Of a stretch of DNA of 64,000 nt, positions 1-64,000 are shown piece by piece. Position 1 is the first letter of the stretch; each line of letters opens with the position of its first letter. Below the pieces are notes generated by a model. The model ran no database searches, was not told the origin of the DNA, and was given only the letters and a program-made list of their open reading frames with translations. The stretch comes from Deuterostichococcus epilithicus (Eukaryota; Chlorophyta; Trebouxiophyceae; Prasiolales; Stichococcaceae), in the NCBI GenBank assembly GCA_033439295.1, contig JAVTLE010000013.1:310001-374000 (forward strand), in the 5' to 3' direction. Made by a program: the position numbers and the translations under genes.

Positions 1-1063
1 CTTGCGGTGCAGCAGCTGCAAACCCTCGGATCCGGACGCATGGCATCCTCCAGAGACAGGTGCAGCGGCTTGGCAACTGCGGCGAGAACTTGCGAATTTT
101 GCAGCACGATTCCCAGCGATGGGGAGACAGAGTGACAGGATCCGAGCGAGGGACTGCTTGCGACTGGAGGCGAGCACCTCGTTCAAGATGGACAGGCACA
201 CGGTGCCGGACGGGTATATGTTGGGGTGATAGAAGCCTGGATCGAACTTGCACTGCGGCGACGGCAGCCCAGTGCTCAAACACTTGCAGAACCTTTGCCG
301 TCAAATTGAGCACGCTGCACGCCATCTCAGCACCGCCAGAGGGTGCGCATTGCGACTCGTGCATGCCGGAGCTGCTCTGAGGCGTCGGGCAGATGCACGC
401 CAGGTCGAGGCTGCAGGGCGGCAGCCAACGAACACAGGCACGAGCTGAGACGTGTACGAACAGGCAGGCAGGTGAACTGAGCCGTGTGCCAATATTAGGA
501 CCTTTTTCCCACCCCTCACCTTTGGCGGCTTGGCGGGGAAGTCTTCTGTGAACTCCATGGTCAGTGGATAGTACCCTCCCTCCCTGCGGCACAGCAGCTG
601 GCATCATGTTGCACCTGGCAGTGTAGGTGCAGACCAACTGGTGCACTGGCGCAAGGACATGTCTGCTCCTGGCGGCGACGGGTCATGCGAAGGAAGCAGC
701 CGCACCAGTCTGTGCTTTGCTTGCCGGGAATGAAGCACTTCCATTTCAGCAGGTTCATCTTCCTGTGGACGAGTGATGCACCGCTGTTGGCTCGGTCTGG
801 GCATTGTATACCCTTTCGACAGCACAGAGCAGACCGCTGACTGAACCTCGTGTAAAAGCAGGCGGGGCTGCTGTGTGAGGGCATCGCGCCAACCAGCATG
901 CGGCAGATGCCTGAGCTGACAGGTTCACTGGCTCAAGGCTCAAGACGGCGCACCCGTCCGCCTCTGTCTCTGGCCGCGCATGGAAGCCGAAAGGTTTGTT
1001 CTTACGCCACGCCTTGCGCTCCATGAGCAGGCGATTTCGCGCCAGGCCGCCCACATCCGCCAT
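1..1063 (-). CDS. SCE1: SUMO-conjugating enzyme E2 (UBC9/SCE1), 3' part beyond the left edge
   Basis: This E2 takes activated SUMO as a thioester and passes it to substrate lysines, mainly in the nucleus. Four phase-consistent exons are visible on the complement: 954-1063, 706-762, 520-583 and 178-252. Together they give residues 1-102, and the C-terminal third lies off the window. The family signature is clear: WRKNKPFGF near residue 19, then [24 protein letters not shown], and [15 protein letters not shown] with the catalytic Cys near residue 96. I chose ATG 1063 (MADVGG) because it puts the N-terminal helix at the usual distance; an in-frame ATG at 1090 would add nine residues. All three introns are GT-AG. 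The gene is divergent from the NHX gene. The spacing and the [10 protein letters not shown] block match UBC9/SCE1 better than ubiquitin E2s. Confidence 0.93.
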
Positions 1064-2040
1064 CACGCAAGTCGCGCTGGCAGCAGCCACTCACCAGCGG
1101 CTGCTTGATGGTGCGCGGCGGGACCGACAATTCAGCAGACGAGACAGCAGGCTGGCGCTGAGCGGCCAACAGATCTGGAAATGCTGCTGCCGCCAGGTCG
1201 CGCACGACCTGAATGCTGTCACTTCTATGGCAAGTCGTCTGGCATGGAGAGGCGTTCCTTTGATGCGAGGATACGTCCCTTTTGGTGAGGACCCTGCAGA
1301 CCACGCAACCTGGTGCGGCTGACACGAGCCACTGCGACCTACGGTGCTTTCAGACCGTGTCGTCGACGAATTCGGAATGGACACGCTGAGGACGGATGTG
1401 GTATAGTCGTGATGGTCTATATGTTGATGAGCCTTGCGAAATGGAGGTACAAACCGTGTTGTGGCATGCAAAGACTGGCAAAGTCCCATAAAGTTTTGAA
1501 GTTCCATGAAGTTTTCAATTGTAATTTGTGCTGAGCTGTTGCAAGACCGCAAGACGTGCCATAGCGCCTCTTGTCGCTCGCTAGCATTGCTGCCAGTGCA
1601 CCGGTCGCGCAGGTCGCTGGTTGCTTTGCTGGCACTGATCAATCTCCAGTTCCAGACGTCGCAGAGACACGCTGCTGCAGCGAATGCGAAGAACTGCAGT
1701 GCTATTGTTATCCAGTACGACGGAGAGCCCTGTTCGACCTTGTTCTCGTTGACCTGCCTTGTACCATAGCTTGCCTTCGGCATTGCCTCGTGGCCCCGTG
1801 ATATCTGCCACAGCTCGCCACGCATTTTTTGTACGTCTATACGTCTGTACGTTCAAGTTACGACAGCACGGCCGAACGGTCGACAGCTCGGCAAGGCTTG
1901 CCAGCGGGGTGCGCAACCCCGGCGCCTGCACATTCTCATGCTGGACTGGCATGAGCCGGTGAAAGGGCAGCCAAGTGACAGCAGCAGCCGCTGAAGGCTC
2001 ATAACTTGTCAGCACTCAGCCAGCGGGACGTCCCGCCAGC
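1064..2040. other. Divergent intergenic region between SCE1 and NHX
   Basis: About 980 bases between two divergently transcribed genes, so it should hold both promoters and 5' leaders. The open frames here overlap on both strands and resemble no family I recognise. I see no convincing TATA element or repeat. Confidence 0.5.
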
Positions 2041-5000
2041 ATGTCGGCGCAGATGCCATTCCTGGGGGTGGATGGCGTTCCGCCAGGGCCGGTGCCGGTG
2101 CCAGCGCCGGCGCCCGGCATCGAGCCGCCCGACATCGTGGACACCCAGAGCTTCAACACAGGTGCATGATTTCTCTGGCACAGAGATGCTCACAAACCCA
2201 CGCAAGCAGCCTGTAGGCAGCGTTGGGGTGCGTTTGCATAGCATATCACCTCCTGATGTGCCAGTGGTCGTTCACACGCACATGCATCTGGCCATGCATG
2301 CAAAGCATGAGCCCTGCCTCCTGGATCGCTGTCACAGCTGCCTGGTGCCACGGTAGCTGTGGCAACAGCGGGCTTACAGGACTTCGCTACCGGAGGCCGG
2401 CGACCTCGACTCACGACTTTGCAGGGTTTAGATTTTAGGGTTATGAGGGACTGGACGCGATGCTGCTCGAGCTGGCCGCTGCCGGGCTCGTCGCCGCCTG
2501 CACGCCTTGTGGTGCCGCGGCTGGCGCCGTGGAGCTTGCCTGGGCTAGCACTCGTTCGTGAGGCTGGAGGAGACGCCCCCAGTCGAGCTGACCCCGCCGC
2601 TGACTCTGCTGCCGCCGCCGCCGTCTTCTGCAGGCCTGATGGTGCTGCTGCTGGTGCTGTGGAGCTCACTCGGGCACATGGCGGTGGGGCGCACAAAGTA
2701 TCTGGGCGAGGGGAGCTGCGCCTGCGCGCTGGGCCTGCTGTCGGGCCTGCTGCTGCTCATCCTGCGGCGCGCGACCAACATCGACCAGGAGGCGCTGCGG
2801 CAGCTGCTCACCTTCAACCCGGCCGACTTTTTCACGTGAGAGAAGACACGATGTGCCATTACTTGTAAGCTGATGTGCCCTGACGCTGAGAGGTTTTATG
2901 TGTTCCAGTTGCGCCAGGCGCTGGCCTCTGGCTCGGCCGCCTCCCACTTGGTGTGACGCTTCCACGCACCCTGGGTGACTGACGCTGGAGGCTGTCGGAG
3001 GGCAGTCCAAGGAGCACTATAGCCTTCACTGCTGACTGTTGCTCAGGCCGCTTTCTTCACGTGCGGCTTGGTCAGCTGCTGACTTCCTTGTTGGCACCTT
3101 AGCTGGCACGTGGGTGAGGTGAGCTGTGGGGAGCCGCCGATAGGCGCGATTGATATCTTCACAGGCGCATGCACTCTGCACCTGCTGCACCTTTTCAACG
3201 CTGCCCATCGTCTCATCCTGTCGAAAGCTGGGGCTTTGCGCTGTACCGGCTGGACGAGTGCACGCTTCATGACCCACCAGCTTGGCCGTCTTGAACACGC
3301 GCCTCATCTCGCCTGCGCACACGCATATAGACATACTGCTTCAAACCACCGGCGACGTTTTGACATTGGAAAGGAGGCTGCGGCAAGGGAATCTCTGGCC
3401 TCATCTTTCGTCAAAGCATCTGTCATACCCAAGTCGTCATTTGCGCAGGTACTTCCTGCCGCCCATCATATTCTATGCGGGCCTGTCCGTCAAGAAGAAG
3501 AAGTTTTTCCGCAACTTCGGCTCCATCGCCACGCTCGGCATCCTGGGCACCTACATCCTCTTCGCCGTGATAGCGCTTGGCCTGTTCGCCATCTCCAAGC
3601 TGCCCAACCTGCTCAACCTCACGGTGCGCCCGCGCTGCAGCTGTCCTTCAAACTTCAGGGCTGCCCTTGCAGGGGTCAAAGGGAACGTCTGCACGTCCAT
3701 TCCTGTCACGGTGATCATGAGGAAAGCTCGACATGGCCATCACCAGACGCCCCACGCGACGTGGAGCGGGATGCGCCTGGGGCCACCGCAGCAGAGGGCA
3801 GCGGCTTTGCAGGGCGGCGGCTTCCCCACCGCAGGACTGCCTGACGCCAGCGCGCCGCATCCGGCGGCGGACCACAGCCGTGGTGCTGCGTCTCCCGACT
3901 GTACCAGCGACCAGACTCTGACTGCATGCAAGCGGTTTCTCAATTGGTCGCGCTGCCTCCTACCGCTAGGACTGCCTGGCGCTGGGCGCCATCTTCGCGG
4001 CGACGGACACAGTGGCGGTGCTCCAGGTCATACGGCCGGAGGAGGCGGGCGTGCTGTATTCGCTTGTCTTCGGGGAGGGCGTCATGAACGACGCCACCTC
4101 CGTCGCGCTGCTGCGCGCGGTGCAGGTGTGCTCCATCGCGAAATGCGCCTGTGGGTCCTGTGGCACAGCACGGGATGCGGCTTTGTGGAGATTTCCCTCC
4201 TGGCAACGAGTGGACTGAGCAATCCACATGGGTTTTTACTGGCAGGGGTGCTGCTTGTGGCTCAGCCCTGCCAGCTGAACCCTGCCAGGGAGGGCCTTCC
4301 AGGCACTTGTCACTGCGCACCCCCGTGTCGGGCAAGGGCAGAGCAGCAGGCGCAAAGACTCAGTCTGTCGTCCCACTTGGTCTGCCGGCCCTTCCGCACG
4401 CTGGAGCAACAGCGCAGATGCAGTGGCTGCCTGCCATTGTTGTCACGCCGCGCCACAGAGCTACGGCAACAGCCATTGACACAGCTTGCTGTTGATCCTC
4501 GCATGCAGATGTTGTTCAACAGTATGGAAAGACTTGATGCGCATTCATCAAATGCATCGGATCATTCAAACATGTTACTGCTGCCCGCCACTCCACCTGC
4601 AGAGCTACAGTGCCTCCAACAGCGTGACGGAGACGTCCATGATCTCCATCCTGTGGGACTTTGCGTACCTGTTTGTGGCGTCGCTGGCGCTTGGCATGGC
4701 CTTCGGATTGGGCATCGCCTTCATCCTCAAGCTGCTGCGCTCACGCGATAGTCCACAGGCACCATTTCTTGCTTATCTTCTCTTGAATGTCCTCTTTTAT
4801 GCTCCATGCCTGCTCGGACACTGCCTGCCATCTCGTTGTGGCAGGCTGCTGCGAGTCCCATGTGCATGATGCATTGCCTCGAGCAGGACCGGTCGATCAT
4901 CCCAAGCTGCCTGGGCAAATGCGCACAACATCTTGAAGATGAGGAGTGGGACCTCCTTAAGGCACATGCTCGTGCACTACACTGGTCGTGTCTGCTGTCT

Positions 5001-8000
5001 GACGTCCATGTGGTGAGGGCGGTCGTCGTCGGGCCGACATATTGCTGCAGTGTGCAGCACGTTACTTCCAGCATATCGACTGCTGGCACTGCGCAATGTG
5101 CCCAGGCTGGCAGCCGCGATCGTGCTGACGCCAGAATGATTCGAGTTTGCGTTCCGCTCGCGGTCGGTCTGCAGGTAGTTTCACTACGGAATTTCCAATA
5201 AAAACGTAATCATAGAAGTACTTCTGCAGGAGGTGGCGCTGATCGGGATGCTGGCGTACCTGAGCTACCTGTGCGGCGAGCTGCTGGGCATCTCCGGCAT
5301 TGTGTCCCTCTTCTGCTGCGGCGTCGTCACCTCCCACTATGTGAGCGCACGGCTCGAGACGCTGACGTGACTCTCCAGACAGCTGCAAGCCGCTGTGCGG
5401 GTGCCACACAGCAAGCATGCTTGTGGTCCTCGCCAGTCGTGCCATCACCAGCATCTCTGCTGCGTGCGCACCTCTGCTTCCGGGTCAACATCGGACCAAG
5501 AGAGGGACCGGAAGTGTTACATCTGCAGAGGAGCCGCCAGGCGCTTACGATGCCTTGCACCACCGTGCAGGCGCTGCACAACGTGACGACGCTGACGCGG
5601 GCGACCACCGTGTCGGCATTCCAGACGCTGTCCTACATCTCCGAGGGCTGCATCTTCATTTACATGGGCATGGACACGCTGGACCCCGTCAAGTGGAGGG
5701 TGCGCTTTCGGGGTCAATCCTCCGTTGGGTGGTGGAAGGACCAGCCCCAATCAAGCGCACGATGCTGCCTTTCGTGAGGTACATGTGCCTTGGTAGTGTT
5801 TCACATCAGACCGTCGGCTGCTGCTGCAGCACCACGCAGCCTGCCTCAGGAGCCCTCGCCATGCTGCGAGAACAGGAGGGTGTTCTGCACTCCAACCACC
5901 TGCACACACGCAGTCACTGGACACTTCCATCATAGGTGCACTGCAGCAACGTCACCCAGCGAGACGGGCCACCAGCGGACGAGAGACCTTGTTGGTTTTA
6001 CTATCAACTCAAGTCGGCCTCGACTTGGTGTGCCCGTGCAGAACACATACCCGAGCGAGCTGGTGTGGCTGTTTGTGACGCTGCTGGTGCTGCTGCTGGT
6101 GGGGCGCGCGCTTTATGTCGTCCCGCTGGCGCTGCTGCACAACGTTTGGTCCCCCGAGCAGCTGTCCGCCCGCGACATCGTCGTCGTCTGGTGCGTCAGC
6201 ACCCCCTGTCGCCTCTGGGGCAGCTCAGGTCACGGTCTTCTCCTCCCCGAAGGGATCTGCAGCAGAACATCTAGGTGCACCAGGCTTTGCAAAAGGGGAC
6301 TGCATTCGCTCGGTGCGCAGCGCTGGCCGCGCAGGCTCGTAACTGCTGGCCCTCAATGAGCATTTGCACAGGAGCCGGAGGTCAGCGAACTGAAGTACGG
6401 ACGACACGCACTTGGATGTACGGTAGAAAGTCAAGGGCAGAAGAGGACTAGGAGCAGAACTCAAGGGTTGGCTGCTATCCTGGCACCAAACAGCTCTCCT
6501 TGCAGTGGGCGTAGTGTTTGCGCGGCGGAGTGCTGGTGGCGCTCAACTTGACCCGCACTTCCCATAGACAGTCATTCCAGAGGATAGGGGCAGAAATATC
6601 GGTCATGGCGCGCAGGTGGGGCGGCCTCATGCGCGGCGCGGTGTCGGTGGCGCTCATCTACCGCTACTTCGACCCGCACGGCGCCGCCGCACTGGACGGC
6701 CACCGCTCCACGCTCATCACCACCACGCTGCTGCTGGTGCTGTTCAGCACCATGGTGCTCGGGGGCCTGACCAAGCCGCTGCTGGACTACATACAGGGAC
6801 CGGCAGGTGCGGCTGTGCAGGGTTTGCGGGTTCAACGGTGAGGACAAGTCCACGCACGGACACTGTCAGTGCATTTCGGAGCTTTGCTTTGCGCGGCATC
6901 ACAGCCCTTGGCTCAGCAAGGCACGAGCAACCAGTGGGGGGCTGGCTGTAGGAAGGCAGCGAAGTTGAACGAACGAAAGCAGACCAGTGGGGCACAACAA
7001 AGCCCAGGGCAGTAGCGGTCTCGGGGCAGCTTGGCAGACACGCGATGTGTCTGGCCCGGCATGAGCGAAGGCCCTTTGGGCGTCATAACCTTATAGCACA
7101 CGCACTCACAGCCGAACCACCCCATAGAGAAGGCGGCTGCCATACACAGTGTCGTATCGAAGTGCTGTCTGCTGTCGTGGGCCAGTGTGTCGCCTGGCAC
7201 TCGGCGCAGCCCTGCCGATTGAGGCTGCCCCACTGGCGTGCTGGGCCGCTGGTGCGTTGTGCGAACCGAGGCGTCGTGGTGTCTCTAGAGCTACGAACTT
7301 ACGCCGGCAGTCTCCGGTGCTCGCCTCTCCCAGGCGGGGGCTGCTTGCGGTCAGCCACCCGTCGAAGGACGCCTCCAGCTGCAGCTTCGTTGGGTCCGGC
7401 CACCACGAACACGCTCGCTGCCGGCTGCTGCAGCACAGAGCGACCCGAAGGCCGAGCGCCAACTCAGTCGTTGCCGCCAGCCGAATCGGGCCGCATGTCT
7501 GCAAGTGCGTTGCAGCCGGCCAGGCGCCCGTGAGGGCGCGAGGCCGGACGGCTGATCTTGAACGAGTGCCACAGGCCCTCCACACGGCCGCTGGGGCCGG
7601 CTGGAGGCGGTAGTGTCGCGCGGGCCAGGCTTCTTCGCGGTAGGGGGCAGCACTGCACCGTGGCTGCTACAACTCCGGGCGCGTGCCCGGAGAGGGGACT
7701 TCTCGAAGGCCGCGCGGCTGATTCGCCTGCACGCGGCCCCCACCCTAGCCGGCCAGGCCCCCCACCCCGGCCCGGCGCGCGTGCAGACGAGAAGTCAGGG
7801 TGTCTGTGGAGAGAAAGTCAGTTCAGAGTCAGGATGTCCGCTTCCTTTCGGCCCTTGCTCTCGGCCCCCGAGGCGAGGCGCACAGGCTGGCAGCTGGTCG
7901 ACGCTGGTGGCGTGTGCGCTGTGCAGGCGAGCCGCTGAGCCACATGATGGAGCTCATGCCGCACCGGTTGCGGCGTCGCCGGCCAGGAGGCCCGCACGGC

Positions 8001-10211
8001 GGCGGCGGCGGCGGCGGCCGCTACGCCACCGTCGACATGTCCGGCCTGGATGATGGCGGCGGCAGCGGCTACGCAGCGCCGGTGTTAGAGCGAGGTGGGC
8101 ACCCAAGCTGTGCATTCAACTTGGCGCGGCTGCAGAGTAAAGTGTATTCGGGATACCCAACCAGGGCGGCTGTGCTGGGACTTTTCACTGCTCGTCACGG
8201 AACTACAGCCCAGGTTGTGCCCTCTGCAGCTTATGACGTCGCAAACCTGGCCAGGTTCTACAAGCAGGTAGCCCCAAGTCCGGGCCTGGTGCATGTTCTC
8301 GTGCGCACAGGGCAGCAGGAGAGGCGGCAGCACAGCGTCCGCGGCCTGTCCAGCGGCCCGTCTTTTGGCGACATGAGCGACTTCAGCCTGGAGGGGTCGG
8401 ACGAGGGCGGCAGCTCGCCGCGCCTGGGGATAGGAGGTGATAACGCTCTTGACTTGCAGGGTCAGATGAGGATCGGTTCGAGTGCCCGTTGTCCGTCATT
8501 CGCCTTGAGCGATCTGCTGCAGGTCAAGAGGCAAGCTTGCGTCCCAGAAGCGTCTGGCAGATGCTGGCCAGGCATGGTGCGCTCGAATGCATGGAGTAGA
8601 TGTCTGCGCGTTGATGTGTCGGCGGTGTTGGCGTGCCTGGATAGTTGTGCGCTCGAATATTGAGGCTGCAGTCTGACCCTTTCGGGCATGTGGGGTGCAG
8701 CAAGAAGAGTTGTGTTGATGCGACGCAGGGGGCCAGTGGTGGGACGGGCAGCGTACGCCAAAGCGGCAGCATGGCGAGCAGCGGTGGCCGCCGCAGCAGG
8801 TGGGCGGCGGCGGCAGCGGCGCCAATGGCTCAGGCTACATTTCGCCGCCGCCCGTGCCTCGAAGCAGCAGCGGCGGCAGCCGGCAAGGTGTCTCTTCTGT
8901 GAATACGATTTGCGACACTAGTGCCACTGGATCCAAATCCTCTGGCAGTCCTCGGATGCATACCTATGCAAGGCCTGGGAAGTGCTTGAGGAGAGGGCAT
9001 GTAGTACAAAGCTACCCATCTGGCTTGCTGTAGGATCAACCAAGTCCAGTTAGGACTTAGTACCTCCTGCTTGCTGTTCAGTCAATCCTGCAAGGCTTGC
9101 CCCGCGCTGCTGGCCTGCAGGCGGCGGTGGCGGCGCTCACGCTGCCGGATCCCTGTCCCGCCTCGGCGGCGCGCAGCCGCCCGGCGACCAGCCGAGCGCC
9201 GGCAGCGCCACGACGGATGCTGCGCGCCAGCAGCAGCAGCAGCAGCCGTCGCCGGCGGCGGAGCACTCAGCGGCGGAGCAGGAGGGTATCGTGTTCGGGC
9301 GCGACGACGGCGACGAGGTTCAGGCGGACCCGATCGCGCGCGACACGGCGGCCCTGGAGCGAATGGAGGCCGCGGCCAACACCCAGGCGCGTGTCCCCAT
9401 GGTTGCCCCATGGCTGCACGGGCACCGCCTGTTTGCAAACTGTCCGGGGACCGATTGAAACACCAGCGTGCAGATCCGAGAGCGCTGATCGGCGACACCC
9501 AACTTCCACCAAAAAACCTGGCACGAGGCACAGTTTTCCGCAGCTCCTGTGCTCGAGGTCGGCAGTCTGCGCTGTGCACAGCTTGCAATGCTGGATCTGG
9601 TGCGCTCAGCCGCCTGCACTCAGGGCCATGCGCATCTTGTTCCTGTCTGATTGCGCTGCACCCTCTGCTGCTGTACGAGTCATCCGGTCCTGCATCCGGC
9701 TGTAGGAGGCGGGGTCGACCGGCGGGCAGCAGCCGCCGCTCATCTCGCTGGCGCGGGAGAGCTCTGCCGGCGAGTCGCCGTCAGCCATCACCGCGTTGTG
9801 GCGCACCTTCGACGCCCAGTACATGCAGGCGGGTCCCGATCAGCCTTCCGAGACAGCTTGCTCTGGTTGTCACCCCTTTTGTGCGCCCTCAAAGCCGGAC
9901 CTCGTCTCGTCCAGCAGGCATCAGACACAAGTGGAGTGCCCGCGATCGTCAGGGCGCCCTCGATCGACTCGGCTTGGCTTGGCGTGCCCGCTTCCGCCCG
10001 CCTGTACCGCAACCCAACGCTCAACGCTCTTTGTTGAATGCAAGGTTGTTGGTAGATACGGTGCAGCTCTGACACCAGCTGTCGTCGTCTGGTTTCGCAG
10101 CCCATCTTTGGCGGGCCGGGGTCACTGCAGCGGCAGGACCGAGACTCTCTGGCGGAGTTGACTGAGACCGCCGAGACAGGGCCCAGCTTCCCACCGTCTA
10201 CACACGTTTGA
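2041..10211 (+). CDS. NHX: NHX-type Na+/H+ (K+/H+) exchanger, CPA1 family
   Basis: Membrane antiporter exchanging Na+ or K+ for H+. Fifteen exons: 2041-2161, 2634-2835, 3449-3623, 3970-4125, 4603-4758, 5230-5340, 5571-5699, 6042-6190, 6616-6806, 7927-8094, 8311-8436, 8729-8887, 9121-9386, 9706-9828 and 10101-10211. They are phase-continuous throughout and give about 780 residues. Diagnostic motifs are the amiloride-site YFLPPIIFYAG near residue 109, FGEGVMNDATS near 199 (ion-binding Asp), GELLGISGIVSLF, and WWGGLMRGAVSVAL near 400. Many hydrophobic segments span residues 45-460. The long Gly/Ser/Gln-rich C-terminal tail ends with WRTFDAQYM followed by PIFGG, the usual tail signature of plant-type NHX proteins. 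Introns after 4758, 9386 and 9828 start with GC instead of GT. Introns before exons 4, 5 and 9 carry decayed copies of the following exon. Whether it acts at the vacuole, Golgi or plasma membrane cannot be read from sequence. Confidence 0.93.
3835..3888 (+). repeat. Decayed copy of the head of NHX exon 4 inside the preceding intron
   Basis: The stretch begins with a CAG acceptor and GACTGCCTG exactly as the real exon does at 3970. It stays recognisably similar through the GCGGCGGAC and ACAG...GTGGTGCT blocks. Small insertions and substitutions destroy the frame, so the TDTVAVL segment is lost. I read it as a relic of a duplicated 3' splice site plus exon start. Confidence 0.7.
4459..4484 (+). 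repeat. Probable short decayed copy of the head of NHX exon 5
   Basis: CAG followed by AGCTAC and CAACAGC...TGAC repeats the beginning of the exon at 4603. It is short, so the match is only suggestive on its own. Confidence 0.45.
6506..6558 (+). repeat. Decayed copy of the head of NHX exon 9
   Basis: After a CAG, this intronic stretch tracks the exon starting at 6616. Shared blocks are GTGGGC, TGCGCGGCG, GTGGCGCTCA and a final TTGACCCGCAC against TTCGACCCGCAC. An internal deletion breaks the coding frame. It lies about 110 bases upstream of the real exon. Confidence 0.7.
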
Positions 10212-10948
10212 GGCATCCTTGGCAGATGTGCTTGAGGGCTGCGCATCGTCATGTGAGCTCCAGGCCGGGGGTGTGAACAGCTGGTGGAGGACGCGGCAAG
10301 CATGGTGGTGCTTTGAGGGTATTTGCCAAGCAGGCTGCGCATTTGCCTGTTTGAAGGAATGGGCAGATGTGATGCGCTGTGTGGGCACTTATACCAGCCG
10401 GATGTAGCCGTTTGGTGCATGGAGCGCACATTGCTAGATGGCAATTGTTACTGCTGTAATATTGGGGCTCAAGCTGCGTTTACTCTCTACTGCAGATGCT
10501 GTTCAGATTCAGTCAAGTCTCTACAGACAAGTGAATTCTTGCTGAATTATGGTCCATTCAAGCAAGTAGCCTGAAAGTAAGCAGCCCCAACACTATGTAG
10601 CAGCCTGCATTCGCACCCTTCAGCACGTCGTTTCAAGCTCAATAGTGGCATCACCCCTTCCTCAAAATTCGTCTATCTATGGTGAGACGTTCGCGAGCTG
10701 TGCTAATCCCTAGGTTGCAGATGCTTGCAACTCATGCCGTCATCAAAATCGCAAGGAGTTCCTCAGTCTGGTCGACAGCGACGTCCGTTACACCTGCGTT
10801 GATGGTTTCAATACTGGATTAGGGCACAGAGTTGCCCCGCTTCAATGCGATGATGACATCTGCGCCCAGCGTTGACGTTCACAGCAGTCGAACATCTGGA
10901 TTCAAACATCTGTATGAGAACACTGCGGCAGCTCATAGACTGCTGGCA
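10212..10948. other. Convergent 3' region between NHX and the methyltransferase
   Basis: This contains the 3' untranslated regions of both genes. A TGTAA motif, the usual chlorophyte polyadenylation signal, lies at 10455-10459 on the plus strand, about 245 bases after the NHX stop. Its complement lies at 10790-10794, about 155 bases after the methyltransferase stop. No coding potential was recognised. Confidence 0.5.
10455..10459 (+). promoter_or_regulatory. Candidate TGTAA polyadenylation signal for NHX
   Basis: Green algae such as Chlamydomonas use TGTAA as the near-universal polyadenylation signal. This is the first plus-strand copy after the NHX stop codon. A five-base motif is weak evidence. 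Confidence 0.35.
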
Positions 10949-12744
10949 TCATGGCATGCCTGCCGGCTCACCAGTGCTGCTCAAGTCGTCATCTGACGAG
11001 ACGCTCTCCGAGCTGCTGCCGTTGTCCGGCTGCAGCCTCGGCGATGCCTGCTGCCGCTGCAACAGGACACCCGCCAACAGGTAGCTGTTCTCGCTGAAGA
11101 AGGCCCGGCCCTCACTGCGCATGTCTGTGATCCAGTCCTTGACCTGCGCCGAAACACGGAATCCATCCTCAAAATTTGCTTGTGGGTAATGCGTGCCAAT
11201 GCATTCGGTGCTGCTGCCGTTATGACAGTGTGCAGGCAGCCACCTGACTCCTGATCCTTCTCGCAATGCTTCCTCATCTCATGCAAAAGCATGTGTCGTC
11301 TGGCTGCCCACCTTAGGCTCCGAGCTGTAGCGGCCAAAGGGCAGCGCAGTGACCATGAAGTCTGTGCACATGTAGCCCAGGCGCTGTGCGTGCCGCAGCG
11401 TCAGCACGGGGTCACAATAGGAGCAGACCAGCAGCATCGCAGAATCATAACCCAGAGTCATTAGGTCCTGCGCAGCAACATACGGGCTCCGGTCACAAAG
11501 GTGCAAGTCGCATTTGTGGTGGGCTTCAGTTTCTCAACGCAGCATTTCGAGTACATGCTGTGTTTGGAGTACATGCTGTGTTTGGATGGCGATCCCTGGT
11601 AGGTCGCTTGCGTGAGCACCGTAACATAGGATGGCCCGTACTTGGCGTTTGTCATGCATATGGGAGCGACCATGCAGTTGCGCACCCTGGTGAGGTTGGA
11701 GCCGTCAGTGCCGCCGTGCAGCGCCGGCATGAGGATGTCATCGTCGGGGGCGGCAATGTAAGGTGGGTTTGAGATGAGGGTTGAAGCCGGAATGGTCGCT
11801 ACGCCCTCGAAGAAGCAGCTGTTGTGCACCTGTTGCACAGACAGTATCATAGATTGGTCCGCTGGTGCCATTTTCAACCTCAAGGGTAGATGAGGGCACA
11901 GCCGAAGTAATGCATATTCAGCGTACCTCAAAAGCTCGCAACCGACCATGTGATAAGGAGAGGCACACCTGGTAGGTTTTGTGGAATCTGAGCTGCTGTG
12001 CGTCCCTCCTTGCCAGCGCAGCCGCCTTTGGGTTCAGCTCGAACCTGGCGCATGCGTGAGTGCGGCTGCTCATCGATTTTTGCAGACAATGTGCTTCCGG
12101 CCCCGGATGAAACCTTCGAGCAGTATCAGGTGAGACTTCCCGACTGAGCGGTCACAGAGGTTTTCCACGAACAGTGCGCGTCGGACCACTACATGCGCAC
12201 ACATGCGCACCCATGGATGGTGCCGCTGAAGGGCTGACGCTGCAGTCCATTGAGGACTGGCGAGCCATCGCCACTGCCGAACTCGATTATCGTCTTGTTG
12301 TGCTGGTCCTGCCTCGCAAGCACCATCTGCTGCACGCAGCTGCTGTAGAACTCCGACTCCTCATCGCACACAAAAATCGCCTTCGGGTCCCTGCAGCAGC
12401 ACAGGGTCGCGCACTCTCATGATCAAGTGCCTCTCGGTCTTCACTGACACTCCCGTCAGCATTCGTTGCTAGAAAATAGTTCACCTAGATGCGTCCGCGA
12501 GCCTCGGGTGACAAAGGTCTTGGACGTCGACCGACGGCGGGCACTCTGCATCCCAAGGCGGCCTCTGCCGCCGAGGCTCCAACGTTTGAGGACAAAGTGT
12601 AGCTTTCGCGTTAGGCGCAGCGATAGGCATGCTGGAAACCAAGATCGAGGACGAACGTCCGCGTTTGGGTGCTGACTGTGACTGCGGCTGCTGCCGATGC
12701 AAAAGACTATCTCTACCGCTGCAAGCAATGGACATGCAGCGCAT
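10949..12744 (-). CDS. Class I SAM-dependent methyltransferase (NPPY type), predicted plastid-targeted
   Basis: Six exons on the complement (12485-12744, 12211-12390, 11969-12044, 11686-11829, 11312-11467, 10949-11143), all GT-AG and in phase, give about 336 residues. SAM-binding motif I is IIEFGSGDGSP near residue 121, followed by the acidic FELNPKAAALARRDA. NPPYIAAPDDD near residue 193 is the motif IV typical of enzymes methylating planar or amide nitrogen (HemK, N6-adenine, RsmC/TrmN families). The first about 70 residues are Ser/Arg/Gln-rich with few acids, like a chloroplast transit peptide. The C-terminus is a Ser-rich acidic tail. The substrate is not identifiable; glutamine, RNA base or small-molecule targets remain possible. 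I chose ATG 12744 because it opens the exon; ATG 12735 is an alternative. Confidence 0.8.
11549..11584 (+). repeat. Exact 18-base tandem repeat, two copies, in an intron
   Basis: An 18-base unit beginning GAGTACATGC is repeated twice without mismatch inside the intron between methyltransferase exons 4 and 5. It is a recent tandem duplication with no evident function. Confidence 0.85.
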
Positions 12745-13218
12745 CGGCGTATAGATATCGAATCACGCTAAAAGACCAGCACGAAGCGATGCGGAGCTTT
12801 GAAACGGTGTTCCCTGCAGCTGCACCTCGAGGGAAAGAAAGCGCAACACTCCTGGCGGCAAGGGACCGCGGGCTCGGTCACAAGCGAGGCAGCACACCGC
12901 GTGACGCAGCAAAGCGTAAGCCACCTCTTTTAGCGGTTTTCGGACACGTATTCGGATTGTGGACTGGAAACATTTGCAGCTGCAGCAAAGATCCTGCCAG
13001 GTCAGCAGGTCCTGGCAGACAGATTCGTGCTGAGTTTCGACCTTCTCACCTAGCGTGCACGCCCTGTCGTGTCTCTGCGAAAAGTGTCGATTGCTACTAA
13101 TTACGCTGCAACGTCGTTCAAAAGTGCACTAGACTGCTTCGCATCTACTGACGGGTGTCTCCTTGCCGGCGAGCGTCAACTATACCGCGGCGGACTACGG
13201 TGAACATGCAGCTTTGCC
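12745..13218. other. Divergent intergenic region
   Basis: About 470 bases between the methyltransferase start (minus) and the haem-oxygenase-like gene (plus), presumably carrying both promoters. No gene or clear motif is seen. Confidence 0.45.
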
Positions 13219-16200
13219 ATGAAGGCCTTTGTGGCTTGCGCAAGGTCCGAATGACATCAAGTCAAAAGTGAATCTTTCGTGCGCGCCAATGCATGGTGCT
13301 GACGCATGCTGGTGCTGCATCCCATCAATGGGCTCCCTGTGACGCCGCAACCCTGGCAAGTGACTGCCCAATCACCATTAGGCAAGGACACATCGCTGGC
13401 TAACGCAGGAAATAGCAGCGCCTCGCGGCTCCCAAGTCGCCAACTCGCCAGCTCACCTCCGCGCGCCGCGTGTGAATTGGCGGCGTGGCGCTGTTGTCCA
13501 TGCAGCCGCGACAGTGGCAGAACCACAGCCTCCAGTCCAGGCAATCCCGAAGCCGATCACATCGGTCATCCATGGGGCGACGAACGGTCGACAAAGCCTG
13601 CCGTCTCAGGGTGCGGCAGGATACATGAGCCACGTCTTCTCTGGCCCACATGCATCACAGGCGCATCCTTGATGAGGCCATCGATCGAGCTGCTGTGCAT
13701 ATCGGGCACATCGCAAGATGTGCACAGAGTCGCATGCATCTCGACTGCAGGCTCCTTGCCAGACAGCGAAGGCTGTATTTGGTATCGTAAGCATGTAAGT
13801 TGTTGTGAGTTCAACATGCAGTGGCGGACTCCAGCAACTTTGAGGCGGCAGAGAACGACTTCCTGCAGCTGCTAAAGACAGAGGACCTTGATGACCGACT
13901 CAGGTGGGTGTTGATTTCGAAGGAGACGATATCTGATGTGAAAGCAGGAGGTTCTACCAGCAGCCGGGCACAATAGTCATTGCAGGATGTGTTCCCCCTT
14001 AAGCTTATGCCTGCGCGCTCGTGCAGGTCCAGTCATGCCCTTCAGCAGACTGCGGACGCCCTCGAGAGCGCTGTGCAGTCGGCCATCGACCTGGCATTCG
14101 ACCCGCTGCAGCGGCAATCAGGTGCGTGGGGTTTGATGCCAGCATCCTGCAGTCCCTCGTTTGCAGCAGCTGCCCTGATGCATGCGAGGGGCTATTGACA
14201 GGGCTACAGCGCATGCCTGTGTTCGTAAAGCTCGCACGTGGCTGTGCAGGTCATGTCAATGGTGGAGATGCCAGCAGGGCCAGCTCCAACGCTGCCGCTG
14301 CTGCGCATCTCTTCCTGCAGCGCATCCTCTACCGCATAAACCGCCTGGCTCTGTTCTGGTGCGCTGCACACCCTGCCTCTGCTTCCTGAAGAATTAACAA
14401 CCGAACGATGTAGCTGCGAAAGCTGTGGAGCTGTGGCTTGTTCGATCTACATGCATTTCCGCTCCATGCTTGGCAGCTCGGAGCACAGCGCAGCAGCAGA
14501 GTGTCAACATGGCAGCTGCCTGCGGATGCTCATTGCTTTCACCACCCTTTGTTGCATTCAACGCTCACTTTTTTGTTCTCGACACCTTTTCCTGTAACCG
14601 ACACCAACTCCTCCTTCAAGGGAACCTGTCTTACTGCAGGTACGATGACTTGGCCAACTACAGCAACGACCGCAGCATGTACCTTGCGCAGCTGCGCGAA
14701 ACCATCGAGCGGCCCTGGCAGGCCTGGGAGGCAGCGCACTTGCCACTCGGCAGCTACCGCAGCCTCTCACTCCAGCAGGTGTCGCCAGCAACTGTTTGAC
14801 GCACTTCGGCGCGCAGGCCGTTCCAGCAAAACCGCCTGACCTTACGCGCCCACCTGCGCATCAACTTGGTCCATGCCGTGCAGCCAGAGTTCCAGGCGCT
14901 CTGCAGCATGTCGGCAGGGTGCAGCGCGTTCGCGGCTCCAGGATGCTGCTGACCCTGCACAAGCTGATGCTGATTGATCTTGCTGCTGCAGCTCAAGGAC
15001 AGGCTGCAGGAGAATTTCCGCCGCGATGTCGACCCGCAGCTGTCAGATGTGGCGCGCTATATGCAGGAGGACATGGGGCTGCAGGGCTACCGCCACCTCC
15101 TTGCTGTTGGTGCGGAGCCGCCCCTGTGCCCCTCTGCTGCTGCGCTCGGGGTCACTGCTGGTGATGGCGTCGTCTGCGAATTGAACAGCGGTCTATATAC
15201 GAAATTCCAGCATGGCCACCGATCGGGCCGCGATAGTGCGACTATTAAGAGATGATGCCTGCGCTGCAGCGTGCATCGCTTTTTGCAAGGTCGTCACAGC
15301 GACGGCTGGCATGATGCCTGGGCACCTGGTTCCTGGGCATTCTCCTGGGGCGTTTCTCCTGCGCATACCATCTCCACAGCCATCTGCTTTGACCTGCTGA
15401 TCGTCATGGTCTCTTGTGCTCTGCAGCGTCAGTGGACGGTCTGGTGGAGGCCAGCCGGCAGAGCCGAGTGTGCGGCGGCGCCGCCAACGACATCCAGTGC
15501 ATGATCTTCCGCGTGCTCATGGAGGTGTGCTGCCACTACTCAACAGCATCGTGCTTTTGAACATTGCAGCCTGTGCGTCATGGTGATGCTGCAAGGCTAG
15601 GCCTCACCTCATGGGCAGCCTTGCATGCCGCCGCTGGCCGGCAGGTTGCTCCATCTTGATGCCATGCACCAGCTTGGACCTGAATCAGTGTTTTTGGCCT
15701 GCGACAGGAGTACGGCACAGGACGGTTCAACAAGAAGCACTCTACATTCTTCGCGAAGATGATGAGGGAGTTGGGGCTGCGCACTGAAACAGAATGGTGC
15801 GTGCTTCGTCTAGCTGCAGGCAACCCCTGGTGGCCAGTGGCAGCTACATGCGTCTGGCCTCTTTCTGTACTTGTACATGCCCAGCTTGACAATAGTGGGA
15901 TCCATGAAGGACCAGCCACTTCAATGATGTGTCAACGAAAGCCAGATCATGGCGAACATAAAAGGGATAACGACCCAAACCAGCATTTCGACCTTTGCTG
16001 GCACCGCAGGTATTTTGACCTTGTACCATGGCAGAGTCTCGCTTCCATGAACCACAACTTCCTGCTGACTGAGCGGCGGCGGCATTACCTGCGCTACGCT
16101 GGCGGCCTGACGCAGTTTGAGGTCCGTCACGCGCGCCAGGCCTGCATTCTGTGACCTGCACTCCCCCAACCACAAACCGTCCGGCCATGCGTCGCAGCGG

Positions 16201-16890
16201 CTGCATGGCGGATACATAGCTACAACTGTGTCCAAGGGCGACTTGCCGCAGAGGGTGCTGGCAGATTGTGAACTCCTGCAGACATCAAGTCTTAGTGCCG
16301 CAAGTCGAACACAGGTGGCAGGCCCGAGCACCTACCGAACATACCTGGCGGCCGCGCGGCGGCTGGGCCTAAGTGACGGCGCCAGCGGCTACTGGGACCT
16401 CCACATTACGGAGGACGAACGCCATGGCCGCCAAATGGTTGAGGACGTCGCGCTGCCGCTCATTGACAGGCGCGTACAGCTCGCGGCGTTGCAGTGGTTT
16501 GCGATCTAGTTTTGTCGAAGCTCGAGCACTGCATCACACAGCTGGGTTCACCCCCGCAGGGGTTGAGCAGCAGCACAGTGGCTGGGGACTCGTCAAGCTG
16601 CAAGCAGTACTTGCAGTGCAGACTGCGTGAACCCACATCTGCATCATGCTGCATCAGCAACATATCTGCCAGTGTCGAAGCTTTGGTGCAGTACCACCGC
16701 ATCAAAGGAGTGGGATTTTTTTGTTGTTTTCCAAGGGGAGATGTGCCCCCGCAGGTATCAGACAGACGCATGGGAGGTGCTGTTGGGCTATGAGCAGGAG
16801 ACGTTCATGGGTGTGCGCGCCGGGGCTGCCCTGGTTGAGGATTTGAAAGCCGTAGACGCTGCGCAGCACACGCCTGCCGACGATATGTGA
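13219..16890 (+). CDS. Haem-oxygenase-like iron-containing redox enzyme, predicted plastid-targeted
   Basis: Secure exons are 13822-13903, 14027-14121, 14250-14358, 14640-14778, 14992-15109, 15427-15524, 15708-15796, 16010-16121, 16315-16469 and 16755-16890. An exon ending at 13610 and one at 14827 to about 14895 are likely. Exon 1 (ATG 13219-13244, joined near 13387) is a guess; total about 480 residues. The helical bundle carries the metal-ligand pattern of the Pfam iron-containing redox enzyme group: EYGTGRFNKKHS, GGLTQFE, and YWDLHITEDERHG. These supply paired Glu/His ligands for a mono- or di-iron site. The segment RRGAVVHAAATV before the conserved region looks like a transit-peptide cleavage site. 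The intron after 16469 uses a GC donor. Known relatives oxidise fatty acids or amines, or make p-aminobenzoate; the substrate here is unknown. Confidence 0.75.
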
Positions 16891-17907
16891 CAACGACCAA
16901 CTGCAGTGCTGTTGCGGTGTTTCAAGCTGGCCGTGTCTTGTCTTGGATGAGCCACAGATTCCACCGCCACATCTTCCGTAAAGGTGCAGGATTTGTCAAT
17001 GCCACAAAACGCGCGACGACCAGGTCCTCTACATTTTTTGGCCGTGCTTGTGGCGCTGGCCAGCAGTCCGCTCCGAGGTTTCTCTGACGACGTATGTTCT
17101 GCACCCCAGCATCTGCGTAGTAGCTGCAGCCACTCGGGGTGGTAACATCGGCAATGTTGAGATTAGACAGCCTCAGCACGCCGGTGTGCAGGCCGGGCTG
17201 CATTCAGCCTGGTAAGAAAGGATTCATCCTACAGACCAGTTGGCAGGCGGACTTCCTCACCGCCACAGCTGCACACCGGTGAGGATGTCACCCAGAAGCT
17301 TTCCACTGCCCATCGGAGCCCGTGCTACAGCTTGCGGGGGTTATGTGTTTCCGCTGGTATCCAGCCGAGGAGCAGTCACGAAACATGCGCAAGCCCTGGC
17401 ATAGGTGCAGGGCTCACACCGGGTATCTCTGCCATATCTCAACCGCATGCACGGCAGGGTGCAGTGGCAGTGGCGCGCCATGTAGGCTACGATTCCGTTT
17501 GCAAAGCTCGAGAACTCTTATTTGGAGAGGTTTGCGAGATGCTTCATCATATGCTGCGCGCTGTTGCAGTTTTCCACTTTAGGTTGCTGCACCGCAGTGA
17601 AACAGCAGACGAGGGTGCCAGCCCGGCCAGCAGCCAGCCTCCCATGGTGTCCGACATTCGTGCTACCAGCAGGTAATCCGCGCTGCGCTGCCAAATGAAG
17701 CCTCGCTGCTGTGCAACGGCCGTCACTGCGGATGTGGTGCCACACCAGCACCTCATCAGCTCCTGCAAGGTTCGCGTGACTTTGAATTCGCTGACACCTC
17801 TGCGCCGAGGTCCAACGACAGTGAGGGCGGTGTCCTGCTTCGTTGGCCTCAACTCGCAAAGCAGAGCTCCCGAGCATGTCGACACTGAGCGCAGGCACGA
17901 GACCAAC
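16891..17907. other. Intergenic region between two plus-strand genes
   Basis: About 1 kb holding the 3' end of the haem-oxygenase-like gene and the leader of the F-box-like gene. Overlapping frames on both strands show no family similarity I can recognise. Confidence 0.45.
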
Positions 17908-20699
17908 ATGGGCGATTTGGCGGAGGAGCTGGTGGACGTCATCCTGGACATGCTTTGGCAGCTGGAGACGCAGCCTGGCGACGCAGAAGGCGCCTTGCAG
18001 CCGCACATCAGCCGGCGAGCCGCCGGCGCGGAGGTCGCCGGCTGGGCTTGCTACCGCACTGTGTCGCGCCACTGGGACTCGTTCTTCAGGTGGGCAAATG
18101 CTGACGAGCGTCCGGCGACGGCGAGAAACTTGCTGCAGCACGCTGGTCCGAACAGTCTCGTTGGCGTGGGCAAACCCATGAACAGCAAAGACTGGAGGCA
18201 GTAGGGCCTCCGCAAGTTACCGAACGCTAATGACAGGCATTGGGTTGTCGAACAGCGAGGACCTGGCCAGCTACCAGACAATGAGCAGCACAGGACCTGA
18301 CCATCAAGTAATTGAAATGAGCAGGGGTAAGTTGCTGGCGCTACGCTTCGACACGCCTGTCAATGACCAGCAGCTGCAGTGGCTCACCGACAGCCCCGCC
18401 ATCGTGCGCAGCCTGTGCTTTGCCGCCGAGGAGCAGCGCGCCTTCCGGGTGAGTCCTCTTCTCCTGGTTGCAACAGACATACTTTGCGGATGCGTGAACA
18501 GTCTCTCCACAGGGGGCCTGGAACCACATCATGCACTGCGAAACGTGCAAGAGCTGTCTAGGATGCTGGCCAACAAGCAAGCTGCTGTCCGCACACTGCC
18601 CGCAAACTCCATGCAGGTGCTGCAGGTGTTGCTGCACTCTGCCAGGAGGCGCCGGAGGCTGACTCGTCCCTGAAGCTACCAGCTGTGAAGGTGCTGGGGC
18701 AGCAGCACCAGGGTTTGGAGTTCAGCACCTGCACCAGCAGGTGCTCACCCCGTGTCCCGACTCCTCGAAGGTGCTGGGCAGCCATGGGTTCCAGAGCCGC
18801 TGCGCGGCAATGCTCACGACCCTGCGCGGTGTCCCGCTCAGCGGCGCGGCGGACATCACGACCCGCCTGCTGGCGTTTCCGAGGCTGCGCCACCTGCAGG
18901 CGGCGGGGACGTCGTCGGGGCTGCGCTTTGCGGACCTGCCGCCCTTGCTGCGAGTGCGCGCCCCAAACCCTACACCCTCTGTGCTGACACTGCTGATGCA
19001 CAAGTAGTTGGTGCAGGGCTGGAACTGGGTTCACATGCTGAAGGCTCACAGCGGGACCTCACCAGAGCAATTGTACACTTGTCCAAGTGCCTGTGTGCGT
19101 GCTGTGCTCGCTGCCGCCTTTCGGTTTTGCGGGCCCCCACATGTGTCTGAGCTGCCATGATTTGTGGTCGCGCCCAGACGCTGGAGGTGGTAGGTCTGGG
19201 GCGGTGCGGGCTGCGCACCGGGCTGCCGCAGCCGCCGCAGGGCAGCAGCAGCCCGGCCGCGGAGGGGGGCGGCTGCGGGGCGGCGCCGCAACCGCCGCCG
19301 CTGTTGAACCCCAGCCTGCGCAGCATCAGCCTCGAGTCGTCCGACACCTTGCAGGTGGCACTGTTTGGCAGCTGTCATGCAGAAAGCGCACACATCTGCA
19401 TGACCAACGATCTGCTGCCTGCAAGTCGGGCTTGGAACATGCCACTGGCGCCGCAGCCGCGGCGGGTCGACCGAGCAAGCTCGACGACTGCGCAAGCCGC
19501 CGCCAAGCCGCCCTGCCTCCCTGCAGCCTGCTCCGACCCAAGTTTACAGCCTGCAGTGCAGGTCGCAGTGCAACAAGAACCACTCACCCCCAACCGTGTT
19601 GCGCCCCCACAGGTGTACCCGGACTGGCTCACGAACATGCAGGGCGAGGTGTCACTGCGGTGCAAGGACCTGGTGCTGCCGCTGCCGCCCAAGCAGATGG
19701 AGGGTGCGCCGCGGCTGTCCTCCTCTGCCCGAACCGGTTGGGCATCATGCGACTGATTGGGAATTGTACGACTGAGAAGATGCGTGCACGGGCCCGTGCA
19801 CGTCGGCAGGCCCTGGGTGTCCGCAGCCAATGCTTCTGTGCCCAGCCAATTGTTCAAGGGTGAGCGGACCCAAGCGGGCGGGGACAGCATGGCAAGCATG
19901 GTGCGCCAACTCCGCGCACTGCTCTCCCAGCATAAGGTGTTGGCTGGCGCGCAGGCGAGACTCGCTTCATGCGCATCGAGGCACTGGCGGCCCTGCTGGC
20001 GCACAGCGGCATCGCCAGGCTGCACCTCAGCTACAAGGTGCTTCGCAGGCCCTCTTGCAGACCCCCCCCCCCAGGCCCCCTTCCCCAGATTCAGGACAGT
20101 GCCCGACTGCCGCTGAGCAGCGTGCATTATGCTTTATATCGGGTTCTCAGCTGCATGTTGAGTTCACGCCCTGCCAGATGCGTTTGAAACCCGCCAGCAG
20201 CCAGCATACCTCAAGCCAGCCGCCAGTCTGTTTTTCTCTCTATCATAAATATTTTTCCGCCATCGGCTTTCTCGCAGGAGCTTGTGCTGCTGGACTTCGT
20301 GGCGTCAGCCTGGCCGGTGGTGGTGTACGTGCTGCTGGAGGGCAGCGCGCTGCTCGCGGTGCTGGAACACAACCATCCCGGTGTGTACCGCCTTGCCCCG
20401 CGCCAGTCCCGCCCCTGCTTCGTGGGATTTGTTTGTTTTGGTTTTCCCCTGCACCAAGAGGGCGCAGCTCTGGAGCGCAGCAGAGACTGGAGACTTCAGG
20501 GGCGCGCGTCAGGCGTCCTGCTGGGTACGAAGTGAGCATGGCCTGCAGTCCGCGGCGGTCCAGCAGCAGCGCTGCTGGACCGGCTCGGTGCATTGCGCAC
20601 GTCACCCCACTTTTTGGTTCTCGACTTGGGGTCTGACCGATGTGCGCAGGTGTGTTTGACGTTGACAAATCAGACACTGGCGTGACGCTAGTGCGATGA
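17908..20699 (+). CDS. F-box-like protein with leucine-rich C-terminal part
   Basis: Eight exons (17908-18089, 18325-18448, 18741-18953, 19178-19354, 19613-19703, 19955-20037, 20278-20380, 20650-20699) are in phase and GT-AG, giving about 340 residues. The N-terminus LAEELVDVILDML followed by YRTVSRHWDSFF has the spacing of an F-box (Leu-rich helix, then R-x-V-x-R-x-W), with a roughly 30-residue insertion between the halves. F-box proteins recruit targets to SCF ubiquitin ligases through SKP1. The rest has short leucine-rich strands (LRFADLPPLLR, TLEVVGLGRCGLR, IARLHLSY) suggestive of degenerate LRRs. It ends in VTLVR. I start at 17908 because the F-box begins there; an in-frame upstream ATG exists at 17695. 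Family assignment is by motif only. Confidence 0.62.
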
Positions 20700-21679
20700 G
20701 ACGTAGCGGCGGCCACCACTGCAGCGCCAGACGCCGGTGTCTGCGGCGGCAGCAGGTGTTGCTGCCCCCGCCTGAGGGCTCCTTGTAGAGAGGATAGGCC
20801 CAGCGGCGGCGGGCTGTGTAGCACCAGACTGCTCTGGCAGTGTGACGGGACTGGAGCAGGCAACGACATGCTGTCGGCTCAAGGCCAGCCAAACGGCTGA
20901 ACCGTTGCTGCGCGGTGGCCACCCCATAAGTTGTCCTTCATGGCAGCAACCCGGTAGCAATTTTGCTGCGAGAATGTGGTACACAGGTGGTCAACATCCA
21001 GTCTGTACAATCGAGTGAGCTGGGTGAGCCAATATTGCAAATCTCTTTTATCATAGCATGTACATTTCAGCAGAAGGCTAGGTGTGTCCTCATGGCGGTT
21101 GAGCCCACTCGACAATGCAAGGACTAAATTGCACAAGGTACTTTCAAGTGAAATTTGAGACAGTAATAAAGTTTGAAGGGGGTCGTTGGATGCATAGCAA
21201 ACTGCCCTGTCGAAGTCAGCTCGCTGTGTGCCCCGCCTGCTGACAGTGCCCTCCTGCAGCCGCTGCCCTTCACGGCGGCGTTTGGCGCCTCTCCGGTCAG
21301 CCCAACTCCTCGAGCATGTTAGGTGCCTGTCTGATTGTGCACACGCTTGACCAACCCCGCCTGAGTGCATTCCGCCCGCTTGCACTTTGGTTTTCGCTAT
21401 ACGCGGGGATAGTTTTGCACAAGGCGTGCTGGTGCCGGTACAGCCGCCCTGCATTGCAACGGCCGCACTTCCCTCGCAAGGGTTGCAAAAACGAGATTTC
21501 GCGTGCATGTTCCCCGCAGCGTAGCGCAGATCGCAGAGCTCGTGTATACCTGCCACATACTGGGTAGGGCTGCCGCCTCGTAGACGGACATCGAGTTCCC
21601 CGCTCGCAGCTTGGCGGCGGATAGTCCCCGCCAGCGCCAGCGCAAGCGAAGCCAGGCGGTGATCACGACGCCCCGACCC
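20700..21679. other. Intergenic region
   Basis: Roughly 980 bases between the F-box-like gene and the next plus-strand gene. I see no recognisable gene, RNA or repeat. It should contain the terminator of the first gene and the promoter of the second. Confidence 0.45.
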
Positions 21680-24600
21680 ATGGCTGGCAAGTGCGCGGCG
21701 CTGTGCGCTGCCGCGGCGTTGCTGCTTCAGGTGCCTCGCCTGGTCTATGTCTCTGGTCGCCGATCGCTGGATGGGTTATCGGGATCGGCAGCATGCACAT
21801 GCAGCGTCGACCCATGGGCCGCGTGCAGGATGACCTTGATTGCTTCCCTGCAAACGATACATAAGGGTAACGGCCACCGCCGCGCCAGCAATATGCTTCG
21901 GAGGTCAGACTAGGGTGGCGTCGCGCGCAGCCCTGCGCGCTACGACCCGGCAGGCATCCGCAAGCGGTTTGCACCTGCGGGTGATCATGACGCTTCGGCC
22001 GGTTGCTCGCACTTCAGGATCGTAACAGGCATACGTTGGCTGGGCATATGCCTTACGGCTGAGGGGGGGCTGCCAAACACGCGCGGGCGGCCCCAGCCTG
22101 CAATATCAGCCAGTTGCTGAGGAGCAAACCGTCAAGTGGATTTCCTTGCCGGTCGGCACGAGCCCGCAGGGTTGGGCCTGGGGCATCCGAATGCGCATCA
22201 TAGTGGCAGATGTAGCAGTCCTGCGGGAGTAGCTGCGTGAGTACGCATCCCCGACAGCCGCTGAGGCCGCCGTATGACACCTTCGAGTCGGACAGTGGCC
22301 GAAAGTATCCGGCCGTCGCAAGACACCGCCACAGCAACCGTCCTGCCGGTTCTTGATTACAGCCACTGACCAATTCCGTGTGTGTCAGCTGTAGCGTACC
22401 TCGAACCGCACATTAATACTGTCGGAGCAGCTATCGATCTGTAATCAGGTTGACGACAGTTGCCGCTCTCTCAGGCGGGCACGGGCTGACATGATACACC
22501 ATAGTGGTCGCAAGAGCCGCGTCGGTCCACGATCAGACACGCGGGCTGCTTAACCTATTTGCATGCGCGGTCTCACCCCTATCAAACGTCAGGTGTTTCT
22601 TGGTCAAGCTCAATCTGTGCCTCGTGGCATGCTGTGCAGATCGCTTGCAGCCATGCGGCGGTGGCATCTCCAGCGTCGGACGGCAGCGCTCAGGATGCCA
22701 TCCGCCTGGCCTTCACCTTCGCCGGCGTCTCGCTGCGCGACGCAAACAGCACAGCCCTCAGGCATGTGCCATCGTGTACCCACAGCATTCATGCACATAT
22801 TGCCGCTATGCACACGCGTCGACCGTCAGCAGTACGTGCCCATCCTTGCGCTTGAGCCCATCGCTGCCCATCATGAGTAAGGCTTGCCGCACCGCAGGGG
22901 AGTGATCGCACAGGTCGCCGCTGTGCCCAGCACTGCGGTGTCTGGCGTGAAGACGGCGCTCTCTGCGGCAACGGATGACAGCGCGCTGCGGGCCGTCCAG
23001 GTTTGTACCAGCTGGACGCGCGAGTTGCTTTGAGTGCGCTGTCATGCACCCAGCTCAAAGGGGTTGGTGCGGGCCGCCCCCGCCCCGCGGTCAGTCATCA
23101 AGGCTGCACTCGAACGTGGTGCTTGCGCTGGTGTACAGGTGTCGGCGACGATCTCGACGATCAATCTTGCGGCCCCCTACGCCAAGCTCACAGCGGCGAC
23201 TGCCGCTGCCGACCTTGCCACAGCGCTGCGCGCTATCGGCGCAGCATACAGCTCCCAGTCCCTCCAGGTGACCTTAGCGCCCGAACTTTCAGCCGATGAT
23301 CGCCTGCAGGGTGATGCGGCACTGCGCAACTGGCCTGTTTGCTGCTGTCTTGCTGCCAGCGCCTGTCTGGTACATCTGCCACAGTTCGTCCATTGCAGGG
23401 TTGGAACTTGCCGTGCCGTCCATGCTTCAGCTCACGTGTAATTGGCCGCTGTTGCCTTGGTGGTTGCACAGGTTTCCGCTCCGCAGTGGGTGGTCACGAC
23501 CTCGCAGCCGGAGCAGCAGCAGGCAACGGCGGCTGCCGCGGTGCGCTTCATCATGTCAGGCGTCGCGCTGCCGGACGTCAACCGGATCCGCCTCAGGTAC
23601 AATGCAAATATGCACCCTGAGTCCTCGCACCTGCAGCTGGGCGCTGCGCAGCTCTGCAGCATCAGGTGTGGCGCAGCGCCACGCAGCATGGGCGGCGCCT
23701 CGTGCATGGCAGTTGTCATCCCAGGTCGTGTGACGCCGTGCCCCTGCTCGCTCAAGCCTCGGATCGCCCTCAAGCATCGGGTGCCAGGCACCGAGCGTCG
23801 GCACCATCATATGCAGGGCCGTCATTGGCAGCGTCGCGGGTGTGCGGCTGGAGCAGGTGGAGGTGGTCAGCGTGGCGTATGCCGTCGCAGCCGCTGCAGG
23901 GCGCCGACTGCGGGCTGACGGCTACCACACCCTGCAGGTTAGCTTCCGGAATTCGCAATGTCGCATTCCGCCCACCCAGTCCGAAGAATAGGTTTGTCAC
24001 ATATGCTGCAGCCTGCGCGTCGGATCCTGTTCACGGCGCTCGGTGGCGCGTAGGGGCCTCGCCCGGCCTAGCCTGTTTGCCGGCGTGCTGCACCAGCGGT
24101 TGCGAAGGCGCCCGCCGGCATGCTCTCTTGCTCGTGATCGGAATGCTCATGGACAGGAGCGTTGCGCATGTCTGGTGGAAGTCTGCAGCAGTTTCGATCT
24201 TGGTTCCCACGTGCTGCTCGTTGCACAGGTGGTGGCAGCAGTTGACGCCACCGCCGCCGCTGCAGCTGGAAACCTGCTGATGGGCGCCTCTGGACAGGCT
24301 GCGCTGGCGGCGGCGCTGCGCGCAGACATGGGCGCAACCTACCGCCCCGCATCCCTGCAGGTCACCCTGCCCGCTGGTGCGCTCCACTCTGCGTTTGGGC
24401 CACTGTTGTGATGCACTTCTGTCGAACTGATGGTGTCCTTGTGCTGGACTGCGGACCTAAACCCGAACCCCCGTCCCAAAGTGGCTTTGGGCGGTTCCAC
24501 GCCTCGCAGCATATGGGCGAGTGGTCCTCATGACGCCTGCTTTGAGCATTACTTGTGTTCTAGTGGGACTGGGTGGCCTGCTTGTTGCTGTACCTGACCG

Positions 24601-25419
24601 CAGCAGAGACGAAAGCGCCATGCAGCACAAGATCGTAGCTGGAAGCAGTCAGCAACGTTATAGCCAGGCTGCCATGGAATTGATGGATTTTATTGTAGCT
24701 AGCCAAAGCTGAGCTGCCCGGCACACGAATACGTCGTGCAATCGTGCGCTGAGGCTACTGTTTCTGGATGCAGCCTGTTGGGCACTGCAGATCAAGTACA
24801 GCCAGTGACAGCGTCATGCCCGTCCCTGCCCTATACTATTCTACTGTCCTGACCTTGGCACGACCTGAACCAGCTCTCTTCCATTGCAGGCACTGCATCC
24901 GGCTCGGCAGTATCAGCGGGGCAGAGCAGCAGCGGCAACGGCGGCGGCAGCAGTCCTGCCCTCCTGGGGATGATCATCGCTGCCGCTGTGGTGCTGGCCG
25001 CAGCGCTGGGGACCACCGCATTCGTCGTCATCCACTTCTACCGCGCAAAGGTGCGCTGCCGCTCCCCCTCAATGCGGCATATTGGATAGTTGCAGTCTGT
25101 CTCCCGCTTCCTTGTGATCGGGGCAATGTCTCGGGAAACTGAATTGTCAGAGTCTCGAGAAGCTGAACGCTGAACGTGTAGTGGCCTTGCTCTCTGACGC
25201 CCTGGGGGGAAAAGTGCCCAGCGCTGCTGACTCTTGACTGCCGCAACCCGGCGCCTCTCATCTCTCAATGCAAAACCCACCTGCTCGCAGGCCGCGGCAG
25301 CCGCCGCCTTGCCGGAGGGCAAGCCGGTAGATGATGACGCCGCCATCTGGGCGCATCCCGCATACGGCAGCCTGGCAGGCGCCGCCATTGCTGGCGCAAA
25401 GCCAGCAAAGCCTGCGTAG
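21680..25419 (+). CDS. Type I membrane protein with duplicated ectodomain module
   Basis: About 378 residues from exons 21680-21730, 22640-22765, 22833-22876, 22898-23000, 23139-23267, 23472-23596, 23817-23937, 24229-24376, 24890-25050 and 25291-25419. Splicing exon 1 to exon 2 creates a signal peptide: a Lys, then a run of Ala/Leu/Cys, with a likely cut after CSHA. The ectodomain has two related halves of roughly 120-150 residues. Each contains a beta-type segment (FTFAGVSL versus FIMSGVAL), a valine-rich middle, and an Ala-rich helix ending in GAxYxxxSLQV (GAAYSSQSLQV versus GATYRPASLQVTL). A Ser/Gly stalk leads to one membrane helix (LLGMIIAAAVVLAAALG), a basic stop (HFYRAK) and a short cytosolic tail. 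The end of exon 2 is uncertain: CAT|GT or CAG|GC. I do not recognise a named family; a cell-surface or wall-facing role is inference. Confidence 0.62.
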
Positions 25420-26410
25420 GCGCAGGCCGCCGTGTAGATCAGGGGCTGTCGGCATGCTGCGGCGGCAGCGGCAGCGGCGGCGCCACTGCAATGGGTCTGC
25501 TGCCCCTGCCCCTCGCACACAAGACACGTTGACCCCCAAGTAGCCACATCAAGAAGCAGCACACAGCTTCAGGGGTACGGAAAAGGAGTCAAGTTGAGAC
25601 AGGGGTTCGCTTCTCCTCGACCTTCAGCTTTGGCGGCGTTTTGCTGCCGGGGTGGTGGGGGTGAGGGATGTGTCAGCCGCCCTGCCGCTGAGGGGGATCA
25701 GAGGTGGCGCCGTCGGCGGGGTCGCCGGCAGCGCCGCAGGGGATTGACGGCACTGCTGGAATGCAGTCAAGTCGAGTCGCTGGCATGCTGTGATTGTCAA
25801 GCAACTCCTCCAGACGCGCGATTGTCTGGCTGGGGGGCTTGGCCTATGGCAAATCTCAAATGCGCCGACACAAGCCGAGAGGTGTGGCGGCTGCATCTTG
25901 AGGAATCATTCACAGACAGATACTTTTGACAGGAGATCGAGCCACCAGCTTCATTGGACTAGAGGATCAGGGGCAGGGCCACTGACCCAAACAGAGGTGG
26001 TGTTTGGGTCTGATAGATGTTGACGGGGACGGCTTGCCCCAAGACTGAATCCTTGCTGATAAAGAGGGCACATGACTGGGTGACTCAAGACGGGGAATCG
26101 CGTGAATGGCTGGACAGAGCCAATGGCAGCTCGTTATACCTAGGCGGTAGTTGGCTGCTATTATGACCTGATGCTAATCCCATTGCCATTGAAAGAGCTG
26201 GTAATCACATGACACCGTCGAGTATCCAACAATCGCCTGTTGCAAACCCACAGCGGCAGCCCGCTTCTGCGTCTGCATCATCGGTGCAGCAAGGTCTGAC
26301 GCCCGCCGCTCACCGCTACCAGTGCCGGAGGCAGGAACATGCCGGCATCATCCTCCCTCCGGACACACGCTTGCAGGCACCGCCACCGGCATCCAGGCGT
26401 TGGCTGCGCG
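25420..26410. other. Convergent intergenic region
   Basis: About 990 bases between two stop codons on opposite strands. It holds two 3' untranslated regions. Nothing coding or repetitive stands out. Confidence 0.45.
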
Positions 26411-29400
26411 TCACTGGGGAAACACGGTTGCGGGCGCCGCCCGCGCCATTGCCTTGCTGTCGGCAATCAGCCGCTGCGTCAGGTGGTGGGCGGGCGCCGG
26501 TCGGTGCGCCGCGGCAGCGGCAATCGCCAGTTTCAGGTCAGGCAGCGGTGGCCCTGCGGCGGGGGCAGCAGCGGCATTCCCAGCCCAGCCAGCGCCGCCA
26601 GGCGCCGCGGCGGCGGTGGCCTCCGCAGCGATCTGGTGCTTTGCCGGAATGACATTTGCCCACCAGAAGTCTGCCAGCACCTGTGAGTCAATCATCAAGA
26701 AACATGTCAGTGTGTCATTGAAGCTTGTGTCTCTGCTGGAGGCCATTCGACGCTAAAGAGCCGCTGATGTCTGCCTGTGGAACTTGGAACTTGAATCCCA
26801 AGCATTTCCACGAGATCCCAAACAACGGAATAGTCGTGGCCACGCACCGAGCCATGAAGAAGGCTGTGTATTTGTGCCTTTGACAATGTTGCATGACGCA
26901 GTGCCCGCATGCTGCCATGCGCAAGGGAGCATCTGAACCCTGTAAAAGCAGCTGATTGTCGGAAGGGCGGCAGCTGATCCTCCGAAAGGCGGCTGCTCCT
27001 TGCACATGGGATGTGGCTGGGTCGCGAACCCTCAACCCTTGTGTGCACACGGCCGGGCGCCAGGCAGGTGGGCGGCGCACCTCGTAGCAGGCGGCCCAGT
27101 AGGTGCGGTCTCGCGCGATGCGGAAGAGGCCAGCGCCCTGTGGCGTCCACACCCATGCGTCGCACCACTCCCGGTCGAAAATGTCCATCAGCCCCTGCAT
27201 CTGGGTCCGCGCATTAAAGACAGCGTGTCAACCATGTCACCGAGGCGGCGTTGGCAGCAACTGCCGCATTGTGCACAACCACGCGTCGTAACAGGGGTAC
27301 CTAAGGAAGGTTCCTTGAATACCCCTAATCGTACCACCTCCAGTCGAAGCCTCCAGTTCTAGTCAAGGTTTCCAGTTCTCTTGACAGGCAGCTGTGGCGG
27401 TGCGCCTGCAAGAGCCGCACACAACCCTCCTCGCTCAACCCTCCTCACCTGCGGCATGTAGTACCACTGCGGCTGCCGCGGCGGGCGCGCCGTCTCCGGC
27501 GACCCCTTGTTGAAGGGGCACTTCACCTCCAGGATGCCGGGGCCCGGGAAGGGTTCAGGGTTCAGGGTTTCGGGGCCGCCGGCGCCGCTGGTGCCAGCGG
27601 AGCCTGCCGAGGCGCCTCCCCCAGGGGCAAAGGCGCTGCTGCCCACCGGCAGGCTGACTGCCTGGTCGTAGCTGCCTGCGAGCCGGGACTGCACATGAGA
27701 CCCTGCCGTGCTAGGTCCAGGAGCGGCGCCTGAGCTGGCGCGCCTCGGAGCCTTGCTGCGGGGACTGCGGCGGTCTGGGCGTCCCCGCCATCCTGCCGTC
27801 CAGCACGCTGCATGGGTCGCCGCCCACAGCCCTGCTGATGATGCGTGCCTCTGCCGACAAGGAGGCTGACGAGGAGGCCGCGGGTCAAGGAGGAGAGGAC
27901 TCGCCCGCGGTGGTGAGCAGGCTGGAGATGAGGCCGTCGGGCGAAGCGCCCAGCCAGCCGTGCACGTCGTCGTCGCGCATCACGCGGAAGCGGCACGCCT
28001 GCACCACGTGCCCCGTCACCTCCACGTACCTGCACACACACCGCACACCGAGCAGCTCGAGCGGTTTTGGCGCTGGGACCGGCGCGCGGCCGCTGCGAGC
28101 GGTGGCGATCGACGCTGCGGTGTGCACACAAGGGGGAGCAGCAACCCCCCCCCCCTCTGCCCGCGGTCATGCAACGCTGCTTGGGCGGCAGGCCTCAGCA
28201 GGCGTGGCGTCGCGGCAGCTGCAGGGCGCAGCTCTTCATTCGTTTTTGGCGGGTTTTCGGGTAGATAAACCGCTATACTCCATCATGTATCAATGCTCCA
28301 GGGCGCAGTCTACTCTGCACCTGGCGAGGGCGTGCTCCTCCTGGCGGGTGCCCCATGCTGTGGCGGCGTTGCCGGCGAACGGCGGCCGCAGCCCCAGCTT
28401 TTCCTCCCACAGCTGCGCACGCCCACCATCAAAGAACCTGCAGAAAGAAGCGGTCCCCACTAACAAGGCCTACTGTTGCCAGTGAGCGCTGCATTCCATG
28501 TCGTTTAGGTTGGAAGGCGGCCGCAGCCCGCAGCAGCAAACCCCCCCCCTTTGGGCGGGCACAAGGCCCTACGGGGTGCTGGTACGAGAGTATGGCGAAC
28601 CCCTCTCGGAGAGCCAAACAGCCTGTTCCTTCACCGACAGCTGCACTCGCCTGTCATCTGCGAACCTGCAGCAGTGGTGGACTGGACCCTCAAGGAATTG
28701 CCAGCTCGGCAGGAGTCTGCAGATGGACGCATGTTTCCCCGCTCATTCAGCACGGACCTCGCTTCTGGCCGGGAAATCGTTGGTCGGCAAGCAGGGGCTG
28801 CGGCGCCTGCGTCTGCCCCCCAGCAGCACACGGTTCTGCACCGTACTCCAGCGCCCCTCATCCGGCTGTGGTGCGGGGCAGCTGCAGGCACTGGCAGCGG
28901 CCCCTACACCCTAACCCCTGGGCTGGCAGTGGCCGCACCCCAGCGCATTGCAGAAGGCGCTGGCGGTGAGGCGGCCGCTGCGCATGGCCAGCCACTCTTC
29001 GGTGCGCTGCTCGCCCGACTCCATAGCCGGCTTCCTCCGGCGGCCCTCCCGCGCGGCGAGCGCCGCCGAGGCAGCGAAGCCCTCCCGCAGCCGTGCCGTG
29101 GCCGCCTTCATCTGCGGCACGGTGTTCCAGTTTCCAATTTCCAAACTCCATCTCGTGCATGCTGTCGGGAACCTGTCGAGGGGCACGACTGCGCATGTGC
29201 AGCGGCAAGCCCGCAGCGACTGCTGGCGCAGGGCTGCGAGGCAGGAAGCGACGCCTGCCGACAGGTTGCATGCCCAATAGTGGAGCAGGAGGCGTGACAT
29301 GCTGCACAAATGCATTGCGGCCTCACCCGGCGACCGTTCACCAGCACAGTGTCCTCTTCCGCCTCTGGTGGCTCATCGCTGACGGCTTTAGAACCGAGCG

Positions 29401-29546
29401 GCGCCCCTGCCTGGGCCGCCTGGGGCGGCTCGGCAACAGTGCCCAGGGCGTCAGCCATGGCGTCTGGATGCTGCTGTGCCGGTGCTCCCACGAACGGCGG
29501 GCGGTGGAAGGAGTCGACCATTGCAGCCGGGGACGAAGAGCGCGTC

Positions 29547-29581
<35 letters not shown>

Positions 29582-30652
29582 TGGCGGCGGCATCGGTCGT
29601 GGCGGCACAAGCTGAGGTGCTCCCGGCTGTGGCGGCAGCTGTGCCGGCCAGGGCCTTTGCTGCGCGTGCTGCAGTGCAGCTGGCTGCAAGGCGTTGCCAC
29701 CGCGATACGGTCTCGTGACTGTTTGTCGCGCCCGCGGCGGCGGCTCCTCCGCTGCCTGCTGTGGGGGCGCCGGCCGCAGCCCCGCCCGCGGTTGCTGGTA
29801 CGCAACCTGGCGTTGCGGCGGCCGCTGTGGCTGCTGCGGCTGCAGCGCCGGCTGGTGCGCGAGCAGGGCAGAGGCGGCCTCAGCCGCTGCAGGCCGGGCA
29901 GCGCCAGGCGCACACGTGTACTCCTGCAGCGACACGTGCCATCCAGTTCCAACATGCGCCACTCGGGGCCAGCAGTCTGGTGTCGCACCAAAATGACACT
30001 GCATGTGACAGGAGCCTCGCGTCGATGATCCGTATGTACGCCGACTTTACAGCAAGCCTGCCGATGGCTTGCCGATGGCTCATTCGCACTTGCGCCAGGG
30101 GCCCTGGTGGCCGAGCGACTGCACTGTGCGCGGAGCAGCGCTCAGGAGGCATGCTCACCAAAGCGGCGAGGAGATGGGCCTCTGCCCGGGCTAGCAGGCT
30201 GCGCCGCTGGTCCAGGCTGAGGCAGCTGTAGCTGCCGAATCCTGTGCGCAGGAGCCGCAGCTCCGCTGCGGCCGCGTCAGAGGCGGCGCCCCCGATCTGG
30301 TCCAGCGCATGCGCGGCAAACGCCGAGAACCGCTGCTGCCGCCCCTGCGCGATGCAGGCACAGACTCTCAATCAGCCGATGGGGTTGGACTTCCTCTTTT
30401 ATATCCCACAAGAAGCCTGGTGAGACATTGCACGCCCTTCGCATGGGTCCATCAACCACACACCTGCATGTCACTGCAGCCATGGTCTCGTTCGTAGGCG
30501 ATTGCAGCCCGCAGCGTCACGCTGATTGGCAGCACGTCAGGCGGGCCAGGCTGCGCAGGCCCTGGAGCGTCGGCCGCCGCCGCCGCGCGTGTGCAGGGCT
30601 GCGCCCAGGCCTGGCGTCGAGGCGCGCTGCATGCGTACAACCCACAGCACAT
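26411..30652 (-). CDS. YqaJ/lambda-exonuclease-type nuclease domain protein
   Basis: Complement exons 30464-30652, 30159-30344, 29327-29923, 28939-29111, 28321-28437, 27905-28029, 27449-27675, 27081-27200 and 26411-26680 give about 667 residues. The C-terminal half is a YqaJ-like PD-(D/E)XK exonuclease domain: EQRTEEWLAMRSGRLTAS near residue 358, LGLRPPFAGNAATAWG, GWLGASPDGLI near 445 (catalytic Asp), ILEVKCPF near 510 (Glu-x-Lys), and WYYMPQMQGLMDIF. Such enzymes resect double-strand ends 5' to 3' for single-strand annealing. Plants carry organelle-directed homologues. The N-terminal half is low-complexity, Gln/Pro/Ala-rich with a poly-Gln run, and separates a short helical region (residues 64-125) from the nuclease. 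ATG 30652 is my choice of start; an upstream exon cannot be excluded. The junction between 27905 and 27675 may be a GC-AG intron or may use another border. Confidence 0.82.
27548..27574 (+). repeat. Telomere-like repeat inside a YqaJ coding exon
   Basis: GGGTTCAGGGTTCAGGGTTT lies in the exon 27449-27675. On the coding strand it reads as ETLNPEPFPG within a Gly/Ala-rich linker before the catalytic ILEVKCPF. A telomere-like tract appears to have become coding. Confidence 0.6.
29549..29580 (+). repeat. CTG trinucleotide run encoding poly-Gln in the YqaJ gene
   Basis: About ten consecutive CTG triplets on the plus strand read as CAG codons on the minus strand. They form the glutamine run in the disordered N-terminal half of the nuclease. 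Likely length-polymorphic. Confidence 0.85.
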
Positions 30653-32171
30653 TCAAGTTGTGTGCAATCCGGTGACGATCGGTTTTCGCGACGTATGCCA
30701 TTCTGCTCAGCATGGTAACAAGCCTCACTCCGTTGCGATTTTGATTACGAGTCATGCCGTGGCACAGCATGTCACCTGCGGGTGTTGCACTGCCGCAGGC
30801 CGCCAAACACCCAGAACGGCAGGGCGAACCGCGGCGTCCCAGCCCCATCAGCAGCGATGCTGCTGGGAACCAGAGAGGCGCTTGCCTGGCGGCATGCTGT
30901 CGCCAGTGCCTGCTGATGAAACTGAGGGTGTCAGGGGCAGGCCTGACGGTGGATGATGCAACGCAATGCCGTGCAGCGAGTCAGACTCGATGCTTGCCTG
31001 GCGTCCGGCTCGGCGGAGGGGGGCCTGCATGCCAGCACCACTGTTTGGGCCCTCGAGCCCGCCGATGCGCCTGTGAGCGCCGTCCTGGGTACGGAGCAGC
31101 GCAGTCATGCCCAGCCGACCTCCCTGCTGTCAGAGTACCGGCGGCGGTCGCTCGAGCATCACCAGCAAGCTCCACCCTACGTTTGGGTGGAGTTGTGTGT
31201 GCCTAGTGGCAGGTCGCAAGACACGGTTTGCTGCGACACACTGCGGATTGGGTAGCGTAGCTTCAATGTCAGGCAGAGCGCGTGTGTGCCAGACCGCCAC
31301 ATAACCAGACTCCTGGAAAGTCTGCTAAGGCGAATCAATATGGATTATTGATGAACTGGTGAGGGCATTTGCGTGCTGGCGTTGGATGTTCTTGGGGATT
31401 TACGATTCAAAGAAATCCCCAGTGGTGCACAGCAAGCACAGCACGGTGAGCGTGCCGCACTCGTCATTTGTATGCTGCAAAAGACGCACAGCATCCGCCT
31501 GTTGATATCACGAGCCTCTGTTCCTGCAAATGCCGATCCACGCCTCATCGTAACACGGATCGGCTTGTGTGGCTTGGCGGGGCGAACATCTGACAGTTTC
31601 ACAGCTGGCTTTCCTGTGTGCATCCAGGTGAGCGGATCTTAATACTATCATATGCATCTCAATCTGATTCAAGTGGGCTGTCGATGACCTCGCATCGGCG
31701 GACAATTTGTCCAACTTGAGACGACTTGGTCCTCCAGTAAGGCTGCCCCAGCTGCCAACTTCTGTCGTTCCGATCTCATGTGAAACTCATGCGAATGTGA
31801 AGCTGCAGAGGATCGCTGCTAGGGAACAGACCGCTTGCGGAGCCCTGCCTGTCGCATGTCTCGACCTTGTACTAATTTTCGGCATCGCCTGGGCCTGACA
31901 GTTTATGCGAGCAGCCAGTCACATAAACTTGTCGCAAAACTTGTCTCTTCCTCTGATTGACACGGTGGGAAGTCCCTTCTGGCGTGCTGGCCGTGCCAAC
32001 AGCTGCTGCAAACCATCTCGCTCCTCGTCTGCACGAGAGCCATTTCCGGTGCCAAAGGCAATGCCTCCTGACAATCAATCACGTCCATGATCGATGCCGT
32101 TGTACAGAGCAGAGCCAAGCGATAGCAATTGGCAGCCATGCTCAACCTGCTGTAGCTGGCCTCGGAGCGGG
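30653..32171. other. Divergent intergenic region, about 1.5 kb
   Basis: This lies between the YqaJ start (minus) and the E2/PARP gene (plus). Minus-strand open frames at 30848-31108 could be an unrecognised upstream YqaJ exon, but they match nothing known. Otherwise it is presumed promoter DNA. Confidence 0.4.
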
Positions 32172-35100
32172 ATGGCTGAACGCTTGCCCGGCACGGCAAC
32201 AGCAGACCGCTTTGTGGTGGACCTCACCGGCGACGATGACGATGTCGGCCTGCTCCCGTCTCCAGGTGCTGGAGCTCTCCGATCAAGGCTGTGCCAACCT
32301 TTACATGCGGGTCTCAGACAGGACCTTTCACCGCCACTTGTCCCGGCAGCGCAACATGTGCTGGTCTACGTGCATTTGCCAGTTTTTGCAGTACACAAAA
32401 CTTGTGTGGATTCCGCCGAGATATGCCTCTACAGTTCCTGTTTGCAAGACAGATTGGTTTTGAGTTGTATGGGATGCAGACCGACGGGCGCCCAAGCGCC
32501 ACAATGCGACCGTGCCTGCGAACAGCTCCTCAGCGGCTCCGGTGCTCGTCCTTGACGACTGGCCGACGCCGCCGCCCGCCGAGCAGCAACGCGACGTCAA
32601 GCCCGTGTCCGACCGACGCGCCGCCCTGCTGCGGGCGGCAGGCCTGGTGGATAGCTCCAATCCGGCTGCACCGCCGGGCGGCGCCGCCAGAGCCGGTGCA
32701 ACCGGCGGTGGCTCGCCCAGCAAGGCGGGCGGCGGAGGACCGGGCAGTGCTCCTGGCCGGCAGAAGGCGCCATTGGCGACGCTGCCGCCGTGGCACAACA
32801 AGCGCGGGGTGCTGCGCCTGGCCGCCGAGCTAAAAGCGCTGACTCTCGCGATTGAGGCCAAGCAGCTGCCGCAGGTACGGCAAGCTGGCTTGCAAGTGAC
32901 TTCAAGTGCATATATGGCTGAATTCACGTGCGCTTCGTCGATCCAGCTACTTATGCTCAGGCCAGTGCATGTTTTCCAACACGTTCATGCGTTGCCCACC
33001 CGCAACCAGGAGTCGTGCTGCAAGCTCTGTAGAAGTAACGCAAAATTTGGACCAGGCAGATCTCAACATTGCGCGTGCTGCCCCGCAGCTGATGGAGCCA
33101 CCAACAGTACTCGGCGGCGACCTGTTCATGTGGCGCCTCAAGCTGCACAACTTCGACGACAGCTGCCCGGGTGAGTGCACGAAACTGACGAGCATTTTGC
33201 TGCTCGCCTGAGAGCTCCGAGACAGTTGGGCCATGGAGGCGTGCACCTATACTTGACATCTTCCATTGCCCGGCTGGTGCTGCAACGACTTATGCTCACG
33301 CATGCAATGAGCTAGGCCTGTCCAATGAGTGATGCCATTCAAGCTGCTCACCATCACACCGTCTGCCATTGCAGCATGCGTGCACCTTCAGCATGTACAT
33401 CCCATTCTGCATGTAATGTGTCGCATGCATCATCTGCCTTGACATGCAACATCGCTGCTGTTCCAACCGAGCAGGCGGTCGCCGGCTGAACGCCGACCTG
33501 CGCAAGCTTGGCCGACAGCATGGGCAGGACCACCTGCTGCTGGAGGCGGCATTTCCGGCAGGCTACCCCGACGAGCCCTTCTCCCTGCGCATCGTCACGC
33601 CCCGCTGCATCCAGTGTGTCCCTCGGCCCTGCCGCAGCGCGGATGTGTGCTTGCAACGCCGATGCCGCTCCTTCCGGCCTGCATGAGCTGATGCATGAGC
33701 GTGCACACCATGCTCCTGGTGTGGTCGTTCGCTCGCACAGCGCTGCACGCATCGTCTGGCATGCAAGGCTGCCAGGCCGGCACGGCTCTATGAGCACCAC
33801 TGGCAAGCCAATCTGGGCAGGAGACACGCCCACTCGAGACCATGCCCGGCCTGTGGCACAGGTCCAGCGGCCACACCACCGGCGGCGGCGCAATCTGCCT
33901 GCAGGCCCTTGCGGCGCCCGGCGGCCCCAATAACTGGCGCCCCGACTACTGCTTCGAGAGCATCCTGAGCACCGCCATCAACAACATGTGCGCGCCCCGT
34001 CCCTACCATTGCAGCAACGAAAATCCAGCGACCAGCTCATGGTGGTGGATCATGGTCGCCGTCCCTTCCGAGCTGCTGAGCCACTATCTGATTTCAAATT
34101 CGTTCCGCCATCTGCTGCCTGGAGAGCCGCTGATACAGCCTGCATCCAGGCTGCTGCGCCGCCAGCCGCTCGACGTCCCACGGGCGTCCTACCTACAAAC
34201 TCCTCATGATTCAATGTGCCGCCGCCGCCGCAGGCTGCACTGCGAGGCGGTGCGCGTCAGTGGCGCGGGGACGGGCGGCATCTGCGGCGGCCCGCTGCGT
34301 GTGGACCTGGAGGGTCGCGGTGGCCACTCTGTGCTGTCAAAGTACAGAGAGGTGTGCCTCCCGCCACGACCTGTCAGGGATGTTGAGGCGAAAGATCTCC
34401 TTCGCTGGCGCTGGCAGCTGCTTTGTGCTGTCCGAGCACAGCAGCCGGAGCCTTGTGTCCGGGCTCAGGGCTGCAAAGGTTGTGTCCACTCCTGAGGATG
34501 CTCAACCTGCTTCAATGACGCGAGAGCAACGTGACCCGGCGCACACTGCCCTGCCGCATGACGGGCCCTGTGTCTGCGTGTCGTTTTCGAAGCGCATTCC
34601 AGGCCTCTCGGCAGTCAACAGTGCCCCCAAGCCACTAGCGCCTGCATGCAGGCGAATGCCCGAGCCACGTTCTCCCGCGCGGCATACCACTACGAGTGGA
34701 ACGCCTGCAGGGACAGCGACGCCTGTGCCCCTCCACAGCTGGCGCCGCAGCCGGCGCCACAGGCCGCAGCGCAGCCGGCACCACAGCCGCCGCCACGGCC
34801 CGCGGCGCAGCCGGCGCCACAGCCAGCCGCCGTGCGCGCGTTGCGACTCACCACTGCGGGGGGTCGGTTTATTGCGCAGCTGACGCAGCAGCAGGCGCCG
34901 CAACCTGTGCAGTGCTCCCCGCGAGGTTCGTGCACAGCTCTGCTGGTTTAGAGCCTGACTGTATTGGCGTTGAGCCACGTGCGGGAAGGGCTGCTGCCCT
35001 GACTTCGACGCAGCTCGGCAGTGTCAGTGAATGCGGCTCAGCAGTAGTGATACCAAATGTGAAGGATTTCCAGACGAGCTTGGGTGCGGTCTCCTCTGCG

Positions 35101-38100
35101 AGCATGCGGTGTAATGCAAGCATGCGCTGCATGCACATGGATGGCGGGTTGACAGTCTGCGGCTGCGGCGCTCTTGGATATATCCTCCTGAACCCTGCAC
35201 ACTACTGGCTGCAGTGTACGACTCGGACGACTCTACCGTCGGCATATTGCGGCATGCGGCGTCACCGCCGCGGCAGCGGCAGCGGGCAGGTATCGCACAG
35301 AATCGGGGACTTGCGGCACAGCAGGCAGTCGCGAGCGGCGCAGGCGCGCCATGCTGCCCCTGTGCTTCCATCTGCTGCACAGCTGCAGTCAGTCCCCCTT
35401 GTGGGCATTCGACACGAGGAGCAGCGACTGGCGGTAGCAGGCCTGCGGCAATACCGGCCAGGCTGCCGGATGCTGTTCTTTTAGGTCACTGACAGGGTGC
35501 TGCATGCCTGCCGTGCAGGTGACGCAGGTCGAGGCCACCGCTCAACCGCCCGGCTTCCTTCGAGCACACCCCAGGCGCCGGCGCCTGCGGCGCCCTCACC
35601 CGCCACACTTGACGCCGCCATGCAGCCGGCTCGCGCCTCCAAGCGCAGCAGGCGGGTGCCTCCCAACTGTCCACTCACTGTCGTGCATGCACCGCAATTT
35701 TGCGCATGAGCCACCGCCGTCATTGCCCAATCCTTTTGGATATGGTGCTCAAATGTCAGGGCGCCTGTTGTGGCTCTGTCACAATGCATGCACCGCATTT
35801 TGGCCCATGAGCTGTCGTCAGTTGCCCATCCCTTTTGGACATATTGCTCAACCGCCAGGGCGTCTGCTGTGGCTCTGTCAAAATGCGGTCCAGACTGCAA
35901 CCCCGTGTGGTTGGGCATGGAGCCCCAGTCACGGCATGGATCAACGGCAGCAATCGCCTGCGACTGCAACCTCATCCAGTCGCACTTGCGACCATGTGTG
36001 GCAGTTCGGTTACCTGCAGGGAGACCGCGGCGGCGGCAGGGGCAGCGGCGCACACGGAGGAGATCGACCTCACGGACGACCGCGCACTGGCGGCGGTGCA
36101 GCAGCAGGCAGACCGTGCCAGAGACACCGCGGACTTTGCGGCCTCCCAGGCGAGCTGATACTGATTTGTTTCTCAGAAACCGCTGGTCGGACACTCGCTC
36201 GCATGCTGTGCCAGCCCCCGTCGGCGGTGTCGTTGCAAGGCGTGCTGCAGGGTATCTCCGCTGCATCACACACTGCAGGTATTGTTGAAGTACCTGCAGT
36301 CCAGGAGGCACGGCAACGGTGCAGGCGGTGATTGTTGAGGCTGCGCAACAGGTGATGGACCTGACGACGCTGCCGGACGGCGGCCCACTGGAAGCGCGGC
36401 TCGCCGACGCAGCGGCCGCGGAACTCGCCAAGGCGCTCGCCGAGAAGCAGGAGCTCGAGCGGCAGATTGAGGCGCGCCGCGCCATGCCAAGCCTGATCCT
36501 TGCTTCTCATCCTCCTCACAGCCACGATCGACGGCCTACTTGTCGAACGGGACCTGCAGCGGTGTTGTCCACCAGGGCTGCCTACCACATGCAACCTAGG
36601 TTCCAACGTCTGCGCCCTGTTCCGCAGGCGATGAAGGCCGAGAAGGCTGCAGCAGCAGCGGTGGGGGCGCCACAGGCTCCGCGCCCCGACCACTGGGCAT
36701 CGCCGGTCGACGCATCAGCCATCGTGGAGTATGTCACCCTGGACATGGGCGCAAACGCCGGTGCGTGCTGCCGCCGCCGCCAGACTTGACGACCCTGCTT
36801 GGGCCTCTGCACGGTGCCTGTGCACGAGGCGTTGACTGCACGCTGTGCCTGTTCGTGCCATACCTGACGGTGTCCGATCCGACTTGGCTGGGACCGCCGG
36901 CGGCGAGCACACCTAGCGTGATCGTTGCCACTCTGCTGTCCTGCTGCCTGCCGAAGTCCAACACATCAAAGCGGGCTCTGCTGAACCCTTGTCCGCCATG
37001 AAGATGCTTACTGGCAGACCTGCGTTTTGCAGGTGGTGCGGACTCCGGGCGGCGACTTCGATGGGGAGGCCCTGGAGGAGCTGCTGGACTATGGCGGGCC
37101 ACATGTTCAAATCCTCACACCTGTCATAACACTTCGCAACCTCTCCTGCATCCGCAGACGGTGCCGACTGCGACACTGGCGAGGAGGCCACAAGACGTAA
37201 CGGACCAGGGGCGCCTCGCAGGGTTTCCGGCAACTTTTTGCGCGACATCTGAGCAGTCTCACATGCGCCTCCAGACGGCGCGGACTCGGGCGGCCACGTC
37301 GACGAGGAGGACCTTGAAGAGCTGATGGGCCACGGGGTGCCGCGGCGCGACTGCATCGCGGCGCTGCGCCACACCCGCGGCGACATGCACGCCGCGCTGG
37401 ACTTCCTGGTCGACTGCTCCGGCGCCGGCAAGAGCGCCGCGGACCGCCTTGCCGCCAGCGGGGGCAGGTGCGCGATGCTGCACAAGTTGTGGTTCGGTGC
37501 TGCGTTTCAGCATCCAAGCAGTGTCCTGGGCTGAGGTGGCTGCCTGGGAACGCATGCGTGTGCCAAATTGCAGTCTCAAAGCATCGAAAGCACGATATAT
37601 CGCACTGCGGATAAAGATACCTGCAGCTGATGAGTTTGTCATGCCGGCAGCGCGCGGCGCTCAGTTCGTAGCACGAGCCGGTACACAGGAGATGTGACTG
37701 GGCACGTTGTGAGTGCACAGGGCAGAGCAGGCGGAGGCGGCAGAGCGGCGGCGAGCAGCGCGCGAGGAGATCGAGACCATCCTCCAGGCAGTCGAGCGCT
37801 GCGGCTCGGTGCGCACCGTCCCCTGACGGAGCCCGCTCCACGGAACACGACTGCAGCACGGTCGTCAGACCCGCAATGGATCTGCGAGGCGTCTCCCTGC
37901 TGCTCCCCTCCACTTTATTACGGCGTCATGCGAATGTGAGCTTAGCCTTCAGATGCCGATGAAGTTGGTTGCTACAGGTCAAATTGTTCAATGTTAACCC
38001 TGACGGCAATCCCGGCTGCAGGTGGTGCGCAGCCGGGTGGTTCAGGTCGACCGCGTCCAGAACCTGCGGCTGTGGACCAAGGTGTGCTCGTTTTGACCCT

Positions 38101-41056
38101 GCCGTCTGACCAGCTCCCTGATCGGGCCCGGTGCCGGTTTCCGCTTAGGATGTCTTGCGAGCCGGCGCGCCTGTCTGGCTATGCAGGGGCTGCAGCAGCA
38201 CGTGTGGCTTCCACTGACTCGTCGGGACAGTGTCCGACATTCCATGGCATGATGTGGTTGACAGCGGCGCTGTGTTGCTGTGCAGTACATCATCCGGCGC
38301 AATGAGGTCGTCGAACTGGCTGGCAGCCGCCACAGCCAGGAACACTTCCTCTTCCATGGCAGCAACCCGGGTGCGTGCCGCCCCCTGCAGTCCTGGATCA
38401 GCGGCCCAAAGCCATCGGGCATGGCGCCGGCCTACACTGCCGAAGCCTGCCCGGGACTGCCAGGTCCTGCATCCTGCATCCTGCGTCCTGCATTTTGAAG
38501 GGCAGGCGTGCACCCGGGTGTGGCAGCAGCAAGCCGCCCACATCCCATGGCGTGTCCTGGACGCCAGCATCGGTTCAGCACGAGCCGAATCCTTTCATAA
38601 ACTACCTTCCTGCATGGTTCACACCCCAGAAACGCCCCACACGTCACCACACAGCGGAGCTGTCGCTCATCACGTGCGAAGGCTTCGGGCATACGTGCGT
38701 CCAACATCTAGACGTCCTCAATACACCCTGAAACCTGACCTTCTTCCGAGCACCGCTTGGAACTTTTCGTATCTGCCCTGCAGCGGTGCTGTCGCTCATC
38801 ACGCGCGAGGGCTTCGACATCCGCGTGTCCAACATGGGCGGCGCGCTTGGCGCGGGCGCCTACTTTGCTGAGCACATCTCCTACTCCCTGGCCTACACCA
38901 ATCGGGTGCGGCAGCGGACTCTGCCCTGGCCTGGCCTGCCCTGCGCTGCCCTGTTTGTCATGCCCTGCCCCTACTGGGTTTGTCAACCAGGATCCAACAA
39001 CCCAGCTGGGGGATAGAGACCAAATCTGGTCCTCCCCCTCTGCGCTTTCACGCTGCCCTCTGCCGACAGATGTGTAGTCAGCTGCGTCCACATCGCATGC
39101 AGGTCAGCACTGCCAGCACACGAGAGCAAACGTCAACGCAGTACATCCGGGAACTAAATGAATCATCCGCAGAGAGGGTCGTCATGCTCGACCACAGCAG
39201 GATGTGCTGATCTCTTGCAGTCCTCGACCCTGGTTGTGAGGATTTCTTGCAAATTCTCCTCATCATGCTGACCTTTTGAAGATCCCGCACCATGATCGTG
39301 CCGCAGGGCCCTCAGGGCGTGGTAATCCCCGGCATGGCGGCGTGGCAGCACCGCACGCAGCAGCCGGCAACGCCGGCCCAGCAGGCGGCCGCCGCCGCAG
39401 CGCAGGCCGCGCACGCCGCGCACACCGCCGCCGCCGCGCAGCAGTCGGTCCAGCGGCTGCAGGCGGCGCTCACCGCGCTGCAGCAGTCGTTCCAGCAGCA
39501 GCAGCAGCTAGCCTACCAAGCGGCCCTGCCGCAACCGCAGGTGGGGTGAATAAAGTCGGGTTCAAGGTTCAAGTTTCTGAGGAAAGGGCGGCGGATTTCA
39601 GGGGAGAAGGCCTGCGACCGCCACGCCGATGCCTGTTGCACGAGCGTTTCGCCCTGCACTGCGAAGGTGCAGATGTCAGAGCCGCGAGCAGCGCTGAGTT
39701 CCGCATGTGACCGCCAAGAGCAGTTCTGAGCTCGTCGTCGCCTGCCGCGCAGCTGTATGCCAGCTGGAACCTCTATCCGCCTCAACAGTACCAGCAGCAG
39801 GCTCCGCTGCAGCCGTACCAGCAGCAGCAGCTGCAGCGGCACCAGCAGGCGGTGGCCGCGGCGCATGCGCACGCCCAGACGCTGCAGCAGCAGGCGCAGC
39901 GGCTGCAGCAGAAGGCGACTGCCGCCGCCGCCGCGCCACAGACGCGCAAGCGCAGCAGGCGTGGGCACGGCCGCAAGAGGAAGGGCCAGCACAGCAAGGA
40001 TTCGGACCGCCAGTCCAGTGAGTGTCCTGCGCCGGCTGCTCCGCCAACTGTGACAGAGTGCCGCTGCTTTGCTGCACTTCCTGCCCCATAACACAACGAT
40101 GCTCTTCAACGCCCACGAACGGTGGGACATAGGCGAGCCAGCCCCATGCAGCCTCAGACCGACCCCGGGCGCCAGCTGGCCACCTCTGCTGCGCCCTCAC
40201 GGCAGCACCTGTGCACGCCGCAACCAGTGCGGTTTCTGTCAGGCTCGTGTGACGTCCCGGCAGATGTATCCCTGGTCTGTGCATGCACACAGGCACGCCT
40301 CGGTCGCCGAGCGACGGCTGCATCATGATGACGCTGTGCCGCGTCACACTCGGGCGTGTTGTGCCGGTGAGGCTCTGGAATCTCTATTCCTGCCGTGCCA
40401 GCATCGTTCTGTGGGTGTCACGGGCCACGCCGCCACACATGCTCAGAAAGAAGTGACGGTGGAAATATGAATAATGTATAATAGCATTGAATGATATAAG
40501 TGGAGCACACCGGCTGTGTCGCTGCTCTGGAGCAGCATGCGGGCGCACAGCCTGTCACGTACGGATCGACCTTGAGGGGACCTGCTGCAGCAGCCTCGGC
40601 CCTCTAAGGACGTGTGCATCTGCATCCGCAGATGAACACAATGCGAGTGCAGCCGCGCACAGCTGAGGGCAGTGGTTTGGCATGCAGGGGGGCAGCAACC
40701 TCCGTCGCCCACCGCCGAACGCCGACAGCACATCCGGCGCTGCCATCTACGCGGTGCGTGCTGCACGGACCTGAGCTCAGCTTTGAGCAGCGCAAATTAC
40801 ACAGCGCAATGCGCGTTGTTGCAAAACCGTGGACTCCGCTCCGGAGGACACCTGCGATCCGAAACATTCTTTCGAGCCTCGGTCGTGGCTCGACCATTGG
40901 CGCAGCCAGCGGCGTGGTCAGCTGATGTTCCCTTGCAGGGGCATTGAGCATACGAGCAGGCCATGTGAGCAGACCTTGATCGGCGGTTCTCCAATGCAGG
41001 TGTACGACAACTTTCAGGCGTATCCGGAGTATATCCTGTGGCTGTCGCCCCAGTGA
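32172..41056 (+). CDS. UBE2Q-like E2 / SIM / UBA / PARP catalytic multidomain protein
   Basis: About 1,000 residues in 22 or more exons: 32172-32265, 32480-32874, 33089-33170, 33475-33613, 33862-33987, 34234-34351, 34652-34862, 35215-35289, 35519-35651, 36020-36149, 36325-36471, 36628-36760, 37275-37467, 37721-37808, 38022-38081, 38286-38370, 38784-38905, about 39282-39540, 39753-40017, 40293-40366, 40688-40753, 41000-41056. Order: SUMO-interaction-like VVDLTGDDDD; UBE2Q-type fold (LLLEAAFPAGYPDEPFSLR, TTGGGAICLQAL with a candidate catalytic Cys); Pro/Gln linker; EEIDLTDD; coiled coil; UBA (LEELMGHGVPRRDCIAAL); PARP domain (VDRVQNLRLW, FLFHGSNPG, GGALGAGAYFAEHISYS, LCRVTLG, VYDNFQAYPEYIL). 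The triad reads His-Tyr-Ile, as in mono-ADP-ribosylating PARP10/14 types. Introns after 35651, 36149 and 36471 use GC donors. The 34862 to 35215 join is the weakest: a separate PARP gene starting near 35130-35160 is possible. The exon before 39540 is incompletely resolved. Confidence 0.72.
35684..35884 (+). repeat. About 100-base tandem duplication within an intron
   Basis: Two adjacent units (35684-35785 and 35786-35884) share the blocks GCATGCACCGCA, CATGAGC, CTTTTGGA.AT, GCTCAA and TGTGGCTCTGTCA, with scattered substitutions. They sit in the intron after the exon ending at 35651. Confidence 0.85.
37033..37104 (+). repeat. Decayed copy of the UBA-encoding exon
   Basis: After a CAG acceptor it follows the real exon at 37275 almost base for base (GCGCGGACTC, GGGCGGC, CTGGAGGAGCTG). 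One extra C after GGACTC shifts the frame, so in the required phase it cannot encode the UBA domain. It lies about 240 bases upstream of the real exon. Confidence 0.75.
38655..38706 (+). repeat. Decayed copy of a PARP catalytic exon
   Basis: A CAG acceptor is followed by about 52 bases that are close to 87% identical to the start of the real exon at 38784, including CTGTCGCTCATCACG and GTCCAACAT. A one-base insertion and an in-frame stop soon after disable it. Confidence 0.85.
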
Positions 41057-41816
41057 GCGCGCGCTCGCCACAGGGGCATGATGCTGTGGGCACCAAACTC
41101 GGCACTCAGGACGGTCGGCAGAGGCGGCGGCGTCAGAAGTCTCTGTGGGCTAGAGCAGCTCGCAGCAGGGCGGTTGGGAGCGGCTTGCACTCGGTGTCAG
41201 GACCGGCAGGCTGTTCCTCAGCCTGGTGGGTAAGAAGGAAGGGCGAAGCGCTTTTTGAAGGGCTCGCGGCGAGGCACGTCGCGGGTAGTGTTCCGCAGGT
41301 AGTGTTCCACACCTCCAGGGCTTGACTCAGCAGCAATATACCTGCAGCATCTCGGAATGCTGGAGTGTAAAAGCTGATAGGTTGCGGCAGCATCGTATTT
41401 TGGGAGTGCATTAGCACTAGACGAAACATTATGCAAAATGGGGCTCACCTCAGCAGCATGGCCGCTGCGCAAGTGGTCCCATCTGCCGCGGCTTTGCATG
41501 GTGAATTTGTAGTATCTACCTGGTGTTTGTGCTGCCACCGGTTTGAAGTCGGCATGTATCTTAGGAATCTGCAGCTGCGAGGACTTCCTTTTCGGTAGCT
41601 TTGCGTACTGGGTTGCCTGATGTACCCATGGATGTATAACACCTAATGTACCCTTGAGAAAAATTTAACACCTGAGCCTGCAGCTCTAGTTTCCACGGAA
41701 AGGAATCCGACGTCTCCACCGTCTCGCCCACTCCTGCCACCGTCTCCTTGCTGCACCACATCGCCAAATGCCGGCATGCATCTCTTCGGCGCCTCGTCCC
41801 GCAGCTCGTGTTGCTG
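41057..41816. other. Convergent region between the PARP gene and gamma-tubulin
   Basis: About 760 bases of 3' sequence for both genes. A TGTAA polyadenylation-like motif lies at 41366-41370 on the plus strand, some 310 bases after the PARP stop. No other feature. Confidence 0.45.
41366..41370 (+). promoter_or_regulatory. Candidate TGTAA polyadenylation signal for the PARP gene
   Basis: First plus-strand TGTAA after the PARP stop codon, matching the chlorophyte consensus. The short motif gives low certainty. Confidence 0.3.
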
Positions 41817-42044
41817 CTACAGCCGCATGCGCACGTCAGAGATGGCGGACGAGCTGGGCGCTGAGGAGGTTGTGCTGCCGGGACCGCTGCTCTGCATTGA
41901 CCTCTCGATCTGCGGGCAGGAGGCACACAGGGCAGCACTGTGAGGCCGCAGCCGCAGTAAATCTATAGCAGATAGTCGACGCGGGTTGGGCTCACCCAGC
42001 TGGATTTTCAGCATGCAGCGTGTCTGAGTCGCCATCGTGCCACG

Positions 42045-42095
<51 letters not shown>

Positions 42096-45000
42096 GCGGC
42101 AGCGGCTGCCGAACAGCGCAGCAGCATCAGCTGCAGGCTATGCACGATGCCGTCTCGTCTCAAGCAGTTGCGGTCAGGAATCTCGCAGCCAGGAGCTCCT
42201 GCACGCCCGACTCACAAAGTCCCGGTGCTCGGCGGCGCGGTATTCTGCCGACAGCGCCGCCACGGTCTCGCGCGCATCGTCGAACTCGTCCAGGCTCTGC
42301 TGCTGGTCGCGCCCCTCGCCAGTGTGGAACATCGGCCACTTCTCGTACTCGCGCACAAACGCCTGCGAGGTGAGTGCGCCGTGCCACTGAGCTTGGGTCC
42401 GGACACCTCCATGCGGCCTGATGCCGGAGGTTCGGCGGAACCGCGCAGGTCGCTGCAGAGCCCTGTGCATCAGCCCTGGGGCAAGCAGGCACCGGCCCAG
42501 ACGCCATGGCGTGGACATGCTGTGTGCAAAAAGTCCGGTGCGTTCTGCGCAGTCCATCCGTCCGCTGGGGTGAGCGATGCGCAGGCCGGGAGTCGCGAGC
42601 TCGCCGCCACGCGTGCCCTTCGCCGCCGCAGGGACGCCCGCACTCTCCTTGGGGTTGTCATGCTCAGGAGGGGCTGCACACACTCTGGGGTGGTCTGCAA
42701 CACCCCACCTTGCGCTCCATGAGCTTGTCGTACTGCCGCAGTGTGCGGTCCAGCAAGTGCCGGATGGAGGTGTGGTTGGCCAGCATCAGGCCGCTCACGC
42801 GGTGCGCCGCGGCCACGTACGGGCTCGCACGCGCCAAAGCCACCTGATCAGAAAAATTCGCATTCTCTAAAGTTCAAGCTTCATATCACCGTTCCGCGGC
42901 CATCTTGCCGTGGCTTTGCAGCAGGCACACAAGAACCATGCCAGCGCAAGTCCTGCCCTTATGAGGTGATCGAGCAGCAGGCGGCAGCGGCACGAGGGGC
43001 GCACAAGAGGCGGTTGACTCCTCGTAGTTGCGCAAACGTGTGAGAGGGCGAGTTTGAGCCTGCGGCCTGGGGCTCCGTGCCTTGAGTAGATGCCGGACGT
43101 GCTTCTGCGTGTGTTCGGTCCGTCAAAACCAACAATCATGTGCGCGCCTGAATGGAGGCGGGCGCCCAGTCGATGAAGCGCACCGCCTGCCGCTCCCTGA
43201 TCGCCGCCAGGCTCTTGTGCACCTGCCCCGGATCCACCTCCCCCTGTGCGTATGCACGTCTGGCGGTTGACGGCCTTCACAGCAGCGACAATATGACGAT
43301 CCGCAAGCTGTTGATGGTATTGTGCCTTGACCGGCCCCTGCATCCACCTCCCCCTGCGTGCGTATCGGCAACGAACATTGCCAGTGACTGTTCGTAGCTG
43401 ACGTGACGATCGGTGAACAGAGATTGACGGCGCCGCCCGGGCCGTTGCGCTGCATTCAAGCGGCTGCGGCTTGCTGTTGCACGGAGGCTTTGGGCAAGGG
43501 CGGCCTCACATCGTCCAGAGGGCTGTGGATGGGACCTGAGACGCACGTGCATCATCCCCTTCCCCCTTCTGCAGTCGTCTGCTGCCCCACTTCGCAGCAT
43601 GCGTACCGACCTCATCAGCAAGGCCTCCCTGTCGACTGCGCCAACGGCTTGCTGTATGTCATACGGGGGCCCACTCAGCGCGGTCCACAGATGGCGGCTG
43701 CGGTGCTTCCATGCACAGCAGTCTGCACAGTGACGCTGCCTCCGAACACGGCTACCGGCGCGTTTGCAGGAGGTGCAGGCTGCAGCATCGAGGGCCGGGA
43801 CCACAGAAGCTGGGTTTTCATTTTATTCCCGTTTCGAATCTTTTGAAACCCACTCGGATGATGTGGAGCAGCGCAATGTGTTTGGACTGCTCCGCCGAGC
43901 GGCGGCCGCCGGTCGCGTGCGCCGACACCATGGCATTGCGCTCCTGCAGCAGCCGCCGCTGCACGTCCAGCACCGTCGTGCGCCGCACCCTCTGCAAGGA
44001 ACGGTGGAACGTAACAAGCATGACGGTAACCCCTTTGGTGGAGCTTGGCACCAGAGAAGGGGTCGCCAAAGCAGTGCCGAGATGCTTCCGTGCAGAAACG
44101 GTTGCCTGGCCGTCAGCCACGACTGAAGCTTGGTGGAAGCCAGCTCCAAAGCACGCTGGACATGTATGATCCTCAGTGCAAATAGGTTGCTCGCCTGCTG
44201 CGGCGCAGCGCCGGCGGCGCCTGCCGCTGCTGTGCCGTCCGCCGGCGCCAGGCCCGCTGCCGGCGNGNNGGGCGGNGCCCGCGCCGCCGCCGCAGCCACC
44301 GCCGGCGGCGCCGACAGCGGCGTGTATCCGGCCATGAGGAAGTGGCAGCGCGGCAGCGGGATGAGGCCAGCCATCAGTCCCACCAGGCTGTTGTTCATGT
44401 AGCCTGCGGCGGGTGCAGGATGCAGGTTCAGAGGTTGTCAATGCAGGTTCAGGCGTTGTCAAACCAAGGCCTCTCCTTGCATGGGCAAGGCGCTGCTTTG
44501 ACCAGTCATCTATGTGTAGGTACAGCTGCCCAGGGATGCAACAGAGGCATGGGCGGCAGTGCTGTGCTCTTCCTGTCTCCGGTACCAGCCGCGCATTAGA
44601 ACTGCGGCGGCAGCACGGCTGTGGCGGCAAGGCCCAGACCTGGGTATCGCAGCGTCGCAGTCGAGGCCGCCATGACCGTCGCCACCAGGCTGTTGATGTG
44701 CTGCGTGAAAGTGGGAGTCGTTCAGCCTTCCCAGGTACTGGACACGCATCGCCTTGGCTTACCCTGACTTGCACCATTCTGAAAGTGCGCCGCCGTGCCA
44801 AAGGGGATCAGCCAGGACGTCGTCGTACGCTTTCCACCTCTGTGAGCATCAGCCTAGGGCACCCAGAGAGCGCTGAAGAGATCAAAGCGCGGCACGTAGA
44901 CCCTAAACCCCAAACCCACCTGGACGCTGGGTGTGTCCGTGTGCAGCTGCTGTGTCGCGATGCGGTTGAGTGCGGTGTTGTCCAGCACCTGCGCAGCAGG

Positions 45001-47358
45001 ATTCGGGGTCCAGTATGAGTACAGGACCTGCAGCACACGCGTGGGGCCCTCCGGCTTCTGAGCGCCCAACCAGGGGCCCGCTGCGGCAGGCAGCGGCAGG
45101 CGGCCGGCGCAGCGGTCCCAAGTCAGCAGGGGAAGGTAGCGCCGCCTTGCAGGGACGGCGCCGGCATGCAATCGACAGCATGACATGCAACACGGATGCG
45201 GCAGCGGCAAAAAGGCCTTGAATTAGAAAGTGCTATATGAAAAATAAGTGCACCACGACCGCGTCGGCGTCGAGCGCCAGCCGCTTGAGCGTCAGTACGC
45301 TATTGTACGGCTGCACCACCACGTCGCTGGCGTCCTCGTTCTGGTTGGGAAACACGCTGCAGGGCAACACAAGTCACATTCTCGGAGAATTGGGTTGCAG
45401 GGCCGCAAGGGCAGCGCAGCTGGGCCACCATGTCGCTGGTGTCCTGGCTGTAGCTGGGAAACAGGCTGCGGTGAAACGCTGCAGATGTGCGGGCGGCTTG
45501 ATGTAGGACCGGATCAAGCTGCCCGCTTGATATGGGTCCGGAGTCGTTGCCGCCTGTGCCGCAGCAGCGCTGCTGCGACAGGCCTTGAGACGAGACGCCA
45601 GTCCGCATTGTGCGCCATGCCTTCACATGCTGCAGGCCCCTGCCGCCGGCCCGCATGCTCGCCCCCGGCGCCTCATCTCCCTCATGATGCCCGCGTCGCC
45701 AGGATGCGATTGCGGTGCTGACTCCCGTGACTGCCGCCATGCCCCCAGCATGACATGACGCAATCGCACATGGTCAAGTGCACACAGTGCCAAATTCTGC
45801 CCTGCTGCTTGGGCACAACTGGCCTGCCACACAGCTGTATACCGCACGCCTGAACAAAACACCTGCAGCAGCTTTCCTGGGCATTAAAGTCGCTGAAAAC
45901 CCGCCGCCAGAAAGCGCACCTGAACGTCTGCAGCAGCTTTTTGGGGTACCGGTCCGCAAGCAGCTCAAGCAGATAGGAGCCCATGCCGCTGCCGGTGCCG
46001 CCGGCGATGCTGTGCGCCAGGCAAAACCCTTCCAGACTGTCCGCGTAGCCCGCCTCTCGGTCTGCAGGGGTGCAGATGTGGTCGATCAAGCTCGAGGGAA
46101 TCGAGGAACCATGATTCGAGGGCAGTGTGCGCCAGGTGAAAAACCCATTTCGGCTGTCCCCGAAGCCCCCAGCCTCCCGGTCTCTGGATGTGAGGAATAA
46201 GTCCCTTCATGGTCTGTACAGCTAGTACTCTCCGGTATGCCCCCATGTGGCAGCAGCTGGCACCGGCGGCCTGTTTTGGCGGTGGTTGAATATGCTGGCC
46301 TCGGCTGGTTATCACCCGGTCTGATGCAGCCTGTGATGTCCGATCACACCCTGGCGACAGCCTGGTTGGATATTCCCTGCAGGCTGCAATGGGAAACTCT
46401 GTCGAGCACGGTGTCCTGTCTGGGAGCCTCCATTCACAGGCGCTGTCGCCACCAAAACCAACTGTCTCTCCCGTGGGCGGGGTATGGAAACGCATGTCTG
46501 AGGTTTGGATCAGGGTTTGTGCTCACCGATCATGTCCAGGATGTCTTCGGAGGCCTCCTCCGCCTGGTGGTAGCCCGACGCCCAGTTGTTGCCGGCGCCG
46601 CCGCCATGCGCCGAGAGGAACACGTTCTCCGGGTTGAACAGGTGCCGCACCTCCCCGTTCTGGATGCCATTAATGACCCTGCACGCACCCAGGGACGGCT
46701 GATTGGGGGCATGGACGCACACGACTCCGCCATGCAGGCGGAAATTTTGGGGCCGCTTGAGTATGGACCGGCTCTTGCACCGAAGTGGCAGCCCCGATTC
46801 CTGCTTTGCGGGTGTGTAGCTCAGGCGGCTGCCGACAAGCTCATGCAACGGCAGATCGGCAGGACTTTCGTCATGTTGCATGCGCATGTGCGCCCACCGT
46901 GGCTCAAGGTCCAGCAGCAGGGCGCGCGGGGTGTAGCGTCCGTCATCCGCCTGGTAGAAGAACACCTCCTTGCAATCGCCGCCCTGCGCGCACCGTGGTT
47001 GGCGGAGCGGGTCAGAATCTGTCTGGACTTCGAAGGCGCCAGTGCGCCTTCTACGCGCGCTTGCTGTGATATGCTGCTGCCGTGGCCGAGCTTGACCTGC
47101 AGGTCGCTGGCCGACTCACCTCTGTGGCAAAGTCCTGGAGGGAGCCGTCGGCGGCAATGCCATGCTCCCGGCACAGCTGCACATGCGGCAGAACACTCAG
47201 CCGTGGAGAAGCAGGTGGGTCTGATGCGAGCCCACACGTCTGATACTGGTAGATCATGGAAGATCCAAGCACGAGCGAAGCCGCACCGTCTTCCAAAATT
47301 CGGTGCCGATCTGATTGCCAGCCTGTCCGACCTGCAGCGAGATGATCTCGCGCGGCAT
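41817..47358 (-). CDS. TUBG: Gamma-tubulin
   Basis: GTP-binding tubulin that nucleates microtubules in the gamma-tubulin complex at basal bodies and spindle poles. Fourteen complement exons: 47287-47358, 47120-47176, 46898-46983, 46527-46678, 45920-46061, 45254-45356, 44920-44988, 44640-44700, 44195-44403, 43854-43991, 43148-43243, 42709-42843, 42216-42362, 41817-41909; all in phase, about 519 residues (usual length 450-475). Landmarks are [18 protein letters not shown] at the start, [15 protein letters not shown], the GTP loop [27 protein letters not shown], and [15 protein letters not shown]. The excess length is an Ala/Pro/Gly-rich insertion after GYTPL (exon 9), just before RRTTVLDV, and that insertion contains four ambiguous bases. 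Exons 9 and 11 end at GC donors. Introns before exons 5, 6 and 11 contain decayed copies of the next exon. The Ser-rich C-terminus is unusual. Confidence 0.95.
42046..42093 (+). repeat. (CAG)16 trinucleotide repeat in the last gamma-tubulin intron
   Basis: Sixteen uninterrupted CAG triplets on the plus strand lie between gamma-tubulin exons 13 and 14. They are not in a coding exon in my model. Probably length-variable. Confidence 0.95.
43320..43353 (-). repeat. Decayed copy of the head of gamma-tubulin exon 11
   Basis: On the complement, an acceptor preceded by GATACGCACGCAG is followed by GGGGAGGTGGAT, as at the real exon (43243), whose acceptor is preceded by CATACGCACAG. Similarity then fades. 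The duplicated piece therefore includes the intron end as well as the exon start. Confidence 0.75.
44266..44276. other. Ambiguous bases within gamma-tubulin exon 9
   Basis: N occurs at 44266, 44268, 44269 and 44276, inside the very GC-rich part coding the Ala/Pro insertion. The frame is kept on both sides. The exact residues here are unknown and a sequencing or consensus error is possible. Confidence 0.95.
44420..44461 (+). repeat. 21-base tandem repeat, two copies
   Basis: Two 21-base units beginning ATGCAGGTTCAG and ending GTTGTCA, differing at about two positions. They lie in the intron just before gamma-tubulin exon 9. Confidence 0.8.
45420..45465 (-). repeat. Decayed copy of the head of gamma-tubulin exon 6
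   Basis: On the complement, a CAG acceptor is followed by 46 bases about 78% identical to the start of the real exon at 45356 (shared TGTTTCCCA, AGGAC, CCAGCGAC, TGGTGG). The frame reads [15 protein letters not shown] instead of [15 protein letters not shown], and the conserved [11 protein letters not shown] that follows is lost. Confidence 0.85.
46120..46185 (-). repeat. Decayed copy of the head of gamma-tubulin exon 5
   Basis: On the complement it follows the real exon starting at 46061: GACCGGGAGGC, GGGGACAG, GGGTTTT and CCTGGCGCACA line up with GACCGAGAGGC, GCGGACAG, GGGTTTT and CCTGGCGCACA. Insertions break the frame. A still weaker echo may lie near 46430-46480. Confidence 0.75.
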
Positions 47359-48039
47359 CACATATATGCCTGGTGATGCCGGTCACGCTACATAGACACC
47401 AAATTGCACCGCTGCATTGGCACCAGACAGATCCAATTTAAACTGAGGTCCGAGCATTGCGCGCGCGCAAACAAGGTCCTACGCGAGCGAAGCAATTTCG
47501 GTTCTCTCAAGGCAATTGTTGGTCTTGCATTGGCTTGCACTGGCCTGTGGCCTCGAAGCATTTGCTGTTGATGCACGTGATGTGTCTGCCACTGGTCTGA
47601 CAGCCGGGTCGAATCGCAAGTTGGAAAGCACTGACCAGTGCTGTGCACTTGAGCCTTCACAAGATCCATCATCGTTTCCAGTCAAATCATTCAGCCCTTG
47701 AGGCAGAGCCTATGTTGTCCACGTGACATCAGCTTCTTGTCTTAGAGCTTTGCCAAGTGCTTCACCAGACGTTCTGAAGATTTCTTCCGCGACCTTCCGG
47801 CTGGCAACGCCATGCAGGCGTCTCGACGCGCAGCGTCCAAGCTGCTGTATGCAGGCCACAATCCTGCGGGACCAGCGAGCTGCACCCGCCTACATGAGTG
47901 CTGGGCTATCGATCCAGCACAGGTGCGCGCCACCGCTCCAGCAGGCAGGCGAGGAAGGCTGGTCAATGTGCCGGAGCAGCCGCAGCCCATTGCCGGCGCC
48001 GGTCACTTGCGGCGATGTGCGCCTCCGAAAGCGCTGCGA
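47359..48039. other. Intergenic region between eIF2B gamma and gamma-tubulin
   Basis: About 680 bases between two minus-strand genes. It should hold the eIF2B gamma 3' end and the gamma-tubulin promoter. Nothing specific is seen. Confidence 0.45.
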
Positions 48040-51000
48040 TCAGCCGCTGCTGCTGTCGGACGCCGGCGAGCCGACCGCCGACATAGAGGCGGAGGTGCTG
48101 CCTACTGGCGCGCGGGCGGCATGCGCCAGCGCCTCTCCACGGTGCTCCGACTGCTCTGTGACCGTGTACCCCGCGCCCACCTGCCATCACCATGCAAAAG
48201 CTCGCGTCAGCTTTTTGCAGCAGGGTTCTGCTCCGACTGCTCCGCGACCATGTGCCCCGCGCCCACCTGCCAGAGAATGCAGGAGTCTGCACCGGGGTGC
48301 TGCATCAGAGTTCTGCATCACGACACCACCGACTCAAGGATCCGAAGCTGGTCGCCGCCACCCGCCGCGATGGCGTGCGACTGGTGCCGTGCCAAGTTTG
48401 GGCACAGCCTCTGGAGGGACACCAATGTGTCCCTGCTTCACAAAAGGCGGCACCAGGGCCCGCGCGGTCCTCGGCACAGCAGATCACCCAGCAGCGACTA
48501 GGAAAAGTCAAACTGCATGCGCGCCTGGCAGTCCCGCAGGATGGCGTGCGGGTTGACGCGGACGCCGTCGCAGAGGATGGAGCCCTGGATGTGGGCACCG
48601 TCGGCCACGTGCACGTTGGCCATCAGGACGCTGTTGATGACCTGCCGACACGGGGAGGCAGTGTGGGTCTCCTCTGGATTTCGCAGACAGTGCGACAGTG
48701 TCGCAGACAACATCCAAGAGATGTCGCGCTGCGCCCGGGAGCGGCGCTGCGCCCGGAGGAAGCGGCGGCTCAACGCACCTGCTGAGCGATGCAGCTGTGC
48801 CCCAGTCCATGCACTCGCAGTTTCGCAAGGGGTCGCCTGCAACGCAGCAGATGACAGGCAGCCTGCAGCGAGGAGTTGACATCCAGCGACCCCGCCGCAG
48901 GCGCACCCTGACGCTGTTGCCGAGCACGACGCCGGGGCCGATGACGCTGCGCTTGACGCTGGTCTTATCGCCGATATCGGCGCCGCCGGCGATGACGCAG
49001 CCGGCACCCACGGTGGCCTTGGCGCCCAGCCGCTTGGGCGGCTCCATCCAGTTCTCGTGGCGCGGGTTGGACGGCGGCCCCAGCAGCTGTACCGCCAGCG
49101 TTGGCGTCGCCACATCCCTGCAATGATGAACCGAGACCGATCGGGACCAGTGGCCAGCCTTCGTTCGTTCGCGACGACGGCCCAAAAAGCTGCACCGCCA
49201 GTGCCGGTGTCGCCCATGACCCTGCGACAGACGATCAACCCGATGGTCCGTGATCAGTATCGACTGGCAAGGGCAGCAGTGCATAAAACCGGAAACGCCA
49301 GCGCCAGCGCTGCCACACCCTTGGCGCAACTTACCTGCCATCTGCAACCAAGCGAATGACGACGAGCTGCTCAAAAGTGCTCTGCTGGATGACGACATCT
49401 GCCGTGTTGATGCACCCTCTCTTCCGCTTCAGTTTCAAGCTTGAGCAGGTTTCTGCGCCGTTGGCTTGCTGCGGCAGCATCAGCAGACCTGAAGGCCCTG
49501 GCGCCCGCGCAGCCTCCAAGCAGCCACACTGCATCTCCCGGCGACGTGCGCCTCGCAGCACCTGCATGTGGTGTCCGCGCAGGTTTGGAGTCAAAACAGG
49601 CGGACCCAGTGTCCCCTGGTCCCGCCCCGCGCACCAACAAAATCCGCACCTGTTGATCTCCCCGTAGTTGTGCGGCGTGTTGGCGCGCGCGCAGAAGTGG
49701 TCGCCGCCCGCCATGTAGGCGCACACCGCGCCGGCGGCCGCCCCCTGCGACTGCCCCCCGCCGCCGCCGCCACCGCCGCCTCGGCTGCCGCGGTAGGCGT
49801 GGCTCATGTCCGCCACGAAGTCTGCGGGGCAGACCAATGCTAGTCGCAGCGAGAACATGTGCATCGGCAGCTGGGTGATGATCCGGAGATGCATTTGACC
49901 CCAGGGCCAGGTACATCCAACGGCGGTCTTCGAGCCAGGTAGAGGCACTCACGAGTGCACTGTCAGCCGGCTGAGGGCGCGCACCCTGCACGGACGTGGA
50001 CAGGTCGTCGCTGAGCGTCGACCCCGTCGCCGTTGGGTTCGAGGTGGCTCTGCAGCAACGTTCCTGACAGTGACACTGGGCGGAACAGGGAAGGCTGCAG
50101 GCGGCGCACCCCGCACTGACGTGGACAGCCCATTGTTGAACGCCGCCTCCAGCTTGAGGCTGTCCGAGCGCAGCGCCTGCAGCTGCGCAGCCGGGCTGTC
50201 GAACTGGTGGCGCACCAGGTATGGCACCACGTCCTGAGCACGCACCGGCAGAAAGAACTGGCTTAGAGAGTCCCAACAGTCCCAACCTAACCTCGGAGGG
50301 TGGTAACACCGAGTGCAGCGCCTGCATCTGCGCTGCAGGGCTGCGAGGGCGCCGCACCACGCCCTGCGCCAGCAGCAAGAAAGCGAGCTGGACGGCAGAG
50401 CATCTGACGACGGCGGCTCCGAGCTGTGGAGGTGTGCAGCTCCGCTGCTGCGCGGCGGAGCCGGCAAGCTGCTGCCGCGCCAGATGCGAGTAAAGACAGG
50501 TTCTCCAGCACGCCCAAGGCAATCTCGGCCAGCCGGGTAGTGTCAGCCAGCAGGAGGCCTCCACCCTCCAGAAGGAGGCAGGAGAAGCACCAAGAGCTGC
50601 TGTGGCAGCTGCAGCAGATAGGTCCAGGAGGGTCACATGATGACGAGCTACCCTGGGTACTGCTGTGGCTCCGAGCTCGGGGCCCCACCTGGAGGCTCGA
50701 GGCTGGCGTGACCGAGCCGCACCTCCAGCCCCCCGGACTCCAGTTGCTGTACAAGAAGTCCAAGGCCCAAAGCGGAACAACTTCTACTGGACGCATCTAT
50801 ACCATGTTCAGGGTTTAGAGTTTACAGGTTGCCCCACCTGCTTGAGGCTGGCGTGGCCGGGCCGCGCCTCCAGCGCCGCCAGCAGCGCCAGCCGGTCGAA
50901 GACGTAGCAGTGTGCGTCGGCCAGGTCGGTGCGCAGGGTGACGGCGCCGGCGCGCCGCAACGCCGGCAGCGGCAGCCCGATGTCCCGCCGCGCGTCCGGG

Positions 51001-52827
51001 CTCGCTGCGAAGAACAGCAGCGTCTGCCCCCGCTCGTCCAGCCCTGTTTACGCAACGGTTCAGCGTGCGGTCAGGTGCAGTGAAGCGAGGAAGGTGCAGT
51101 TCAGTAGGAAGCAGGAAGCACCCAGCAAACACACTGGCAGCTGAAACTGGCAGGGCGTCAGGTCAAAAGTAGTGGGGCGCCGCCGCGGCCGGGGCCGCCA
51201 CAAGCAATGCCGCTCGGTCGCACTACAAGCACACAGGAGTGCGGGCCCGCGCACCGACGTAGTCGACATTCTTGGGCGCCTTGCCAGGCTTGCACTCAGC
51301 GCTGGCCAGGCCCCTGCGCGGCGCAAGCAGGCTGGTGGCTGCCGCGCCCCGCACCTGTGGCCAGCATGGGAGCGCCCCTAAAACGATAACCAGGGTTTCT
51401 CAGGGATTCTTGTCCTAAATATGCTTCACGTGGTAAGTACAGTCACCCTGCCGCGGCACGCCGCTTTGGAGCGGGAGCACCCAGCCAAGGCGGCCCGAAC
51501 GCGCTGTTCTCATTGGATCAATTTCGCCGCCATGCAACAGTGTCCGCTGTCGCACCCGCTGTGCAGGCACCAATCTCCGTGAAATGCATGCGACAACAGC
51601 CCAACGCCCAGCGGCACGTGCGAGATGAGGTCTGCAGAGGCATTCACGCCACTGCATGATGTCAGGTCTCTGTCGCAATGTTCGTTCTCTGAGGAGAAGA
51701 CGAACTCTTCGCACCGTGTATGCTGCCGGCATGGCACTCAGCGGCACCATCCGACACCAGGTCCGCAAAAGGACTGCCGCCGAATGTTCTCACATGTCCA
51801 CACAGCAGTGTCTCCTCTGAGATAGAGGGGCAAACTGTGTGCGCAGCCAGCACGGCGCTGAGCAGCACATCTGAGCACAGCAATGTGTCCTTCAGAGAGG
51901 AGAGACCGGGGCGCACGGTGTGCGCAGCCAGCACGGCGCCGAGCGGCACATCCGAGACGAGGTCCGCGGACAGGACTGCCACCGCGTCCGCCACCAGGCT
52001 GTCGGCGACCGCCCGCAGTGCGTCAGCAGAGCCCAAGCCTTCGCCCACGGCACGCACCTGCGCGCATTGGAGTGTTGCGGATCGCGGTGTTGCGGATCGG
52101 GGCCCTCGGAGGAGCCCCTGAAGGTGGCTGTGAAGCAGTGCAGCTGGGAGCAAGGGGCGTGCGAGACGGCGGCTGGAACTGTGCCCGGTGCGCCGGACCT
52201 GATAGGCCAACCTTTCATCCCTGCAGAGCTGCCCAAAGACTGTCAAGCCATGCTGAAGACGAGGCCAGGAACAGATGCACTGCGCTGCACACACCTCCAG
52301 GTGCAGGCCGCCCTCGTACTGCTTGGCGATCCAGGACTGGACGCGCGCTGCTGTCTGGTCCCCCGAGCACACCTGCAGGGCACGTCACGGAAGCTCGTGG
52401 GCGGTTTGCACGACAGACCCCAGGGTCCGGGGCCAGCTGTGGGAAGGCAGGGATGTGCACGACGGGCAAGGTTCAGAGCTCACATTGGCGTCGGAGGGGC
52501 CGCCAGCGGGGAAAGCTCAGGCACGGGTTGCCGTCTGCAGCTGCAAGGGCCTGCGCCGGCCCCATGCGTACACGCAGACGTGGCAGCCTTTCACGCCAGC
52601 TCAAAGGGCAGCAGGAAGCATTGAGAGGCTCTGCAGGGGTGAGCCAAACGCCGCACCACCAACACGTGGTGCACGCCAGAGTGCTCGATCATGGCGAGCG
52701 GAAAGGACAGCAGCGGCCGGTTGCCGACGGGCAGCAGCGCCTTTGGCGTGGCCGGCCCGTTGAGCGGGTACAGCCGCGAGCCGGTGTCGCTGGCCAGGAT
52801 GACGGCCTGCGGCGCCGGGCCGCGCAT
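48040..52827 (-). CDS. EIF2B3: Translation initiation factor eIF2B subunit gamma
   Basis: Subunit of the guanine-nucleotide exchange factor for eIF2. Ten complement exons: 52657-52827, 52295-52372, 51917-52057, 51255-51354, 50838-51043, 50110-50233, 49650-49821, 48907-49117, 48525-48641, 48040-48180; in phase, about 486 residues. The N-terminus is a nucleotidyltransferase-like fold (QAVILASDTGSRLYPL, PKALLPVGNRPLLSFPL) with the usual loss of the strict catalytic motif. DALRAVADSL, LSADLVSDVPL and RTDLADAHCYVFDR follow, then left-handed beta-helix repeats (GAGCVIAGGADIGDKTSVKR, SVIGPGVVLGNSV, GAHIQGSILCDGV). A Gly-rich loop interrupts exon 7. The intron after exon 9 has a GC donor. The last exon exists in three tandem copies; the nearest upstream one (from 48266) is also open and would end at 48207. 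Exon 3 has three decayed downstream copies. ATG 52827 was chosen; an ATG at 53025 is in frame. Confidence 0.92.
48190..48352 (-). repeat. Two upstream copies of the last eIF2B gamma exon (units of about 86 bases)
   Basis: The copy starting at 48266 has a CAG acceptor and about 34 of its first 38 bases match the real exon at 48180 (GTGGGCGCGGGG, GAGCAGTCGGAGCA). It stays open to a TGA at 48207. A third, much more eroded unit starts near 48352. The spacing of 86 bases between starts shows a tandem array. Confidence 0.8.
49166..49221 (-). repeat. Decayed copy of the head of eIF2B gamma exon 8
   Basis: On the complement, CGCAGGGTCATG, CGACACCGGCACTGGCGGT and CAGCTTTTTGGGCCG parallel TGCAGGGATGTG, CGACGCCAACGCTGGCGGT and CAGCTGCTGGGGCCG of the real exon at 49117. 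The frame is lost. Confidence 0.75.
49968..50008 (-). repeat. Decayed copy of the tail of eIF2B gamma exon 6
   Basis: Downstream of the real exon end (50110), the complement again reads CTGTCCACGTC.GTGC.GG followed by a GGTGCGC donor-like stretch. It duplicates the exon end together with its 5' splice site. Confidence 0.65.
50310..50368 (-). repeat. Decayed copy of the head of eIF2B gamma exon 6
   Basis: On the complement, GCAGGGCGTGGTGC and CAGATGCAGGCGCTGCACTCGG correspond to TCAGGACGTGGTGC and CAGCTGCAGGCGCTGCGCTCGG of the real exon at 50233. Part of the middle is deleted. Confidence 0.7.
50808..50828 (+). repeat. Short telomere-like tract
   Basis: TTCAGGGTTTAGAGTTTACA resembles degenerate TTTAGGG repeats. 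It is intronic, ten bases from the end of eIF2B gamma exon 5. Confidence 0.5.
51575..51887 (-). repeat. Three decayed copies of the tail of eIF2B gamma exon 3
   Basis: The end of exon 3 (ADLVSDVPLGAVLAAHT) is echoed three times in the next intron: about 51831-51887 (SDVLLSAVLAAHTV), 51706-51785 (FADLVSDGAAECHAGS) and 51575-51650 (ADLISHVPLGVGLLSHAF). Each keeps parts of the donor region. Divergence and frame breaks show that none replaces the real exon. Confidence 0.8.
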
Positions 52828-53923
52828 CGCGGCGGCTTCTGGTTCCGGCGGCGCGGCAGCGGCAGGCTGCAGTGGCAGCGTGTGGTTTCCCTTGCCCCCC
52901 AGAGGGCGGTGGCTGCCCGATTGCTGCCGCGACTGATGCGGTTGAGTGCTGTGTCGTGTCCTCCAAGGCTGCCCTTTGCGCTGGCGGTAGGCGCGGGCGG
53001 GCTGTGCCTTTGGGATGTTGGGCACCAGGCAGTGGTACAGCGCTTCAGGAACAGGTCTCGAGGATTAAACCGTTCCAAAAGGGGGTTTTCCAAAGCAAGA
53101 ATACACGAGACTGTAACCGCTGCTTGCCGTCGGAAAAGTCACGAATGCACTCGGGGAGGAGACTGGCTGAGGCGCGCCTTGACGACTGCTGCTGACTCAG
53201 CTAGTCATGATGGTTGCAACAGAGGTCTGAACACTGCAGTGGTTTAATTCTCTCGCTGCTCGCTTCCCCGAAGCCCTGGCAGCAGCAGAAGCAGCTGAAA
53301 CTGCGGTGGAAGCACATGTGTTCTTCGCATGCCCGAGCTTGAATCCAAATTTAACAATCGACAAGTTGCACAAATATACTTGTCTGTGTGTTGACACGGC
53401 CACCTGCGCAAAGCACATATGCAGCACCTCGTTACCACATCCTTCCACTGAGAGATCTAAGTACGTCAGCCGAGCCGAGTCGCGCTCCGCTTGCAGTTGT
53501 GATCGAACGCTGCTGGTTTCATTTTCAGGAGTGGCACAATCCAAAGACCGATCCCGCTGCTGTGAACGTATTCTGATGTTAAGCCGAAACGCCCGCCCCA
53601 CTGGCGACGCTCATGGCTCTGCAGCACCCTGTGGCGTTCCCCAGTAGCTCCGAGGGGGCGGGAGACTCGCGGTTGCGAAAACGCGAGGGCTGGCTGCCAT
53701 CTCTCCATACAGCAGCTGGGAAGCAGCAGCAGCAGCAGCAGCAACTCTGTGACGCACTGTGCGGCGCCCGGCGGCGGCGTCCACACAAGGTTCTGCCGCT
53801 GGCATTGCGACGCAGCGGGCGCCCGGGCGTGGCAACGCGCCAGCGGCGGCGGCTTGAGAGCTAAGGCTCCGCCGCAGGCACTGAGAGGGGCCTGCCGAGC
53901 GGGGGATTTGAAGAGCCGCCGCC
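52828..53923. other. Divergent intergenic region between eIF2B gamma and WDR20
   Basis: About 1.1 kb upstream of two divergent genes. A short CAG run (near 53726-53741) occurs. No recognised gene. Confidence 0.45.
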
Positions 53924-56900
53924 ATGGCACAGGCTCAGCCAAAACTCGATTTCAAGGCGCCAGAGGGCCAATACATGTGCGCTCCATGCACGATGTTCGC
54001 ATCATACTGAACTCGGAGCGTCGTGGCATCTTGCCCATAAGGACCATGGACACGAGGGTTGAGGATAGAAGACTGAGCAAGCGTCTCTGGACGCTTGCTT
54101 GCCCGCCAGACACGCGAGCACATGTTACGTCGTGCCGCTCTCGTTCAGGAAGTACCCAACGGCCGCCTGGCTGCCGTGCCGAGCCGCAGGCCGCGCAGCG
54201 AGCGGCGGTGTGTGCTGCACCCCAGGCGTTGCTCAAAGAACAACCTCCCGATGTCCTGCCGTCGGCGCCCTGCTTTGCAGGCTGCACAGCGAGCGCCCAT
54301 CGCGGGCGGCCTTCTCGGCGTCCCGCACCTGCCGCCTTACGTTCGCCGAGCTGCCCGAGGGCGGCCGCCCCGGCGAGCGCGGCGGCGGCGCCTACGTCAT
54401 CTTCAACGCGCTGGAGTTCCTGCACATCACAGAATACTCCAACCCCGACCGGGTGCGGCGCAAGCCAGACCCGTCTCCAGACGCGCTGAAAGCCGCTGGC
54501 CTTCCACCGCTGAAGACGGGCACCCCGCTGCATTGCCCGGCTGACGTGGATGCTGCTGGCGCCAAGCCCTGGACACGGGGGCATAGCGTGGCATGGCATA
54601 CACTGCAATCTCGAAAATCGTCAAACCGCCAGGGGTGCAACTCCACCAGTCTCATTGCACGTATGCTTCCCTCACAGGAGCCTGTGCGGTCCGTGTACTG
54701 CGGCACTGGCGGCGCGGGCCCCAACACGTGGCCGACCTGCCACTCGCACGCGCCCGCGGCGGACGACATAGACCTCCTCATCGGCCTCAACACCGGCGAC
54801 GGTGGGTTTCCCATCACAGACTCTTCCCTTGACTCAGCAGGGTACGAGGCGTCAGATTGTCATCAGATTGTGCGAGCTGTGTGCCTGCTCCTCGATCTCA
54901 CCGCCGGCGTTGCGGTGCAAAGCCGCCGCTGTGCCGTTCAGTGTGCCTCCCGGGGCCGCTGCCCGCAGCTTATGCCACTGCGCTTGCAGCAGGGTGGCAG
55001 CGGCGCGGCGGCCAGAGTGCTGTGTCCACGAGTCCAGCTCATCTGCAAGGGATGCCACCGCTCGACCGTGAGCATTCGATCGAGCCGCAGTGTTAGTGAC
55101 GTCCTGGCAGGCAATGTTGCGGTGCTGCTTGCAGCAACACCCTCTTCAAAATCGCATCTGCAAGGAGAGGCTGCGGCCGTTTACTCGTGATCGGTCGTTG
55201 AGAGGGTGCCGCAAGGCTGCTGGTGGGGCGGGCGGCGGCGGCGTGAGGCAGCGTGCTTTTCCAAAATGCACTCCGATGCATCTGCAACGAACGTATATGA
55301 CCGCTCACTACTGTTTGTTGCATTGGGATGCAGTGCTGGCGACGTCGCTGGCGGGGCAAGTCGCGGCTGCGCGGGGCGACCATCGGCGGGCGGCGAGCCT
55401 GCACTTCAACGTCGCCGGCGCCGCCGACGGCAGCCGTGTGACCAGCATCGCGTGGCTGTCGCCCGAGCGGGGCACATTCGCTGCCAGCCATGCCAGTGGC
55501 GCGCTGTTCTTCTACCAGAAGAAGGTGCGCTGGCTGACGCCCGGCACGCTGCCATCTGAAACTGTCTTTTCAGGAGGCATCGTTCACAAGGCGTTGTTCA
55601 AGAGGCATCATCTTGGCGGGTGTGCGGGACGGTGCCGTGAGCGAACGGTCGGGCCGGGCCTGCAGCGGGCGGCGACTGAGCCACCACCTCGCAGCCGCCG
55701 CCAGCGCATCGACAGGCCTGGCGCTCTGCAGCTCGTGCATCCTCAAGCATCATCGAGCGTCGACCACCAAGCCCCGACTTGGAACGAGCCCAAGGTGACA
55801 GCCCGTGCAGGAAGAGGAGGTGTCAACACACGAGATGCCCAGTAGCTGAGGTAGCCAAACCTGCACAGGGACCGGGGCAGGAGGGCGGCAAGATCGCCAC
55901 GCAGCTGCGGTCCATTGTCAGCGTGCCTGGCGCGGAGGCGGCGGCGACCATACGCACCGGCGCGCCCGTCAACGCGCTGGCGGCGGCGCCTGACGGCACC
56001 CGGCTGGCGGCTGCCTGCGCGGACGGCGTGCTGCGGGTGTATGATGTTGCCTCACAACGCCTCGTTGGCGGCTTCAAGGTGTGTATACCCCGGAGACCCT
56101 GGGAACCCTGTTGGTTGATATGAGGGGGGTGCCATGACCTCCTTGGCTGGCTGCCATTGTGACGAGCTTAAGAGGTGCAGGGCGGCCTTCTGACGCGCCG
56201 AGGATGTTACTGTCCATGAGCGTGCAGAGCTCCCGGCTGGCTCTTGCACATGAGCCGGAGAGTGGCTGCCCGGCGGTGCTATGGCAGGGCGCCGCTGCTT
56301 TGCTGCTGCAGTGGCGGCGGCGCCAATGGTGGCACCTGCGCAGTTGTCCTCGCACAGGCTCTTGGGCAGGCTGTGACGCTGTGCCGCAGTGTCACCGACC
56401 CGCAATGCTAGTGGCTGCATTGGCCACCCTGCCCCGGATTCAGACATCAATCGAGGCCTGCCTGCTGCCACCCTGCCCCGGATTCAGACATCAATCGAGG
56501 CCTGCCTGCTGCCACCACTGACATGGCTGCTGCCATGATGAGGGCGGCCCACCCTGAATGAATCTTTGAAGTCTGTGCCGTGCGCTGCAGAGCTACTACG
56601 GCGGGCTGCTGTGCTGCGCCTGGAGCGCCGATGGAGAGTTCATTGCCACAGGGGGTGAGGACGACCTGGTGTGCGTCTACAGCGTTGGAGACCGCGCAGT
56701 GGTGGCCTGGGGCGTGGGGCACGCCTCCTGGGTCTCTGCAGTCGCCTTCGACCCCTGGTGCGTCATCTCGGCGACAGTTGTCTCTTTCCGAAACCCTGCT
56801 GAGCTCGAAAGGGAAAGGTCCGATAGAGGCACTTTAGTCAGAAGTTGGATTTAGTTAATGGCAGGCCAACCCTCCTGGGGCTTCGCCGCCGCCTCTGGCA

Positions 56901-58798
56901 CCTGGTGGGTCGGTCACATACAGGCAGTCAACTGCCGACCTCGGAACAGCCATCGATTTTGGATCGTATCTGCGAGTCAGGGCAGCTGCGGATCCGGCCT
57001 CCCGGGTCTTCGAGCTGTCGCTTTTGAACCCTGGTGCGCCGGCAGCACCGCACCCGGGAGCTCCTGCCGCTCCGTGGCGGCAGCAGCACCCAGTCAGGGG
57101 CACAGGGACACGCCCCTGGAACCTGCTGCGGCCTGCGACTCCTGGTGCGTCGGCCGCGGGCCGCGGGCCACTTGGACGATGCGAACGGGTGACCGTGAGA
57201 CGGACGGTGGCAGCAGCGGCCAGTCGGGGGCATCCGGGTCCTCCTTGCATTGGGTCGCCTGATTCGCGGCCCTCGGCCCCCTGGTGAGTCGGCCGCACAG
57301 CCCGCAAGTCCCAGGGTCCACTCCAGACAGTCAGCCGGACACAAGCTTGCCAACCCGTCAGTTTTTCCGGGGCGAGCCGCCTCCTGTGCGCGGCGGCTCA
57401 GTGTGCCTGGTAGCCGGCGGGCAGTGGAGCCACATGGTGCCCCGGGCACGCCGGCCTGGAGTGGCTGCTTTGCAGCCGTCCCGAGGCGTGTGGCCGGGGA
57501 GCACGCCACCCCGAGGCTCCTCGGGAGGCTCTTGCACTTCCCTGAGGCCGGGGACTGTGCACGCAACGCATTCGTGACCGACGCTGCGATCCGCGTGTGA
57601 AGCGAAAGCGGCGTGGCCCCGCACAGGGCGCACAGGGGGCAGGAGGAGGCGGCGCCCGGGCTGCTGCGGCTGCTGAGCGGCGCGCAGGACAGCCAGCTGG
57701 CGCTGTGGGACTTCGACCTGGGGCCTGAGGCGCTGACGCCAATCAGGTAGGGTTTATGCATTTCCAATGTCCCAGGACCGTGGTGCCGTGTGCGGTCACT
57801 CTGTGCACGAGTGCTCAGGTGGACGCAGGCCTGACGCTCCAGCTGCCGCCAGAGTCTGCACTACCATGCTGCCTGCTGCACCCCAGCTTCCCAGCTGGAG
57901 AGCAGGTGCTCTGCGAAGTCACTTGTGTGAAGGGGCAAGCCCGTCGCGCTGCGCAGCCCGAGGAGCGGCGGCCCGGCGGCGGCGGCGCCGCGGCAGCTGT
58001 TCCCTGCCGCCGACAGCAGGCGCGCCCCCTGCTCCCTGCATCGTGCCAGTGCTCTGCGTCGGTCGCTGGCCAGCCTCGCTTTTCGCACGCCGACTGTGCT
58101 TGGGGCAGTGGGGCTGATTGAGCACACCATCCTGGCGGCAGGCAGAACGGCGCGCCCGCCGGCGGTGGCGCAGTGGCGGCGGCGAACGGTGCCGTCGCGC
58201 CTTCAGCCCCGCATGCTGACATGGACCTCCAGCCGCCCGTCAGGATACGCAAGTGCGCGACCCCCCCCCTTCTTCCCCAGGCGGGGGTTTCCGCCCATCA
58301 CCCTGGATCGAGCAGGCGCCTCACTGCTGGCTGCATGCATGGTCGTGCACTCTACCGGCATCCAGAGTGCAACTGCCAAAATGCTGGGCTCTGGGCGGCT
58401 TGAGTTCTCCGTGCCCTGTGTCTCCCGGCAGCCCTGCCAGCATTAGTCGGCATCGACACACGTCTGCACAATGCGTGCAGGCTCCACGTGGAACCGGTGT
58501 CAAGCGTGCTGCCAACGCCCGGTGCCCTGTTCCTTGCCAGTCACAGCGGCATAGTGCGCTGCTGGCGCCGACCGCCGCGGCCGGCTGCGGGAGGACCGCA
58601 GGTAAGCGCAGCAGCAGGCCTGCAGTTGCCAACACGGGGCGGAGGAGTACCTATGCTCTGGGTAGTTGGCCACCACCTCATCTGAGTACTGTTTTGAGGA
58701 TCCTGAACTGTTCGCTGTTTTAATTACAGGCTTCGACAGAGCCTGGGGAGGAGGGAAACGCAGCTCGCAAGAGTGCCGATCAAACGGTGGGGAGGTAG
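53924..58798 (+). CDS. WDR20: WDR20/DMWD-like WD40 protein
   Basis: Ten exons (53924-53976, 54281-54452, 54678-54801, 55334-55524, 55869-56078, 56591-56757, 57627-57746, 58142-58252, 58481-58601, 58730-58798) are in phase and give about 445 residues. The order follows WDR20: [32 protein letters not shown] with [48 protein letters not shown] with [44 protein letters not shown], then [11 protein letters not shown] and [12 protein letters not shown]. In animals WDR20 activates the deubiquitinases USP12/USP46; the fungal relative CreC partners a USP46-type enzyme in carbon repression. The same partnership here is inference. The variable loop is shorter than in animals. Intron 6 holds a tandem array of decayed exon-6 ends. 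Confidence 0.88.
54187..54212 (+). repeat. Probable decayed copy of the head of WDR20 exon 2
   Basis: CGCAGGCCGCGCAGCGAGCG mirrors the TGCAGGCTGCACAGCGAGCG that opens the real exon at 54281, about 90 bases upstream. The match is short. Confidence 0.5.
56424..56511 (+). repeat. Exact 44-base direct repeat, two copies
   Basis: A 44-base unit starting CCACCCTGCCCCGGATTCAG is present twice in direct tandem (56424-56467 and 56468-56511) without mismatch, followed by the first bases of a third. It lies in WDR20 intron 5 and must be recent. Confidence 0.95.
56869..57290 (+). repeat. Tandem array of decayed WDR20 exon-6 ends with donor sites
   Basis: Four units of about 110-140 bases repeat the end of exon 6 (56721-56757) and its donor. 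Their cores are at 56869-56911, 56992-57040, 57109-57151 and 57239-57290. Each ends in a CCTGGTG donor-like motif such as CCTGGTGCGTC or CCTGGTGAGTC, preceded by eroded CTCCTGGGTC and TCGC.TT.GA blocks. The spaces between them also echo the GGGGCACGCC part. Confidence 0.75.
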
Positions 58799-59144
58799 TC
58801 GTGAGACGGTGTTCTCCTATGGGATGGCCAGGCATGTTATTCTCACAGTCTTCTCTGGAGAGTGCATGTGTAGTTGTGAAGTTGAGTGTACACATGCAGA
58901 CCTGATTTCACCATTATGTCCCGCTGAATGTCAAACATGCGGACCTGACATGACGTTCGGATCCTCCTGCAATGGCTGCCACATGCTGCAATACTGAAAC
59001 GCTGATGTATGCGGCAGACCGACTGACTGAATGGAACGCAAAGCCGGAAAGAGCAAGCATGTTCAATGCAAGATGTGGCTCAAAAGTCCGCCGAAGTCGA
59101 ATTGCAGTGGCACAGAGTTCCGGCGTCATCCGCGCTGGTCCGAT
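58799..59144. other. Convergent intergenic region
   Basis: About 345 bases between the WDR20 and CsbD-like stop codons. No feature beyond presumed 3' untranslated regions. Confidence 0.45.
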
Positions 59145-60302
59145 TCACGAGTTTGCTGCCTTCTTCGCGTCGCCCTTTGTCTGAGGACACACAATGCAGC
59201 GCATCAATACCTGGCGATTAGGGTTCAGAATGTGCTTGTGGCGTCAATCACGAGGCTTGCCTCACCACAAAGTGTGCATGCAGGCCAGACAATCAAGGTG
59301 ACAGACACAGCATGACGCACGCACCGCGCGGGCCTTGCCCTCCGCCTGCATCTGCTCGTTGCCCAGCAGGCCGCCAACAGTGTCCTTCACGTTGCCGACG
59401 ACCTGCGGCAGAGGGGTACGTTTGGTCAGTGGTACGGCATGCATGATTGACGCGCACAGCCTGGACCATGGGGTGTGAAGACAGCAACAGCACTGCCCTG
59501 CAGGCACATGAACCTTTGGTACCCAGTAGACCGCCTGACAGCCTGACAGTCGCTTGTGGCAGAGCCACGTAGCACAAACATGGCTGCAGACAGCAAATCA
59601 GATGGGTTGTGCACGCACCGAGTCAGACACGCCCTCTAGATATCCCTTCGCCTCCGCTGTGTCATGCTCCGCGTTTCCCTCAGCACGCTTGGTGGCGCCT
59701 GGGAAAAAGAGATAGATAAAGAGAAAGATAAAAGAAAGAAAGAAAGAAAGAAAGAAATAAAAAAGAAAAAAAGATCAGCAGACAGGGCCGCTAGGCGAAG
59801 ACTGATCCCCGCGTGCCAACTGTGTGGGAAAAGGCGGAAGAACCCGACTGCCGAGCACAGCTGTTGCAAGAGGACGCACCCTTCGTCTGCTGCTCGCGGT
59901 TGCCTACAAGGCTGCCCAGATTCTCGCGGACGGCGCCCTGCAACGAGACAGCGATCTGGGGTCAGGGTGTCTCGCGGTGATGCGCTGTTGACACACCGCT
60001 ATGGGCGGCCAAGTTGCAGGCCATGCGGGGCGTTGCTCAGGTGCAGGGGGCGGCCGTCCCATCAGCATAACCGGGCGGACTGCAGATTTATTCCAGGCAG
60101 TGTTTGCCAAGCATGGCTCACCTCTGCTGCCTTGATGTTGCCGCCAGTCTGCACAACCAGAGGCGCGACAAGGCTCAGTCGAAGGTCAAAGGCACAGGAA
60201 GGCGGAAGCGCGCCGTATCAGGGCAGCACTGCCGTGGGAAGGGCGATCAAGGCAGAGGAATCGGCAATCGCTTGTACGCACCTTAGATGGCTCGCCCGTC
60301 AT
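59145..60302 (-). CDS. CsbD-like stress-response protein
   Basis: Six tiny complement exons (60282-60302, 60122-60148, 59880-59937, 59619-59698, 59325-59402, 59145-59180) are phase-consistent and give a 99-residue hydrophilic protein without cysteine. Two CsbD-type helical units are visible: GAVRENLGSLVGNREQQTKG near residue 17 and VVGNVKDTVGGLLGNEQMQ near 63. The latter is followed by AEGKARA and a short TKGDAKKAANS tail. CsbD proteins are small, unstructured or helical stress proteins, in bacteria under general stress control. Algal homologues are often desiccation- or cold-induced; their molecular function is unknown. All introns are GT-AG. Start ATG 60302 gives the usual short N-terminus. 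Exons of 7, 9 and 11 codons mean that automatic annotation would easily miss the ends. Confidence 0.85.
59708..59774 (+). repeat. GAAA/GATA-rich microsatellite
   Basis: An imperfect run of GATA and GAAA units in the intron between CsbD-like exons 3 and 4. It is strongly purine-biased on the plus strand, i.e. polypyrimidine on the transcribed sense strand, close to an acceptor. Confidence 0.9.
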
Positions 60303-61546
60303 GTTGTGGTAAATGATGGTTTTGTAGATTCTTCACTAGTGCTTGGATGCTTGAGTGCAGGCGGATTGTGTCGGGCAAGGACAGCCTTGAGGCACTTTGA
60401 AGACGATTCGCTCGCGAATCTCAGTTTGTGGCAGCTGCTCGGTAGTCGGTGCTGAGGTCAGCTCTTCCGATTTTCCAGATCCAGAAGTCATTCTGCATTT
60501 GCTTCAGCGATCTCTGTACGGCCATTCACCGGTCCCTGTGCAGGCGTTATCGCCCGCCTTTCTTTTCCGTCATGGCGGAACCATTGAAGGTGCTTCTTTC
60601 CTGACTGCTATCATGCAGAACGCAGTGCATCCTGCGTCATGCAGCCTGCAAATCGCATCGATCAGCATCGAGTGCTGCTACACGAACGTCGCGCCTGGTT
60701 TTGGCATATGTCGCCGCACTCTTGGCGTCACTCAACTCGCCTTGTCGAACGGCTTTCCGTCCAAAACGCGCGGCCTGCTGGCATGCCTTGCTGCTTGTGA
60801 CGGATGCCAGTTTCATTGCCGCTGTCTCCCGATCGCAGGGCAAAGTAGATTTGCAACTCGTCTGTGGAATTCGGCACTGCACGAGGGCAGGGTTCACGCC
60901 TTCTCAGCAAGTACAAGTTCTTACCAATACTTCGCCAGTTAGTGAACCTGTGGCTCATTCGTCAAATCCCAAACAAAATGTTGCGGCGCTCCTAGCACAC
61001 CTTGCTACACCGACTCCATTACTGCTGCAAAATTGGCACGCTCCCGGCACGGAGCGACCAGCGGCCGGCACAGATACTACGACGACGCCTGAGACCTGCT
61101 CCTAACAACCCTCTACAACCCTAAACCTAACCCTGAACCTGAACGCGCCTCACTGACAAAATCGGGCGTGCCAAAGCTGTGGCACTGCCCTGCTCCGTTT
61201 TCTCCAAATCCTGAACGTGCTGTCCACCTGGGCAGCTCTGCAATGCAGGATTGCAAGGAGGGTCGGGCATCGCTTCATACCCCGCATCAGCACGAACGCT
61301 GCTGGGGGTGTCTGCCAGACAACGATGATGGTTGCGCCACCGCGGCGCATGGTGCATCTGGGCCTATGATGTGCTGCCATCACGCGGAGGCATGGAGCCA
61401 TGGGCCTGCGCCCGCGTCAAACCCTGCTCAACTCCTGGCCCACTGTCCTCCCCGTTTTAGCCCCTGCTGCCGCAAGCCTCGCTCATGGGCCCTGGCTGTG
61501 GTCCCACCGCCACACTGTGCGCCGGCGACCTGCCTCTCTGAACGCT
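60303..61546. other. Intergenic region with a telomere-like tract
   Basis: About 1.24 kb between two minus-strand genes: CsbD-like promoter at the left, carrier 3' end at the right. Apart from the CCCTAAA-like tract near 61105-61144 I see nothing specific. Confidence 0.45.
61105..61144 (+). repeat. Interstitial telomere-like tract
   Basis: Successive CAACCCT, ACAACCCTAAA, CCTAACCCTGAACCTGAAC units resemble the plant-type telomere repeat CCCTAAA in degenerate form. This is the longest such tract in the window. Confidence 0.65.
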
Positions 61547-64000
61547 TCAAGCAGTGGCGACGACGGCGTCCATGCGTTGGCGCTCGAAGTAGCCGGTGAT
61601 CTGGTCGCTGACGGCCCACACGATGGCCTGGCCCGGCGGGATGCGCATCAGCCGCGGCATCAGGCCCTGCAGGGATGACGGCACACACAGTCGGCGGTGT
61701 CTTCACCACGCTTGCGGAGCTGCTTGCGAGGTGCCACTCACATAACTCAAGGAACGAGCCACAGGCCCGCCGCATGCCAATAAGTACATCTGGACCGTTT
61801 AATCATGCACCATGTGCAAAGGCATGACCGCACGGCCAGCGGCTCCAGTGGCGCAGTCCGCGGGCCGAGGGACGCTGCCGCTACTGCCTCAGCGCTGGCA
61901 GGTTCAGATCTGTACACATAGGTTCTCTTCGCAAACAGGCTCGCACCTTGTACAGGGCCATGAACCCCTCCTGGCGCGGGATCTTGAGCAGCGCGTCGAA
62001 GAAGCCGCTGTACTGGATGCCCTCCGGACTCTTGCGCTGCGCCATCATCCGCGTCTGCGCAGGGGCGGGAGACACGCCACTGGAGGCAGGGACACACAAA
62101 ATGCATGCCGCTGGGTGGGTCGCATGCAGGGGTGCAGCAGTTGCGGATGCGCTGGCGTCCTCGCGCGCCACTGTGAGAGACTCTGCGTAATCCAACACGG
62201 GAAAGGAGGACTTCTGCTGCAACTCGTCTGCTGTCCGGCCAGGCAGCAACGACCGCGCCACGCTCCGGCAGGGCGGCGCACACCTTTATGACGTCGAATG
62301 GGTTGGTCATGGTGGGACCCAGAATCGCGGCACTGCCGCCCGACACCATGGACTGCCACGCTGCCAGCTGCTTGCCGTCGCCGTCGTGCTTGCCTGCAAG
62401 TGTTGCACGGGGCAGTCAGTGTTGGAGGGATGTCGGTCGAGCCCGTGCTTTGGTCCTGAAAAGATTGCCCTGCAGAGGACGGCGTCGCGCTGAGGGTGTC
62501 ATCAAGGGTATCATCACACAGCCACCGACACCATGCAGCGGCGGCTGGGGCGCCGTGAACTGAGCCGTCCGGCGCTGACGATGCGCTGCACACCCCCACG
62601 AGCCTGCTCAGGCTCGCTCAGTCGCAACACGGCAACTGGCGGGTGCTGGGGGACGTCCTTCCGCGAATGGCATTTATGTATGCCAGCCTGTGTGAGAATC
62701 ACGAAAACAGGAAGGAACTGACAAAGACAGGAGCACTTCAGAGCATGCTGCTCCGAGTGGCCTCGACCCAGCACAGGGCAGTCGGACCCAAGCCAGCGAC
62801 TCGGCCCATTTGAGAATCTATAAGCAGGAGAGCGCACCCCACAGCAGGCCGTCCATGTGGTTCTTGGCCCAGAACAGGCACATCTGGTTGGTGCCGTTGC
62901 GCAGCACCGTCGGCGAGGCGCCAGACCAGAGACCCCGGAAACCCTCCTCCCTGATGATCGTGCCCGCGCAGTGGATGGGCCCCTGCGCCGCAGCAGTTGA
63001 CGAGGTCCGCGCAGGTTCGGATGGACGACGCTGGCTGAACATGAACGCCCTGCAGTGCCGCACCGCAGCCATTGGGCAGGTGGTGGAGGAGGAGGCACCT
63101 GGATGCCGTGGGCGCTGCAGGCACCCTGGCAAGCGCCTGCTGGGGTTTCCCGGAAACTTCGGGTGGAGCTGTGGACCGTCCATGAGGAGACGTCACTGTG
63201 GGAGGTGCATGCTGGTTGCGCTGTGGGAAAGTTGTGGGACCTTGGGCGGCCAACGAGAGCCACCTTGAAGGGTTCTGTTGCCTGAAGCGACTCACCTTGT
63301 ACAGCAGTGCCGCCTTGTTCATGCCCTGCTGCTGCTGGAGCCGGATCTTGACAACCTCAAAGGGCGTTACGATCATGAGCGCCTCCGTCACGCCCGCAGC
63401 AAAACCCGCCGCCATGCGCCTCGAGTTGTTCAGCTGGCCCTCCTGTCGTTCGGAGGACGGCCGAGCACCGTCAGCGCCGGTCTTTTGTGCCCTTGCCTGA
63501 CTGCTGCCTGTTGCAGGGTGCCGTCACACCATCTCTGGAAGACATAGCGGCTCGCGCCTGGCTGCTGTTGCCAGCACTGCTCTCGGCTGGGTGCGCAAAA
63601 GACGACCTTGCCACGTACGGCTCGAATCGAAGCAGGGTCCCCGCATACAGCAAAGCTGCAGAGCGTGACGCATCCAGGCTTTCATGCTGCAGTCGTGCTC
63701 ACCTTGTCGCGCAGCAGGTTCTGGTACAGGCCGTTGGTCCCGAAGCGCAGGAAGTACTTGAGGGTCAGGTTCCCGGCAAACGGCGTCAGCCCCTTCCACA
63801 GCGACTTGGCGCCCTCCTCCCGGATGATCGTCGAACCGCAGTTGAAGATGCCTGCATATCGTGTAAGCGCGGCTTCGAAAAGGCATGGCAGTGCGCATCT
63901 CGCATGCATGCGCTGCATTGCGCCTAGAAAGAACATACATTTGCTAAGACTGCCGCAGGCGATGGTGAATGACTGGTGCCTAGGGGGCCGTGAGCGTTCA
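61547..64000 (-). CDS. SFC1: Mitochondrial carrier, succinate/fumarate (SFC) type, N-terminus beyond the right edge
   Basis: Inner-membrane exchanger of the SLC25 family. Complement exons 63703-63851, 63296-63442, 62838-62982, 62284-62393, 61947-62054 and 61547-61666 are in phase and encode about 260 C-terminal residues; the first about 60 residues lie beyond 64000. The carrier repeats show the expected motifs: IIREEGAKSLWKGLTPF, then VTPFEVVKIRLQQQQG (P-x-D/E-x-x-K/R signature, repeat 2), IIREEGFRGLWSGASPTV, and NPFDVIKTRMMAQRK (repeat 3). The C-terminal GLMPRLMRIPPGQAIVWAVSDQ is typical of the SFC/ACR1 subfamily. That specificity links glyoxylate-cycle succinate to mitochondrial fumarate export. 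It is inferred from family motifs; a citrate-type carrier is the main alternative. All introns are GT-AG. Confidence 0.86.

Follow-up and report, generated by a model that had tools for sequence, protein, structure and literature searches.

Intron length change is usually attributed to mobile elements and small insertions or deletions. A 64,000-nt stretch of the Deuterostichococcus epilithicus genome (hereafter, the window) raises the question of whether introns also grow by copying the edges of their own exons. An earlier note on this DNA had described eroded copies of exon edges inside the adjoining introns of five genes (NHX, PARP, gamma-tubulin, eIF2B gamma, and WDR20) and had proposed short tandem duplications across splice junctions, hidden by splicing. 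We searched for such copies in the window and in three other regions, C5, C10, and C12, the last being a held-out region of 20 kb; altogether, four contigs were covered.

Gene models were predicted from the sequence by our own gene finder, which had an amino acid–based start and was trained on 264 kb of the genome. Since the gene finder fuses adjacent genes (29 "genes" in 264 kb), some of the predicted introns may be intergenic. The predicted splice motifs are CAG/GTGCG for donors and TGCAG/G for acceptors. From 543 predicted introns, 473 were kept after exclusion of those with lengths outside 70 to 1500 nt or with an adjoining exon shorter than 30 nt. Near and far exon edges were compared in 465 introns of 80 to 1200 nt taken from the first gene models.

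When the window was compared to itself at offsets of up to 700 nt and scores of at least 36, all 22 local pairs were direct and none was inverted. According to the first gene models, 15 of these pairs run across the edge of a predicted exon; the others are located within exons, within an intron, or close to an edge. At a score of 32, the ratio of direct to inverted pairs was 23:2 in the window, 12:1 in C5, and 32:1 in C10 with low-complexity sequence removed, and 31:2, 31:18, and 38:7, respectively, with such sequence retained.

At scores of at least 28, exon starts matched their own introns in 22 cases among the 465 introns, compared to 1 case for the reverse complement of the own intron, 1 in 1395 for random introns, and 1 in 462 for nonadjacent introns of the same gene. 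Exon ends yielded 7 matches in the 465 introns (controls: 1/465, 3/1395, and 2/462, respectively). The near edge of an exon matches the intron, while the far edge of the same exon did not in either the exon-start test (0/221) or the exon-end test (0/221). In the larger set, 45 of 473 introns carried a direct copy straddling their own acceptor (34) or donor (17), as opposed to 5 of 473 when length-matched introns were swapped between genes; inverted copies were at background level. When only exon sequence was aligned, 27 acceptor and 10 donor copies were found, versus 1.6 and 1.8 with swapped introns. These counts (45, 27, and 10) include weak straddling matches deep in the exon, with edges 39 to 108 nt from the junction, which may be due to chance. 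The identity of straddling matches was 73 to 100%, and all matches of at least 90% were 29 nt or shorter. The presence of worn copies of the adjoining exon edge in introns is thus confirmed, the similarity of introns to their flanking exons being far above that of swapped, random, and nonadjacent introns. The copies recur beyond the window, in 7 of 183 introns in C5 (swapped control, 0), 24 of 181 in C10 (swapped control, 4), and 2 of 34 in C12.

Within the window, copies were located in each of the five genes (Table 1). The arrays that had been claimed are present as well, as four-unit arrays after exon ends 51917 and 56757, the latter copying the end and donor of exon 56591–56757. Spacings between units vary in both (81, 121, and 130; 147, 127, and 115). 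An extended alignment suggests that the copy at 49173–49225 may have another unit upstream. The copy at 50682–50732 was excluded from the set of 473 introns owing to a predicted 24-nt exon next to it. A minisatellite, i.e., an array of units of constant length, was considered and rejected given the uneven array spacings and the single extra copy per edge in 38 of the 45 copy-bearing introns. The copy at 3825–3887 was mistaken for an exon by the first gene model, which calls for caution in gene finding and read mapping.

Table 1. Exon-edge copies and other tandem duplications in the window.
Feature	Positions	Strand	Offset or period (nt)	Identity	Remarks
NHX, acceptor and start of exon 2634–2835	2498–2536	+	130	82%	AG lost in copy
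NHX, acceptor and start of exon 3970–4125	3825–3887	+	134	77%	Frame broken
NHX, copy of 6630–6659, near start of exon 6616–6806	6519–6548	+	111	83%	Intronic
Start of exon 28321–28437	28516–28671	-	228, 136		Two weak intronic copies: 28634–28671, 28516–28534
PARP gene, intron-only tandem duplication	35684–35886	+	Period ~100	80%	
PARP gene, start of exon 37275–37467	37035–37100	+	242	77%	Intronic
PARP, CAG and start of exon 38784–38905	38652–38707	+	129	86%	Intronic
Gamma-tubulin, start of exon 43184–43243	43330–43365	-	112	86%	Intronic
Gamma-tubulin, acceptor and start of exon 45254–45356 (SVFPNQ...)	45419–45477	-	109	78%	Intronic
Gamma-tubulin, AG and start of exon 45920–46061 (DREAG...)	46126–46183	-	120	76%	Intronic
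eIF2B-gamma-like gene, start of exon 48907–49117	49173–49225	-	104	78%	Intronic
End and donor of exon 50838–51043	50682–50732	-	149	82%	
eIF2B-gamma-like gene, end of exon 51917–52057	51597–51875	-	81, 202, 332		Array: 51801–51875, 51710–51782, 51597–51638
WD40 gene (WDR20 of the earlier note), array	56871–57151	+	147, 274, 389		Units: 56871–56911, 56997–57038, 57105–57151
Intron before exon 56591–56757	56423–56516	+	44 nt x 2.1	Perfect	Young tandem duplication

The best explanation of these copies, and in our view a likely one, is tandem duplication of short genomic blocks across splice junctions followed by drift. A block would comprise the last 35 to 100 nt of an intron and the first 15 to 85 nt of the next exon, with a mirrored arrangement at donors. 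The mRNA would be unaffected provided that splicing uses the outer site, which is the downstream acceptor or, in the mirrored case, the upstream donor; the surplus exon edge would end up in the intron, add one period to its length, and then drift. The outer site is probably the one used in vivo. Alignment of the predicted gamma-tubulin to human gamma-tubulin revealed no insertion at two of the exon starts with a copy.

The duplicated block would typically be ~113 nt long (~72 intronic and 41 exonic nucleotides). In aggregate, the intron tail that precedes the copy is similar to the real tail of the intron (z = 6.9 over 22 cases), the resemblance being individually significant in a minority only (2633, 6615, 49118, 77846, and 63647). 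Exon sequence past the copy showed no similarity to the spacer (z = 0.5), which is what a breakpoint of the duplication would give. Intron-only tandem pairs with offsets in a similar range (63 to 233), multi-unit arrays, and a younger array across an exon edge in C10 (see below) also favor this model. Each of the 19 single-period acceptor blocks contains at least 35 intronic nucleotides, while uniform breakpoints would place 7.4 of them below 35; selection may have retained only blocks with a complete 3′ splice signal. Acceptor copies outnumber donor copies (27:10, P = 0.008), a surplus that has no simple reason. The DNA process was presumably either slippage during replication or the repair of nicks or breaks lying near one another. 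In plants, repair of nearby breaks or nicks yields head-to-tail duplications of tens to ~100 nt, and the blocks seen here are likewise head-to-tail and of similar size. We know of no description of such plant repair duplications being concentrated at splice junctions.

The earlier note knew of no description of this phenomenon at such density, and in our literature search the closest precedent was a single case, the potato RdRp gene, which gained an intron when a stretch across an intron-exon boundary was tandemly duplicated (Ma, Lan and Niu 2016, PMC4974935). In this single and recent event, the duplication crosses the acceptor and supplies the second copy with branch site, tract, and AG. The upstream copy of the exon was for the most part retained as exon, and a second intron was created through a cryptic donor. 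A figure legend in the same paper records an 83-bp duplication inside an intron. Compared to this account, our copies likewise point to a genomic tandem duplication spanning the acceptor, with nearby direct blocks of intron tail and exon head (tail homology being individually significant in a minority). Unlike in potato, we take the copies to lie entirely within introns; they are decayed, occur in many genes and sometimes in arrays, and lengthen existing introns. Judged from the gamma-tubulin alignment and from read-through of the copies (see below), probably no new intron was gained and no exon copy was kept in mRNA.

Since one of the two copies is held still by protein constraint, the copies contain an internal clock. 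The substitution spectrum (AT>GC at 95 of 423 sites; GC>AT at 101 of 918) implies a GC content of ~67%, compared to 62 to 64% in the genome, and substitutions at the three codon positions (0.135, 0.213, and 0.218) show no third-position excess. A spectrum near genome GC together with the lack of such an excess indicates that the copies drift like noncoding DNA. The timing was less simple. Duplication at a constant rate followed by drift was simulated and rejected: it predicts many young full-length copies (~35%), and by this measure 0 of 31 were observed, although an array at 6687–6854 of C10, which has a period of 66 and a 94% match and crosses an exon edge, would count as young. Therefore, while a junction-spanning duplication hidden by splicing is the best-supported model, its plain constant-rate version does not hold. 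A burst fitted the excess of straddling copies but not identity and length together.

It is conceivable, if rather doubtful, that intron growth in this lineage included an episode of ~110-nt block duplications that a process linked to transcription or splicing directed to exon-intron borders. The exon edges would then be datable fossils of that episode, preserved in almost one-third of the 300- to 600-nt introns. More generally, duplication might be aimed at exon-intron junctions (e.g., through transcription- or splicing-linked nicks), or mainly the exon edge might be copied, instead of blocks placed at random in genes. Several observations point this way. In 19 of 26 acceptor matches with scores of at least 30, homology begins within 12 nt of the junction, and in 12 of 26 the intron-side extension is below the 5% point of expectation. 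Counting against the block model itself, the intron half escapes recognition in the majority of individual copies even though the exon half is 72 to 95% alike (at acceptor 38783, the intron tail scores 8.0 versus a null of 8.4), and similarity drops at the junction more steeply than a twofold rate difference allows (mean extension, 4.8 versus 16.7 expected). Among best matches scoring at least 30, straddling and intron-only copies stand at 34:9, while random placement combined with detection gives 1.15 to 1.28:1. However, intron tails do match in aggregate, as shown above, and a single-age burst alone lifts the straddling share (3.6:1 at a divergence of 0.25). In addition, exon halves mutate on one side only and intron halves on both, so that the exon half is easier to see. 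We regard aimed duplication as unlikely.

The copies could instead have a function in the regulation of splicing, as decoy acceptors or as alternative starts of exons. Of 22 copies, 20 have an AG no more than 3 nt from the copied junction; every one of these 20 AGs outscores the median intronic AG, and 6 at least match the real acceptor (e.g., NHX 3969). Offsets lean toward multiples of three (15:8:5). The copied codons themselves contain no stops (0 in 443 codons versus 4.1 expected, P = 0.014), at variance with the claim that frames are broken in nearly all copies. That claim stands when a copy is read through to the real acceptor: 25 of 28 copies are not readable in frame from an AG to that point, and 3 keep the AG and the frame without a stop. 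Yet this read-through is open in 14 of 28 copies, close to the 41% of control introns, and the codon-position pattern is unlike that of coding sequence. The retention of AG, striking in the first count, weakened to 10 of 13 once the AG was left out of the alignment score, which is near neutral decay; GT was kept in 2 of 6. We consider a function in splicing improbable.

Recurrence of copies across many introns would also be expected from introner-like or other mobile elements, or from assembly artifacts. Introners (PMC9860276) are dispersed families and, as proposed here for junction duplications, a genome-scale source of intron sequence. In contrast, among the best candidates scored, three whole introns searched against the 46.8-Mb assembly were all single-copy and matched only themselves, except that the one containing the PARP copy at 38652–38707 also matched its adjacent exon, 38784–38905. 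A mobile-element origin was rejected for these three introns. The longer copies, 73 to 87% identical, in a single orientation, and found in regions on four contigs, are unlike assembly errors, and we hold this whole group of explanations to be very improbable.

In the Drosophila cases (PMC2891723), the duplicate turns into a new intron with duplicated AGGT at its boundaries; the likeness lies in a short tandem duplication with exon sequence that is later spliced out. In such a Rogers-type gain, the intron itself would be the tandem duplicate of an AGGT-containing exon stretch. Donor and acceptor motifs have CAG/G in common, so proto-splice sites are common, and there is one weak near-fit (C5 intron 64675–64778; length, 104; offset, 98; score, 26). 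However, the two flanks of an intron, at its donor and at its acceptor, resemble each other no more than shuffled pairs do (mean, 2.12 versus 2.03), none of 444 introns reached a flank score of 14 (0.25 expected), and the offset is smaller than the intron length in all 34 straddling matches scoring at least 30. In our reading the introns pre-existed, and this origin was rejected as scarcely credible. Copying from spliced mRNA by reverse transcription and recombination, suggested by homology that often starts at the exon edge, is just as hard to credit and was rejected, since the flank of the copy is unlike the neighboring exon (z = −1.6 over 26) and similar to the intron tail (z = 5.3).

Junction-spanning duplication would bear on intron length. 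Copies were found in 30 of 104 introns of 300 to 600 nt, compared to 12 of 345 shorter ones, and the median length was 391 nt with copies and 227.5 nt without. Detectable units, counted as one period per best match, make up ~5% of intron bases (6578 of 133,732 nt), too little to justify calling them a main source of intron sequence; they help explain the length of some introns. With ~8% of introns overall (about one in twelve) carrying a copied edge, growth by junction duplication becomes measurable. The copies also offer a natural experiment in splice-site choice by the spliceosome where two similar sites lie ~110 nt apart.

Exon-intron boundaries were predicted with a purpose-written simple gene finder trained on this DNA sequence alone, which learned CAG/GTGCG as the donor motif and TGCAG/G as the acceptor motif. 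In the refined models, the median intron was 233 nt and the median exon 135 nt. The main data set of 264 kb comprised the window (C11:310001–374000 of a eukaryotic assembly of 46.8 Mb in 21 contigs; GC ~62%) and 100 kb from contig C5 and another 100 kb from contig C10, while 20 kb of contig C12 was held out for testing. Pfam domains found in the window (Na/H exchanger, PARP, nucleotidyl transferase in the eIF2B-gamma-like gene, and WD40) agree with the gene calls of the earlier note to the extent of the domains, the names WDR20 and eIF2B-gamma being provisional. The gamma-tubulin prediction matched animal gamma-tubulin at E 2.7e-132.

Decayed copies of adjoining exon edges, described for several window genes in the earlier note, are present in introns: at both edges, matches to the exon's own intron exceeded those to control introns. 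In the initial gene models, with 465 introns, the 70-nt start of the downstream exon matched its own intron at score ≥28 in 22/465 cases, compared to 1/465 for the reverse complement and 0/221 for the same exon's far edge. Random introns matched in 1/1395 comparisons and non-adjacent introns of the same gene in 1/462. Upstream-exon ends matched their own introns in 7/465 cases (controls: 1/465 reverse complement, 3/1395 random, 2/462 non-adjacent, and 0/221 far edge). Self-BLAST of the refined models detected a direct copy straddling the exon-intron junction in 45/473 introns (34 with acceptor copies, derived from the downstream exon start, and 17 with donor copies, derived from the upstream exon end, some having both) and in 5/473 length-matched swapped introns (acceptor 3, donor 2). 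Inverted matches occurred in 4 and 3 introns versus 6 and 5 in the swapped control. By region, straddling copies were found in 14/109 introns of the window, 7/183 of C5, and 24/181 of C10 (swapped controls 1, 0, and 4), and in 2/34 introns of the held-out C12 region. The share of copy-bearing introns is uneven across regions (L009–L028), as the C5 and C10 values illustrate. Stricter alignment of exon sequence only yielded 27 acceptor and 10 donor copies, compared to 1.6 and 1.8 in controls. All 22 local pairs in the window that were ≤700 nt apart and scored ≥36 were direct and none inverted; at score 32, with low-complexity matches removed, direct:inverted ratios were 23:2 in the window, 12:1 in C5, and 32:1 in C10.

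Published work describes a single case of tandem duplication over a junction in potato (PMC4974935) and intron gain through exon duplication (PMC3443670, PMC2891723). Junction copies in ~8% of one genome's introns were not found described in the literature searched, mostly outside subscription journals. 

The acceptor-side offset (the distance from copy to original) had a median of 119.5 nt, with quartiles of 107 and 150. In 19 single-period acceptor cases, the mean block comprised 72 intronic and 41 exonic nt (offset s.d. 17.5), and two four-unit arrays were seen in the window. Copy-bearing introns were longer (median 391 nt versus 227.5 nt without copies, p 1.7e-9): copies occurred in 12/345 introns below 300 nt, 11/56 of 300–400 nt, 19/48 of 400–600 nt, and 3/24 longer ones.

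Such copies would arise if a block of intron tail and exon head were duplicated in tandem in genomic DNA. The sequence preceding a copy should then resemble the true intron tail, and the exon past the copied part should be unlike the spacer. The former resemblance was observed (z 6.9 over 22 cases, the signal coming from a minority of them), and no resemblance of the exon past the copy end to the spacer was found (z 0.5 over 22 cases). Rogers-type introns, gained as tandem duplicates of an AGGT-containing exon stretch, are not the source, since donor and acceptor flanks of one intron were mutual duplicates in 0/444 cases. An mRNA origin would predict likeness to the neighbouring exon, which was absent (z −1.6 versus 5.3 for the intron tail, n=26). 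Whole-genome searches with three of the introns showed each to be single-copy.

Genomic tandem duplication at a constant rate fits poorly. It would leave ~35% of detectable straddling pairs long and ≥85% identical, and 0/31 were so; the pairs had a median identity of 0.80, and their alignments spanned a median of 0.36 of the offset. Straddling exceeded intron-only matches 34:9 at score ≥30 (1.15–1.28:1 expected), acceptor copies exceeded donor copies (27:10, p 0.008), and the intron half decayed over twice as fast as the exon half. A past burst explains this in part: it accounts for the lack of young copies and for the surplus of straddling matches, yet fails to reproduce identity and length jointly; duplication targeted to junctions is possible. 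Four tandem repeats had a period ≥40 and ≥90% match, and their periods (44–66) lie below nearly all old copy offsets.

Mismatch rates between copy and exon were 0.135, 0.213, and 0.218 by codon position, and the substitution spectrum roughly fits genome GC, so the copies are not conserved as protein-coding sequence. Compared with a solved protein, the gamma-tubulin prediction had no insertion at two exon starts with copies, the sole alignment gap being a single residue further inside. No stop occurred among 443 copy codons, against 4.1 expected (P 0.014), and the offsets leaned to multiples of three (15:8:5); both are weak hints of an early phase in which copies were read. An AG lay near the copied junction in 20/22 cases and was exactly retained in 10/13 under the stricter alignment. 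Intronic parts <35 nt were found in 0/19 acceptor blocks (7.4 expected), a deficit that may be overstated if the exonic portion has been shortened by decay. We read it as selection favouring blocks that give the downstream acceptor a complete 3′ splice signal. The NHX acceptor pair is well suited to testing how splice sites are chosen.

Features located in the window and in C10
Position	Strand	Feature	Observation
178–1063	−	Predicted ubiquitin-conjugating enzyme	Pfam UQ_con; presumably a SUMO E2, UBC9-like
3833–3834		NHX, copy acceptor	GCAG, score 6.6
3968–3969		NHX, real acceptor	CTAG, score ~0; weaker than the copy acceptor
38371–38783		Intron	One further whole-genome match, its own adjacent exon
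45356		Gamma-tubulin exon start	Copy present
46061		Gamma-tubulin exon start	Copy present
56423–56516		Tandem duplication, intron of WD40 gene	Perfect, 44 nt, 2.1 copies; most nearly perfect with period ≥40 seen in the window
C10 6687–6854		Period-66 array	94% match, young-looking; best match measured at twice the period
32172–41056	+	PARP gene	Predicted N-terminal part resembling a UBC-type domain, upstream of the PARP catalytic domain; long Q/A-rich tail predicted
44162–44403	−	Predicted alanine-rich insert in gamma-tubulin	Contains undetermined bases, XX in translation
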